Shown piece by piece: positions 1-64,000 of a stretch of 64,000 nucleotides of DNA. Position numbers and translations under genes: made by a program. The notes under the pieces were generated by a model, which saw only the letters and a program-made list of their open reading frames with translations, was not told the origin of the DNA and did no database searches. How positions within the stretch are numbered: the stretch's first letter is position 1; every line of letters starts with the position of its first letter. Location: the NCBI GenBank assembly GCA_963281255.1, contig OY725488.1, forward strand, positions 11,071,524-11,135,523, read 5' to 3'. Source of the DNA: Aphrocallistes beatrix (lineage: Eukaryota; Porifera; Hexactinellida; Sceptrulophora; Aphrocallistidae).

Positions 1-57
1 AGAGAAATGAACGAATGCGCGAGGGAATACACAACTTTGCTTCAGGGATATCATAGA

Positions 58-530
58 CAAAATACGACGTAGATTATGATTTTGACTGAGGCCTTAACAT
101 ATTTAGAAATATATTAAAATAGATAAAGAGAAAATCGCTCAAACTCTAATTCAATTGAACTGCATCGGAAGCGGAATATCTGTCATAATTATATTGATCA
201 GTCTTAAGATAACTTTCACTAATAAACTCAACAAACTCATCCTTAGTCTCCCCAATACTTACAGTCTTGATGAATTGAAATTTAATGAAGAGGACTTTTG
301 GGGGTAGGCTTGAGTTATTTTCAGGGTTAACAGCGAATTTGAAGAGAGCTTGGAAACGGATGTGTCAGGAAATAATATCCTAAGTGAAATAGTGAGAAAA
401 GTGAAGGGTCAGTAGGAATATGTGAGGTATAAAACCTCAGCATTCAAAGAAAATATTTGGACAACCAAAATTAGATGACAACAGAAGAATTCATAGAGAA
501 ATTGGACAAAATATTGATTCAATTGACATA
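58..530 (+). pseudogene. Broken fragment of AIG1-like pseudo-G domain
   Basis: The stretch is closely similar at the DNA level to about 4400-4790, the second G-like domain of the gene at 3627. Recognisable words include LNCIGSGIS, ILISLK and DVSGNN. Stop codons interrupt it (for example after EDFWG and after KVKGQ), and no P-loop domain precedes it. The last 50 bases, encoding TTEEF.EKLDK, match the gene at 6147 better than the one at 3627. It is therefore a degraded partial copy of this small family. It may continue beyond the left edge, although similarity seems to begin near 58. Confidence 0.75.
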
Positions 531-743
531 CACTTGTATGTATCCGGTGCCAAGTAAGAATTCCTACTTACAAAGGCACCGAACCCAGGGGAGGTGGGGG
601 AGCTTGAGTCCCAACTAAATTCGAAAATGGGCAATAAACGCAGTACAAAATTTAGGACTGATCTCCTTAAGTCCCCAACTTGTCCCTAGATTTCGAAAGT
701 TCGGTACCCATGGCTGCATGGCACAATAAAGTTTAATGAATTA

Positions 744-1258
744 CAAGCGCGCTTCGCTTCCTTACGCTGCGCGGCTTAAGGACACAAAGTGTCCGCAGAG
801 TCGATCCGAAAATATAATGTTCTAGATCTACACTCCTAAAAACCCCATCACCCGTTGGAAGCTAGTCTCTAGCATAATTTTCAAAATTTGCCAAATGGTG
901 TGTCAAAATATAAAGTTGTGAAAATATATACACCTTTTTTATTGCTATATACTATAATATAATTGAGACATCTATAAAAGTTATTGCTTTGAAGTATTAA
1001 TAACAATGGCAGCTTACAATAGTGTCGTACAATGATTATATTGTTATAGTGAAGCCGTACAGTATTGTATAGAAATGGTGTGAAAAATTGTTTCCCATTT
1101 TTTTGGGGAGGTGTGAAAATTTCGCTTAGATCTTCGAGCTCAATCGTAGATTCATCATTTGACATCTACATGTAAATTTTCGTATCTCTACGACTTGCCA
1201 ATTCTTCAAACAATTCGGAAAAACAAACAAACAAATCCTAGCGTTTTAATATATAAGA
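744..1258 (-). mobile_element. Helitron-like non-autonomous element, copy 1
   Basis: Read on the minus strand, the element starts TCTTATATATTAAAACG at 1258 and ends in a GC-rich terminal hairpin followed by CTTG at 744, between host A and host T. A 5'-TC start, a 3' hairpin and insertion between A and T are Helitron hallmarks. The last four bases are CTTG rather than the canonical CTRR, so the assignment is tentative. A second GC-rich palindrome, of the form GCGGACAC..GTGTCCGC, lies just inside the hairpin. No transposase or helicase is encoded. Related copies lie at 34273, 48892, 49661, 50426 and, with a different body, at 42572 and 54681. Confidence 0.6.
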
Positions 1259-1774
1259 TTTACTTCAATGAATTAGCACTTATGCATACAAGTAGATTCA
1301 CATTATTAGGAGATTTCTACAGATAGAATGACAAATTACTGAATATGCATCTCTGCTTACAAAATATGAACCTATATAGGCTAATTGGATATGGTGTATC
1401 TATATATAGATTTATCCTAGTAGAGATTTTGAATAGTGAAATAGGCATTCTAGTAATTACCAGTTGAGTATTTTTAAATGGTGATCAGAAGGTAATTTTT
1501 TTCTGAAATTATATGATATCGATGCATTAAGTAATGTTTTTAATAACATTGCTGATTTGTTAATCTTATCAACATTCCAAGACTTAAAATTATATGTAGA
1601 TTCACTCCAAGACGCAAAAGTTTGTATTTTGCAATATTTAGTTTTTATATTGTTCTTTATAATTAGATTTTTGCTCGCATATCTGAATATTTTGACGAAT
1701 TATCTGAAAATTCAGAGCACTAGATATATTTTGTATCTATATGTACCGTAGTACTATCAAGCTGGGTACTGTCA

Positions 1775-2000
1775 GGCTATAATTGGTCGGGAAACTAACT
1801 TTGGTCGCCAAAGTTGACCTAGAGGACTTGTTTTGGTCGCCAAAATTGATCCGGTCAAACCTGGTCCCCTCTAGCTAAATTTGGTTCCTCTGAACCAACT
1901 TCGCCAGCCAAATTTGATCCGGGTAACCAGTTTAGCTGCCAAAATTAGTCCGTTGGACCAGTTTTAGTGACTAATTTGGTCCAAGGGACCATTTTAAGTG
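1775..2000. repeat. Degenerate tandem repeat, TTTGGTCGCCAAA units
   Basis: Units of roughly 35-45 bases with a core like TTTGGTCGCCAAAATTGATCC recur about six times with many substitutions. The core is itself palindromic (TTTGG..CCAAA). Similar GGACC/GGTCC-containing units appear at 2470-2530, 2870-2960, 3340-3445 and 9405-9660, so this is a dispersed, decayed minisatellite-like family. Confidence 0.6.
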
Positions 2001-2644
2001 AGGTTTTTGTCGAAAGATGCCCTTATGGCAAGGACGGCCGCACCATGCAAGTCCAATATATATCTATCTCCGTATGCTCTCTCCTGCGGAATTTAATATT
2101 TTGATTTTACTCAATTTCGCATCTTGAGGATTTTTTAAGCTTACTATATTCATATTTTAACTCTGATAATTAAGCACTTTGAAAGCAATACAATGATTTT
2201 TTATAAGTTATTAATATGACTATATAGTATGCATATTTTCACACTTTTTAAGATAATCTATATTTTTTAAATATGATGTCTCTCAACAGCTAATATAGGG
2301 TATTTTAATGTGTACAATCCATTTTTCGAACTTAGAACTTAAGAATGTGAATAGTTTCCATACATTGAATATTCATATCTCACGTGCCAAGTCACTTAAT
2401 GGAGCTGCCCTATCAGTCTCCCGACAGACATTTTTTATTTCTAACATGCATACATGCCAACTTGATACTGAAAATCTTTAATTCTGCAAAGGACCAATTT
2501 TCCATGGAATGTTGGACCGGAAGACCATTTCTTTCAGGGAAAATTTGTTTACAATATATGTATAAAGGAAAATAATTCCAAAATAGATTAGGTTGAGTAA
2601 CTACAGGCGCACGCAAGGAGACTCCGCGACCACGCAGTGTCCGC

Positions 2645-2835
2645 CAGAGTTGCACGCGGGGCGAATATAATAGTTTGCGGGCTCCGCGGGCCGGAAATCT
2701 AAGCAGGACTCCCCGCGATGGCAACCGAGATGATGTTTTTGATCGTCACGAGGTACCAATTAAGGAACACTTAAGTAAATGGAACTTTGTCAGTTTCCAC
2801 TTATTTGTGTTTGCAGAAACTTACTCTAAAATCGG
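2645..2835 (-). mobile_element. Truncated hAT-type MITE (family of 15191)
   Basis: It begins CAGAGTTGCACGCGGG, the same terminal sequence as the complete element at 15191-15534, and is collinear with the reverse complement of that element through GGTACCAATTAAGGAA and CCACTTATTTGTGTTTGCAG. The far terminus is missing. Confidence 0.65.
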
Positions 2836-3626
2836 ACTCCTCGGATCAAAGATTCTATGGAAATTTGGTCTCTCTAACCAAAGTTCCATGGAAAATTGGT
2901 CCTCTAGACGAGTATTCCAGTGACGCCACAAAAAATAACTCCACTAATTTTAGTCAGGGAGACCAGTTTTGACTGCTAAATTTGTCATTTGTGTCGTATT
3001 TTATCGATTAATTAAGTTGGTGGAGTAAATAGTTATTAGATCAATAAAATATTAGTAAATATAGGATCCATACAATGTCATAACCTGTCATAATTAGTCA
3101 AATGTGCTCTAGTCTTAGTAAATAACCGGGTAAATTTGAATGTATCCGAATGATGGAATCAAATTTAATGTTTTGGTGAACTATTTTCACGCTGGGAAGC
3201 AGTGAGTTAAACATCACAAAAATTTCTGTTTAAAATATATCCACACAATGAATTACTGTAAGCATACTGTGATATGACCGAAGTCTATTCTACACACTAC
3301 CGATTTCAAAAGTTGCTCCAGGTTGTCTGTCAAACCTGTCAACTTTCCAAAAGTAGTCCCGTTGGTTCGGTATAAACCAGACCGCTTCTAAAACCAATAT
3401 TCCAATATTCCATGGAAAATTGGTCCATTACAGGACCAATATTTTCGCGACAGGACCATAGAAATGTCTATAAAAAACAACTCTGCTGACCAAATAGATA
3501 TTTTGCTTCAATGAAACTTATATTGCGATCAACCTATATCTTGAATTTGAACTCAATTCAGAATGACTAAGGATAAACAATTGCTGTATCTATTCCCAAA
3601 TAGATTTATAGTTAAAATTGATACAA

Positions 3627-5210
3627 ATGGGCGGTTCACCGAGTAAGCCCCCCGAACCGAAAGATTTCGATAGAAGTTTCATTTTATTTGGAAAGGCAAA
3701 CAGCGGTAAAAGCACTCTAGCAAACCTACTCCTAAAGAGTGGAAACTTTGAAACTCACAAACGCAGTGGGGCATCTGGTCTTACAAAAGATGTACAGTCA
3801 GCTGATGCTCTGATAGATCCAAAAATAATCTACGGTGAAGAGTGTATGTTAACAGAAGAATTGAAGATCCAATTGCTTGATCAACCTGGATGCAATGATG
3901 GCGATTTTAATGAAAGTGATTACTGCAAATTCATGATTAAGTGTATCGATAAGTCCAAAGGGGAAATGTGTGCGAATTTTCTCATTCTCATAAACCTAGA
4001 TTCCGAATATTTGTCTCCAGAAGAGTCCATCACGATCATGAACCTTGCTGAAATCCTTGCCAACAGCAATTATAGCTTCTTTCCAAGCGCAGTCATTGTA
4101 TTTACACATGCGGACAAAATTGATGCTAATTTGAATGAAAACCATCTAGAACAAAAGCTAGAAATGTTGATGGGGCAGGAGGAGTTTGAGAACATTAGGG
4201 AGCTAATAAGATTGGTAGAAGGGGGGTATATGTTCATTAACGGTACGGATGCTACAGACGAAAACAGAAATCAAATTCTTAAAAAGCTTTTCAAATTTAC
4301 TAGACCAAATTTGAATGTATATCTCAACGGTAATAATGGGTTCAAAGGAGAAACATTGAAAACATTATTGGGAGCAGATGTAGGCAAAGACTGTTTCAGG
4401 AATACTCTAGAAAAATACGACGTGGATTACCATTTTAACTCAGACCTTAACATATTTAGAAAATATGATAAACTAGATGTTGGAGAGAAAATCGACCAAA
4501 CTCTGATTAAATTGAACTGCATCGGAAGCGGAATATCTGTCATAATTATATTGATCAGTCTTAAGGTAACTTTCACTAATGAACTCAACAAACTCATTCT
4601 TAGTCTCCCAAATACGTACAGTCTTGATGAATTGAAATTTAATGAAGAGGACTTTTGGAGGTATGCTTGCATTCTTTTTAAGGTTGATAGTGAATTTGAA
4701 GAGAGCATGCAAGCGGATGTTTCGGGAAATAATCTACTGCGTGAAATGGCGGAAAAAGTGAAGGGGAGGTATGTTTCTGTGAGCGATAAAACCTCAAAAG
4801 AAGAATGTTCCGAAAAAATCTTACATTTAGTAAAGAGGGTAAAATCAGACACTCAGGGAAAGACATACATTGATGGCACTGTGCTAGCAGAAATGAGGAG
4901 TATAATGAAGGAATCAATTAAACAGGCACAATCAAGTAAAAAAATTCAAATGGACGATGGTGTCCGAAATCTGGATATAATTCGTGATGGCATTCCAGTT
5001 TTCAAACTAAAAACAGGTCCCGGAATAATAATAAAAGCGAATAACTTCTTCTGGAGCAGAAAGGTTTTAACTCCTCAAATCGGGTATTTCATTTTGAAAA
5101 ACATCAACCCACCTAAAGCAATGGAATTCAAAGAAAAATATTCCAAACAACCTCACGTGACAACAGAAGAATTTGCCGAATTTTGTCTGAAGGCAATGAA
5201 GGAATTGTGA
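3627..5210 (+). CDS. AIG1/GIMAP-type GTPase with second pseudo-G domain
   Basis: Single-exon protein of 527 residues. The N-terminal G domain shows a P-loop GKANSGKST (about residues 21-29), a switch-region SGLTKD, G3 DQPGCNDGD (D-x-P-G), G4-like FTHADK and G5-like NGTDA, in the order and spacing of AIG1/GIMAP (IAN) GTPases, which bind GTP on membranes and act in immune-cell survival or pathogen compartments. From about residue 235 a second related module follows (NGNNGFKGETLKTLL, ACILFKVDS, GRYVSVSD) that repeats the fold but lacks the P-loop lysine-serine signature. A basic C-terminal region of about 110 residues is not recognised. The start is the ATG at 3627, giving MGGSPS, which fits an N-myristoylation signal (Gly2, Ser6). 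The 6147 gene and the 58-530 fragment are relatives. Family assignment is firm; cellular role is inference. Confidence 0.88.
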   Translation: MGGSPSKPPEPKDFDRSFILFGKANSGKSTLANLLLKSGNFETHKRSGASGLTKDVQSADALIDPKIIYGEECMLTEELKIQLLDQPGCNDGDFNESDYCKFMIKCIDKSKGEMCANFLILINLDSEYLSPEESITIMNLAEILANSNYSFFPSAVIVFTHADKIDANLNENHLEQKLEMLMGQEEFENIRELIRLVEGGYMFINGTDATDENRNQILKKLFKFTRPNLNVYLNGNNGFKGETLKTLLGADVGKDCFRNTLEKYDVDYHFNSDLNIFRKYDKLDVGEKIDQTLIKLNCIGSGISVIIILISLKVTFTNELNKLILSLPNTYSLDELKFNEEDFWRYACILFKVDSEFEESMQADVSGNNLLREMAEKVKGRYVSVSDKTSKEECSEKILHLVKRVKSDTQGKTYIDGTVLAEMRSIMKESIKQAQSSKKIQMDDGVRNLDIIRDGIPVFKLKTGPGIIIKANNFFWSRKVLTPQIGYFILKNINPPKAMEFKEKYSKQPHVTTEEFAEFCLKAMKEL

Positions 5211-5893
5211 ATTACTAACTCTCACATCTGATTTCATAACTTCTAAACATTCCTTTCATTCATTATTTAAGACTACAATCCTTAATTTTGATTTTTAGGC
5301 CATATTGTAAACTTTGATCCAAATAGGTCCCCTAGTTCCCCTTATCTTTTAGCGGCTTGTATTTAGAATCATAATCCTTGCTACTTTATTCTTTTAGTTT
5401 ATTGAATCATGTTATCTTACTTCTCTAAGTTCTGAATTAATTAGATATCAGTTAGTTGATTAATCACTTACTTGTATTACGACACTTAAGTGACAAATCT
5501 TAGGAAAGGAATAGTCTTATCCATATATACTAAAAGTAAATTACTTCGAATTAAGAAATATGCTTAATCGGGTAGAAACAGTGGTATTTTGGGAGGAAAG
5601 TGCTCCTCTTAATTAAGGGGGTGGTTCTTTCAATTGCATTTCTCAATGATCTACTTTGAGATTATTCTCTTAATTTTACTCAACCGCAATAAAAAGCATA
5701 TTACTAAAATCAGTATTAAATTCTTGTCTTATTTAAGTAGAGAATTCCTACTTAAATCAAATAAAGTTCTTAATTTAAATTATAACATCAAAATTGGAAC
5801 GCTCCTCTCCCCTTCTTTTTATGCAAAACACTGCTGAGTAGAATATCGCTGCTTTTTGTATCCAAATACAGTGGGGTTCACTCATTAGTTTTA
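5211..5893. other. Intergenic; dispersed repeat at 5580-5780
   Basis: No gene is seen. The stretch around 5590-5780 (GTGCTCCTCTTAATT, then TTGAGATTATTCTCTTAATTT, then ACTCAACC) recurs in diverged form at about 51850-51960, downstream of an unrelated gene. It is therefore a dispersed repeat rather than a conserved 3' UTR. Confidence 0.45.
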
Positions 5894-6096
5894 CAGTGGA
5901 ATTCACTTAATTCACTTTGCCTATGTAGCAATTCGAAGCAACCAATTTTCAAGAAGTAAGTTGCTCAACTCTCCTGTTAGCAACCAAAAGACTTGTGTAG
6001 ATTTTTGCATCAGTATATTCTTTTATTAGTAACTTCGCTTATTAGCAACCTTTTTTGTATGCAAATCCCGGGTTTGCTAATAAATGAATTCTACTA
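5894..6096. mobile_element. Pogo-like MITE
   Basis: Imperfect inverted termini, left CAGTGGAATTCACTTAATTC and right GCTAATAAATGAATTCTACTA, are bounded by TA on both sides. The termini match the better-preserved element at 46984-47554. A CAG start, a CGCTTA-like motif and a TA duplication recall pogo/Tigger-type termini. There is no coding capacity. Confidence 0.6.
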
Positions 6097-6146
6097 TAAA
6101 ATCTTTATTTAATCACAATCTCTGAGTCTCCAAATTAGTTATTCTC

Positions 6147-6941
6147 ATGTGGCAGAATCAGGATTCTACTCAAAGGTTCCTCATCCCAATACACGGAAAT
6201 AACGGATTCAAGTCTAATCAACTCTTGGATCAGTTGGGAATAAACACAAAAAGACCCAGTCTTGAGTCAGGAAATGGCATAAAGGAATTACTCCCATTCT
6301 CAGACCTAAACCTGTTCAAAATGTACTCACCAGTTCAGCCATGCACTGAGATGACAATCGAACAATCAGAGCAAAGCGCATATCCGAGTATATCTGCTAT
6401 TTTAGTACTCGTCAGTCTAACAGAAATATTCAGTGCAAGCATGTCTAAGTTGATATCGCAATTGCCCAACAATGAATTCTACCATGGATTCAATGAAGGA
6501 AACGATAAGAAATGGTGGAAACATGTGATAGTAGTATTTTCGGTTGAAGATAATGAAGGTGGAGATGATATTGTTAGGAAATCGATCGAGGGAAACAGTG
6601 GGATTCGAGAAATAGTTCAAAAAGCTGAAAATAGATACATAAGTGTATCTAACAGTACCACAACTGAAAAATTTACGGAGAAATTGGACAAACTATTGTT
6701 TCAATTGAATCAGTGGAAATTAGATATAGAAATCGATTCGACAGAGTCACCTTCGTCAACACCTTTACCAGAAAAACTCCTCCGCTTATTTGCCATGTTG
6801 TTTGTAGTAACTGCAGCTTTATTGATCTCCATAATATTGCTCTTTTCCCTTTTGCCATTTACACTTTGTATTCTACCATGGATCCTCGCTATACTAATGA
6901 TATCAATTATCATACGAAAACATCGAGTCAAGCCATGCTGA
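6147..6941 (+). CDS. Membrane-anchored AIG1-like pseudo-G domain protein
   Basis: 264 residues from an ATG at 6147. Residues about 10-185 align with the second half of the 3627 product: HGNNGFKSNQLLDQLG replaces the P-loop, then FSDLNLFKMYS, SAILVLVSL, VIVVFSVED and ENRYISVSN. No GKS/T is present, so nucleotide binding is doubtful. The C-terminus has two strongly hydrophobic stretches (about 206-230 and 232-252, LFAMLFVVTAALLISIILLF and the following segment) and ends in a basic tail (IIRKHRVKPC), predicting tail anchoring in an internal membrane, as several GIMAPs have. It lies 0.9 kb downstream of the full GTPase on the same strand. It could be a complete gene or the 3' exon of a longer one, since ATGTGGCAG|A could serve as an acceptor. 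Confidence 0.75.
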   Translation: MWQNQDSTQRFLIPIHGNNGFKSNQLLDQLGINTKRPSLESGNGIKELLPFSDLNLFKMYSPVQPCTEMTIEQSEQSAYPSISAILVLVSLTEIFSASMSKLISQLPNNEFYHGFNEGNDKKWWKHVIVVFSVEDNEGGDDIVRKSIEGNSGIREIVQKAENRYISVSNSTTTEKFTEKLDKLLFQLNQWKLDIEIDSTESPSSTPLPEKLLRLFAMLFVVTAALLISIILLFSLLPFTLCILPWILAILMISIIIRKHRVKPC

Positions 6942-7317
6942 GTGACAGTTTAAGTACAGTTACTGAATCCTAAAGTTGAGGAAAATAGACTCTCCGCTTT
7001 ACCATCATACGTATGTAGTTTGCTGTTTATTTATACATTATCCAGTGTTACCTGTATTTAAAGCTTGAAAATATGTGTTCTATGCTGAGTAAAAATTCCT
7101 ACTTAGCACAACAAAATGGGAATAATATATTTTGAAATATTCCTGGCATAGTGTTTGCGCAAGGCAATAATTCCCTATGGTCTAAGATTATAGATTACAA
7201 TATTACTTTGGTGTATATAATGTTATGGAAATAGCTTACCGTATTTAATCAAACAAGTAAAATAAATGGAGAAAATATATGTAAATATAAGCACATTAGA
7301 AAACGAAAAATACTATG
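6942..7317. other. Convergent intergenic gap
   Basis: This AT-rich spacer separates the plus-strand AIG1-like gene from the minus-strand membrane-protein gene; both genes end into it. A short inverted motif AAAATTCCTACTTAG near 7090 resembles ones at 548 and 5745. Nothing else can be supported. Confidence 0.4.
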
Positions 7318-8433
7318 CTAGGTTATGAGAAGTGGGTCAGTAAGGCTTGGAGTGAATCTAGTACGAACTCTTCCGAATCGATACTTCAATGCATTCCAAA
7401 GTATCTCACCAAAAAATGCAGCAGTAGCGAATAGGTACTGAGAAGAAATCACGATAGATGCAATTGCAACCAAAATTGTAGAAATCCCTGAGACAATCTC
7501 ACTACTGATGTATATAGTATCGATCTGTTGCTTATAGCTCAGTAATGGCTCGTAGTAGGAAGTCCCATAAAGATGATGGAATAGACAAGGACCATAATAA
7601 ATTACTGTCATAATGATGAAGGACGAAATGTGAAGAAATCCATTCAAAAGAATGCTTAAAAAACCTATTCCCATCAAACTCATAATGGAAGCAAAATGGT
7701 AGCAACTTTTGATCGATCTTCTGACTATCTGACTGCTCCTACCTCTAACTTTAAATTCTACAGACCTCCACTTCAGTGTTTTATAAAAGGTTCGGGCCTG
7801 TTTTGCCCACAAACATAAATATATAGCTCTGATTACAAGGTCAAATAACCTTTGAAGGATAAACAACTGAGGAACAGATCCTGTGACAAACAAAGCAATG
7901 CAAAGCAAAAATGTAATTACAAGCATGCGTCTTATAAATGAAAATGTTTTTGCATTTATATCATGGTATTTGTCATTTAAATATCTCATGAGACATATTA
8001 ATAGTGCAAGAGTAAATATAAAAGAAGCATTCCCTAGATCAGTGAAAACTGTTGTGATTGGATTAGCAATAGCCTGTAAATCAGAGTTGTGAATGGTCAC
8101 TATTGTGCAATTATTAATTTGGTTGTGATCTAATGAAAAAAACAAAAAACTAATCTCATACATTCCAAATGAAGTTATTTCGATTATATTTATCATTATT
8201 AAAAATAAGTACTTAACAATTTCAACTTTGTAATGGAGTGCTCGCTCTGAAGAATTACCGAATATATCAGTTCTAGATTCTTCCATGGACTCACGATATA
8301 ATCGAACAAAGTATAGAATCCTCTTTACGAAGTAGATATCCCACAGCAATGATAACCCAATCATTATACATACACAAAGGAAAAACAAGTAGCCTATGTT
8401 ATTTTCGATATTTTGAAAATATTTGTCGGACAT
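7318..8433 (-). CDS. Orphan multi-pass membrane protein, clade I, copy 1
   Basis: 371 residues, single exon, from ATG at 8433. Hydrophobic spans lie at about 13-33, 71-97, 128-150, 167-188, 193-213, 247-290 (one or two spans) and 317-347. The basic segments VKRILYFVRLYRES, FYKTLKWRSVEFKVRGRSS and the tail KYRFGRVRTRFTP lie between or after spans and, by the positive-inside rule, are cytosolic. That puts the short N-terminus and the loop bearing the sequon NNCT outside, a receptor-like layout. Clade I markers are LWDIYFVKR, GNSSERALHYKVE, KSCYHFA and CLFHHLYGTSYYEPLL. No GPCR, gustatory-receptor or transporter motif was recognised. It is the leftmost copy of the array. Function unknown. Confidence 0.85.
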   Translation of the reverse strand: MSDKYFQNIENNIGYLFFLCVCIMIGLSLLWDIYFVKRILYFVRLYRESMEESRTDIFGNSSERALHYKVEIVKYLFLIMINIIEITSFGMYEISFLFFSLDHNQINNCTIVTIHNSDLQAIANPITTVFTDLGNASFIFTLALLICLMRYLNDKYHDINAKTFSFIRRMLVITFLLCIALFVTGSVPQLFILQRLFDLVIRAIYLCLWAKQARTFYKTLKWRSVEFKVRGRSSQIVRRSIKSCYHFASIMSLMGIGFLSILLNGFLHISSFIIMTVIYYGPCLFHHLYGTSYYEPLLSYKQQIDTIYISSEIVSGISTILVAIASIVISSQYLFATAAFFGEILWNALKYRFGRVRTRFTPSLTDPLLIT

Positions 8434-8474
8434 CGTTATTAATCTTGCTCTTTGCAGGATTGATGTGCTTCATG

Positions 8475-8482
8475 TTTTTATA
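8475..8482 (-). promoter_or_regulatory. TATA box of the 7318-8433 gene
   Basis: CTATAAAAAC on the minus strand, about 40-50 bases before the ATG. The same CTATAAAAAC word is found at the same place in the two neighbouring clade I copies (near 12120 and 14468). Confidence 0.55.
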
Positions 8483-8737
8483 GTTGTCTATAATTGCATG
8501 TATTCCACATATTATAGAGGGAAATATTTTCATATTATTATGATTGATTGCATTAAATCAGGGATATTCACATAGGATAAATCTGTATCATTCCCATCAG
8601 CAATAAGATTGATTTTTCCCTGATACATTATATCCTATTCCATAATAGTGCATGATTAATGAATAATCCAAATGAACTTTACCCTACAGTGAAGTAGTTT
8701 CACCTTTACTTTTAGATATGATGTGCTATCATAGATA

Positions 8738-8890
8738 TAGCCTACTCTACAAAGTCTATCACAGAATGAGGATATGTACCAGGAATTCGGTCTAAATTCA
8801 TTGAATTCTTACATGGTGAATCTAAAATCATTAACCATGTAGAATAAAACTTAGGATTGTATTACCATTTTATAAATACATGGCCCTGTA
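8738..8890. repeat. Relic of foldback-element arm
   Basis: CCTACTCTACAAAGTC.., then TTAACCATGTAGAATAAA, then GTATTACCATTTTATAAA matches the outer arm of the foldback element at 36830 in order and spacing, with many substitutions. Weaker relics lie near 14718-14805 and 60640-60720. Confidence 0.55.
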
Positions 8891-9404
8891 AGGTTAAACT
8901 GACGATGATATTCTGAACTGTTCTAGGTACACTTTAGGACATTAAGATAAATAACTTTAGTTCTGAATGCTGCAAACAGTTAATTCAAAAAATTGGAATT
9001 TTTCAAAATAATGTTCCTGTGTTTTTATAGAAAATCATTTATTCGATTGTAGGTATATCTGGGAAATCCTATACTTTGGCTTTCAAATCAGATTTTAGTG
9101 GCTGCTTTTGGTTGCAAATGAAAACTTTTAGAGTTATCCGACAAACGATTTAACACTTCCGTTCTTACAAGTGTATTTGCAAGATAATTCAATGTTTCAA
9201 AGTAATCTTTAAGTTTTTGAATTTGATTAAACTTTTTGGATCTTTCTTGCCCTCTTCTGGAGCATAGCACCAGTTGCTAATTACAAGTAAAGCTATATGC
9301 TGCTCTTGTTTGAATACCGAATACATTTCATAAAATGGGTGAAAACTGTCCTACCAACCAAGTTCCAAATGCTGCATGTTTAACTATCTAATTTTCTGAT
9401 ACAT

Positions 9405-9660
9405 TGCGACCTCAATTGGAGAAATTGGGCTAACTTTTCCTGAAAGAAATGGTCCCCGAATCAAGAAAAAATTAGTCTATTTGAACAGTTTTTCCTGAAA
9501 GAAATATTCTTCCGAATCAATTTTCCTGAAGAAATGGTCCCTAGACTAATTTTGCAAGAAAAAGCTGGTCCCATGGACCAGTATTCATGAGAAAATTAGT
9601 CTCCGGACCAGTTTTTCCAGAAAGAAATGTCCCCCCCCCGACCGTCTTTTGGCGGATCAA
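9405..9660. repeat. Degenerate tandem repeat, TTTTCCTGAAAGAAATGGTCC units
   Basis: Five or six imperfect units of about 40 bases alternate TTTCCTGAAAGAAATGGTCC with GGACCAGTTTTTCC, giving GGTCC/GGACC half-palindromes at regular steps. It is related in composition to the arrays at 1775 and 2870-3445. Confidence 0.55.
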
Positions 9661-9989
9661 AATTTTCGTGACAGTTCTACACCAAAACATTGATTTTAGA
9701 ATTTCAAATTGTACATCATTACTTTATAAAAAGCAACTAAGAATCGAATTTGATTGAACTGTAAAATCGAGTTACAAAAGCTTCTTAATGAAATGTACAT
9801 TCACAACAGTGGACATATGCAAGGATGTCAATCCTGGGGAGACAATGGGGGAGATCGCTTCCCTATATATGAAGCAGGGATTGCGAAGGTATACTAATTT
9901 CCTCTCACCAGCTTGTTATATACTTTACTGTATCGACACAACTAAATATATTGCGTGGCTATTGATAACGATCGGTTGGTAATAATAAG

Positions 9990-10122
9990 GGCATGCCTAA
10001 TTTAAGGGACGGGACGGGTCAAGATGTCTAATTCACGGGACGGGACAGCACCCAGTCCCGGAAATTAGGTACCTAGATTTTCCGGGATGGTCCCGCCCCG
10101 TCCCGGAAATTAGGCATGTCTG
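9990..10122. mobile_element. GC-rich palindromic MITE (GGCATGCCTAATTT family)
   Basis: It starts GGCATGCCTAATTT and ends with the near-complement AAATTAGGCATGTC; the interior is made of CGGGACGGG blocks. It is flanked on both sides by ATAATAAG, a perfect 8-base target duplication typical of hAT-type insertion. Other copies lie at 16695, 20481 and 48274. Confidence 0.65.
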
Positions 10123-10960
10123 ATAATAAGTCATTTTAGTACAGAACGGTTTAGATTTGATATATTACGAAATTGAATTTAATACCAAAGGAAAGAGACT
10201 ACTGACTACTAAGATTTTTATAATTTTGAATCTCAAAAGTAGCATGTTTTTAACTTTTGTTTTTAAAAAAATGCCCTCAGTTATATTTCGCAATGCTCTT
10301 ATGCTTTGATGTATGGAAAGTTTGACAATTTGTAGCTCTGATCGGTTGATGTCAAAAGTCACTTCGAAATATATTAGTTAAAAGGTTGTCGTTATTCGTT
10401 TCCAAAGTCTCAAGTCATTAGTAGAAAAGTATAATTTTATACGTACTCTCACGAGTCGAAAATTTTGCACACGCGTTATGCGTGCTTACTAATTATTTGA
10501 GTCACTTTTATCTGAAAATCGTAGACTAATTAAGTCTGATTGCTAGGTTGGCTTTAGACACAAACAAAACTGAATTGATACGTAGTATCGCTACTTCCCA
10601 TTTTGAAGTATATTTTCACATTGAGATTGAGGGCATACTTTTAGAGTTAACTTTTTAAATGACACTGTGGATTCCAGCTAAGTGAAGTAAAAGTTTCATC
10701 TCGCCCCCAAAGAATTCCAACTATGAAGAGCATATAACATTGCTCTTCCCTCAACATAATCCTCTTGAATTAATAAAATAAACTGTAACCAAAGTTATCT
10801 ATACTAAGCTAGCATATACGTAACACTGCATTTTAATTCAAATTCCGATTAAGAGTTTTAAGATATAAACACAACATTTTTAATCAAAAGAGCAAAGAAA
10901 ACAAACAAAATGAATAAGATGTGCTAAATAGAAGTACATTCCAAAATGACAAATACTATG

Positions 10961-12031
10961 CTAGGATATGAGAAGTGGATCAGTAAGGCTGGGAGTGAAT
11001 CTAGTACGAACTCTTCCGAATCGATACTTCAATGCATTCCAAAGTTTCCCACCAAAAAATGCAGTTGTGATGAATATGTACTGAGAGCCAACCAGGATAT
11101 AACTAGTTGCAACCGAAATGGAAGAAATCCCAGATGCAATCTCACTACTGAGGCGCAAAGTCTCGATCTGTTGGTTTGAGGTTAATAATGGCTCGTAATA
11201 CGAAGTCCCGTAGAGATGATGGAATAGGCAGGGACCATAATAAATTACTGTCGTAATGATGAAGAAGGAAATGTGAAGAAAACCGTTTAAAAGTATGCCT
11301 AAAAAACCTATTCCCATCAAACTCATGATGAAAGCGAAATGGTAGCAACTCTTGATTGATATTTTGACCATCTGACTGCTCCTGCCTCTAACTTTAAATT
11401 CTACAGACCTCCACTTCAGTGTTTTATAGAAGGTTCGAGTCTGTTTTGCCCACAAATAGAGATAAACAGTGTTGACTACGAGTTCAAGTAGCCTGTGAAA
11501 GATAAATAGTTGTGGAACAGATCCTGTGATAATCAAAGCAAAGCAAAGCAAAATTGTAATTACAAGCATGCATCTTATAAATGGAAATGTTCTGCCATTT
11601 ATATCATGGTATTTGACGTCTAGATATCTCATGAGACATATTACTAGTGCAAAAGTAGATACTAGAGAAGCATTTCCTAAAGCAAAAATAACTGCTGCGA
11701 ATGGATTAGCGATAACTTGTATATCAATGTTATCAATGGTCCCTATTGTGCAATTATTGATTTGGTTGTGATCAAATGAAATCACCAAAAAACAGAATTG
11801 GAGCATTCCAAATGAACTTATTTCGAAGATACTTATCATTATCAAAAAGAAATACTTAACAATTTCAACTTTGTAATGTAGTGCTGCAACGGAAGAATTA
11901 CCGAATATATCAGTTTTAGATTCTTCAATGGATTCACGATACAATCGAACAAAATATAGAATCCTCTTTACGAAGTAGATATCCCACAGCACTGATAATC
12001 CGAGCATTATGCATACATAGAGTAAAAACAA
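10961..12031 (-). CDS. Orphan multi-pass membrane protein, clade I, copy 2 (start damaged)
   Basis: The open frame encodes about 350 residues collinear with copy 1, from the first span to the intact tail GRVRTRFTPSLTDPLLIS. The outer loop has NNCT. The conserved N-terminus is not in frame: the ATGs at 12080 and 12077 lie where copy 1 starts, but they run out of frame relative to GYLFLLYVCIM, and a TGA lies upstream in the coding frame. The first in-frame ATG is at 12007, inside span 1. Either a one- or two-base indel has just disabled the gene, it uses a shortened start, or the assembly has an error. The rest of the frame is undamaged, so the lesion must be recent. Confidence 0.65.
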   Translation of the reverse strand: MFLLYVCIMLGLSVLWDIYFVKRILYFVRLYRESIEESKTDIFGNSSVAALHYKVEIVKYFFLIMISIFEISSFGMLQFCFLVISFDHNQINNCTIGTIDNIDIQVIANPFAAVIFALGNASLVSTFALVICLMRYLDVKYHDINGRTFPFIRCMLVITILLCFALIITGSVPQLFIFHRLLELVVNTVYLYLWAKQTRTFYKTLKWRSVEFKVRGRSSQMVKISIKSCYHFAFIMSLMGIGFLGILLNGFLHISFFIITTVIYYGPCLFHHLYGTSYYEPLLTSNQQIETLRLSSEIASGISSISVATSYILVGSQYIFITTAFFGGKLWNALKYRFGRVRTRFTPSLTDPLLIS

Positions 12032-12116
12032 GTAGCCTATGTTATTTTCGATTTTCTGAAGATGTGTTGAAACTCATCATTTAATATTGCTGTTTGTAGG
12101 ATCTTTATACTCAGTG

Positions 12117-12125
12117 TTTTTATAG
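12117..12125 (-). promoter_or_regulatory. TATA box of the 10961-12031 gene
   Basis: ACTATAAAAACAC on the minus strand, at the position equivalent to the TATA box of the neighbouring copy, about 40 bases before the ancestral ATG. Confidence 0.5.
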
Positions 12126-12857
12126 TTTTTACTTAAATATGCATTATAGAAGGAAAATATCTTCATAGTATTTTGAATAATTATATAAAACGGGCGATAT
12201 TCAGATCGGATAAATCTCTATCTATCACCTATTAGCATGAAGTTTGATTTTTCCCTAATACATTATATCTTATTTCGTAATAGTAACTAATCATAGGATA
12301 ATTCAAATGAAATTTCCCTCACTAGTGAACAGGGTATTATACAGCCTTCCAGAGATATGCTCCTAATCTAAAATTTCTAAATTTTCCTACGCCTAATTCA
12401 CTAAATAACCTTTTAATATTGGATAAATTTTTTGAATTTTTACGCTCCTAAGCACTTTGAAGCTTAAAATCATACACCTAAAGGAGCGTATCGCGCTCCT
12501 AGATAATTCCTTGCTAGTGAAGTAGTTTCACTTTCAGTTTTGATGTATTTAGGCCTACTCTACGATAAGGCTTTCCTCATAATTAAAAATATACAAGTGT
12601 GCTTTGCTTACTTGCTAAATGCCTTCTTAGTTAATGCTGATACGAAATGTCAGACAGGGACGCTGCGAAAACGAGAGTGATGCGTTTATGAGTTAGACAA
12701 ATGATTAAAGGTCACAAGGCTGAATTGTTAATGAGTTCCCACAACTAAGTAATCGAGCGCTGTGAACTTTTTAAATAACCCTATGGATTCCAATTAAAGT
12801 GGATGAAATAAGATGTGCAAAATAGAAGTGCATTCCAAATGACAGATACTATGCTAT

Positions 12858-14426
12858 AGGTTTTGAGAAGTGAGTTAGTAAGGCTGGGAGTGGATCTAGT
12901 ACGAACTCTACCAAATCGATACTTCAATGCATTCCAAATTTTTCCACCCAAAAATGCAGTTGTAGCGAATAGGTACTGAGAGCTAATAACGATATAAGTA
13001 ATTGCAACCAAAAAGGTGGTAATCGCTGATACAACCTCATTACAGATGTGTAGAGCCTCGATCTGTTGGTTTGAAGTTAGTAATGGCTGATAGTAGGGAG
13101 TCCCATAGAGGTGATGAAATAGACGGGACCGGAATAAATTGCTGTCGTAATAATGAGGGAGTATATCTGAAGAAACCCACCCAAAATACACTTAAAAAGC
13201 TTATTTCCATCAAACTCATAATGAAAGCGAAATGGTAGCAACTTTTGATTGATCTTCTGACCATCTGACTGCTCCTACCTCTAACTTTAAATTCTACAGA
13301 CCTCCACTTCAGTGTTTTATAAAAGGTTCGGGCCTGTTTTGCGTACAAACATAAATATACAGGGTGGACTACAAAGTCCAGTAACCTCCGAAGGATAAAT
13401 AATTGAAGAACAGATCTTGTGACAATCAAAGCAATGCAAATCAAAGTTGAAACCACAAGCATGCATCTTATAAATGGAAATGCTTCGGCATTTATACACT
13501 GCCTTACCAAAGTGTTCGTACACCCGATAGTTCCCATACAAATTGTATAAATCGTATCTATTTTTTGAGTCAATGGTAACAAATCAGTTTGAATAAATTT
13601 GGCTTAAAATCCATATTCTATACACTCGATTTACTCATCATATATAGTCTCTCAACTCAATTACTCTCCTTCAAACATAAATATTTGGATATTTACTTCA
13701 TTGTGCTACATACAATAAATAAATGCCACTATATATGATGGCGTTAGTGGCACTAGGTGTCACAGGTTAAAATATTTAACTTTAAAATAGAGTAATTGAG
13801 TTGAAAGACTATAAAATGAGTACATCGAATGTGTAGAATATAAACTTTAAGCCAAATTTAGTCAAACTGTTACTGATTTATTACTATTGACTCCAAAAAT
13901 AGATACGATTTATACAATTTGTATGGGAATTACTGAGGTGTACAAATACTTTTGGTAGGGCAGTGTATCATGGTATTTGACATCTAAATATCTCATGAGG
14001 CATATTACCAGTGCAAGAGTCAATACTCTAGAAGCATTTCCTAGAGACGTAATTACAGCTGTGATTGGATTTGCAATAACTTGCGAATCAATGCTATGGA
14101 TTTACCCTATTGTGTGATTATTAATTCGATTATGATCCAATAAAATTACTAAACAGGAGAACTGGAATGCACTTATTTCGATATTACTTATCATTATCAA
14201 GAAGAAATATTTAACAATTTCAACTTTGTAATGGAGTGCTCGCTCAAAAGAATTACCGAATATATCAGTTTTAGATTTTTTCCATGGATTCACGATATAA
14301 CCGAACAAAGTATAGAATCCTCTTTACGAAGTAGATATCCCACAGCAATGATAACCCGAACATTATGCATACACAGAGGAAAAACAAGTCGAATATGTAA
14401 TAATCGAGTATTTTGTTGGAAATCAT
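12858..14426 (-). pseudogene. Orphan membrane protein, clade I, pseudogene split by a MITE
   Basis: The ancestral ATG (14426) and about 50 codons are readable (LWDIYFVKR, FVRLYRESME). A frameshift follows at the ESMEKI position, then readable but shifted segments (ALHYKVEIVKYFF, RTFYKTLKWRSVEFKVRG), a 469-base MITE inside the span 3-4 loop, another frameshift near 13150, and a changed tail (RTRSTPSLTNSLLKT) that has lost the stop. At least three independent lesions make it clearly dead. The MITE inserted at a TA within TTTATATCATGG, a site still uninterrupted in the 10961 copy. Confidence 0.85.
13497..13965. mobile_element. Tc1/mariner-type MITE inside pseudogene
   Basis: The 469-base element has inverted termini CACTGCCTTACCAAAGTGTT and, on the other strand, CACTGCCCTACCAAAAGTAT, and is flanked by TA on both sides. 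Removing it and one TA restores the gene sequence GCATTTATATCATGG. Fish and invertebrate Tc1 elements have similar CACTGCC..AAAAGTATT ends. Much of the interior is also inversely repeated. A diverged partial relative lies at 48679. Confidence 0.8.
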
Positions 14427-15190
14427 TATTTAATCTTGCTTTTTGAAAGATCGCTAGCTCCATGTTTTTATAGTTTTTCTACAAAAGCATATATTGTGTA
14501 GTCTACATATTATAGAGGAAAATGTCTTCATAGTATTGCAAATAATTATTTAATTCAGAGGATGTTCAAAATCAGATAAATCTCAATTCTTACCTACTAA
14601 CAATAATATTGATTTGCACTGATGCATTAAATCTTATTTTGCAATACATAGTACCGATAAGGATAATTCAAATGAACTTCACTACACAATCGGAGTAATT
14701 TCACTTTGCCATAGCTATAGCCCACTCTACAAAATGGCCTTCTATCAGAGTAAAAATATGCACCAGGGATTCTGTCGAGGATTAATATGGAGTCAAAGTA
14801 CATAAGCCCTTTCCCTAAATAAGCGTCCTGGAACTTATTTTTTTATGCTCAAAAAGTAAATGACCATCTTGAGATCGAATTTGGCAATTTTCTCAACTGT
14901 TACGAGCACACTTTAAAGCATTAGATATAGAACTTCCAGATAGAACCAAGCTGGGGACAGTTTCTTCAATAAATTCAATAAATCGATTCAAATTTTTTTA
15001 CTCATTTTCATTTTGGCATTTTCGCATTCTTGTTATGCTATTATTTGAACAAAATATTACTAACATGAAGAAAATAAAGATATAAACTATCATGGCAATC
15101 AAGAAATTATAGATCTTTAAGTAGTTTGCTTAATGAATCGGTGTTACATTATACTGAATCGACTCGACTGTATGATTAGGTACTTTGGTC
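14427..15190. other. Intergenic gap upstream of clade I pseudogene
   Basis: A TATA-like CTATAAAAAC (minus strand, near 14468) belongs to the pseudogene promoter. A weak relic of the foldback-arm repeat is at 14718-14805. No gene was found. Confidence 0.4.
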
Positions 15191-15534
15191 CAGAGTTGCA
15201 CGCGGGACGAAATTTGTAACAGCGGCCCGCAAGAAGCCCGCATAAATATTTTTGGCCTGCTTGTAAGTTACTAACTATAAAGAGACGCTTAGGGAATCCT
15301 TTTATGGGAGTGAGTTTCTGCAAACACAAATAAGTGGAAACTAACAAAGTTTCATTTACGTATGTAAATATTCCTTAATTGGTACCTCGTGACAATTAAG
15401 AACATCATATCGGTTGTCATCGCGAGTTCTGCCAAGATTTCCTGCCCACGGGCTCGCAAAATATTATATTCAAACCACACGGCCCGCGGGCCGATAAGTA
15501 AAGTCGACACGCGAGTAGCCCGCGTGCAACTCTG
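15191..15534. mobile_element. hAT-type MITE with perfect target duplication
   Basis: Termini are CAGAGTTGCACGCGGG in inverted orientation at both ends. The flanking 8-mers CTTTGGTC (15183-15190 and 15535-15542) are identical, and GC-rich subterminal blocks of GGCCCGC type are present. An 8-base duplication with a CAG start fits the hAT superfamily. There is no transposase. The 2645 fragment is another copy. Confidence 0.8.
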
Positions 15535-15704
15535 CTTTGGTCCCGTTCCGAAAATTGGGTATCCTGATCCGTCTCATAAATTAAGCATGCCCTGCTAGTC
15601 CTATTACAATCACTAAATACATTAGAATACAACAACAAACAAATAATGGGTGATATTATCATTTTATTCTTCTAGTGGTACCAGTCACTATAGTGGCTGT
15701 ATTT

Positions 15705-16169
15705 CTAGCATTTCATTCTTTTTAGCGCTGACAATAGTAAACTTTGAAACATAGCTACAATTATAATGTAATAGGATATAGTTGAGATATTGAGGACGTA
15801 AAAGTATTCGCTTGGATAGAGATTACGCTGATAATTGAAAACAGCAACTGCAATATTGAAGATAATGACTATGCCGATTAAGAGCTGTGAGATGTTTAAC
15901 AGAACAAGTGAGATATTTTTCCTCTCTGCCTCTGCTTCCGTTAATATTTTGTTTGCAGTTATTGCCAATATAAAGCTAAGAGTGAGTAAGATGAAGCTTA
16001 TCATTGCTTCTACTGCTATATACTTGTCCTTTCCAGGATAATAAGAATGCTCTCTGCTCATGTTTGGACAATTTTCGAATACGAGGGTAGTTCTAAAACC
16101 AGTCAAGATTACTCCCAACAACTGAAAACCATTATTGAGGTAGAAGAGTAGTTCTACGATAGCATTCAT
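15705..16169 (-). CDS. Four-span membrane protein of unknown family
   Basis: 154 residues from ATG at 16169, single exon. Four hydrophobic spans lie at about 5-30, 50-76, 86-110 and 125-148. The first loop carries the only extracellular-type cysteine (FENCPNMSREHS, with the sequon-like NMS), a short charged loop TEAEAERKN separates spans 2 and 3, and the protein ends LKRMKC. Size and topology recall tetraspan families such as MARVEL or MS4A, but no diagnostic motif (no CCG of tetraspanins, no claudin W-GLW-C-C) is present. It sits between the two clades of the array and has its own TATA box. It is not similar to the array proteins. Confidence 0.7.
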   Translation of the reverse strand: MNAIVELLFYLNNGFQLLGVILTGFRTTLVFENCPNMSREHSYYPGKDKYIAVEAMISFILLTLSFILAITANKILTEAEAERKNISLVLLNISQLLIGIVIIFNIAVAVFNYQRNLYPSEYFYVLNISTISYYIIIVAMFQSLLLSALKRMKC

Positions 16170-16226
16170 ATTATGGAGATAGTGAATGGAAGAATTTGCG
16201 AGAAATAATGTAGATATGTGTCTAGC

Positions 16227-16236
16227 TTCTTATATA
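16227..16236 (-). promoter_or_regulatory. TATA box of the four-span gene
   Basis: TATATAAGAAG on the minus strand, about 60 bases upstream of the ATG at 16169. This supports a real, independently transcribed gene. Confidence 0.5.
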
Positions 16237-17376
16237 CTAGTATAATATATGTTCTTTAGTTTCTTAAGTTAATCCATTGTAGGATGAAATGCTAGATTAC
16301 TCCATTTTCTAGAAAATTCTGTAATAATGATCAAAGCGAAAATGTTATCGGAGACATGTAACTAGCTAGCGGCCATGTCTTAACAATGACTATGCATAAG
16401 AACCATTAAACAACTGTAAACCTAATTGATTATTAAATCCTGCCTTCACAAAGTTCATTGTATTTCTCATCACAGCTATCGGACTTAGATGAATAGAGAT
16501 AATACTACCGCATTATCTTCAAACCTCAGAATACTTTATCAAAAAAGACCTTTAAAATTCAATCAACAAATTAGTCACTGAATATTTCTCAAGTCTAAAG
16601 TTAATTTTTAGGATAAATTGAATATTAGTTCAATGTGATAACCCAGTTCTATCCGGATCCCTAGAATCCATAGAATATTTTAAATACGTATAATGGGCAT
16701 GCCTAATTTCGGGGACGGAACGGCATCCCGTCCCGGAAATTAGGTATCTTAACCCGCATGCCCAATATAATTGAAGTCGGATTGTTTAATCACTTATTGT
16801 ATGCAATTATTTGATTTAAAAATTAATGTTTAATTAAATCGGCACAAATGTATGATGTAAGCGTAGAATATTACTTTTCTTCAGATATTCCTATAAATAC
16901 ATTACATGTATCCCTCGCTTACTCCAACTCCCTCATATTCTGATTCCTCATTTATTAAATCTTCAGATCAACTTCATGTTTATTTGAACTCAAATAGTAG
17001 CCTCAACATTAATAATGCTATCATAGATTTTACCAATTGAAGTACTCACTAATAAATCCCTAAGTTGCCCCAGAGATGTGTTGTGTTATTTCCAGTTTGA
17101 ACTAATCTTAACAGGGAAGTCATATAAGTTTGGGGTAGTTACTATGAATAAAAAAATCCCAGGGACAAATTAGGATAAATTAATTGGAAATATAATTCTC
17201 AGCTATTACTGATGAAGTAATAGAATACCAGTTTACTCAACAGAGGATAATATGACAGGATCACCAAAGCACTAATTACGCTTAATTTATTACAAAAATG
17301 CATGAATTAAGACAGTAGTTTTAAAAGTTTACTGAAAGTTCGAGCAGTATAGTGCAGTGTTATCTCAATTGGAAAT
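16237..17376. other. Divergent intergenic region
   Basis: It holds one short GC-rich MITE (16695-16763) and, at about 17205-17376, the conserved clade II upstream block (TCAACAGAGGATAATATGAC, later TCTCAATTGG just before the TATA box). No gene was found. Confidence 0.5.
16695..16763. mobile_element. GC-rich palindromic MITE, short copy
   Basis: GGGCATGCCTAATTTC opens the element and CGCATGCCC closes it, with an internal CGTCCCGG palindrome. Flanks CGTATAAT and AATATAAT are an imperfect 8-base match. Same family as 9990. Confidence 0.6.
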
Positions 17377-17386
17377 TATATAAATA
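17377..17386 (+). promoter_or_regulatory. TATA box of the 17450 gene
   Basis: TATATAAATA, 64-73 bases upstream of the ATG, preceded by TCTCAATTGG. The same arrangement precedes every clade II copy. Confidence 0.65.
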
Positions 17387-17449
17387 CTTGCAGTCCATAT
17401 TATATGTCTTATCCAGAAAAATTCTATTTTGAAAAGTAGCTTTAAAAAT

Positions 17450-18571
17450 ATGAACAGAAATCAAATTTTAGAAGCTGTAGGCAATGATGTAGGTTACTTC
17501 ATATTTTTCGGTTTATTTTTGTATGTTGGATTAACTACACTTTGGAATGTATATTTTGCAAAGAGGATTATACATTTCGTTACCTTGTACAGAAATTCTG
17601 TAGAAGATGCTAAGACGGACCTATTCGATAACTGTGCAGAACTAGCTCTACACTATAAAGTTGAAATAGTTAAGTATACATTTATGCTAGTGATAAATAA
17701 CACTGAAATGGGTGGGTTCTTAATGTATACAATTGGGGCAGGACTGACTGATCTAAAACCAACCAATGCCACAAATAATACTTGCACTAGTCAGATAGAT
17801 AATGCTGATTTGCAAGTTATTATTGGCACTGCAATTGAAGCAAAGTTCATCAGTGTGGGACAAGCCGGATTATTGTTGTCAGTAGCACTTGTGACATGTC
17901 TAATGAAATATCTTGATGCAGCATATCACAACATTAATAATCAGTCTCTGAAGTCCACTAAAATCATCCTCTTGATCTCATGTGTGATTGGAGTTCTTCT
18001 GATTATCACAGGATCCATCCACCAATCATTTATCCTTGAAAGGCTAATATTTCCTATTATAGCACTGGTATATCTGTTTTTTTGGATCAAGCAAATCCGT
18101 ACATTTTACAAAACACTGAAGTGGCAATCTGTAGAGTTCAAAGTTAGAGGAAGGAGCAGTCAGATTGTAAAGAGAGCAGTGAAAAGCAGTCACCATTTTG
18201 CTGTCATCATGTGCCTGATGGGATTTGGGGCACTTTGCTTAACTTTAGCTGAACTTGTTAAAGATTACTTTTTCATATTCACTATCTTTTCATACTGTCC
18301 AAATCTCGTCAAACAACTCTATGGGATTCCTAACTACCAACCTCTACTTACTATGACATCACAAATTAATGCTTTTACAGTTTTCAGTGAGATAACAGCA
18401 AAAATTTCGACAATCCTAGCTCTGATTGCTTTCCTAGTCATTATGTCTCAATACGTGTTAGCCACATTTGTATTCTTCAGTGGAATGTTTTTAAAAAGAC
18501 TCAAATATCGTTTCGGAAGAGTCCGTACGAGGTTTACCCCTAGCCTTACTGACCCACTTCTCATCTCCTAA
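17450..18571 (+). CDS. Orphan multi-pass membrane protein, clade II, copy 1
   Basis: 373 residues. The ATG at 17450 was chosen over the upstream TTG because every clade II copy starts ATGAAC at this point, 64-73 bases after a TATA box. Spans lie at about 15-35, 74-96, 129-151, 166-187, 192-212, 246-265, possibly 271-286, and 318-345. The outer loop 2 has sequons NAT and NNT next to a cysteine. Inner-loop signatures are AKTDLFDNCAELALHYKVE and RTFYKTLKWQSVEFKVRG, and the tail GRVRTRFTPSLTDPLLIS is intact. Clade II markers are LWNVYFAKRIIHFV and KSSHHFAVIMCLMG. No known receptor or channel motif was recognised. All features of an active gene are present. Confidence 0.88.
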   Translation: MNRNQILEAVGNDVGYFIFFGLFLYVGLTTLWNVYFAKRIIHFVTLYRNSVEDAKTDLFDNCAELALHYKVEIVKYTFMLVINNTEMGGFLMYTIGAGLTDLKPTNATNNTCTSQIDNADLQVIIGTAIEAKFISVGQAGLLLSVALVTCLMKYLDAAYHNINNQSLKSTKIILLISCVIGVLLIITGSIHQSFILERLIFPIIALVYLFFWIKQIRTFYKTLKWQSVEFKVRGRSSQIVKRAVKSSHHFAVIMCLMGFGALCLTLAELVKDYFFIFTIFSYCPNLVKQLYGIPNYQPLLTMTSQINAFTVFSEITAKISTILALIAFLVIMSQYVLATFVFFSGMFLKRLKYRFGRVRTRFTPSLTDPLLIS

Positions 18572-20219
18572 GATTGAGTAAGAATCAAATCTGTAATATT
18601 TCCTTGTATTCAATTTAAAAAGTTGTATGTTATCTTTGTTATTTCTATAATTAATGGAGCATAACATGTTATTAATTCATTATTAAACATTTTGAAAGCA
18701 ATCAAATTACTTTGAAAGAATCGAAAGGGCGACAAGCGAACAAAAGCCCCAAAACGGAATTTGTTGATGGGTTCCCATCGCTAGGAACCGAGCACTTACA
18801 AAGAAATCATCGGTGCTTGGGATTCACTGCATTCTTTTCTTTCAGTTCCTGAATTTTAAAAATAGCAACATCTTACTGAATTGATTTGTAGTGGAGCAAT
18901 TCTATCTAGTATAGACTTGTTTTATTTTGAATCAAACCGTCATCTACCTACGAACTTCAGTGTTTTTCCCGAATCTTATTATTACTTACAAAATAGCAGT
19001 AGTATTTGCAAGCAATTACGCAATGTATACTTTAAATTACATATAACAATTATTAAGTTATTTATCCCAGCTCTTTGAACTGATGGAGTAATTAATAAGC
19101 AGGGATTATACTTCTATTAGGATTAAAACAATTTACGACATTTTACTACATACACGCAAAAAAGTACTGTGATGAAATTGATCTGAATGATGTGCGTCAA
19201 TTCATTAGCACAAACACCCGCCGCTTAGCATATTTTGTTTTTTCAGGCTAAATAGTTGAATTTGGATAATCAATTTCATTGAAGAAAGAGAAGAAACATT
19301 TTTTATACTTCTTAATATAGGCATGCAAATTAATAAATCTAAACAGACCTCTAAGAATATAAAAATTAATTTTTCTCTGAGGGACAGACCCCCATATCCC
19401 CCATTTATTCGTTCGTTACGCTTGCTTTGTCTTCAATTCTTAGCTCCCCAAGTATTTGACAGCACCACTTACATATGTACTTAGCTAATACATGTGACTC
19501 CATGATTACATTATTGATCACAACACATTGCTAATAGCTTAGCTAACATTACTAATACATATTTTTTCGGGAACTTCCCATTCTTAGGTAATCCTTATGT
19601 AGATTACTACATAAGGTTTACCTAAGAATTGGTTTAAATTATTATATGAACATAAGCATCATAATGGTCACAATATTTTCCATGAACAATCATTTTAATT
19701 GTGTCAAACATATTATTTATATACAGGTTTTCATATCATTTAATGAATTATGAAAAATATGCCAGAGACTAGCTTCCAACGGTTAAAGGGGTTTTTAGAG
19801 GAGTAGATTTTGAATATCTTATTTTCGAATTACGTATATGCTAGATTCTTCGTCACTTTTGTTTACAATAGATACATAAAATAATCACATCTCAAAAAGA
19901 TGTCAAAAACTAGTTTTAAACTGTCACATATTTATAGTGCTCTAACAGTGACAATTTTCTTATACAAATTTGAAGCAAATAAAGTACAGGTTAGTTTAAA
20001 GTGTAGTTCTGAGCTAAACTGATGTAGTGATAGAATATCAGTTCACCTAACAGAGAATAATATTATAAGTTCTACAAAAGTAAATTGGTATTGGTTTAAC
20101 TGCTAAATGAAAGCAGGTTACGTAGTATAACATTATCCCAATTTGAAAATTATATAAATACTTAACTATATTCTGTTTTATCATCAATAATTCTATCTTG
20201 AGAAGTGTCTTTTGAAAAT
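18572..20219. other. Downstream flank and gap, clade II copy 1
   Basis: The segment 18700-18960 (GAATCGAAAGGGCGAC.., GGTGCTTGGGATTCACTGCA) is shared with 41215-41300 plus 41800-41960 downstream of the 39944 copy, showing that flanks were duplicated with the genes. A perfect short hairpin, TAGGTAATCCTTATG..CATAAGGTTTACCTA, lies near 19585-19625. A Helitron-like relic is at 19738-19890, and the next conserved promoter block is at about 20015-20165. Confidence 0.5.
19738..19890 (-). repeat. Fragment of Helitron-like element body
   Basis: TATGCCAGAGACTAGCTTCC, AACGGTTAAAGGGG and GTAGATTTTGAATATC match the reverse complement of the body of the 744 and 34273 elements (CCGTTGGAAGCTA.., GAAATTTACGCCCCTG). 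Terminal hairpins are missing. Confidence 0.5.
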
Positions 20220-21005
20220 ATGAACATAAATAACATTTTCTAAGATGTTGGATATGATGTATGCTACTTGAAGTCTTTCAGTGTATTGATGTATGGTGGA
20301 TTTGCTGCATTTTGGGATTAACGGACTATTCAACAAATGTATGTAATTGAGGCAGGACTGATAGATCTAAACCACAAATAACACTTGCACTAGTCAGATA
20401 GATAATGCTGATTTGCAAGTTATTATTGGCACTGCAATTGAAGCAAAGTTCATCAGTGTGGGACAAGCCGGATTATTATTTAGGCATGCCTAATTTCCGG
20501 GACGGTCCCGTCCCCGAAATTAGGCATGCCCATATTATTGTCACTTTCACTTGTGATCTGTCCAATGAAGTATCTTGATGCAGTCTATCATAGCATCAAT
20601 GCTAATCCTGCAAAGTCAATTAGAATTATTATTATTATTTCATGCATGATTAGATTTCTGCTGTTTATCACAGGATCCATCCGCTAATCATTCATTCTTC
20701 AAAGGTTTATCTATCCTATTACTACTATAATGCTGATATATTTTAGTTTTTGGACCAAGCAAACTCATACATTCTATAAAACACTGAAATGGCAATCTGT
20801 AGAGTATCGAGTTAGAGGAAGAAGCAGTCAGATAATATAAAGAGCAGTTAAAAGTAGTCACAATTTGCTGTTTTGATGTGCCTGGTGGGATTCGTGGCAC
20901 TTTGCTTAACTTTGCTGAACTTATTGATAGCTGCTTTTTCATATTACCACATTTGCCTCCTGTCCTAAACTCACACAACTCTACGGGACTCCTGACTACG
21001 AACCT
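20220..21005 (+). pseudogene. Orphan membrane protein, clade II, decayed truncated copy
   Basis: The ATG and TATA-bearing promoter are preserved, but the eighth codon is a stop. The region between span 1 and the outer loop is deleted, several frameshifts follow, a 51-base MITE sits at 20481, and the sequence ends near TGACTACGAACCT, losing the last span and tail. Recognisable DNA blocks include those coding for ADLQVIIGTAIEAKFISVGQ and RTFYKTLKWQSVEY. The promoter region of the next copy begins directly after it. Confidence 0.85.
20481..20531. mobile_element. 51-base palindromic MITE inside pseudogene
   Basis: TAGGCATGCCTAATTTCCGG opens and CCGAAATTAGGCATGCCC closes; almost the whole element folds into one hairpin. 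It interrupts gene sequence coding for AGLLLS. Flanks TTATTATT and ATATTATT agree at 7 of 8 bases. The interrupted site is intact in the 17450 copy. Confidence 0.75.
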
Positions 21006-21250
21006 TCGATTCGCTAGTCATTTTTCTTTATCTAAATATGAAGCAAATAGAGTACCTGTTGGTATAAAGTGTAACTCTCAATAAATACTGACGATGTATT
21101 AGAATATTAGTTCACTTAACATAGGATAATATTATGACGAGATTGATCAAAGTACTAGTGGTACAAATATGCATGAATTAAGACAGTGGAATAGGCTTAA
21201 ATGCTTACTGAACGCAAGTCAAGCAGTGTAGTATTGTCTCAATTGGAAAT

Positions 21251-21260
21251 TATATAAATA
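21251..21260 (+). promoter_or_regulatory. TATA box of the 21322 copy
   Basis: TATATAAATA, 62-71 bases upstream of the ATG, with TCTCAATTGG immediately before it. The promoter is as intact as those of undamaged copies. Confidence 0.6.
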
Positions 21261-21321
21261 CTTCTAACTGTATTCTGTTTTATCAGGAAAAGTTCCATTT
21301 TGAGAAATTTCTTTCGAAAAT

Positions 21322-22437
21322 ATGAACATCAATCAAAACGTATATATTGTTTACAATGATGTAATTTACTTCATGTGTTTCAGCGTATTTATGTATTTTG
21401 GAATATGTGCACTTTGGAACGTTTATCTAGCAAAGAGGATTATACATTTCGTTACCTTGTACAGAAAGTGTGTAGAAGATGCTAAGACGGACTTATTCAA
21501 TAACTGAGAACTAGCACTACACTATAAAGTTGAAATAGCTAAGTATACTTTTATGCTAGTAATAAATACCACTGAAATGGTTGGGTTCTTAATGTATGTA
21601 AGCGGGATAGGATTAGTTAGTCTAAACCCAACCAACGCCACAAGTAACAATTGCATTAATAAGATGGAGAGCACTGATTTGCATGTTATTGGCACTCCAA
21701 TAGCAGCAGTGTTCATCAGTGTTGGACAAGTCGGATTATTATTGTCATTAGCACTAATGACATGTCTAATGAAATATCTTGATGCAGCATATCATAACAT
21801 TAATAATCAGTCTTTGAACTCTACTAAAATCATCCTCTTGATCTCAAGTGTAATTGGAGCTCTACGGATTATCACAGGATCCATCCACCAATCATTAATC
21901 CTTGAAAGGCTCATCTATCCTATTATAACGCTGATATATTTTAGTTTTTGGGTCAAGCAAACCCGTACATTCTATAAAACACTGAAGTGGCAGTCCATAG
22001 AGTATCGAGTTAGAGGAAGGAGCAGTCAGATAGTAAAGAGAGCAGTCAAAAGCAGTCATCATTTTGCTGTTATAATGTGTTTGGTGGGAGTTGCGGTACT
22101 TTGCTTAACTTTGACAGAAATTGTTGACGATTACTTTTTCATATTCACTTTGTTTACCTACTGTCCCAAACGCCTCAATCAACTCTATAGAACTCCTGAC
22201 TACGAACCGCTCTTTACTACAATATCACAAATTCATGCTTTAACAATCTCCAGTGAGATTACTTCAGGAATTCAGACAATCCTATCTCTGGTTGCTTTCC
22301 TTGCCATGATTTCTCAATACATGTTAGCTACATTTGTATTCTTCGGTGGAATGTTCGTAAAGAAACTCAATTATCGTTTCGGAAGAGTCCGTACGAGGTT
22401 TACCCCTAGCCTAACTGACCCACTTCTCATCTCCTAA
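21322..22437 (+). pseudogene. Orphan membrane protein, clade II, copy with one in-frame TGA
   Basis: The frame is open from ATG 21322 to the normal stop at 22437 except for a single TGA at 21505-21507. Other copies read AAC TGT GCA GAA here. Loss of three bases joined TG to AGAA, giving AAC TGA GAA in the same frame. Everything downstream is intact, including the NAT sequon loop, FKTLKW-type inner loop (here SIEYRVRGRSS) and the full tail. It is either a very young pseudogene or a gene with stop readthrough. Re-initiation at the ATG at 21553 would give a 294-residue product lacking the first span and inner loop. Confidence 0.8.
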
Positions 22438-22526
22438 GAATGTGTGAGAATCAAATCCAGAGTATTTCATTGTATTCCATTTCAATATTTGTATTTTATC
22501 TTAGTCATTTCTAAATTAATTGAGTA

Positions 22527-23430
22527 TAACATGTTATGAATTCAATATTAAAAATTTTGAAAGCTAACAAATTACTACTTTAAAAGAATCAAAAGAGCGA
22601 CAAACGAACAAAGGTCCCAAAACGGATTTTGTTAAAGAAAAGCTTTATAACAAAAAGATACACATACGTAAATCACGTCTTTTACTCTTATTAATTACTA
22701 TACTATTACATAGCGTTATTAAGCAGTGGTTGCTATTGATTATCGGATTGCAAAGCACTCTGGTATTGGGACATAGATTATGGTAATAAGCTGCAACTTC
22801 AGTTGATTATTTTTTCAGGAGAAGGTTAAATTATGGTCGATGTAATCACAGATTATTTTCATTGATATCTAGGAGTAATATGATGCAATTTCAGTACTTT
22901 TAACATATCAATGGTTAGATAACTGATTCATAAAACAGGAAAATTTATAAATACTGCTTGTGTAATCAAACCACTACAGTCTACCCACATAGGTCATAAA
23001 AATAACATTATTGAACTTTTGTTAGGAATATTCCAGCTATGTAGTATAATATATATGAAGTAATCTCTCTAAATGTGCCATACTTCAATATTATAAGGTA
23101 CCAGGCAAATTTTAGTTTCTAAAGTAGGTAAGGATTTTGAAAGAAGCATTCTAACCTACCCAACCTCGCAATTTTATTGTCCTTATTCACATTTGTGCTT
23201 ATCTAATCAGACAAATCCACCAAAATCGAATTTCTAGATTATTAGCACGGAACTGTTCTGTTGGCGAGGGTATGCGTGCTCTATCATGATAACAACTATG
23301 ATATCTGAATTCACTAATGCTAAATGGTCTTATTAGTAGTATATTAGGGCATTCAAAAAGTTATAATCTCATATCTGTATCTTAAATGATAGTGAAAATA
23401 GGATATTTACGGGTATACTACATTGTTATG
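22527..23430. repeat. Segmental duplication, copy A
   Basis: Nearly identical to 25620-26195 plus 26681-26990, that is, the flank downstream of the next gene. The DNA match is close enough to call the duplication recent. Copy A lacks the 485-base hAT element found in copy B, so it records the empty target site (AATATTATAAGGTACC near 23090). Confidence 0.8.
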
Positions 23431-23457
23431 TTTAGTGGATTATACAGTGGATTATAG

Positions 23458-23623
23458 CAGCGGTTCTGAACCTAGGGTAAATTTATAAAATTAAACAATA
23501 TAGTCATGCATACTTCATCCCAAACCAAACCATCAAAGCAAAACTAAAAAAATTGAGAGGGGTAAGTGAAACTTCTTGTTGACACCAAGGGGTATGACTG
23601 ACTGAAAAAGTTCAGAACCACTG
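23458..23623. mobile_element. hAT-like MITE, copy a
   Basis: Inverted termini CAGCGGTTCTGAACC and GTTCAGAACCACTG resemble the CAGnGGTTCT ends of many hAT MITEs. Copies at 27878 and 33760 sit in the same flanking context, so one insertion was carried by segmental duplication. Confidence 0.6.
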
Positions 23624-24326
23624 CTCTATGGTGCTCCAAAAATCTACCAGTTAGGAGATATTAGTGGAAAGAGTTGGGACCAGTCTTCGTATTTGAAATT
23701 ATTAATGGTGAATGTTTTCACCAAAATCTCCGAACCAGCAGATTTTAGGTCATTAAATTGTATTATTATTAGCTGATATAAATCCACTTCCAAATATCTC
23801 AAAAATAAAGGTACTAGTTTATTTGAATATCAGAAGTACGCCTTTTAATGTATCCCCTATGGAAAAAAGCAAGTGTTTCAAATTCCCTCTGGATTCTTAC
23901 ATAGGGCTGAATTCTATGGTAGAATTCCACCATCTTCATCTTTCTATTTTTGATATCTAACTTGTCCATTTCACTATTATACAAGTACAAATGACATTAT
24001 ATGCTGAACAAAATGCTGAAGGAAGTGATGATTAGTCTAATATCTTCCGAGTTATATTATTTTATTTTGGTGAGAGAATCAATGAAACACCATTTATAAA
24101 TTGGAATCAGAGAGAGATCCGTTAGTTTAGAGTGTAATCCTCAGCTAATACAGGTGAAGTAATAGAGTATCAGTTCGCTCAACAGAAGATCATATGACAA
24201 GATATTCCAAGTATTAGTTAATTTAAGCTTGATTTATCACAAATACGGATAAATTAAGACGCAGGATTGGTTTAAATGCTTATTGAAAGTAACTTCAAGC
24301 AGTGTAGTATTGTCTCAATTGGAAGT
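23624..24326. other. Duplicated upstream flank of the 24403 gene
   Basis: Shared with 28040-28716 and, split by a Helitron-like element, with 33924-34272 plus 35104-35441. It ends with the conserved promoter block (GAAGTAATAGAGTATCAGTT, then GTCTCAATTGG). No open gene. Confidence 0.6.
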
Positions 24327-24336
24327 TATATAAATA
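24327..24336 (+). promoter_or_regulatory. TATA box of the 24403 gene
   Basis: TATATAAATA, 67-76 bases upstream of the ATG. Confidence 0.6.
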
Positions 24337-24402
24337 TGTACTTGTAAACTGCATTCTGTTTTATCAGGAAAAGTTCCATTTTGACAAATATCTTTTGAAA
24401 AT

Positions 24403-25521
24403 ATGAACATAAATCGAAACTTATATGTTAGTTACAATGACCTGTTTTACTTCCTGTGTTTCAGCGCATTTATATATTTTGGATTGTGGGCACTTTGGAA
24501 CGTTTATCTTACAAAGAGGATTATATACTTCGTTACTTTGTACAGAAAGTCTGTAGAAGATGCTAAGACGGACCTATTCGATAACTCCGCAGAACTAGCA
24601 CTACATTATAAAGTTGAAATAGTTAAGTATGCATTAATGCTAGTGTTGAATACAACTGAAATAGGTGGCTTCTTAATGTATGTCATCGGGGTAGGAGTGA
24701 ATAATCTAAGCTCAACTAATGCCACAAGTAACAATTGCATTAGTAAGATGGAGAACACTGATTTGTATGTTATTGGCACTCCAATGGCAGCAGTGTTCAT
24801 CAGTGTGGGACAAGTCGGATTATTATTGTCAGTAGCACTAATGATATGTCTGATGAAATATCTTGATGCAGCATATCACAACATTACTAATCAGTCTTTG
24901 AACTCTACTAAAATCATCCTCTTGATTTCATATATGATTGCAGCTCTACGGATTATCACAGGATCTGTCTACCAATTATTTATCCTTGAAAGGTTCATCT
25001 ATCCAATTATAACGCTGATATATTTTATTTTTTGGATCAAGCAAACTCGTACATTCTATGAAACACTGAAGTGGCAGTCCATAGAATTCAAAGTTAGAGG
25101 AAGAAGCAGTCAGATTGTAAAGAGAGCAGTCAAAAGCAGTCATCATTTTGCTGTCATAATGTGTTTGGTGGGAATAACGGCACTTTGCTTAACTTTGACA
25201 GAGATTGTTGACGATTACTTTTTCATAATCACTTTGTTTACCTACTGCCCTAAGCTCCTCAAACAACTCTATGGAATTCCTAACTACAAACCGCTCTTTA
25301 CTACAATACCACAAATTCATGCTTTAGCACTTTCCAGTGAGATTACTGAAGGAATACAGACAATCCTATCTCTGGTTGCATTCCTTGCCATTACCTCTCA
25401 ATACATGTTAGCTACATTTGTATTTTTCGGTGGAATGTCCATAAAGAAACTCAAATATCGTTTCGGAAGAGTTCGCACGAGGTTTACTCCTAGCCTTACT
25501 GATCCACTTCTCATCTCCTAA
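24403..25521 (+). CDS. Orphan multi-pass membrane protein, clade II, copy 4
   Basis: 372 residues, ATG start, no lesions. The closest relative in the window is the nonsense-bearing copy at 21322 (MNINxN start, ATSNNC loop, TEIVDDYFFI). Differences from its sisters include FYETLKW where others have FYKTLKW in the large inner loop, and DNSAELALHY where others have a cysteine. One NAT sequon lies in the outer loop between spans 2 and 3. The tail GRVRTRFTPSLTDPLLIS is intact. It is probably the functional member of the 21322/24403 pair. Confidence 0.87.
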   Translation: MNINRNLYVSYNDLFYFLCFSAFIYFGLWALWNVYLTKRIIYFVTLYRKSVEDAKTDLFDNSAELALHYKVEIVKYALMLVLNTTEIGGFLMYVIGVGVNNLSSTNATSNNCISKMENTDLYVIGTPMAAVFISVGQVGLLLSVALMICLMKYLDAAYHNITNQSLNSTKIILLISYMIAALRIITGSVYQLFILERFIYPIITLIYFIFWIKQTRTFYETLKWQSIEFKVRGRSSQIVKRAVKSSHHFAVIMCLVGITALCLTLTEIVDDYFFIITLFTYCPKLLKQLYGIPNYKPLFTTIPQIHALALSSEITEGIQTILSLVAFLAITSQYMLATFVFFGGMSIKKLKYRFGRVRTRFTPSLTDPLLIS

Positions 25522-25619
25522 GAATGTGTAAGAATCAAATCCATAGTATTTCATTGTATTCCATTTAAATACCTAAGTATTTGTATTTTATCTTAGTCAT
25601 TTCTAAATTTATTGAGGAT

Positions 25620-26990
25620 ACATGTTATGAATTCAATATTAAAAATTTTGAAAGCTAACAAATTACTACTTTAAAAGAATCAAAAGAGCGACAAACGAAC
25701 AAAGGTCCCAAAACGGATTTTGTTAAAGAAAAGCTTTATAACAAAAAGATACACATACGTAAATCACGTCTTTTACTCTTATTAATTACTATACTATTAC
25801 ATAGCGTTATTAAGCAGTGGTTGCTATTGATTATCGGATTGCAAAGCACTCTGGTATTGGGACATAGATTATGGTAATAAGCTGCAACTTCAGTTGATTA
25901 TTTTTTCAGGAGAAAGTTAAATTATGGTCGATGTAATCACAGATTATTTTCATTGATATCTAGGACTAATATGATGCAATTTCAGTACTTTTAATATATC
26001 AATGGTTAGATCACTGATTTATAAAACAGGAAAATTTATAAATACTGCTTGTGTAATCAAACCACTACAGTCTACCCACATAGGTCATAAAAATAACATT
26101 ATTGAACTTTGTTAGGAATATTCCAGCTATGTAATATACTTATAATATATATGAGGTAATCTCTCTAAAATGTGCCATACTTCAATATTATAAGGCAGCG
26201 CTGTCCAACAGGCGGCCCGCGGCCTTGCTTTGTGCGGCCCGCGTTGCCTGCTTCAATCTCCCCCTTCTTTACCCACTTTTAGACAAATTCTCCAAATTTT
26301 TCCATATCATGCATCTCGTTTTCTTCCACAAGTATTATTCTTGCCATGATTGCCTTATTATGTTATCACTATTTGATTATTGCGAATATTTGAAATTAGA
26401 GTTAGTTTCGTGCACAACTTTGTTATTTATGTATTATAGAAACTGAGTCGGATGTAAGCCAGTTAGGAGTAAGTTCTGGTAGGGACATAGGGACATAGGG
26501 TTGATAGACCATGGTCCTACCAATTCTTTTCAATAAATATTAGCTTTCATTGTTCACGATACAAATTGTCCAAAATGCCTCTATCCATACCCATCCCGAG
26601 TGCATGTCCCTGTATTGCGGCCCGCAACTAAATGGTATGAAGCAGTTGCGGCCCGAAGTAAATATAGTTGGACAGCCCTGTTATAAGGTACCAGGCAAAT
26701 TTTAGTTTCTAAAGTAGGTAAGGATTTTGAAAGAAGCATTCTAACCTGCCCAACCTCGCAATTTTATTATCCTTATTCACATGTGTGCTTCTCTAATCGG
26801 ACAAATCCACCAAAATCGAATTTCTAGATTATTAGCACGGAACTGCTTTGTTGGCGAGGGTATGCGTGCTCTATCATGATAACAACTATGATATCTGAAT
26901 TCACTAATGCTAAATGGTCTTATTATATTAGGGCATTCAAAAAGTTCTAATCTCATATTTGTATCTTAAATGATAGTGAAAATAAGATAT
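25620..26990. repeat. Segmental duplication, copy B (interrupted by hAT MITE)
   Basis: Matches 22527-23430 almost base for base on both sides of the 26196-26680 insertion, starting with AATTCAATATTAAAAATTTTG and running through AAAGAAAAGCTTTATAAC to GGGCATTCAAAAAGTT. A short tail of the same unit also resurfaces at 32855-33130. Confidence 0.8.
26196..26680. mobile_element. hAT-type MITE with dated insertion
   Basis: 485 bases. Left end CAGCGCTGTCCAACAGGCGG and right end TTGGACAGCCCTG form imperfect inverted repeats, with GCGGCCCGC blocks just inside both. It is flanked by identical TTATAAGG on both sides, and the paralogous empty site near 23090 has a single TTATAAGG. This is direct proof of insertion with an 8-base duplication after the segmental duplication. 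A 73-codon open frame inside has no recognisable product. Confidence 0.88.
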
Positions 26991-27877
26991 TTTCGATTTA
27001 TCCATTGTATTCCTTAGAGGATCAGCTTCCAATTTGTATATTGGCTTATTTTAAGAGGGCAATTATTGTAGTTCCTACATTAGATTTTTGTGCATCTGTT
27101 TAGAGTAGTGTCGAAAAGAATCTTCCCATTGAAATTGACCTAAAACTAAATTTGGAGAATAAAAGTTGTGAAAATCGTAGAATATTTTCATTAAAAGGTT
27201 AAATAATTAAGAACCAATGTGAAAAAGTAAACGGGAGGCATTCAATAGTATTGCTCGTAATGAAAAAAATATTATGTCACTTTTAGTGGATACTTCAAGA
27301 TAACATCTTAATTATTCTTTATACCATATCCGTTCTTTGAACTGATGATGTAATAGAACAGTAATTCTATATTTCTATTTGCATTGCATAATACACATAA
27401 GATAGTATGATCATGAATATGATATCATGATTACAATATAGCTACAAGTAATAGTTTAGAGATAGCACTACATAAGACATAATTTTCTACCAATAAAAAA
27501 GGAAACTAGATTACTCAAATTATTAAATAATCAGAGGTATTACAATGATTTTTCGCATAGTACTGCTGATCTGTGCTTAGATTGATGTGGAAAATTTGAA
27601 ATTTATTCATAGAATCTTGCTACTTTAGTACATTCCAGAGTTACAATGGAAACGCATTTCTAAATTCGATGGTTTACACGTTATTAGAACATTTATTATA
27701 TTGGTCATATTAATTTGTCCAATCACATCCAATGTTTGTGTGCCTCTTTTTCCTAAATGACTCCACAGACATACGTATGTTGTGCCAAAGTAAAATAATA
27801 ATTCTCCGCACAATTACGTTTGGTAGATACGGGTATACTACATTGTCATGTTTAGGGGATTATACAGTGGATTATAG
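26991..27877. other. Gap within duplicated flank
   Basis: AT-rich sequence shared in pieces with 33160-33720 (AACTGATGATGTAATAGAACAG, AGAGGTATTACAATGATTTTTCGCA). No gene. Confidence 0.5.
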
Positions 27878-28039
27878 CAGCGATTCTGATCCTGGGGTTA
27901 ATTTATAAAATTTAACAATATATCTATGCATACTTCATCCAAACCATACCAATGAAGCAAAACAAAAAAAAAGAGGGATATGTGAAACTTCTTGTTGACA
28001 CCAAGTGGTACCACTGATTGAGAAGATTCAGAACCACTG
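27878..28039. mobile_element. hAT-like MITE, copy b
   Basis: Same element as at 23458, in the same flanking sequence. Termini CAGCGATTCTGATCC and ATTCAGAACCACTG are slightly more diverged. Confidence 0.55.
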
Positions 28040-28716
28040 CTCTAGGGTGCTCCAAAAATCTACCGTTTGGGAGATATTCGTGAAAAGAGACCAGTTTTCG
28101 TAATTGAAATTATTAATAGTAAATGTTTTCACCAATATCTCCGAACCAGCAGATTTTAAGTGACTAAAATGTATTATTAACTGATATAAAACCACTTCAA
28201 AATATCTCAAAAATAAAGGTACTAGTTTATTTGAATATCAGAAGTATGCCTTTTAAACTTATATACCCTATGGAAAAAGCAAGTGTTTCAAATTCGCTCT
28301 GGATTCTTACATAGGACTAAATTCTATGGTAGAATTCCACCATCTTCATCTTCCTATTTTTGACATCTAACTTTTCCATTTCACTATTATACAAGTGCAA
28401 ATGACATTATGTGCTGAACAAAATCCTGAATGGAAGTGATGATTAGTCTAATATCTTCCGAGTAATATTATGCTATTTTGATGAGAAAATCAATGAAACA
28501 CGTTAGTTTAGAGTAAAATTCTCAGCTAATACTGGTGAAGTAATAGAGTATCAGTTCGCTCAACAGAAGATCATACTTGTATGACAAGATATTCCAAGTA
28601 TTAGTTAATTTAACCTTAATTTATTACAAATACGGATAAATTAAGGCAGCAGGATTGGTTCAAATGATTATTGAAAGCAATTTCAAACAGTATAGTAGTG
28701 TCTCAATCGAAAATAA

Positions 28717-28724
28717 TATAAATA
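28717..28724 (+). promoter_or_regulatory. TATA box of the 28789 gene
   Basis: TATAAATA, 65-72 bases upstream of the ATG, preceded by TGTCTCAATCG. Confidence 0.6.
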
Positions 28725-28788
28725 CTTGTAACAATATTAAGTTCCATCCAGAATAATTCTATTTTAGGAAGTATATTTTATTAAAAAT

Positions 28789-29910
28789 ATGAACAAAATT
28801 CAAAACTTTTTCGATCTTATTGACAAATATGTAGTTTATTTTATGTTTTTCAGCGTATTTATGTATGTTGGATTGTGGGCACTTTGGAACGTTTATCTAG
28901 TAAAGAGGATCATACATTTCGTTATCTTGTACAAGAAGTCTGTAGAAGATGCTAAGACGGACCTATTCAATAACTGTGCTGAACTAGCTCTACACTATAA
29001 AGTTGAAATAGTTAAGTATGCATTTATGGTAGTGTTAAATACAACTGAAATGGGTGGGTGGTTAATTTATGTAAGTGGGATAGGATTAGCTAATTTAAAC
29101 CCAACCAATACCACAAGTAACAATTGCATTATTAGAATAGAGAACACTGATTTGTATGCTATTGGCACTCCAATGGCAGCAGTGCTCATCAGTGTTGGAG
29201 AAGTCGGATTTTTATTGTCATTAGCACTTGTGACATGTCTAATGAAATATCTTGATGCAGCATATCACAACATTAATAATCAGTCTCTGAAGTCTACTAA
29301 AATCATCCTCTTGATCTCATGTGTAATTGGAACTCTACGGATTATCACAGGATCCATCCACCAATCATTTATCCTTGAAAAACTGATATATCCTATTATA
29401 ACACTGATATATTTTAGTTTTTGGGTCAAGCAAACCCGCACATTCTATAAAACACTGAAGTGGCAGTCTGTAGAGTTTAAAGTTAGAGGAAGGAACAGTC
29501 AGATTGTAAAGAGAGCAGTCAAAAGTAGTCATCATTTTGCTGTCATAATGTGTTTGGTGGGAATTACGGTACTTTGCTTAACTTTGGCAGAAATTGTTGG
29601 TGATTACTTTTTCATATTCACTTTGTTTACTTACTGTCCCAAACTCCTCAATCAACTCTATAGAATTCCTAACTACGAACCTCTCTTCACGACAAAACCA
29701 CAACTCGATGCTTTAGCACTTTCCAGTGAGATTAAAGCAGGAATTCAGACAATCCTATCCTTGGTTGCTTTCCTTACCATCACATCTCAATTCGTGTTAG
29801 CTACATTTGTATTCTTAGGTGGAATGTTCGTAAAGAAACTCAAATATCGTTTCGGAAGAGTCCGCACGAGGTTTACTCCTAACCTTACTGACCCACTTCT
29901 CATCTCCTAA
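28789..29910 (+). CDS. Orphan multi-pass membrane protein, clade II, copy 5
   Basis: 373 residues, no lesions. It is most similar to the 35514 copy (shared EMGGWLIY/EIGGWLIY in span 2, EIVGDYFFI, TRFTPNLTDPLL tail with Asn instead of Ser). The outer loop sequon is NTT next to NNC. In the large inner loop RGRNSQIVK replaces RGRSSQIVK. The span-2 tryptophan and the Asn tail define a subgroup of two genes. An AATAAA polyadenylation signal lies at 30029, about 120 bases after the stop. Confidence 0.87.
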   Translation: MNKIQNFFDLIDKYVVYFMFFSVFMYVGLWALWNVYLVKRIIHFVILYKKSVEDAKTDLFNNCAELALHYKVEIVKYAFMVVLNTTEMGGWLIYVSGIGLANLNPTNTTSNNCIIRIENTDLYAIGTPMAAVLISVGEVGFLLSLALVTCLMKYLDAAYHNINNQSLKSTKIILLISCVIGTLRIITGSIHQSFILEKLIYPIITLIYFSFWVKQTRTFYKTLKWQSVEFKVRGRNSQIVKRAVKSSHHFAVIMCLVGITVLCLTLAEIVGDYFFIFTLFTYCPKLLNQLYRIPNYEPLFTTKPQLDALALSSEIKAGIQTILSLVAFLTITSQFVLATFVFLGGMFVKKLKYRFGRVRTRFTPNLTDPLLIS

Positions 29911-30275
29911 GAATGTGTCAGAATTAAATCTGCAAAGATTTCAATATCGTATGAGTATTCTATTCAAAAATTTTGTTTTCTATTTTATAATTTATATAAT
30001 TCATTGAGTGGCATGTTATATGTTCATTAATAAACATTTTGAAAGCAAACAAATTATTTTGAAAAAGTCGAAAGGGCCAAGTGTGAGTGCATAATACAAA
30101 TAAGATAGCATAATCATGATTGCAATATCTTTGACGCTAATAGATGTAACTTCATGCTTTTATTAATGATAACCAATTAGCTAATCGCTTACAGTTAATA
30201 ATGATTATTGTAATATTCAATCTTGCCTGTGTCATTGTGTGTGACCGAGAAATATGTAATTGCAAAATAATTTTA

Positions 30276-30575
30276 TTTGCTTGGATAGTGCAGTGGTTAG
30301 GGCGTTTGAACACCAAGACTTAGGTCACGGGTCCTAACCTCGCCCTAATCTGCATTTTGCTCTCAATTGCATTACTTCGGCTAGGTAACATGAGCCTGCA
30401 CTCTTGCAGAACCTTAGTGAACTAAAAGCACTAAGGATGTCATCTCGTTTAAAGGTAAAGTCAAGTACTATCTTTCTAGCCTACTGGTAGCTGAGTTTTT
30501 CTCTGTAACACACTATAATATTCATACGCATGCTGCATACATCCAAGTCAGCAACTACCTGTACCAGTAGATTTA
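30276..30575 (+). mobile_element. tRNA-derived SINE-like element, copy 1
   Basis: A box-A-like TAGTGCAGTGGTTAGG lies near the start, followed about 35 bases later by a box-B-like GGGTCCTAACCTC, then a tRNA-unrelated body with short direct words (CTAAAAGCACTAAGG). The spacing fits a tRNA-derived SINE head, but box B matches the consensus poorly and the tail is unclear. The second copy (38074) is in an equivalent duplicated flank, so only one insertion event is documented. Confidence 0.5.
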
Positions 30576-30630
30576 GCATTGCGCCTTACCCAGATTTTAA
30601 ACCTAAAAGGTTCTCCTAGTGCACAAGGAT

Positions 30631-30890
30631 CAGGGATGCCGTGTGAATGGGAATCTGAGGGAATTCCAATGGGAAAGCCCACAGATTCCCATATGGGATG
30701 AGAATGGGAATTCCCAGATGTGGGAATCTGTGGGATTTCCTGTGGTATTATGTGGTATTATGTGGGATTTCTTGTGGGTTTCTGTGGGATTTCCTGTGGG
30801 TTTCTGTGATATTCTGTGGGAATTGCCACAGAAATCCTGTGAGAATGGGATGGGAATGGGTATTGAAATTCTATTCCCACGGCAACCCTG
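30631..30890. mobile_element. hAT-type MITE rich in GTGGGAATT repeats
   Basis: Termini CAGGGATGCCGTGTGAAT and, inverted, CAGGGTTGCCGTGGGAAT. The interior is a run of GTGGGATTTC/TGTGGGTTTC units. Flanks ACAAGGAT and ACAACGAT match at 7 of 8 bases. It directly abuts the hAT transposase relic and may be its former terminal region or a separate insertion. Confidence 0.7.
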
Positions 30891-30899
30891 ACAACGATA

Positions 30900-32581
30900 C
30901 TATGACAATGATACTAAGGAGGCCCTCGTTGAGTGGTTGTTTGACACATTTGTGGCCCCACACTGTATAATGAATGAATCTTGGGATGTGTTCATAGCCA
31001 AGATCGATGATACTATTGCACGTATCACGTATGAACAGTTGTACCGTATTATGGATTATATTAAGGAGAGACATTACACGCACATCAAGAAGATTATCGC
31101 AGAAGAGGTCCAGTCTCTAGGCAAACGTTGCCAACGTTGAAGTCGGATGAGGAGACGAATAATCGCCATTATGCCTGCATTCTCCTTAATTGGGTGGATA
31201 AGGACCACCAACACAGGTGCATCTGCTTGGATTTCAAGCTCTGTGAAGGCTCTGCAAATGGCCCCCACCTCAAGCATTACATCTACGAGGTTCTGGACGA
31301 ATGGGACCTTTCTGATCTCCTAGATGACAAGTGACACGGGGTCAAACATGCGAAATGCGTTGGAAGGCTTTGATTGGAATCGTTGCGTGGTTCACAATAT
31401 TAACAATGTTATGGATGTTGCACTCGGGGTTCGTATCCACATTAGGTGGAGAATCAAGTTTCTACCAATCCAGTTGCCCATGATTTTCTCAAACGCGCTC
31501 GCGGCTTAGTCGCCTACTTCAAAAGGAGTGGAGATCGAACAGAAAGGCTCTCTGGCGTGCAGCTTGAGATGTTCGATAATGTCTAGAATGTGCTTCAGGA
31601 CCACTACATACGTTGGAACTCTATAGCGGACATGCTCGATCGCCTCTGGAAACTGAAGCCAGCTATCCAATTGTATTTTACGACCCACGATCCCGATTCG
31701 GAAGCACAGTTCTCGGTTCAGGAGTGGCATATTTGTGCTCAGTGTGTTGGTGTTTGTGGTCAACCACGTCAAGCCACCCAGTCCAGTCTGAAATCGACAG
31801 CCTTGCAAAGTGAAGTCTTTGGCATGATCATGAACCTGAGAAAGTCAATGGAACCATCGCGTCCAGTGATCGTTCCTCAGGCAGGTCACAGTCATGGTAT
31901 CAATGGAAGTGCTGCGAGCGGGTCTCTTTCCGTCGCCCAAGAAGATTTGCTGTCGGTTCCGAAATCCATTCGTGAGCTCTGTTAGAAGGAGCTGAAAGAG
32001 CGTTTCTGTCTTGAGAATATGCTCTCGGACAAGATGTGTCTCTGCCTCTAATTGGACCCGCGCCTCAAGGAGCTCTCGTTTCTGAATAACCAGCAGCGCA
32101 AGCTGGTTCTCAAAGTTGCCAAGGATTTGTATTTCGTTCGTAATCCTAGACGCGCCCTCCTAACCCAGATGCCGAGGAGGATGTGGAAGTGATGCCAGGC
32201 GGTGATTACGTGGGCGCGGCTGTTGTCGATTTCTTCGGACAATTTGACTTTTTTGGACAGCTATCAGAACAGACTGTGCATAACCTTCGACCTTCGCCAT
32301 TGGATGACACAGATTTTGGCAAATATAAGTCACTTCCGGTAGTTGCTGGTGGGAAAATGTTCAATGTCCTTCAGTGGTGGGAGAAGCATTCCGAGATTTT
32401 TCCTATTCTGAGCAGCCTGGCTCGGACCGCTTTTGGCTCGCGTCCCTCCAGCGCCAATGTTGAAAGGGCATTCAGCCACGGTCACCACCTTGTCTCACCT
32501 TTGAGATCTCGAATGCTACCTCAGCGTGTTGAGATGTGGATGTTCCTTTATCTGAACCGCAAGCTCAAGTTCAACTACTGA
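30900..32581 (+). pseudogene. hAT transposase relic
   Basis: Coding similarity runs through all three plus frames. Upstream text includes RHYACILLNWVD and LCLDFK-type strands, then TSDTGSNMRNALE (the RNase-H-like D..N segment of hAT transposases), HNINNVMDVALG, and finally SRPSSANVERAFSHGHHLVS..RSRMLP with FLYLN, the C-terminal hAT dimerisation region. At least four frame changes and several stops separate these pieces, and no zinc-finger N-terminus is readable. GC content is visibly higher than in neighbouring DNA. It interrupts the duplicated flanks of the array. Confidence 0.85.
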
Positions 32582-33759
32582 GTACTGAAATCTATATTCG
32601 TCGTCTTAGATTCGTCTATAAACCTTAGTTTATCACTTCACTTTATTCATTGCACTAATTATAATTATGATACTAAGCAACTCAAACTAGTACAACTAAG
32701 GTTTGCTACGTCCATATTCTCAAGGTTTCATGGAAATTTACTTGCTACTTGTTTTGCCTGCCTTCAGGAAAATTTACATGCAACCCTTTTTTCCTCCAAA
32801 AAAATAAAAAGGTAGCAAGCAGTAGGTAAAATAAGTAGCAAGTAAATCCCTGCATATGTAGATTATGGTAATAAGTTACAACTTCAGTTGATTATTTTTT
32901 TCAGGAGAAGATTAAATTATTGTCGATGTAATCGCAAATTATTTTCATTGAATATCTAGGAGTAATATGATGCAATTTCAATACTTCAACATATCAAATG
33001 GTTAGATTACTAATTCACAAAATAGGAAAATTTATAATTACTGCTGTCTAATCAAACCACTACAGACTTCATATGTCATAAAAATAACATTATTGAATCT
33101 TTGTTTGGAAGATTCCAGCTATGCAACATATTTTATTTATACCATCTCACCAAATGTCCCTGTTCTTTGAACTGATGATGTAATGGAACAGTAATTCTAT
33201 ATTTCTATTTGCATTGCATAATACAAATATGATACGTGTATGATCATGAGTATGACATTTTTGAGGGTAATAGATATGACCTCATTATTATGTCTTTGAT
33301 TTCAATATAGCTAATAGTTTCGAGATAATATTACTTAATACACAAATTTCCACCTGGAGCTAGATTACTCACAATTATTGAATGATCAGAGGTTATTACA
33401 ATGATTTTTCGCATAGAACTGATCTGTGCATAGATTGATGTGGAAAATTTGAAATTTATTCATAGAATCAACCGCAATAACTACGCATTCAAAAGTTGAC
33501 TCAATTTACTCCAACATGCTACATCCTAATAACATGTGATTATATAACTTCTGTGTCTAAATTCGATAGTTTACTAGTTATTAGAAGTTTTATTATTTTG
33601 GTTATATATATTTGTCTAATTATATCCAATGTCTGTGTACCTCATTTTTATAGATAACACCACAAACATAAGTAAATAATATTTCTTCCCACTATTGCGT
33701 TTAGTAGATACGGGTATACTACATTGTTATGTTTAGGGGAATTATACAGTGGATTATAG
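32582..33759. other. Gap: duplicated flank resumes
   Basis: From about 32855 (GATTATGGTAATAAG) the sequence again follows the segmental duplication at 22770 and 25865, and later that of 27330-27830. A short direct and inverted set of GTAGCAAG/CTTGCTAC words lies at 32735-32850. No gene. Confidence 0.5.
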
Positions 33760-33923
33760 CAACGGTTCTGAACCTGGGGTAAATTTTTAAAATTAAACAA
33801 TATAGTCATGCATACTTCATCCCAAACCATACCAAGGAAGCAAAACACTGTTGATTGACGGGTATGTGAAACTTATTGTTGACACCAAGTGGTACCACTG
33901 ACTGAAAAAATTCAGAACCACTG
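33760..33923. mobile_element. hAT-like MITE, copy c
   Basis: Third paralogous copy of the 23458 element, with ends CAACGGTTCTGAACC and TTCAGAACCACTG. Confidence 0.55.
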
Positions 33924-34272
33924 CTCTAAGGTGCTCCAAAAATCTACCGGTTAGAATATATTAGCGAAAAGAGACCAGTTTTCGTAATTGAAATTATTAA
34001 TGGTAACTGTTTCTACCAATATCTCCGAACCAGCAGTTTTCGCTCAATAAATTGTATTATAATTAGCTGACATAAAACCAATTCCAAATATATAAAAATG
34101 TTACTAATTTATTTAAATACCAGAAGTACGTCTTTTAAACTTGTATCCACAAATGAAAAAATCAAATGAATTCAGATTCACTGCGAGTTCTTACATAGGA
34201 CTGAATTATATGACAGAATTCCATCATTTTATCTTCCTGTTTTTGACATCTAACTTGTCCATTTCACTAATA

Positions 34273-35103
34273 CAAGCGCGTTTCGCTTGCTTGCGCTGCG
34301 CGGCTTACGGACAATGCGTGTCCGCAGAGTCGTCCTGCGAGCGCCTGGGGTTACCCTATAATTGTTCATTAATAATGTTACTCAATAATTTAATATTGAT
34401 AACTCTCACTAATTAATGGCCACATTAAGTAGGTAAGTTGAACTATCATGTTAGATTATCTTTTTGTTCCATACTTTAATTCCATTTAAACAAAAGTAAA
34501 CAAATAATTTATCATATTGATCTGAAAATGGAATATTCGAAATCTACACCCCTGAATACCCCATGATACTCGTTGGAAGTCATCTACTAGCATATTTTTG
34601 TAATTTGTTTACTTTATGTATCTAATGTAAACAAAAGTAAACAAATTAATTATCAAATTTACTCGAAAATATTATATTCGAAATTTACGCCCCTGAAAAC
34701 CCCATGTCAACCGTTGGAAGCTACTATTTAGCATATTTCTCAAAATTCTTCAAATGGTGTGAAAATATGCATATAAAGGTGCGAAAATATGCATATAAAG
34801 GTGCGAAAATATGCACATAATCTTTTTTATTGCTATATACTATAATACATTTAAGATATCAAACATTGCTTTGAAGTATTATTAACAATTACGATATATT
34901 GTAGTGTTTTACAATAAATTCTATTGTAAAAATTTGTATGGAAAAAAGTGTAAAAAATTGTTTTCCATTTTTTTGCAGAGGTGTGAAAATTTCGCTTAGA
35001 TCTTAGAACTTAATCGTAGTCATATCATTTGACACCTACATGTCAATTCAATCAATTCGGACAAACACAAAACACAAAAAGTCCTAGCATTGAATATATA
35101 AGA
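34273..35103 (-). mobile_element. Helitron-like element, longest copy, with known empty sites
   Basis: Minus-strand 5' end TCTTATATATTCAATGC at 35103; 3' end the GC-rich hairpin plus CTTG at 34273, with A before and T after. The body holds a tandemly doubled 120-base segment (CCCCTGAA..CCCCATG..CGTTGGAAG twice). The same flank without the element is seen at 23965 and 28376 (TTTCACTATTATACAAGT), so this insertion post-dates the segmental duplications. The empty sites carry a few extra bases, leaving the exact junction uncertain. No protein. Confidence 0.62.
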
Positions 35104-35441
35104 TACAATGACATTATGTGCTGAACAAAATGCTAAAGGAAGTAATTAATAATATAATATCTTCCGAGTTATATTATTTTATTTTGGTGAGAGAATCAAT
35201 GAGACACCATTTATAAATTTGAAGCAAATAGAGACCAGTTAGTTTAGAGTGAAATCTCAGCTAATATTCGTGAAGTAACAGAGTATCAGTTCGCTCAACA
35301 TAAGATCATATGACAAGATATTCCAAGTATAGTTAATTTAAGCTTGATTTTTTCAAATACGGATAAATTAAGGCAGCAGGATTGGTTTGAATGATTACTG
35401 AAAGCAATTTCAAACAGTATAGTAGTGTATCAATCGAAAAT

Positions 35442-35451
35442 TATATAAATA
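35442..35451 (+). promoter_or_regulatory. TATA box of the 35514 gene
   Basis: TATATAAATA, 63-72 bases upstream of the ATG. Confidence 0.6.
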
Positions 35452-35513
35452 CTTGTAACAATATTCCGTTTCATCCAGAATAATTTTATTTTGAAAAGTG
35501 TCTTTTGAACAAT

Positions 35514-36632
35514 ATGAACAGAATTCAAAACTTATACTTTCTTATTGGCGAAGATCTAGTTTACTTTGTGTTTTTCAGCGTATTCATGTATGGTGGATTG
35601 TGGGCACTTTGGAACGTTTATCTAGCAAAGAGGATTATACATTTCGTTACCTTGTACAGAAAGTCTGTAGAAGATGCTAAGACAGACCTATTCGATAACT
35701 GTGCTGAACTAGCACTACACTATAAAGTTGAAATAGTTAAGTATGCATTTATGCTAGTGATAAATACCACTGAAATTGGTGGGTGGTTAATTTATGCAAG
35801 CGGGATAGGATTAGCTAATCTAAGCCCAACCAACACCACAATTAACAATTACATTATTAAGATAGAGACCACTGATTTGCATGTTATTGGCACTCCAGAA
35901 GTAGTGCTCATCAGTGTGGGACAAGTCGGATTTTTATTGTCAGTAGCACTTGTGACATGTCTAATGAAATATCTTGATGCAGCATATCATAACATTAATA
36001 ATCAGTCTCTGAAGTCTACTAAAATCATCCTCTTGATCTCATGTGTAATTGGAGCTCTACGGATTATCACAGGATCCATCCGCCAATTATTTATCCTTGA
36101 AAAACTGATATATCCTATTATAACACTGATCTATTTTAGTTTTTGGGTCAAGGAAACGCGAATATTCTATAAAACACTGAAGTGGCAGTCTGTAGAGTTT
36201 AAAGTTAGAGGAAGGAGCAGTCAGATTGTAAAGAGAGCAATGAGAAGCAGTCATCATTTTGCTGTCATAATGTGTTTGGTGGGAATTACGGTACTTTGCT
36301 TAACTTTGGCAGAAATTGTTGGCGATTACTTTTTCATATTCACTTTGTTTACCTACTGTCCCAAACTCCTCAATCAACTCTATGGAATTCCTAACTACGA
36401 ACCTCTGTTCACGACAAGACCACAACTCAATGCTTTAGCCCTTTCCAGTGAGATTAAAACAGGAATTCAGACAAACCTTTCCTTGATTGCTTTCCTTACC
36501 ATTACTATTCAATACGTGGTAGTCACATTTGTATTCTTCGGTGGAATGTTGGTAAAGAAACTCAAATATCGTTTCGGAAGAGTCCGCACGAGGTTTACTC
36601 CTAACCTTACTGACCCACTTCTCATCTCCTAA
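35514..36632 (+). CDS. Orphan multi-pass membrane protein, clade II, copy 6
   Basis: 372 residues from ATG 35514 (a TTG nine bases upstream is not used in any sister). Sister of the 28789 copy. The outer loop between spans 2 and 3 is altered: the cysteine conserved in all other intact copies is tyrosine (NTTINNYI), and the following GTPEVVLI is shorter than GTPMAAVLI by one residue. In the inner loop KETRIFYKTLKW replaces KQTRTFYKTLKW, and KRAMRSSHHF replaces KRAVKSSHHF. The tail is intact with Asn (TRFTPNL). Loss of the loop cysteine may remove a disulfide, which could mark divergence or early decay. Confidence 0.86.
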   Translation: MNRIQNLYFLIGEDLVYFVFFSVFMYGGLWALWNVYLAKRIIHFVTLYRKSVEDAKTDLFDNCAELALHYKVEIVKYAFMLVINTTEIGGWLIYASGIGLANLSPTNTTINNYIIKIETTDLHVIGTPEVVLISVGQVGFLLSVALVTCLMKYLDAAYHNINNQSLKSTKIILLISCVIGALRIITGSIRQLFILEKLIYPIITLIYFSFWVKETRIFYKTLKWQSVEFKVRGRSSQIVKRAMRSSHHFAVIMCLVGITVLCLTLAEIVGDYFFIFTLFTYCPKLLNQLYGIPNYEPLFTTRPQLNALALSSEIKTGIQTNLSLIAFLTITIQYVVVTFVFFGGMLVKKLKYRFGRVRTRFTPNLTDPLLIS

Positions 36633-36829
36633 GATTGTGTCAGAATTAAGTCTGCAAAGATTTCACTATCGTATGAGTATTCTATTCAAATATTTTATTT
36701 TCTAATTTGTAATTTATATAATTCATTGAGTGACATGTTATTAATTGATTAATAAATATTTTGAAAGCAAACACACTATTTAGAAGGAATCGAAAGGGGC
36801 AAGAGCGATTGCATAATACAAATAGCATA

Positions 36830-37899
36830 GCACATAGCCTACTCTAATAATGCCTCACAGTAGACTGAAAATCATGGACTAGGGATGAAGTAGTAGCCGA
36901 ATGGATTAATACATGATTAACCTAAAATCGTTAACCATGCAGAATAGGCATTAAGAATGTATTACCAGCATATATAAACATGGTATCAAAGTATATATAT
37001 CCGTTGGAAAAATTTCGATTAGTAATCATATCATTGCGGAACAGGTCATTCTAAGGACAATTTTAGCGATTTTCTAAGCTATTTTAACCCTATTTCTAAA
37101 TGGTATTAAGGTGTGATTTTTGTGTAGAACCAAGATTAGTACGAGTTGATTTGAAAAATTCACAATTTTTCAATGGAATGTTGTTACATTCCTTCGTTGC
37201 TATGGTAAAGCATTTTGGTCAGTTTGGGCCATTTCGTGCAAACTGCAGTAACTAGAGCTTCAAATTTGATCGTGTTTGATAGGCAATGGACTACTTCCTA
37301 TTAGGTGATGATGCAACTTGAACTTCCAAATTCAACGAGTTTTGAGTTATGGGTTGATTTTAAGAATGTGACCAAAACACTAAATTGTCGCATAACTCTA
37401 TAGTCTGTTAATTTAGAAGTTTAAATTGTATTATTACCTAATAGTAAGTAGCCAATTGCCTATCAAATACGATCAAATTTGAAGACCTAGTTCTTACAGT
37501 TTGCAGGATATGGCTCAAACTGATCAAAATGCTTTATCATAGCAACGTAGGAATGTAGCAACATTCCATTGAAAATTCTAATTTTTTCAAATCAACTCGT
37601 ACTAATCTTAGTTCTACACAAAAATTCAACCTTAATAACATTTAGTAGTTAGCTTAAAACAGCTTATAAATTTGCCAAAATCGTGCTTAAAATGACCTGT
37701 TGCGCAATGATATGATGACTAATCGAAATTTTGACAACGGATATGTATACTTTGATACCATGTTTATATACGCCGGTAATACATTCTTAATGCCTATTCT
37801 GCATGGTTAACGATTTTAGGCTAATCGTGTATTAATCCATTCGGCTATTACCGCATCCTTGGTTATTTTACTGTGAAGCATTATTAGAGTAGGCTATGG
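36830..37899. mobile_element. Foldback (long inverted repeat) element
   Basis: About 1,070 bases consist almost wholly of two inverted arms of roughly 480-500 bases meeting near 37365. Outer ends are CATAGCCTACTCTAATAATG in both arms. Internal landmarks such as TTAACCATGCAGAATAGGC and ACGAGTTGATTTGAAAAAAT are mirrored. Flanks carry a perfect 8-base duplication ATAGCATA (36822-36829, 37900-37907), and the paralogous empty site near 30107 has a single ATAGCATA. The duplication length suggests hAT-type mobilisation. There is no coding capacity. Confidence 0.88.
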
Positions 37900-37907
37900 A
37901 TAGCATA

Positions 37908-39179
37908 ATCATGAATGCAATATCTTTGACGCTAATAAATGTGACTTCATGTTTTTACTAATGATAACCAATAAGCTAATCGCTTCAGTTAATAATGATT
38001 AACCACTTTTAATATTCCATCTTGACTGTGTCATTGCGTGTGATCGAGAAATGTGTAATCGCAAAATAATTGTATTTGCTTGGGTGGTGAAGTGGATAGG
38101 GCGTTTGAACACCAAGACTTAGGTCACGGGTCCTAACCTCGCCCTAATTTGCATTTTGCTCTCAATTGCATTACTTCGGCTAGGTAACATGAGCCTGCAC
38201 TCTTGCAGAACCCTAGTGAACTAAAAGCACTAAGGATGTCATATCGTTTAAAGGTAAAGTCAAGTACTATCTTTCTAGCCTACTGATAGCTGAGTTTTTC
38301 TCTGTAACACACTATAATATTCATACACATGCTGCATACACCCAAGTTAGCAACTATCATTAGGTTTTTCATTGCACCTTACCCAAATTTTAAACCCCTT
38401 GAGAACATATCAGCATGAATTCGGATTCGGTTGGTATATTAATCTATAAATTTACTTTAATTGTATACTAAGGAAAATATTACTATATTTCGTCTTAGGA
38501 TTATTAAATGAGATTAAATTTTGACTGAAATTTGAAGAGTGTGCCAAAATCATTTTTCTACCCCTTTAAGATGAAATTTATCCCTTTTAGCATTGTAATA
38601 GTTTGGATAACGAACTAATTCCTTCTACCTTATACACACCCATTAAAATACTTTTATAATGTATTCATCGAAGAGTTAATTTGCAATCAAGTGATAAACA
38701 GAGTGAAAACGTTTACTTAGTCACCCAGCTGCTGTTCAAAGATAAACGGTATAATAAGTTTTCAAAGTTGTTGGTTCGTTCAAAAGATTATCTGATTCTA
38801 AAATCTCAAGTTACCTAGCAAAATGTATAACTTTGTGAGCATTTAAATAGAAGGACAAATCAATAGGTTTGGTTGCATTCTCAGTGCACTCAAATATCCC
38901 TATACGTGTACTACATTTAAATACAACTAATAGTGGCTTTACTGATAGCTTTGAAATGGTGCGAACTCTCCTAAATGCATACTTCAAATTCTTTATAGTT
39001 TTACACTGATAAATCCAATGATAGCTAATATGTACTGTGAATCATCTTAGGTAGAAATTATACTTGTATAGCATGTAGCTAATGCTAGATATGCATTTAC
39101 TATAGTACTAAGGATTATCCTTTGGGAAAAAGTAAACCTTACCCAGAAAACATGACAATGTAAATTAGTTTTGAATATA
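37908..39179. other. Duplicated downstream flank, then unique AT-rich gap
   Basis: 37908-38400 continues the flank shared with 30110-30600 and contains SINE-like copy 2. 38400-39179 shows nothing that can be supported. Confidence 0.5.
38074..38375 (+). mobile_element. tRNA-derived SINE-like element, copy 2
   Basis: Close match to 30276-30575 over its whole length. Differences in the box-A region (GGTGGTGAAGTGGATAGGG) leave this copy a poorer promoter. It was carried here by segmental duplication. Confidence 0.5.
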
Positions 39180-39367
39180 CAGTCGACTCTGCTTAGTAAG
39201 GTCACTTGTTAATCGGGTCAACCGCTTAATAGGACCACTTTTGGCAGGACCGGAATAGTACCCACATATAAAAGCTAATACAGAACATTTTCAGTTAATG
39301 GAGTTTTCTGCTTAATCGACCCAAATCTTTCTCTGATCAATATGGTTATATTAAACAGAGTCGACTG
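39180..39367. mobile_element. Pogo-like MITE, CAGTCGACTC family, copy 1
   Basis: 188 bases with termini CAGTCGACTCTGCTTAG and AACAGAGTCGACTG, TA at both flanks, and internal words GGGTCAACCGCTTAAT and GGCAGGACCGGAATAG. Other copies lie at 42025 and 45576. Confidence 0.75.
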
Positions 39368-39873
39368 TACGTATATGTATATACTACGTATATACATCGA
39401 TTTCTTAATGGAATTTAAATTTGGACTACAGGGTGAAACTGAAAACTTCAACAACAATCAATTCTACTTTTAATTTGCCTAAGATAACTTGCTTTTATTT
39501 CAAATTAGTCTGTTTAAATGAAATATAATACCTTTCTATCACAGAAATGAACTTTAAGCATAAATTTCGGGAAGACAAGCCGCCTGTGCACCTCTATTTG
39601 CTCGTTTCGTTCGCTCAGGACCTATCAATCCAAATCCTGGTTATGCTACTATCTTTATAGTTCAGATTATAATAATTTTATCATAAATTTGGAGGCACAA
39701 AAGGAGTACACGTTAGTTTAGAATGTAATCAGTTCACTCAACAGAGGATAATATCAAGATCTTCCAAGTATTAGGCTAGAGTTATCACAAATATGCATAA
39801 ATTAAGAGAGTAGGATGGGTTTAAATGGGTACTGAAAGTTCAAGCAGTATAGTATTTCTCTAAATTAAAATTG

Positions 39874-39881
39874 CATAAATA
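39874..39881 (+). promoter_or_regulatory. TATA-like box of the 39944 gene
   Basis: CATAAATA, 63-70 bases upstream of the ATG. It is the only clade II copy in which the first T of the box is replaced (GCATAAATAC). Confidence 0.5.
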
Positions 39882-39943
39882 CTTGTAACTTTATTCTGTT
39901 TTCATCCCAGAATAATTCTATTTTGAGAGCATCTTTTGAAAAT

Positions 39944-41074
39944 ATGAACAGAATTCAAAACTTAAACTATCTTATTGACAATGATGTAGATTATTTCATG
40001 TTTTTCTTCATATTTGTGTATGTTGGATTAATCACACTTTGGAACGTATATTTTTCAAAAAAGATTATATACTTCGTTAGCTTGTACAGGAAGTCTGTAA
40101 AAGATGCTAAGACGGACCCATTCGATAACTGTGCAGAACTAGCACTACATTATAAAGCTGAAATCGTTAAGTATGTATTTATGCTAGTGATAAATACCAC
40201 CGAAATGGGTGCGTTCTTAATGTATTCAATTGGGATAGGATTGACAGATCTAAACCCTACCAATGCTACAAATACAAATAACGATTGCATTAGTAATAGA
40301 TACAACACTTATTTGAATATCATTACTGGCATTCCAATGGAAGCAGTGTGTACCAGCATTGCTCATGTCGGATTTTTAATGTCATTAGCATTTGTGACAT
40401 GCCTAATGAAATATCTTGATGCAGCATATCATAACATTAATAATCAGTCTCTAAAGTCCACTAAAATCATCCTCTTGATCTCATGTGTGATTGGAGCTCT
40501 ACTGATTATCTCAGGATCCATTCACCAATCACTTATCCTTGAAAGGCTCATCTTTCCTATTATATTGCTGGTATATCTGTTTTTTTGGTTCAAGCAAATT
40601 CGTACATTTTACAAAACACTGAAGTGGCAATCTGTAGAGTTTAAAGTTAGAGGATGGAGCAGTCAGATTGTAAAGAGAGCAGTCAAAAGCAGTCATCATT
40701 TTGCTGTCATAATGTTTCTAATGGGAATTGGGGTACTTTGCATAACTTTAGCGGAAATTGTTGATGTTTTCTTTTTCATATTTACTATATTCGCTAACTG
40801 TCCATATATTGTCACACAACTCTATGGAACACCTGACTACGAACCTCTGTTTACTATGACACCACAAATTAATGCTTTAACACTTTCCAGTGAGATTACA
40901 GCACAATTTTCGACAATCCTAGGAATAGTTGCTTTCCTTGCCATTATATTTCAATACGTGTTAGCTACATTTGTATTTTTCGGTGGAATGTTCGTAAGGA
41001 AACTGAAATATCGCTTCAGATTAGTGCGCACGAGGTTTACTCCTAACCTTACTGACCCACTTCTCATCTCCTAA
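39944..41074 (+). CDS. Orphan multi-pass membrane protein, clade II, copy 7 (divergent)
   Basis: 376 residues from ATG 39944. The most divergent clade II copy, grouping with 17450 (FSKKIIYFV, IILLVYLFFWFKQ, ISTI-type last span). The outer loop is longer, with sequon NAT and sequence TNTNNDC. Two positions fixed elsewhere are changed: RGWSSQIVK in the large inner loop (Arg to Trp) and KYRFRLVRTRF in the tail (Gly-Arg to Arg-Leu). With the weakened TATA box this could be functional divergence or the start of relaxed constraint. The frame is fully open. Confidence 0.85.
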   Translation: MNRIQNLNYLIDNDVDYFMFFFIFVYVGLITLWNVYFSKKIIYFVSLYRKSVKDAKTDPFDNCAELALHYKAEIVKYVFMLVINTTEMGAFLMYSIGIGLTDLNPTNATNTNNDCISNRYNTYLNIITGIPMEAVCTSIAHVGFLMSLAFVTCLMKYLDAAYHNINNQSLKSTKIILLISCVIGALLIISGSIHQSLILERLIFPIILLVYLFFWFKQIRTFYKTLKWQSVEFKVRGWSSQIVKRAVKSSHHFAVIMFLMGIGVLCITLAEIVDVFFFIFTIFANCPYIVTQLYGTPDYEPLFTMTPQINALTLSSEITAQFSTILGIVAFLAIIFQYVLATFVFFGGMFVRKLKYRFRLVRTRFTPNLTDPLLIS

Positions 41075-41368
41075 GACAGTGAGGTCCATGAAGTTTCTCT
41101 ATACATAGTACGAGGATTTCATACAAATATTTGTTTATATATTCTTGTTATTCTTTAATTAAATGAATAATATGTTATTAATTCATTATTAACATTTGGA
41201 AATCAACAATACTACTTTAAAGAAATCGAAAGGGCCAGCAGCAACTGATATAAAGTACAAAGGCCGCAATGCGGAATTTGTGAGTGAGTTCTCGTTGCTA
41301 AGGAACCAAGCACATCGTGCTATAAGAACAATTGATTTGCCAAAATTGACTGTTTTGATACTGTACAC

Positions 41369-41703
41369 CAGGAGTGGACACAAAAGTTAGCTTTCGGGCC
41401 GCAGTGAAATTTTGAGCCGACTTGGTAGGCCACAAAATTTGAGAATGTTTTTACTACCATGAAAAACGAACAAATACATACAAGTACACATGTCTATAGA
41501 ATTTAGGTGTGGAATAGTAATTCAAGCGTATTTGCAATTACTTGGAGTACAATACCATTATAGAATTATAGAAAGGGATCTATGAATGGAAAAATAACAT
41601 CTACTCCTCTCAAGTAGGGGCCAAAAGTGTTCTAGAAAATTCTTCGGGACACATTCATGCCCTTTTCAAACGAACCCCGCGGGCCACACTTTGCCCTCAT
41701 ATG
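41369..41703. mobile_element. hAT-type MITE with 8-base target duplication
   Basis: 335 bases between two identical CTGTACAC words (41361-41368 and 41704-41711). The left end CAGGAGTGGACACAAAAG and the complement of the right end (CATATGAGGGCAAAGTGTGG) are weakly similar, each followed by a CGGGCCGC or CCCGCGGG block. It interrupts a flank shared with 18720-18860. Confidence 0.65.
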
Positions 41704-42024
41704 CTGTACACATATGCAAACTATACGTCTAACCTTATCATTTAGATGGGGTTCATTCTAATCTATGTTCACATGTGCTTTTAAGAAAATGGTCTTATTA
41801 TAGGTACAGCGTAATGAGTTTGCTTATCGGTGCTTGGAATTCACTGCAATCTATTATCGTTTCTGTTCTTAAAATTAGAAAATAAAAACATTTTACGGCA
41901 TTGCTATGTATCAATTTCGTAAATATTCAAGTATAATTTTTGAATCAAGTCATCATCTTATCCTGAAATTTGACGTAGCAATTATACAGTAATTCAAGTT
42001 TCATATAACACAATTATTAAGTTA

Positions 42025-42212
42025 CAGTCGACTCCGCTTAATAGGGTCACATCGGTCAGAGGACATTTTGACCCGATTAAGCGGAGGACCCTTTTAACCG
42101 AAAGTATTTTGTATTAGCTTCTATGTGTGATAGCTATTCCGGTCCTGTCAAAAGTGGCCCGATTAAGCGGTTGACCCGATTAAACAATGACCCTATTAAG
42201 CGAAGTCAACTG
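42025..42212. mobile_element. Pogo-like MITE, CAGTCGACTC family, copy 2
   Basis: Termini CAGTCGACTCCGCTTAATA and TTAAGCGAAGTCAACTG with TA flanks. The interior repeats GACCCGATTAAGCGG several times in both orientations. Same length and order as the 39180 copy, reversed. Confidence 0.75.
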
Positions 42213-42571
42213 TATTATCCCAACCAAAGGATTCCCGATATATGAACTAATGGCGTAATGGAACAGCAATCATACTTCTATTAGCTAACATTGCATAATG
42301 CAAATATGATAGCATAATTATGAATATGAGAATCTAAAAGGCTAAAGATGTGACATAATAATGATAATAATGATAACCAATAAGCTAATTGCTTACACCT
42401 AACATTACTTGATATACTCAGTTATTTGGAATCTTCCCATTCTCAATTAGGAACTGATTACTCAAATTATTAAATGATAAAAATTATAATAATGATTACT
42501 GCGATATTCAGTAACATCCTTACAATTAAAACTCGATTAATGTAGATGTGTATATATATATATATATATAT
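42213..42571. other. Gap with TA microsatellite
   Basis: AT-rich sequence similar in part to other array flanks (GATGTGACATAATAATGATAATAATG). It ends in a (TA)n run of about 24 bases against which the Helitron-like element abuts. Confidence 0.45.
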
Positions 42572-42990
42572 AAGCGCGCTTCGCTTGGTTACGCTGCGGG
42601 GCTGGCGGACACAACGTGTCCGCCGGAGCCGCCCTTTGGGCGCCTAGGGTCACATTGATCAATTAAAACGGGGATAACATCACTAAATATGTATGTCCTA
42701 CTGTTACAATCGAAATCGCACGAAAGGTGTAATGATGATGTCATAACAGAGTGATGAGCTATCATTTTTTGATGATAGTTGCATCATGTGTGAAGTGTAT
42801 TAATATATACATTCTATTAAAATTTCAGCCTTCTATCACCTCAAATGGCCGAGTTATAGTCGAAAAACTGAAATTTCTAATTATAAAAAAGGTGACAATG
42901 ACGTCATAATTTCATGATGAGTCGACATTTTGGTCTGAGCTCAGAACCTAGTGGAGCCATAGCCAAAAGACTCCCACATGCCAAAAATCA
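42572..42990 (-). mobile_element. Helitron-like element, second subfamily, truncated
   Basis: It has the same GC-rich hairpin end (AAGCGCGCTTCGCTTGG, GCGGACAC..GTGTCCGCCGG) as the 744 family, joined to a different body: CACATTGATCAATTAAAACG, TGATGAGTCATCATTTTTTG-like words, GACAATGACGTCATAAT. It is collinear with 54681-55140. The AT-rich 5' end is missing where it meets the pseudogene at 42997. Confidence 0.55.
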
Positions 42991-42996
42991 GCTTAT

Positions 42997-43510
42997 AGAA
43001 TTAAAAGTTGCGGAATGAGTCTGGTAATTAGGAAAAAAAATCCAACTAAACTTGTAACCGAGAAAAAATGCCGAATATACTGCCAGCATCTACCTCTAAT
43101 ATCATAATATATGACTTCTAGGTATTTCATAAGGCATAATAATAATAATATAATAATAATCTATATTTATATAGCGCAGATTCCATATTAATATATTCAA
43201 GTGCGCTCACCAAAGTGCAATTGTTTATTGGTTCGTCAATACGAGTTAGGTTTAGAATCAAAACGCCTAATTCATACACTGCTGCACCAACAGTTTCCAT
43301 GGCAGTGATTACTAACAGAAAAGCATACTTAACTACTTCAGCCTTATAATGGAGTGATAGTTCTGTGGAGTTGTAGAGTATGCCATTTTTTGCCTTTTTC
43401 CAGACTCAAGGTATGATCTGACGTGTAATACAGAACCATCTTTACAAAATAGACCTCCCATACTAAAGCTAATGGCAAGAATATGCAAGTAGAAATTTAA
43501 TGACTTTTTA
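42997..43510 (-). pseudogene. Orphan membrane protein, clade I, N-terminal relic
   Basis: The reverse complement reads, with frameshifts, YGRSIL.RW (span 1 border), NSTELSLHYKAEVVKYAFLL, METVGAAVYELG, RIDEPINNCTL (outer loop), LMKYLEVIYYDIRG, WQYIRHFFSVTSLVGFFFLIT and RLIPQLLIL, in the order of the intact 43924 gene up to span 4-5. The outer-loop to span-3 part is replaced by an ATA/TAA microsatellite, and the second half is absent. It lies about 420 bases from the intact clade I gene, divergently. Confidence 0.8.
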
Positions 43511-43853
43511 TCTGCTGGAGTTAGGTAATGACTCTACCAGACTTATCCATATACGTATGTACATCTGTATAGAAAGTGTTTCAAATTAGAGGTTAAATAT
43601 AACGGAAAATTTAGATCGTATATATTAATTACTACATAGCCTACTTGTAATCAACTTTTATTTTTTTATGTATGATTAAAGGTTTTTATAATTTTAATAT
43701 TTGTGAGCATTACTATAGTATCAGATGGCAAGAATCCAGTCCCATTACTAATAAGTTATGACTATTTTGGATTTATTTGATGAATAATCCTTTAGTAGTA
43801 ATTGTATTTCTCCTAACCAGACGGGTATACTTCCCAAAGGAAAGCTTCAATGC

Positions 43854-43861
43854 TATAAATA
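43854..43861 (+). promoter_or_regulatory. TATA box of the 43924 gene
   Basis: CTATAAATAC, 63-70 bases upstream of the ATG, the same spacing as in clade II. Confidence 0.6.
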
Positions 43862-43923
43862 CCTTGCACTATTAGCCATAGTCATACGATATGTTGATGA
43901 ATCTCTAAGTAAATCTGACAAAG

Positions 43924-45051
43924 ATGTTTGCCCATTATTTTAAACACTTCGACAATGATATATTCGTCACGTTTCTTTTTTTCGCATGTATATTCCTAGC
44001 ATTAGCTGCAGTATGGGATATCTACTTTGTGAAGATGATTCTGTATTACACCCGATTATACCGCGAATCTATAAAAGAAGCAAAAACTGACATTCTCGAT
44101 AACTCTTTAGAGCTAGCACTCCACTACAAAGCTGAGATAGTTAAGTATGCGTTTCTATTAGCAATCAATGTCATTGAATCTATTGGTTTAATAACGTATC
44201 ATTTAACTGCTTTGATTCCAATCTCTGCACCTATTGACAAAATAATAAATAATTGTACCACTGCTAGGGATATTTACAACTTCCATAATTATCGATTAAT
44301 TCCTGATCCAATCACAACCGTAACTACAGCGGTTGGAGAACTATCGCTGTTATTTTCTTTATCTCTGGTGATATGCCTTATGAAATATCTAGATGTGACA
44401 TATCATGATATCCATGGGAAATCATTTCAGTATATTCGAAAGTTTCTCTTGGTTACATTTTTGGTGGGAATCTTTTTGATTATCACCGGATCTATACCTC
44501 AGCTCTTCATCCTTCAAAAGCTATCTGAGTTTTCCATCAATCTTGTCTTTTTCTGTCTCTGGGTGAAGCAAACCCGCACTTTTTACAAAACACTTAAGTG
44601 GAGGTCTGTAGAATATAGAATTAGAGGTGTGAGTTGCCAGATAGTCACGAGATCAGCCAAGAGTTGCTACCATTTTGCTGTTTTTATGAGTATGGTAGGA
44701 ATGGGCTTTCTGTCCGTAGTTTCATCAATTATTGTGCAAAAGTGCTTTTTTCTAATTGCAATAGCACTTCGCTATGGTCCATGCCTCTTTCACCGTGTCT
44801 ATGGGACTTCTCACTACGAGCCTTTACTTACTACCAAACAACAGATTGAAGCTTTCAACATCAGTAGAGAATTTGTATTAGGAATTGCAACAACTCTACT
44901 TGTAGTTGCTTACCTTTCATTTGGTTTGCAGTATCTAACAGTTACATTTGTATTTTTTGGTGGAAAACTTTGGAAAAGTTTGAAGTATCGATTTGGAAGA
45001 GTCCGTACTAGATTTACTCCGAGCCTTATGGATCCACTTCTTCTAACTTAA
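43924..45051 (+). CDS. Orphan multi-pass membrane protein, clade I, right-end copy
   Basis: 375 residues, ATG 43924, no lesions. Sequence markers are clade I (VWDIYFVKMILYY, KSCYHFAVFMS, CLFHRVYGTSHYEPLLT), yet it is on the plus strand at the far end of the array. The outer loop has an extra segment (ARDIYNFHNYRLIPDP) and the sequon NNCT. The inner loop differs most from the rest (YRIRGVSCQIVTRSAKSC), and the tail reads RTRFTPSLMDPLLLT. It is the most diverged intact member, with its own dead paralogue next to it at 42997. Confidence 0.87.
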   Translation: MFAHYFKHFDNDIFVTFLFFACIFLALAAVWDIYFVKMILYYTRLYRESIKEAKTDILDNSLELALHYKAEIVKYAFLLAINVIESIGLITYHLTALIPISAPIDKIINNCTTARDIYNFHNYRLIPDPITTVTTAVGELSLLFSLSLVICLMKYLDVTYHDIHGKSFQYIRKFLLVTFLVGIFLIITGSIPQLFILQKLSEFSINLVFFCLWVKQTRTFYKTLKWRSVEYRIRGVSCQIVTRSAKSCYHFAVFMSMVGMGFLSVVSSIIVQKCFFLIAIALRYGPCLFHRVYGTSHYEPLLTTKQQIEAFNISREFVLGIATTLLVVAYLSFGLQYLTVTFVFFGGKLWKSLKYRFGRVRTRFTPSLMDPLLLT

Positions 45052-46110
45052 CATTTTATTGTAACCTAGTATTGTATTGAAGCTTTCATGATGTTGACTA
45101 TATACTTTCCTTTGTTAAAATATTAATGCTCAAATTCTTATTTTATCATCTAAAATCTGATATCTGGGTACTATTTAAAATGCAGCTACGTATATCAATG
45201 CCAAATTCAGTGGCGAGATTTTAATTTACTATTCAAAATTAAATAATTTCGAAACTTACAGCTTAATTCTTCAGAAGCGCGCCATGCGCACTTGCTTAGC
45301 GCGGTTCGCTACCAGTTCTTGTTCACAGCTGCTACTGTGGATATATCTACCACAGAATTAGAAGTTCAATTATGTGGACAGGATTATCAGACTCATTATT
45401 ACAAAGTGCCATAATACTCTGCCTAATTGGTATTAATAGTATATATACATGTCTGTACCAGTATGTGCTTCAATATATATTATTTGTAACACTACACTAT
45501 CAAGACAAAAGTATTTAAACACTTCATTATTCCACAAACAAGTTGTTAAAATTCGTCTATTCATGGAGACGAATACAGTTGAATCCGCTTAATAAGGTCA
45601 CTGTTTAATCGGGTCAACCGCATAATCGGGCCACTTTTGGCAGGACCGGAATAGCTCTCACACATAAAAGCTAATACAAAATATTTTCGATTATTGGGTT
45701 CTCCGCTTATATATTATGAATACCTTGTGCAAGTCAGTCAGTATACGTACAAGTATTTTCCCAAACCTTGTCTCTTTTAATTTTTTTACACAACCACAGT
45801 TACTGACTTGCCCTAGTATACAGGAATTTCCCTAATGTACTACGTATTATTCTGTTTTTATTTACTTGATAATAGAATTGCTCGATTAATTTTATCTTAC
45901 TACTTTTAAATATTAATATATATATATAATGATATATTCGGAAATCCTCGCATATTTTTATTTATCAAATAATGATAGCATAAACTCTTGCTCACATTTC
46001 CCAATTGCTTGTCGAATCTCATTTCCTTTTGGGAACTTATTTGACATTTGCACAGGAAAGCAATGTTTGCTATTTTATTTAAACTTCCTTTATTTCCAAT
46101 GCCAAAGCAT
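45052..46110. other. Intergenic gap, end of array
   Basis: It contains a GC-rich word AGAAGCGCGCCATGCGCACTTGC at 45274 resembling a decayed Helitron-like end, a truncated pogo-like MITE (45576-45712) and a Tc1-MITE-like fragment near 45500 (CACTATCAAGACAAAAGTAT). No gene. Confidence 0.45.
45576..45712. mobile_element. Pogo-like MITE, CAGTCGACTC family, truncated
   Basis: The left end CAGTTGAATCCGCTTAATAA and the internal GGCAGGACCGGAATAGC match the 39180 copy; the right terminus is lost after CTCCGCTTATAT. Confidence 0.6.
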
Positions 46111-49100
46111 ATGGATTGTGTTAGAATAGGAGTGGGTTCATTCCTCATTCAGGCTGAGTCAGTGAGAGAGGAGATAAAGACCAAGTTTTTTAGATCTCGT
46201 CAAATCCTCACTGTGAAAGAAAGTGATCTATTGTCAGAACTGGATCAGTTGGTAGCTAGCTACAAAGGGGTGAGAACTATTGGACTGATCGAAGAACTTA
46301 ATCAAAAGAAAGAGTTCTTAGAAAATTTCGAACATAACGAAATCCAAGCAACTATTGTTAAGAGTGTAGCAGTGATGGATGCCCGTATTAGAGAACTTAA
46401 AACGAGTCTGGAGACAACTGTGGCGAGAATGAAGAGTGTAGAACTTAGGTGGGATGGAGAATTAGAAAATAAACTAGATCAGATCGGATGGATTTGGGTT
46501 GAATATGAAGAAAATATTCAAGATCCAACTTCTCGTTTAGGTTTGTAATTATGAGAATTGCGTTGAGCACTAACCACCATGTAACGCCATGGATATGACC
46601 AATTACAGATATTGATATAAAATGAATTATGGTTTAGATTTGACCATAAAAACAGTTCTTAATCAATTAGCGGACCCTTTCACCATTGGCAGACCCATAT
46701 TGTCCCTAAATTATTTTTGCGGACCACTGCTCTACGCTGAAACCCAATACTCATTGGAAATGCTTGTCAACCATGTATGTATGATCATATCATTGTCACA
46801 TCTTGTTTATTGTGAAATCAACGTATGCATCCATGGTTTACTGGAGGCAATCAGTATTAACGAATAATCATGATCACATTATCTTAATCATAGCCTACGA
46901 AACCAGAAGTCCCACAATAAAATGCAATCGTTTTTACATTTAGACTTGGATATTGTTGCAATAAGCTTTTGTTAAATATAATACAGTGGAATTTGCTTAT
47001 TAACAACTCCATTAGCAGGGTTGAAACCGAATAGTTGATTATTCGGTTTAACCAAATATTATTTGCAAATAATCGATATTTGGTTTGTAACCAAATATCA
47101 TTATTTGGGTTCGACTGAGAACCAAATAATTTGGTCAACCGAATATTTGGTCAACCGAATAATTTGGTCAGCCGAATAATTTGGTCAAACAAATAATTTG
47201 CATGCTTTCCCAATTCTTACATGAGGTGGTCCGAACACAAATAAATATAATAAGCCTACTTATACTTGATTATATTTTTGTATAAATATTTATATAATAG
47301 ATAAAAATTTATGCAAAAATATAATCAAGTATTATTTAGTTAACCAAATTATTCGGTTAACCAAATTATTTGGTCTGACCATTATTCGGTTAAAATGGTA
47401 TTTGGTTGAAGCGGTTTCAACCTTGCTTATTAGCTATATTGCTCTATTAGCAACCAATTTACAGGTCCCTGGTGAAGATTTTATGTTAATTCTGATCCAC
47501 TATTAGCAACCATCTTATGAACAAACCCGAGTTGCTAATAAGCGAATTCCACTGTATTTGTGAAATGTACTGCAGGGGTGAAATAATACTCAAAAATTGC
47601 CAAAATTCCCAGGTAGAAAAACAAGATAAATCATCCAACTTGATTCATGATGTCTTACGTATTTGGTGGCCGGTCTCGGACTCCTTGCGAGCCATGGGTT
47701 TGACACCCCTGTCTTAACCAATTTCTCAGAATTCTATACAACATCCCTAATTTGCGAGGAACATTTATGCATTGTACATTCAAACTATTTTATATTTTCC
47801 TACACATAGGAGAAGATTCCTCATTGGATGAGGACTATGATTGGAATGGAGGAAATGAAAGGAAAGATGATTCGAAAGAAATAAGACAAAATCCTAATTT
47901 CATGTATCAGTATTCAATTATCAAATCTCCAGTAGTACACGGGGTCCTAATTCCTGGAGAGAGTGCAAAGGAAAAATTATCATTACAAGATGAAAGAGAA
48001 TTCTACAAGGCAAAAGCTATAAAATACAAAGGTTAGAAACACAAGTTATTATAACATAATATTATCCTCTCCCTGTTTGTGTCATTTGATCAAAGATGCA
48101 TTTCTAGTGTAGGCCATTAATGATGGGTCTAAGACAGAAGCTACAAGTAGTTGTTTACATTCTTTTAAAAGTAGTTCATTTAATGAATCCCGATGATACA
48201 GGAGAAAGTATATTGGGAAATAAGTTTTTCACGTCTCTTTCTGAATATTAGTTGGGATTTACATAATCCTTGAGGGCATGCCTAATTCCCGGGACGGGGC
48301 GAGACCATCCCAGAAAAATATAGGTACCTAATTTCCGAGACTGGACGGGTTAAGATGCCTCATTTACTGGACGGGATCCCGTCCCGTCCCGGAATTAGGT
48401 ATGCCCATTCCTTGAATCCCCGAGCTTTAATGTCAGATTTGAATCCCGGGATCCCGATTGAGAATAGGCTTAAATTATTTTTCTATTTAACTATTTGTAC
48501 CAATTTGTGCGCCTTTTTATATATAGTTAACCTGAAATTTAAGGCTTAAAAAAGTATCTAATGAAGGTTCAGTTTAAATATCCAAATCCAAAAAATACAA
48601 TTAATGCTACTATAGAATGTTTACATCAGATTTATTTATTTAATTTGTTAGCTTTACTATGTTATTAGTGATATTATACACTGCCTGGTCAAAAGTATTC
48701 GAACACTATATTGCTTTCCATCATAAATACTGATGCTAAAATGGATCTCTCAATGGAGACCAATTCTTTCAAACCACGACAGCTACTGAAAATCTTATCA
48801 AATTCAAAATCTATACACTCGAATTACTTAGTTTAGATTTAGTCCATATATATACCAGGACTGGATAAATCAGTCTAGCCCTTAAATCTTACAAGCGCGC
48901 TTCGCTTGCTTGCGCTGCGCGGCTTGCGGACACTGCGTGTCCGCAGATTTACCCAGTGGGAGCTTGGGGATATTAGAGAAACAATACGTCGCTTTCTTGT
49001 TTTATACTAAGCACGCTGGATTGTCATTTGTCTACGGTTACATTTATGAAATCAGAACTGTAGCAGAAATTTTGTTTCGTGATAAATATAATTTACTTCG

Positions 49101-51695
49101 TATTAAGTCAACTAATCCTGAATGTAAGCTCAATTTGAATACACAAAGTTCACATTGCTAAAGATTATTATACTTAAATAATCAATTCCAGTCCATGTCG
49201 TTAAAAGTTATTTTATGATCGAATTGATTGATCGTAGCATATAACACACTTTAATTGTTGTTAACAATCAAATTATAGACTCAAAATAGCAGTATTCAAT
49301 CATTTATATGAAATAGAATCGTGTGAATGGCATTATAAAAGGCTGATAATTGATTGGTTCACATAAACCAATGAATTTCAATCACAAATAGTTCTTTTGA
49401 TTGTATGCATAAGTCAATACTATTTTATTCCAATGTATTTGCATTATAAAATAATCGAATTTGATTGGTCAGCACATTTTGTTACCTATCTCGGCGAGGT
49501 GTGAACATTTCGCTTAGATCTTCGAACTTAATCCTAGATTCATCATTTGACACCAACATGCCAATTTTCGTATTTCTACGACTTGCCAATTCTTCAATCA
49601 ATTCGGACAAACAAAAAAAAAACAAAAAAAACAAAAAAAAAATCCTAGCATTTTAATATATCTTATATATTAAAACTCTAGGATTTTTTTGTTTGTTTGT
49701 TTGTTTGTTTGTTTGTTTGTCCGAATTGATTGAAGAATTGGGAAGTCGTAGAGATACGAAAATTGGCATGTAGGTGTCAAATGATGAATCTAGGATTAAG
49801 TTCGAAGATCTAAGCGAAATGTTTTCACCTCGCCAAGATAGGTGACAAAATGTGCTGACCAATCAAATTCGATTATTTTATAATGCAAATACATTGGAAT
49901 AAAATAGTATTGACTTATGCATACAATCAAATAACTATTTGTGATTGAAATTCATTGGTTTATGTGAACCAATCAATTATCAGCCTTTTATAATGCCATT
50001 CACACGATTCTATTTCACATAAATGATTGAACACTGCTATTTTGAGTCTATAATTTGATTGTTAACAACAATTAAAGCGTGTTATATGCTACGATCAATC
50101 AATTCGATCATGAAATAACTTTTAACGACATGGACTGGAATTGATTATTTAAGTATAATAATCTTTAGCAATGTGAACTTTGTAAATTCAAATTGAGCTT
50201 ACATTCAGGATTAGTTGACTTAATACGAAGTAAATTATATTTATCACGAAACAAAATTTCTGCTACAGTTCTGATTTCATTAATGTAACCGTAGACAAAT
50301 GACAATCCAGCGTACTTAGTATAAAACAAGAAAGTGACGTATATTCCCAAGCACCCACTGGGTAAATCTGCGGACACGCAGTGTCCGCAAGCCGCGCAGC
50401 GCAAGCAAGCGAAGCGCGCTTGTAAGATATATTAAAACGATAGGATTTTAGTTACTTAATTAAGTTAAGTATGAAAAGTATGAAAATTGCCATTTGGGTG
50501 TCTAATGATGAATCTACGATTAAGTGGAAGCAATTTTTAACACCTTTTCTATACAATACTATGTATGCTTTTACTCTCACAATAGAAATCATTTATACGA
50601 CACTATTATAGGATGTCATTGTTTTTAATACTTCAAAACAATAACTTATATATAGATATCTCAATTATATTATAGTTTAAAGCAATAAAGAGGTTTTGTT
50701 TTACACCTTTACATACATATTTTAACACCATTTGACGAATTTTAAAAATTCGCTAGAGACTGGCTTTCAACGGTGGACATGGGATTTTTAGGGGTGTAGA
50801 TTTCGAACCTTTCTTCTCCACTTCCAAATTCATGATTCACCGTATATGAAGGATGTTTTTGTTGAACGCAGGGCGACTTAGCAGACACGCAGTGTCCGCA
50901 AGCTGCGCATCGCAAGCAAGCGAAGCGCGCTTGTGCTTTATATTTCTGAATAACTGTTTAGAACATATGAAGAAATCGAGATCAGACCTTGAAGAAATGA
51001 ATAAAGAATTTGAACAATTCAAGATGAAGTATAATGCGTATAACCAGAAGCTGTTACAAGTGGAAGAGAAATTGAATATTTTAAGAAGTACACAGGATCA
51101 TTTTTCAAGTCAAATTGAACCAAATTATCTTAGACGATCTATCGATTCAAACCTATCAACTGTGTCTAGTATTCAAGAAGAAATCGATAGATTTCCTTCC
51201 GATACAACTTTACCACCTCCAAAATCTGTTATTAACAAGAATAAACTTGAATATCTGCCTACTCCTGACATTATGTCGGTTAGAAATTTCCCAGAAATTG
51301 TCGATGTTCCTTCTGATATCAAAGGAGATGGGCTGAAACTCTACAACCCAACTAAATTGAAACGACATATAAATATTACTTTCATTATCATATATATAAA
51401 AAATCCCATCAAGACCGTGAATCTCTCGTCTCTGAAGAATCCAGATAGCCATAAAGATGATCAAGTAATTGTCAAAGTAGAAGAGATTTACAGACTAGGG
51501 TACCTGAAAGTCATTTTATCTAAGAAGTTCATAATCTCCAAGATTCTTAGTAAGATTGAGGTGATTGCTGGAATAAGACTTCAGGAGTCTTGTGGAAACT
51601 CTAATGGAGTATATGAGTCTGTGAAGCATTTCGATTGCCCTCCAAATTATGCGATATTTATCCCCATTAACGAAGTCTTCGTACCAGTCTTTTAA
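46111..51695 (+). CDS. TRIM-like coiled-coil protein with CAP-Gly-like C-terminus, gene A (3 exons)
   Basis: Model: 46111-46540, 47810-48031, 50962-51695; both introns are GT..AG and phase 1; 461 residues. Exon 1 encodes a long helical, charged coiled coil (AESVREEIKTKFF, LLSELDQLVASYKG, RIRELKTSLETTVARM) like the coiled coils of TRIM/B-box proteins, closed by GWIWVEYEE. Exon 2 is acidic and poorly conserved (GEDSSLDEDYDW). Exon 3 starts with another coiled coil and ends in a CAP-Gly-like domain. Donors GTTTGT and GTTAGA and acceptors CACATAG and TGTTTAG sit at the same places as in the duplicate gene at 53186. The ATG is chosen by alignment with that gene; an upstream RING/B-box exon cannot be excluded. 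Intron 2 is swollen to 2.9 kb by transposons. Confidence 0.72.
46984..47554. mobile_element. Pogo-like MITE, CAGTGGAATT family, with nested array
   Basis: Termini CAGTGGAATTTGCTTATTAA and AATAAGCGAATTCCACTG with TA flanks. The halves ATTAGCAACTC..GAGTTGCTAATAAG are mirrored. The middle (about 47021-47430) is a second inverted structure bounded by GGTTGAAACCG and CGGTTTCAACC. It lies in intron 1 of gene A. Confidence 0.78.
47021..47430. repeat. Inverted array of AACCGAATAATTTGGTC units
   Basis: Repeats of AACCGAATA / TATTCGGTT and AACCAAATA / TATTTGGTT of 16-18 bases, several head to tail and then inverted around an AT-rich centre near 47275 (TATACTTGATTATATTTTTG mirrored). It is bounded by complementary GGTTGAAACCG words, so it looks like a palindromic element that landed in the larger MITE. 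Confidence 0.65.
47573..47711. mobile_element. Possible short hAT-like MITE
   Basis: CAGGGGTGAAATAATA at one end and TTTGACACCCCTG at the other are inverted for 8 bases, with a subterminal GTGGCCGG block. No target duplication is visible. It lies in intron 1 of gene A. Confidence 0.4.
48274..48406. mobile_element. GC-rich palindromic MITE, intronic copy
   Basis: GGGCATGCCTAATTCCCGGG opens, CCGGAATTAGGTATGCCC closes, with an internal GACGGGATCCCGTC palindrome. TCCTTGA is present on both flanks. Same family as 9990. In intron 2 of gene A. Confidence 0.62.
48679..48830. mobile_element. Truncated Tc1-type MITE
   Basis: CACTGCCTGGTCAAAAGTATTC at the left, preceded by TA, matches the terminus of the 13497 element; CTATACACTCGAATTACT further in matches its interior. 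The right terminus is absent. Confidence 0.5.
48892..49660 (-). mobile_element. Helitron-like element, left arm of a giant palindrome
   Basis: The GC-rich hairpin end is at 48892 and the AT-rich end at about 49660, where it meets an inverted second copy. The body contains an 83-codon frame starting inside the GC-rich end (48910-49161) that is mirrored in the partner. Its distinct interior segment (TTGTTTTATACTAAGC.., ATTCGATTTGATTGG-like words) is not found in the 744 or 34273 copies. Confidence 0.62.
49661..50422 (+). mobile_element. Helitron-like element, right arm of a giant palindrome
   Basis: It starts TCTTATATATTAAAACTC at 49661 and ends with the hairpin plus CTTG at 50422, followed by T. 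It is a near-perfect reverse complement of 48892-49660. The two arms are joined 5' end to 5' end with only a few bases between them, making a palindrome of about 1.53 kb. Confidence 0.65.
50426..50933 (+). mobile_element. Helitron-like element, third intronic copy, 28 bases from an acceptor
   Basis: It begins GATATATTAAAACGATAGG directly after the end of the 49661 copy and ends CGAAGCGCGCTTG at 50933 before T. The body has GCTTTCAACGGTGGACATGG and GTAGATTTCGAAC like 744 and 34273. The splice acceptor of exon 3 of gene A is only 28 bases further on. Confidence 0.62.
50962..51695 (+). CDS. Exon 3 of gene A: coiled coil and CAP-Gly-like domain
   Basis: Acceptor TGTTTAG at 50961. The first 60 codons are helical and charged (KSRSDLEEMNKEFEQFKMKY). 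A linker with NKLEYLPTPDIMSVRNFPE is strongly conserved in gene B. The last 75 residues read IYRLGYLKVIL .. VIAGIRLQE .. GNSNGVYESVKHFDCPPNYA .. FIPINEVFVP. This follows the CAP-Gly pattern G-hydrophobic-ELDEP-GKNDG-x5-RYF-C-P-HG-F, with GNSNG in place of GKNDG. CAP-Gly domains bind C-terminal EEY/F tails or, in CYLD, signalling partners. The call rests on motif order, not on a profile search. Confidence 0.6.
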
Positions 51696-53185
51696 GTATT
51701 CAACGGAATTTCTTTTGCAGTGATAGAGCACTAAATAGCTCTTCCCTTTTATTGATTTTTAAATAAGAAAAAACTACATCCTTTTATTTGTATGCTTCAA
51801 TTCATTTTATATAATTATTTTTATGTAGATAGATCTTTCCTATTAACTCGGATGGTGTTTTGTGGGGGGCGCTCCTCTTGAGGGGTTGCGCTCCCTTCAG
51901 TTACAATTATCTCTCATCCTTGAGATTATTTACTCAATTTACCCAACCACATTAAATAGACATATAACTTACGTATATCAATAGAATGATTCTAAGAACT
52001 TAAAGATACTTCATATTTCAATATAACTCTTATTACATAGCTCAAATCAAGAAGAAAAACTTTGTTATTTATTATTATTTTTCGAAAAAAGCAAATAATC
52101 TATAATGTCAAACTTAGTTCTTGATCCAAACTAGCTGAAGATCGTTGAAACTTTGTAACCATATTTTCGACAATTAACATTGGAGTGCGCCCACTTCTTT
52201 TGTTAGCAAAACTCTAGTGTGTAAAACATCGGTTAGTTGAAGCAGCAATCATTAAACAGTAACTAGTATCATAGATAGAACCATTTGGGTTTGACAGGTA
52301 CCGGTTGAGGTTTAATCATTTCAGTAGTACTGCTTGTTTTAGTACGAATCACTAGTGATAAATTATAATTTTAAGTAGATAGAGACCTCACGATGACATT
52401 AAATATTAACTATAAATATGATTAAATAATTTTAAATAAGTCTCATTGTAATTTACTTCCTAGAATGGATGAAGGTTTTAACAACATTATCTTAACTGAG
52501 AATATTTTAGAATATTTATTCTTAGAAAATAATATAAATTCACCAATAGCTATAAAAATGCGAAAAGGAAACGAAAGGGTTAAATTATATTTTTGGTATT
52601 TGGATTCAGAATGTTCGGATTAGCGACAGGATTTGGTTTTATCCTTCCTAGACAAGTTTCAGATAAGAATGGACAAAACTTAGTTAAAACCGAAAAAAGC
52701 GAATGAACTCTTAAAAGTGTATAAATCAGTACAGCTTTCCTTTTTTTTGAAGAAGAAGATATATACTTAGAATCTGAATCAAACAAAAATATCGCCATTT
52801 CACATATACTACACCATATTAAATAACATTGAATATATTACTATATTACTTAAGGTGCATTTGTTGTCCACGTACGGATAACTCGTAAGGATAAGTATGT
52901 ACACATGTTTTCCTAAATATATCGAATTAAAATTTACTCAACCAAAATTAATGACTTGATACTCTGGATAACATATCTCCAACCGAAATATACGTATATT
53001 ATGTATTTTAGTTCTAGTTCCTTTAGTATATCTCTATAATATAATTGTTCTAGTATTGATTTCAAAACTGATAGGTAATTATTTTATGTTTTATTTTTTG
53101 ACAATATCAATACTAAGTAGAATTATATTCAAGATATATAATATTGATGTAATCCTGTATATTTTATTTCCAAACGCCTAAGCAT
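51696..53185. other. Intergenic gap between gene A and gene B
   Basis: A diverged copy of the dispersed repeat from 5590 lies at about 51850-51960 (GGGGGGCGCTCCTCTTGAGG). Otherwise AT-rich DNA without recognisable features. The segment before 53186 (CCTGTATATTTTATTTCCAAACG..AAGCATATGG) aligns with that before 46111. Confidence 0.45.
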
Positions 53186-55172
53186 ATGGCTAGTGCTAGA
53201 ATAGAAATGAGCTCATTCCTCACTCAAGCAGAGTCAGTGAGAGAGGAGATAAAGGCCAAGTTTTTTAAATCTCGTCAAATCCTCGAAGTGAAAGAAAATG
53301 ATCTATTGTCAGAACTGGATCAGTTGGTGGCTAGCTACAAAGGGGTAAGGATCAAGGAACAGATCCAAGAACTAAATCGAATGAAAGAAACTTTAGAATC
53401 CAATGTAGAACACAACGAGAACCAAGAAACTGTTGTTAAGAGTGTAGCAGTGATGGATACCCGGATTAGAGAGCTTAAAATGAGTTTGGAGACAACTGTG
53501 ACTAGAATGAGGAGTGTAGAGCTTAGGTGGGATGGAGAACTGGAAATGAAACTAAGTCAGATCGGATGGATTTGGGTTGAATATGAAGATAGTTTTCTGG
53601 ATCAAACCACTTGTCGTTTAGGTTTGTGTTATCCTAGAATTGTCTTAAGTGCTAACGATCATGATAATGCCATGGTTATGACCAATTTGTTGTTTTATTC
53701 CCTTTAATACTAATAACTTGTTGGAATTAATACATTGCCGTAGGAAGCTCATAAAAAGGCCATTGCCATTATGTTAATCAAAAGTGGTAATATTCATCCA
53801 CCTTATTGCCCATAGTACTAGCACAGTTTTTTTTGCCATGGCCTTACAAGCCGCACTGCTTTCTACGGTTATGCAATAGTAGTAGAGTGACAAACAAGTA
53901 TGCAATCAGTTCAAGATTTAAAACTGTGTAAAAAGTAGTTAACAATTTTAATTGATATACTTCATAGGCTAATTAGATAACAATATAATACATTCTGATG
54001 AATGATTTCAGTTGATTAAGAGATCCCCCCCATAATAAAGTACCAAAGTTTAATACTGATTCCTTCCACTAAATCATGGTTGCATAGGTAAAGTTCATGA
54101 TGAATAAAGGTGGCAATGACGTCATCATACATGATAAGTATCAATATCAAATAAGTAGAGTAGTCTACTTTTCGTAAATTCTTTGCACGAATCTACTATT
54201 TTTATTCAATATCTACAAAATCATTTATATATGTTTTCTTACTCATATAGAATTCAGTTATTTATCATTATCAGATGAAAATACTGATTTCAAAGAAGAA
54301 TCAAGAGAAGAAGGACAAAACGTTAATTACTTGTCTAATTCAGAAGACTTCTCAGCGGGAGAATCATCGACAACTTTTAAGACAATGTATGATGAACCAA
54401 ACAACTCACAAGCAACACTAACAGTTACATCTAAAAGGGAAAACTATAAGAGAATAGCAAAGAAATACAAAGGTTAAGCACATACATAGTTTCTAAACTA
54501 TTTAGTTATAACGTAATTAAATAGTGGTGATATTAAAATCCTCCGGTTAGCATAGTAAGATCTCTACGCAATCTTGAAGTTCTCGTTTCTTGCTTTACAT
54601 ATTAATTTGATTATTATAATATTGCTAAAATATACGCTCATATGCCAATAATCCATTAAAAATTAGCATTATAATGTGAACAAGCGCGCTTCGCGCTTGC
54701 TTGCGCTGCGCGGCTGGCGGACACTTCGTGTCCGCCGGAGGCTCCCTTCGGTCGCCTGGAGTCACATTGGTTAATTATAAGGGAGATAACATCTCTAAAT
54801 ATGTCTGTTCTACTGTGCTAATCGATATCACTCGAAAAATCACCAAATTTGTCAATTTTAAAATTTTTGATGCGTAATGATGACGTCATAAAGTGATGAG
54901 TCATCATTTTTTGATGAAAGTCGCATCATATGTGAGGTATGTTAGTATACAGATTCTATTAAAATTTCAGCCTTCTATCTCAGATAATGGCTGAGTTATG
55001 CCCGAATAACTGTGTTGCTTAACTTTTAAAAATGTGACAATGACGTCATAATTCCATGATGAGTAGACATTTTGCTCTGAACTCAGAACTTACTGGAGCC
55101 ATAGCCAAAATACTCCCACATGCCAAAAATCAGCCTTCTGCGCCCGGCAGTTTCTTCAATCAATTCGTTACA

Positions 55173-55204
<32 letters not shown>

Positions 55205-56129
55205 CATCGAGTTTTAATAGTAAGGATATATGCTTGTAACCATGGATATAAATATACTTGTCGAGTCACTGAGTAAAACAGCTTTTGTACAATAGGCTGT
55301 ATCCATTGTTTTCGGAAAATATTTTCCATTTTAAACTTCTATTAATTGTGTCTCATACGTAAATTCTGGTTCTTGTTTAGAACAGCGGACAAGAGCGAGA
55401 TCAGAACTCGGGGAAATGACTAAACAATTCAATCAATACAAGATGAAATATGACGATAAAGAGAACATTTTTTCTCAGCTGTTAATCCGTTTGAGGCAGC
55501 TAGAAAATGAATTAGATAGTTTAAAGAGATCACATCGTCTTTCGCACTTCTCTCATCAATTAAAATTGGATGACGGTAAACTATCTGTCGATTCTAACCA
55601 ATCAGATATGTCTATTCAAGAAGAAATCGATTCATTTCCTGTTGATAAAGCTTCACAATCACCAAAATCTGGTATCAGTAAGAATAAACTTGAATATTTG
55701 CCTGCTCCTGATATTTTATCGATCAGAAATTTTCCTGAAATTTCCAATGTCCCTTCTGAAATCAAGGTAGATAAGTTGGAGCGTTACTCTCCGAATGTAC
55801 TGAAACAATATATAAATTCTACTTCAACTCTCATTTATAAAAGAAATTCTGTTAAAACAATTAATCTTTCATTTCTAAAGAACCCAGATGGTCATAAAGA
55901 TAATCAAGTATTCGTTAAAGTAAAGGAAATTTACAGACTTGGATACTTGAAAGTCATCTTCTCCAAGAAGCTCCCTTATCTTAGTAAGACTGAGATTATT
56001 GCTGGAATTAAACTTCAAGAGCCTTATGGAAACTCTAATGGGGTACATGACTCAGTGAAACATTTCAATTGCCTTCCCAAGCACGCAGTATTTATCTCCA
56101 TCAACGAAGTCTTCGTGCCTGTATTTTAG
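53186..56129 (+). CDS. TRIM-like coiled-coil protein with CAP-Gly-like C-terminus, gene B (3 exons)
   Basis: Model: 53186-53621, 54275-54472, 55381-56129; phase-1 GT..AG introns; 460 residues. It is a tandem duplicate of gene A with identical exon structure. Exon 1 is highly conserved with A (FLTQAESVREEIKAKFF, ELDQLVASYKGVR, LETTVTRMRSVELRWDGELE). Exon 2 has almost no residue identity with A's exon 2 apart from acidity and the final KKYKG/IKYKG. Exon 3 is again conserved, including GNSNGVHDSVKHFNC. The pattern conserved-divergent-conserved suggests that the middle exon is a flexible or rapidly evolving linker. Donors are GTTTGT and GTTAAG, acceptors TTATCAG and TGTTTAG. Intron 2 carries one Helitron-like element. 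Confidence 0.75.
54681..55226 (-). mobile_element. Helitron-like element, second subfamily, complete copy
   Basis: Minus-strand 5' end TCCTTACTATTAAAACTCG at 55226 and 3' hairpin plus CTTG at 54681; A precedes and T follows on the plus strand ends as expected for A|T insertion. The interior has TGATGAGTCATCATTTTTTG and ATGACGTCATAA palindromes and a (TA)n run of about 30 bases. It lies in intron 2 of gene B, a parallel to the three elements in intron 2 of gene A. Confidence 0.6.
55381..56129 (+). CDS. Exon 3 of gene B: coiled coil and CAP-Gly-like domain
   Basis: Acceptor CTTGTTTAG at 55380. Heptad-like helix (MTKQFNQYKMKYDDKENIF, LIRLRQLENELDSLKR), serine-rich linker, conserved NKLEYLPAPDILSIRNFPEI, then the CAP-Gly-like end: IYRLGYLKVIFSKKL, IIAGIKLQEPYGNSNGV, VKHFNCLPKHAVFISINEV. 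LQEPYGNSNG is closer to the canonical LDEP-GKNDG than in gene A, and KHAVF matches the usual KHGVF. Confidence 0.62.
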
Positions 56130-56624
56130 CTATACAACCGAATTCACTTGAGTAGGCTGATTGTATCCTCAATATATATTTTTTATATTTTTAAAAATAG
56201 ACAACAAATATAAATTTTTATACTTCTATGTCTCAAGCCATTTTACTAATTAAATTTAGTTTGTATTTGAACGCACTAGCATTGTTATACATGTGCACCG
56301 TCGTTTTAGAAATTTATTCTGGCTAAATTCAAATCCAAAACAAGGGATCAATCATTGCAATGCAAGTATGGAAACATTTATTATTCAACATCCCTTACAA
56401 GATTACATAGACACAGTCGTAGTCAATTCAATGGAATGGACAAAATCAGTTATACAACGTCGAAGTGCCAGTGGCCTATTTAAAGTGGAGCACACACTAC
56501 ATGAAAAAAAGTGTTCTTTAAAATCTATTGCCTTTTTTAATTGCATCTAAAACATTTATTTTAGCAATCGAATTAATAGAAATCAGTCTTTTACAAAAAT
56601 GTACACAAACTATTAATACAAACT

Positions 56625-56959
56625 ATCAATTAGAAATGGCTGAGTCTTGTTTCATTGTATATAGTGCAGCTATCAGGATTTAATTAGTAAATTTAAACTA
56701 ATCAAATATTGGAGACACACAAACTAGACACTAAAACACTTGTTGATCATTTGCTTATATTACTGACAACACAGTAAGATGATCTTCACGATTTAATTAA
56801 ATAATTGATACTTTAAATTAATAATTAATCAAGTATGGCATAACTCACGTGTTTCACCGTCTTAGGTTTCAGATAGATTACATAATAGATCGACGTATCT
56901 ACACGTGTGTTTCTGTTATCAGCACACGCCTTATAGTCTAATGGTTTAATATGAATTAA
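56625..56959 (+). repeat. Direct repeat flanking LINE relic, left copy
   Basis: About 335 bases matching 57992-58333 with moderate divergence. The best-conserved part is GGCATAACTCACGTGTTTCACC through CTACACGTGTGTTTCTG to CAGCACACGCCTTA. It includes ACGTG words in both orientations. Origin unknown; it may be a duplicated unit into which the LINE inserted. Confidence 0.65.
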
Positions 56960-56999
56960 GGTACCTTTACTAGGACATTTCATATGAGAAATCTACCCT

Positions 57000-57750
57000 C
57001 ATTGCCAATTCTGTTTCTCTAATCTCGGTTCTTGATTTCTTACGACAATGACTTCAAAACTGAGTTCCTTATCATCTGTACTTGTCAACAACTCAAGGAT
57101 CCACATTGATAGCAGTTCTGTCGGAAATTCTCTAATATCACCATCCAAAGAAGTGAAGAACTTGGGTACCTGGTTCGACAACAAACTATTGATATCTGCC
57201 CAGATCAATAAAGTTACTTATTTTAGCTTCTACTTCATCTGTATTCTATAATATCCGTCGAATCAGGAAGTATCACTCCGCCAAAGCATGCGAAACCATC
57301 GTCCACGATCTTGTAACGTCTCGTCTTGACTGTTGCAACAATTATTTATATGGTTCTCCCTCGTTGCTCTTATCTCGACTCCAGCGTGTCCAAAACAGTG
57401 CAGTCAGGCTATACAACGTTTCAAGAACCACTCATCGCCTTTTCTTCTTATTACCGCCGCCGCTGCCTGTAAAACATCGAATCACCTTTAAATTTCTTAT
57501 CACTTATAAAGTTCTCCATTATATTGTCCTCTATACCTCACCCAGCTTATCAAAGTAAAAAGTCCAGCCGTAATCTAATTTCTTCGAATGCCATCCTCCT
57601 CGAATTCCTCAAAAGCTCTTGGTGATTGCTCTTTTCTCCTGCTGCCCGTGCTGAATGGAATAACCTGCCTGCATACATCCGGAATGTTCAATCCATTACT
57701 ATCTTTAAAAGTCTCTTGAAAGCTCATCTTTTTCGATTAGCTAAAGCCCG
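57000..57750 (+). pseudogene. CR1/L2-like LINE reverse-transcriptase C-terminal relic
   Basis: Frames joined by shifts encode VKNLGTWFDNKLLISAQI, then (in another frame) TSRLDCCNNYLYGSPS, LLSRLQRVQNSAVRL, LPVKHRITFKFLITYKVLHY and EWNNLPAYIRNVQSI with FKSLLKAHLFRLA. These are the conserved steps of the thumb and C-terminal part of CR1/L2/jockey-type LINE polymerases. The catalytic FADD region is missing, so the copy is 5'-truncated and frameshifted. Confidence 0.85.
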
Positions 57751-57991
57751 TAAAACGACTTTAATAACACCAACATGAATTTATACATACATACTTGCAC
57801 ACAAACTTACATACATATACAATACATCCATTCATTAATTGTACAGTGCACTCGAACATATCAGCATGGAACCTGTCCTGTCCCACAATATAAGAACCAC
57901 TTAAAAGATGAAGATGAATCTATTCATCTTCTGTGGGGAAGGGATAGGTTGGATCATATCTGTAGAATCACAAGATTAGTATAAAACTACG

Positions 57992-58333
57992 TATCAATTA
58001 GAAATGGTTGAGTCTTGCTTAATTCAGTGTATAAAGTCTAGCGATCAGGATTAATATAAATTTAAGCTATGTATCCCAAATCAAATATTGGATAATAAAC
58101 TATAGCAAGGCATTACAAACACTTGTTTATCATATTCTTATCGATAAAACAGTAAGATGATCTCAACGATTTAATTAGTTAATTGATACTTTAAATAAAT
58201 AATTAATTAAGTATGGCATAACTCACGTGTTTCACCGTCTAAGGTTTCAGCTAGATTAATGGATCAACGTATCTACACGTGTGTTTCTGTTATCAGCACA
58301 CGCCTTATTGCATAATGGTTATAGCATGAATTT
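57992..58333 (+). repeat. Direct repeat flanking LINE relic, right copy
   Basis: Partner of 56625-56959, in the same orientation, starting TATCAATTAGAAATGG in both. It lies about 1.37 kb downstream with the LINE fragment between the copies. Confidence 0.65.
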
Positions 58334-58737
58334 AGACTACCCGTAATAAGTAGAGTCAGAGTTTAGCAGAGATAGCAAACCAATTATGTTACATAACCTT
58401 ACACATCAATTCAAAATTTCATCCTAAATCTAAGTTTTATACTTTCTCTAAAGGTTTTAAAATAAGCTTTTATTTCTAGCAATGGGAAGTTTCTACCTAA
58501 TTATATATGTAGTATCATCTCCTATGAAAAATATGCTCTGTTGATATGATGTAACTAATTGCTGTTATCATAATTGAGCCAAGAAGTTAGATCGATTACT
58601 AACAACTAGGTCACTACACTTCAATGATCCAATCGCATACATACTTTATTCTAGCAGATCATTATAACACTTGAAATATTAGGCGGTTATAAGCTTTAAA
58701 TCATTGATAGGCTTACTTGCTCAAAATAATTATTTAA
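58334..58737. other. Upstream region of the acyltransferase gene
   Basis: AT-rich spacer with no repeats recognised. It presumably holds the promoter of the 58780 gene. Confidence 0.4.
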
Positions 58738-58745
58738 TATAAATA
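58738..58745 (+). promoter_or_regulatory. TATA box of the acyltransferase gene
   Basis: TATAAATA, 35-42 bases upstream of the ATG, implying a very short 5' leader or a start inside it. Confidence 0.45.
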
Positions 58746-58779
58746 CAACCTCTTATTCATAAAACTAATATATCTTAAG

Positions 58780-59712
58780 ATGAGGACTCTACAAAGAATA
58801 CATACTTTCGCTGCTGGCTGCATCATATACGTTATCCTGTTCGCGTATACATTCGGTTCTCTGTTCTTCTTCTTGATTCCTTTCGCGTTCCTCCAAGTTA
58901 AATACGCTTTACTTGTAATGCTTGCGATCGGTATTTTCTATCGGATACGTTTCCCTTACGAGTTCAACGGATCTTGGGAAATCAAATCTCTGCGAAGAAA
59001 CCCGTTGACCTATTTCCTACAGCGAATACAACCTTGGCACACTGTCTACACTTCCAAACTGGATACTGAGGGTAAATATATGTTCATTTGCTGTCCCCAC
59101 GGGATGTTCCCAATCTCTTGGCTATTTTTCCTCTCCAATCTTGCGAATATAAACTTGAACCCGCTGGCTTTGGTTGCTGACATTGTATTCCGACTACCTT
59201 ACATGCGAGAGTTCACCTTACTCATCGGTGGGATAAACGCGAGTTGGAAATCGGTCAAAAATGCATCTGAGAAAGGGAGGAGCCTACTTATTATCCCAGG
59301 CTCAACGCGAGAGATGAAATATTCAAGAAAATCTAAAGATACCATCATTGTAGTCAAACGAACGGGATTCATAAAAGCTGCATTTGAGTATGGATATTCT
59401 CTGATCCCGGTCATCGGTGTGGGAGTTGATGATCTGTATCAGCCATACGTGTTTGAATGGGAATGGTACAAGCGGTTGTTTGGGCATTACATCTTCATTA
59501 CAATGGGGGAGTACGAGTTATTCTATCCAAAGAAGACGACCGTTCATCACATAGTAGGAGAACCGATTACTGTTGTGCAGGATCTGAAACCTAGTGAAGA
59601 GGCGATTTCAGAATTGTCGATCAAGTTTTATCAAGGCTTAGAGGCAGCTTTAGAGATTTACAATGAGAAGTATAAGAAATCGATTAAACTGGAGTATGCA
59701 CCAGGCCATTAA
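58780..59712 (+). CDS. DGAT2/MOGAT-family acyltransferase
   Basis: 310 residues, single exon, ATG 58780. An N-terminal hydrophobic hairpin (about 10-52) is followed by the acyltransferase block. The catalytic motif normally HPHG is CCPHGMF (about 107-110), so the PHG histidine is kept but the first histidine is cysteine. Then come VADIVFRLPYMREF, GGINASWKSV, LLIIPGSTREM, the DGAT2-typical RTGFIKAAFEYGYSLIPVIGVG, and at the C-terminus HHIVGEPITVV with SEEAISELSIKFYQGLEAALE. The order and spacing are those of mono/diacylglycerol acyltransferases that make triacylglycerol on the ER and lipid droplets. The protein is slightly shorter than mammalian DGAT2/MOGAT (about 330-390). Substrate cannot be told from sequence. 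Confidence 0.92.
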   Translation: MRTLQRIHTFAAGCIIYVILFAYTFGSLFFFLIPFAFLQVKYALLVMLAIGIFYRIRFPYEFNGSWEIKSLRRNPLTYFLQRIQPWHTVYTSKLDTEGKYMFICCPHGMFPISWLFFLSNLANINLNPLALVADIVFRLPYMREFTLLIGGINASWKSVKNASEKGRSLLIIPGSTREMKYSRKSKDTIIVVKRTGFIKAAFEYGYSLIPVIGVGVDDLYQPYVFEWEWYKRLFGHYIFITMGEYELFYPKKTTVHHIVGEPITVVQDLKPSEEAISELSIKFYQGLEAALEIYNEKYKKSIKLEYAPGH

Positions 59713-60779
59713 CATGATGGCAAATCCTTCATCTCGTAGTTTTTTTTGAAATTGCGCATAAGAGCTTTGACTTTTGAGATTACAGTTTAGTTTTTGTGTA
59801 AATTGAATACAATGTCAATAAGCTGTTGTTTAGTTTTGAGATTAAATGGAGTATTCCATCTTAATTGCTTATTTTTTCATATAGTTGGGCTTGTTAATGG
59901 TAAGTCACGCTAGAAACTCGTTTCCTACTAATTAACTTGTTAATGGAAGAGCGAAATCGACTTTATAAGCGATGTTGAGAGCTGAAATTGCAAATAGATT
60001 AATGCAGTAGAACTCGGATAAGACGTACCCCTTCGGGAAGAAATTATTAGTACGTACTATCTTTAAGTACGTACTAACCGAGTTTGTACTACATAGAAAT
60101 CTATATCATAGATGGATTTTGGTTAAGAGAAATGAGTACGTACTAAACTGGGTTATACTGTAGTATTATTATTATTATTATTATTATCATTTAATTAGGA
60201 AACTGACGAAATACAACCAACCTAACAATTTATAACCACTTTTTAGGATAAATTATTTTGAGATCCCACGAAAACCACGCAATTTACACCTCATACTTTG
60301 AAAATATCTGCTTTAATAATTGTAGGCAATCTTTGATAAAACAATGCTATATTTGAAAATAATCAGTTTGTATTAATAGGGCGATAGCTTTTGAAAATCC
60401 TGCTACATTGTGAATCGAATAATAACGATTATATAACCTTCATATAACGAATCATAGTTTCATAGATGTTATTTAAATGAATTTAAACTAAGATATTTTT
60501 GAAAATATTCCATTAATTTAGGCTTCAAATTACTGCGTATTGCTTATTATATTTGTCTTGCTAGTTTTTCAAATAAAATAATTCGATTCGTGGCCATTAT
60601 TATATAACTCACAAGTTCAAAGATTTGGACCAAGGATAAGACTAAAGTCCATTGAGTAATACATGATTAATTAACCTAAAATCGTCAACCATGCAAGATA
60701 GATCTTAATACTTAAAAGCCACAACTTATGTTTGATATCTTAAATGTATTAAAGTGTATAGCATTAAAAAAGATTATGT
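59713..60779. other. Intergenic gap downstream of acyltransferase
   Basis: It contains one pogo-like MITE (60005-60160), a short (TTA)n run near 60165-60190 and a relic of the foldback-arm repeat near 60640-60720. No gene. Confidence 0.45.
60005..60160. mobile_element. Pogo-like MITE, CAGTAGAACTCGG family
   Basis: Termini CAGTAGAACTCGG and, inverted, CAGTATAACCCAG. TAGTACGTACT palindromes sit inside both arms, with a TA at the right flank. The end resembles the CAGTATAATTCGCTTA end of pogo elements. Confidence 0.65.
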
Positions 60780-61080
60780 GCATATTTTCACACCTTTATA
60801 TACATATTTTCACATCATTTGACGAATTTTGAAAAATATGCTATGAGACTAGCTTCCAACGGGTGACATGGTTTTTTAAGGGATGTAGATTTCGAATATT
60901 ATATCTTCAGTTCAATGATAAATAATTTGTTTACTTTTGTTTACATTAGATACATAAAGTAAACAAATTACAAAGAAGAGGCTGACTTCCAAAGGTTGAC
61001 ATGGGGTTTTCAGGGGTGTAGATTTAGAATATTTTATCTTCGGATCCATATGATAAATTATTCTTAACTTTTGATGGATA
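60780..61080 (-). repeat. Helitron-like element body, fragment
   Basis: Twice repeats GCTTCCAACGGGTGACATGG / ACTTCCAAAGGTTGACATGG with GTAGATTTCGAATATT / GTAGATTTAGAATATT, the reverse complement of the doubled segment in the 34273 element. It has no GC-rich terminus and ends where the mariner-like MITE begins. Confidence 0.55.
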
Positions 61081-61084
61081 TATA

Positions 61085-61606
61085 CAGGGTGCGCCAAAAG
61101 TTCTGCAACAAATTTTGTTGGTGTATTATACTTACACAAGTGATCTAACATCTGACATTTCGTTTTTCTCTAAATTATATGGATTATTTTAATTATTTTG
61201 CAATCCAATCGCCTGTCTTACCTAATATATTTGCTAAGGTGTGTCATAAATGTTTGTGTGTCTAGAAAAAAGATAAAGATCAAACGAAAAACCCCTCGAA
61301 TGCTAGGTACATTCTATGACTATACTTTAACAATTGTTCTTCTTATTGATGATTACTGGTATATAAACCAAAAGAAATAGTCATATATTAGTATTTTGAA
61401 TTAATAACTAACTTTAGGAAGATAAAAATATTTTTAATCAGGAAAAAATAGTTATTCTCGAACTTGACATTTTTGAAGTATATAAGATTTCAAAAATTTT
61501 TATAAAAAATATTTTGTGTAATGAATAGTGTTCATTTCTAAACTAAATTATCTTGGTCAAATCAATTAAGTAAAATTTATTGTTGCAGAACTTTTGGTGC
61601 ACCCTG
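61085..61606. mobile_element. Mariner-like MITE
   Basis: 522 bases with inverted termini CAGGGTGCGCCAAAAGTTCT and, on the other strand, CAGGGTGCACCAAAAGTTCT, extended into TGCAACAA on both sides, flanked by TA. CAGGGTG..CAAAAGT ends are typical of mariner-type elements. No transposase frame is present. Confidence 0.82.
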
Positions 61607-61633
61607 TATATATATATATAGATAAAGATATAA

Positions 61634-61668
<35 letters not shown>

Positions 61669-61855
61669 TAAAGATATAAAGATATATATATATATAGATA
61701 GATAAAGATATAAAGATATATATATATATATATATATAGATAAAGATATAAAGATATATATATAGATATATAGATATATAGATATACGTAGATATAGATA
61801 TAGATATAGATATAGATATAGATATAGATATAGATATAGATATAGATATGTAAAC
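61607..61855. repeat. TA/GATATA microsatellite
   Basis: (TA)n runs alternate with GATAAAGATATAAA blocks and end in about nine GATATA hexamers. It starts exactly at the TA target of the mariner-like MITE. Open frames across it are artefacts of the repeat. Confidence 0.9.
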
Positions 61856-62643
61856 AAATTAATATTAGTCGAGTCTCAATATTAAGGATGATGTTGTCAT
61901 TATTGTCATTAATTCAATCAGCATTTCATTCTATTTCAGTAGTAGGTGCTGATTACGTTTGATTAGGATATACATTCAGCATAATTAGCTTTTCATTTTT
62001 TCTCTGTTTTGAGACTTTAATGCTTAATTAACTAAATAAATACGTGGGATTAGTGAGGATGTGCTGAACATATTAAATGTAGTGTTGTGAATCAAATTTT
62101 GCAACAGCAAAAATATTCCGAATCAATTCTGCAACAGCAAAAATGCTGTGAATCAAATTCTGCAACAGCAAAAATGTTGTGAATCAAATTTTGCAATAGC
62201 AAAAATGTTGTGAATCAAATTGGCTATAAATCTCCCTGAGTTGTTTGATTTTATGCACAAACAGACTTTAGTTTGAAGGCATCCTCCCACAATGTGGTGT
62301 GAGCTATCTTGTGTGCACAATGCCTTTCACTTCATGTTTTCATTCACTATACACCAGCTATCTCCATTTTCGGTACATGCAGGTGTTCGCTAGTTCTTTT
62401 GATCATTTCTATACATTGGGTATGTATTATCGCCTTACAATATCCTCTCTCGCACAACCAGTGTGTAATTATTACTCAAACCCTTCCATGCTTACAATAA
62501 ATATACCCCTCTTCAATAATTTCTCTTCTCTTCTCTGAGACTTGCAGTTGTTTGGTCTGAATGAGTGAGAAGTAGATTCGGCCATTATCAACAATTATGA
62601 GTGAAGTCGGATTAACAAATGGCTGTAACAAAAAATATATTTA
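61856..62643. other. Intergenic gap
   Basis: Contains the 34-base tandem repeat at 62083-62221. A 79-codon frame at 62299-62538 shows no family resemblance and is not called. Confidence 0.4.
62083..62221. repeat. 34-base tandem repeat, four copies
   Basis: Unit TTGTGAATCAAATTTTGCAA followed by CAGCAAAAATG, repeated about four times with few changes. A single related unit appears near 62938-62955. Confidence 0.8.
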
Positions 62644-62827
62644 CAGTCAGGGTTGCTTATTGTGAACCACCAGGGGACCAAAAAATATGTTCATAATAGA
62701 GATACTTCATATTAAGCGAACTTGATTCAATACAAATCCTATCTAAAAATGAAATTGGGACCAGGAGGTTAGTTCATAATAAACGAATGTTCATATTAAG
62801 CGGGTTCATAATAGGCGACCATGACTG
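62644..62827. mobile_element. Pogo-like MITE, CAGTCAGGGTTGC family
   Basis: Termini CAGTCAGGGTTGCTTATTG and, inverted, CAGTCATGGTCGCCTATTA with TA flanks. Interior words TTCATATTAAGCG and TTCATAATAGGCG are related to the CGCTTAAT motifs of the other pogo-like families here. Confidence 0.72.
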
Positions 62828-63258
62828 TATATGGTTACTCAAAAAATGTTTGGACAATTGTCTTGTTACTAATTGTCGTTGTCACGAGTTTTCGGACTTC
62901 TATTCGGATTAGCGTGGTCGTACATATTCAATTGTAATTATGAATCAAATCTGCAACATCAACCATAAATTTTGCTGAGTTGTTCAATTCTATGTGCATA
63001 CGCATGGTATCAAATAGAGATTAGTAAGTTACTTTGATTCATTCCAAGCTAATTAGGTTCGTGAAAATAGTATAAATAGTTTTCATTATATGATTATGTA
63101 TGTTGTTTCTTAAACAACTATAAGTTGTATACTAATCTGTTTGGTAAGTATTGGAATCCCAGAATTAGAAGAGTTTTTTTAATCAGACTTGAAACGATTA
63201 ATGATTTTTTGAATTTTTATTTACTTTATTCTTAGCTTTGTTTGCAACATCATTAAAC
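62828..63258. other. Upstream region of the tyrosinase gene
   Basis: AT-rich. TTTATTCTTAG at 63226-63236 could be the acceptor of a 5'-leader intron just before the tyrosinase ATG. No TATA box close to the ATG is evident, which would fit an upstream non-coding exon. Confidence 0.4.
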
Positions 63259-63811
63259 ATGGTGGGTATTACTCGTGCAAAAATTGCGAGCGTTTTCCTA
63301 TTACTCCTCCAACTACAGTACTCCCTCGCTCAAATTCCCACTGTGTGCACCGACACACAGAGTTTAGAGACCCTAGAGTGCTGTCCCACCACTTCAGATG
63401 GGATATGTGGAACCAATGCTAACCGCGGGACTTGCGAAACGCTTGATCTTCCGAATTACAGCCGACTGACGACCAATGTCCGTGAGAATTGGCCACATTA
63501 CTACACTCGTGTTTGTCAGTGTAGTGGGAACTATGGCGGCTATGACTGTAGCAGATGTAAGATAGGATACTTTGGCTCTGATTGCAGTCAGATGCAGGTT
63601 ATACCACGCAGGGAAATCTCCACATTTACAGCACAAGATTGGATTGGCTTTAACGCCATTCTGAGAATGTCGAGAGAATTTGATTCAGGCTACCAAGTCG
63701 TGCTGGAGGAATCTGTGCCAGGAAATTCAAGCATTGTAACTTCGAATGTTACTCTCTATGGTTTGTATGTGTGGATGCACCATTATGCAGCGAAGGATTC
63801 TGCTACGATAG
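63259..63811 (+). CDS. Tyrosinase-family protein, first coding exon (continues off window)
   Basis: 184 codons plus one base to a donor G|GTAAGC at 63811. MVGITRAKIASVFLLLLQ..SLAQ is a signal peptide. The Cys-rich N-terminal domain CCPTTSDGICGTNANRGTC..LDLPNY, ENWPHYYTRVCQCSGNYGGYDCSRCKIGYFG has the EGF-like cysteine spacing found in vertebrate tyrosinase and TYRP. Then IPRREISTFTAQDW..FNAILRMS and LYGLYVWMHHYAAKDS; the H of WMH corresponds to the first CuA histidine of vertebrate-type tyrosinases. Remaining copper ligands must lie in exons beyond the right edge. The protein enters the secretory pathway and is likely a copper oxidase of pigment or matrix chemistry; catalytic competence cannot be judged from this part. 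The ATG was chosen as the first in frame giving a signal peptide. Confidence 0.9.
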
Positions 63812-64000
63812 GTAAGCTAACTGCTATTTATAGAAACTAATTAATACGAATCAATTTGTATTTTAAGTTCATTTTTTGTATGAACCGTCTTGTTATATTG
63901 GAGTTTAATAGTAAGTCCAATTTTCTCGAATTTGTTTCGATATGTCGTTTCTTCTGGAGAACAAAATTACTGTTATAAGCATGAGCTAATGGTAATAGTG

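What the first reader, a model, noticed from the sequence alone, without database searches (positions are those of the whole stretch)
7318..45051. Tandem array of an unrecognised single-exon 7/8-span membrane protein family
At least twelve copies (seven intact, one with damaged start, four pseudogenes) share about 370 residues, a short N-terminus, seven or eight hydrophobic spans, a sequon-bearing loop between spans 2 and 3, two large basic loops and a basic tail. By the positive-inside rule the layout is N-out with a cytosolic tail, like many receptors. I recognise no rhodopsin-type DRY/NPxxY, no insect GR/OR C-terminal motif and no transporter motif. Intronless tandem copies with birth-and-death turnover are the usual genomic habit of chemosensory or immune receptors. 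Identity as a receptor is inference; novelty means only that I do not recognise it.
Basis: partly seen in the sequence, partly recalled or inferred. Interest (0 to 1): 0.82.

Follow-up and report, generated by a model that had tools for sequence, protein, structure and literature searches.

The report
Large unannotated GPCR-fold receptor family
The window holds part of a long tandem array of single-exon membrane proteins that look, in predicted fold and orientation, like G-protein-coupled receptors but match no catalogued family; they could be a large set of chemical sensors in an animal, probably a sponge, in which only one rhodopsin-type receptor gene was found.

Summary
The window has 13 matching stretches, about 12 copies: eight long open frames (one without its ATG), one copy with an in-frame stop, and fragments. 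They belong to an array of about 290 kb; in the 264 kb read, 86 places match and 47 have frames of 350 aa or more. Genome-wide: at least 179 places, broken copies included.

Best reading: a GPCR family new to the libraries, acting as chemoreceptors, perhaps in a glass sponge. Lack of introns is ordinary if so. The fold is predicted; ligand, G-protein coupling and expression are inference. The species is not identified, and relatives in other sponges could not be tested.

The parts
7318..8433 (-). family member, intact, 371 aa; query of the second structure model
10961..12070 (-). family member, long open frame, no ATG at the expected start
12859..13591 (-). fragment of a broken member, two frames
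13949..14450 (-). fragment, two frames, probably the other part of the same broken member
17429..18571 (+). family member, intact (an ATG at 17450)
20217..21011 (+). fragment of a broken member, two frames
21307..22437 (+). full-length member with one in-frame TGA
24403..25521 (+). family member, intact, 372 aa; query of the first structure model
28789..29910 (+). family member, intact, 373 aa
35505..36632 (+). family member, intact (an ATG at 35514); lacks the outer-loop cysteine C112
39923..41074 (+). family member, intact (an ATG at 39944)
42996..43487 (-). fragment of a broken member, two frames
43924..45051 (+). family member, intact, 375 aa; farthest in the tree from its nearest relative among the window's long copies

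Best explanation
These are cell-surface receptors of the seven-helix GPCR fold, forming a family that the sequence models searched do not describe. The short N-terminus and three outer loops face outside, and the third outer loop is probably tied to the first by a disulfide. The outer halves of the helices, where GPCRs bind small ligands, vary most between copies. The inside loops and the conserved basic tail form a constant surface for one shared effector, most likely a heterotrimeric G protein. Tandem duplication with frequent loss keeps making new pockets on the same signalling chassis, as in chemoreceptor families. The host, probably a sponge and perhaps a glass sponge, would use them to sense water-borne chemicals or microbes. 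Shown here: the copies, lower bounds of genome numbers, conservation, charge pattern, selection pattern, tandem origin. Predicted: fold and topology. Inferred: disulfide, ligand binding, G-protein coupling, chemosensory role, host.
Against: The models rest on 8 related sequences and are not independent; Foldseek gives no match at E <= 0.001 and low TM-scores. No sequence or profile link to any GPCR class was found. Class A motifs are missing. The second outer loop is short (10 residues) with no conserved cysteine, unlike class A (recalled). Lipid-facing residues also vary in any membrane protein, so high dN/dS in outer helix halves is suggestive only. No pooled or listed pair value exceeds 1, so positive selection is not shown. 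No expression, ligand or coupling data.
Confidence: 0.66

Rival explanations
1. GPCR-fold receptors, but for internal signals or self/immune recognition rather than environmental chemistry: each copy or set marks a cell lineage or an individual.
For: Birth-and-death array; a variable, sequon-bearing first outer loop; an AIG1 GTPase gene inside the array, a family that PMC10282587 discusses in connection with pathogen recognition and immune gene expansions (section 6).
Against: Outside parts are short (N-terminus about 10 residues, loops 10-49), and dN/dS is at least as high in the outer helix halves (0.55) as in the outer loops (0.47, overlapping bootstrap ranges), which points to small ligands.
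Confidence: 0.15
2. A seven-helix protein that is not a signalling GPCR: a transporter, channel or lipid enzyme whose shallow-alignment model merely resembles a GPCR.
For: Model confidence is moderate; Foldseek E-values are weak, and the lists also hold a designed helical repeat and an ABC transporter; no sequence link.
Against: The 50 listed structural matches are GPCRs for both models. N-out topology by charge disagrees with insect-type 7TM channels, which have an intracellular N-terminus (PMC9998090, passages). Only one histidine position is conserved at 90% or more (H159, in an inside loop), unlike metal-dependent seven-helix hydrolases (recalled).
Confidence: 0.12
3. Divergent class A receptors that lost the hallmark motifs (this overlaps the best explanation; it differs on ancestry only).
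For: The listed structural matches are mostly class A. The end of TM3 reads M-[K/R]-[Y/F]-L (position 152: K 63 and R 9 of 76; position 153: Y 70 and F 6 of 76), which resembles DRYL, and TM2 has an invariant acid (E86, 76 of 76); both equivalences are my own reading by eye.
Against: No 7tm_1 match in 23 of 23 members at E <= 1. The one 7tm_1 locus found in the genome does match and shares no profile signal with the family (the same shallow test also failed to link known classes, so it is weak).
Confidence: 0.2

Closest known systems
Class T bitter taste receptors (TAS2R), as a working analogue
   Different: No Pfam match. Long first and third outer loops with a predicted disulfide, very short second outer loop, own conserved C-terminal motif. 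Animal group without taste organs, if a sponge.
Class A (rhodopsin) GPCRs
   Same: Predicted fold and topology; K/R-Y at the end of TM3; an invariant acid in TM2.
   Different: No sequence match; no acidic-Arg-Tyr triplet, no NPxxY; cysteine layout differs.
Sponge-specific Rhodopsin clusters AqRho-A to E of Amphimedon (PMC4302439: abstract and sections 5, 7, 13)
   Same: Sponge lineage expansion, neighbouring copies, no orthology to other animals' receptors.
   Different: Those were found through Pfam 7tm_1 models; members of this family scanned here do not match them. Direct comparison of sequences was not possible.
Insect odorant/gustatory receptors (7TM ion channels)
   Same: Large divergent tandem chemosensory families of about 370-400 aa with seven helices (recalled).
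   Different: Those have an intracellular N-terminus (PMC9998090, passages); here N-out by charge.

Membership tests
GPCR fold superfamily (any class) | seven-helix bundle of GPCR architecture | tested here: met
GPCR fold superfamily (any class) | N-terminus outside, C-terminus inside | tested here: met
   K+R 24.6 inside against 5.7 outside, 76 members; by charge only
GPCR (functional) | ligand-dependent activation of a heterotrimeric G protein | not testable with these tools
   only that G-alpha genes exist in the genome
Class A rhodopsin GPCRs | match to Pfam 7tm_1 | tested here: not met
   0 of 23 members at E <= 1; the same model finds one other locus in this genome
Class A rhodopsin GPCRs | [DE]RY at the end of TM3 and NPxxY in TM7 (motifs recalled) | tested here: not met
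   position 151 is M 61/V 12/L 2/A 1, position 152 K 63/R 9/E 3/N 1 of 76; TM7 reads mostly [QE]YxxxT/S; equivalence of positions read by eye
Class B/adhesion and class C GPCRs | match to Pfam 7tm_2 or 7tm_3 | tested here: not met
   0 of 23 members at E <= 1, while other loci of the genome match
Class T (TAS2R) | match to the TAS2R sequence family of Pfam | tested here: not met
   not among Pfam matches of 23 members at E <= 1; fold similarity only
Insect-type 7TM ion channels (OR/GR/GRL) | seven TM helices with intracellular N-terminus | tested here: not met
   charge distribution puts the N-terminus outside; definition from PMC9998090 (passages)
Insect-type 7TM ion channels (OR/GR/GRL) | fold match to Orco-type structures | tested here: inconclusive
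   not among the listed matches, which does not exclude it
Vertebrate-style chemoreceptor gene families | one or few copies per cell, expressed in sensory cells | not testable with these tools
   no expression data

The most novel reading that the evidence does not exclude
A separate GPCR class, unknown to sequence libraries, expanded to at least 179 places (broken copies included) in a sponge lineage nearly without rhodopsin-class receptors and became its main chemosensory repertoire, so that a neuron-free animal has a nose-like receptor system of independent origin.
Probability: 0.4. Interest if true: 0.78.

Novelty: new variant of a known kind. Interest (0 to 1): 0.62.

Why it matters
The Amphimedon GPCR census (220 receptors) was built with Pfam models (PMC4302439), and the 2025 survey started from choanoflagellate receptors (PMC12716839, abstract and passages). 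A receptor family with at least 179 places that Pfam models miss would be of nearly the size of such a whole list and would change what sponges are thought to be able to sense. It also gives a concrete, testable set of receptors for how animals without neurons detect food, symbionts and settlement cues.

Tried and rejected
Sequence links: Pfam on three window members and on 23 members, NCBIfam on 8, PDB sequences by single sequence, 23-row and 66-row profiles: none a GPCR. In the 23-member Pfam scan 15 families matched one or two members each, best E 0.0022; NCBIfam gave 3 families, best E 0.12; the PDB profiles gave SecG at 0.44 and a dehydrogenase at 1.1. I treat all these as chance. Prokaryote, viral and plasmid collections: no relative, as expected for an animal gene. 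hhalign of the family against this genome's class A (one sequence), B (5) and C (5) receptors found nothing, but it also failed to link those classes with each other, so it says little. Retinal-binding opsin: TM7 has on average 0.13 K+R per protein, so no conserved lysine. Insect-type receptor channels are not in the 50 listed matches of either model; that absence is not proof.

The genome has 5 TGF-beta domain matches, one 7tm_1 match from a six-frame, exon-by-exon search, class B and C matches, no Wnt match (the control was silent too, so absence is not shown), and AIG1 sequence inside the array. The glass sponge Oopsacas lacks Wnt but has TGF-beta members (PMC10280926, passages); Aphrocallistes and Oopsacas have many single-exon transcripts, and Aphrocallistes has a tandem AIG1 cluster (PMC10282587, sections 5 and 6). 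I infer a glass sponge; this is not established. A search for an assembly of about 100.5 Mb showed no such sponge among what was listed (15 of 1,544 papers; 7 of 7).

Literature: nothing describing this family was seen in the listings (titles and starts of abstracts) (25 of 269; 20 of 172; 20 of 24; 20 of 469; 15 of 45; 15 of 1,529; 12 of 150), nor in the passages and sections of the six papers opened (PMC12716839, PMC4302439, PMC10280926, PMC10282587, PMC11526382, PMC9998090). The library lacks most subscription papers and I read no supplements, so this is not proof that it is unpublished.

Rows dropped: 78 members with stop-to-stop frames of 355 aa or more, minus 2 exact duplicates, gave 76; shorter and broken copies were left out of all statistics. 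The two duplicates removed were the array's own names of copies kept under L009 and L016, so the array has 45 rather than 47 genes in the tree test. A4 used 66 of the 72 references available.
Full report
What is there. Eight window copies used as queries find 13 stretches between about 7318 and 45051 on both strands. Eight have stop-to-stop frames of 370 aa or more; one of these lacks its ATG; one further full-length copy has a single in-frame TGA; the others are fragments, of which two are probably one broken copy. Identity to the copy at 24403 is 46 to 79% for the other seven long copies.

It is part of something much larger. The window lies at C1:11071524-11135523 of a 100.5 Mb genome in 28 contigs. 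Two protein searches, which scored only 110 of 419 and 111 of 426 candidates, list 221 places that collapse to 152 distinct ones on 16 contigs. A degenerate DNA pattern for the conserved tail gives 115 matches, with none in its reversed control; of the 100 listed, 27 lie outside the 152, and the 7 of these that I checked are family sequence. So there are at least 179 places, genes and broken copies together. The largest cluster runs over about C1:10.870-11.162 Mb. In C1:10868001-11068000 plus the window I count 86 places, 47 with frames of 350 aa or more.

Anatomy, from 76 long members with median length 375 aa and pairwise identity 32-94%. N-terminus about 10 residues; seven spans; inside loop 1 about 41, outside loop 1 about 37, inside loop 2 of 17, outside loop 2 of 10, inside loop 3 of 34, outside loop 3 about 49, tail about 31. 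K+R totals 24.6 inside and 5.7 outside; inside loop 2 by itself is not net positive. A sequon is in outside loop 1 in 76 of 76; sequons also occur in segments assigned inside. C112 in outside loop 1 is present in 73 of 76, and 75 of 76 have exactly one cysteine at 282 or 284 in outside loop 3, so these probably pair. Invariant or nearly so: W32, E86 (mid TM2), L154, G187, W224, F249, P283, R353 and P363; the end of TM3 reads mostly M-K-Y-L. The tail motif YRFGxVRTRFTPxLxxxLL contains the least variable ten-residue block (residues 351-360); one subgroup around C1:11.015-11.068 Mb ends differently.

Sequence libraries are silent. No Pfam GPCR family matches any of 23 members at E <= 1; nothing meaningful in NCBIfam or among PDB sequences. 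Other receptors of the genome are seen by Pfam models: one 7tm_1 match, 36 7tm_3 matches and 134 7tm_2 matches, many of them exon pieces. These counts come from six-frame searches without introns and are not gene counts. By places, the new family exceeds each.

How it probably works. In pairs of related copies (27 non-overlapping pairs, dS below 0.8) pooled dN/dS is 0.55 in outer helix halves, 0.47 in outer loops, 0.37 in inner helix halves and 0.31 inside (95% bootstrap ranges 0.47-0.62, 0.39-0.55, 0.31-0.44, 0.28-0.35). So the genes are under constraint, the inside face most, the region where GPCRs bind small ligands least. In 31 of 45 array genes the nearest relative is within two genes, against 3.6 expected in shuffles. 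This fits a family that varies its pocket and keeps its effector surface. G-alpha genes are there to be used. That the ligands are environmental is inference from family size and turnover.

Host. TGF-beta domains present, Wnt not found with a silent control, one class A match, AIG1 sequence inside the array, single-frame neighbours: together these resemble published glass sponges (PMC10280926, passages; PMC10282587, sections 5-6). The A. vastus paper reports three larger tandem clusters on one scaffold, only one of which could be given a function; whether one of the others is this family I could not test. If the host is a glass sponge, lack of introns is common there and carries little weight.

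What is known. Amphimedon's census lists 126 7tm_1, 40 7tm_2 and 33 7tm_3 receptors, found with Pfam (PMC4302439, abstract and sections 5, 7, 13). [quoted passage not shown] I could not compare sequences with any of these, so the family may overlap one of them. Verdict: real, receptor-like, most likely a GPCR family new to the libraries; chemoreception is the leading but untested use.

Noticed in passing
window 3618-5210 + and 6147-6941 +: AIG1 (GIMAP-type) GTPase gene (E 1.6e-15) and a partial AIG1-like membrane protein (below Pfam's cut-off) inside the array, between family copies on both sides; A. vastus has a tandem AIG1 cluster (PMC10282587, section 6).
   Followed up: partly
window 30619-32581: GC-richer stretch inside the array with an hAT transposase C-terminal dimerisation domain (Dimer_Tnp_hAT, E 1.2e-15, at 32183-32581 +); nothing mended.
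   Followed up: partly
window 46048-46548 and 50853-51695; 53186-53707 and 55416-56129 (+): What looks like a duplicated pair: a protein without a Pfam match followed by a CAP-Gly protein, twice in tandem.
   Followed up: no
G000:C10:4157164-4158087 (L029): The only 7tm_1 match found in the genome; it reads as a class A receptor with a DRF and an NPIIY stretch.
   Followed up: partly
G000:C4 about 4.94-5.89 Mb; C9 429-445 kb; C14 1.11-1.19 Mb: Dense runs of 7tm_2 and 7tm_3 matches, so other receptor classes also occur in clusters here.
   Followed up: no
G000:C1 about 11.015-11.068 Mb: A family subgroup whose tail ends in variants of LIGREEVRRYYF instead of the usual LL ending; the effector surface may differ.
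   Followed up: no
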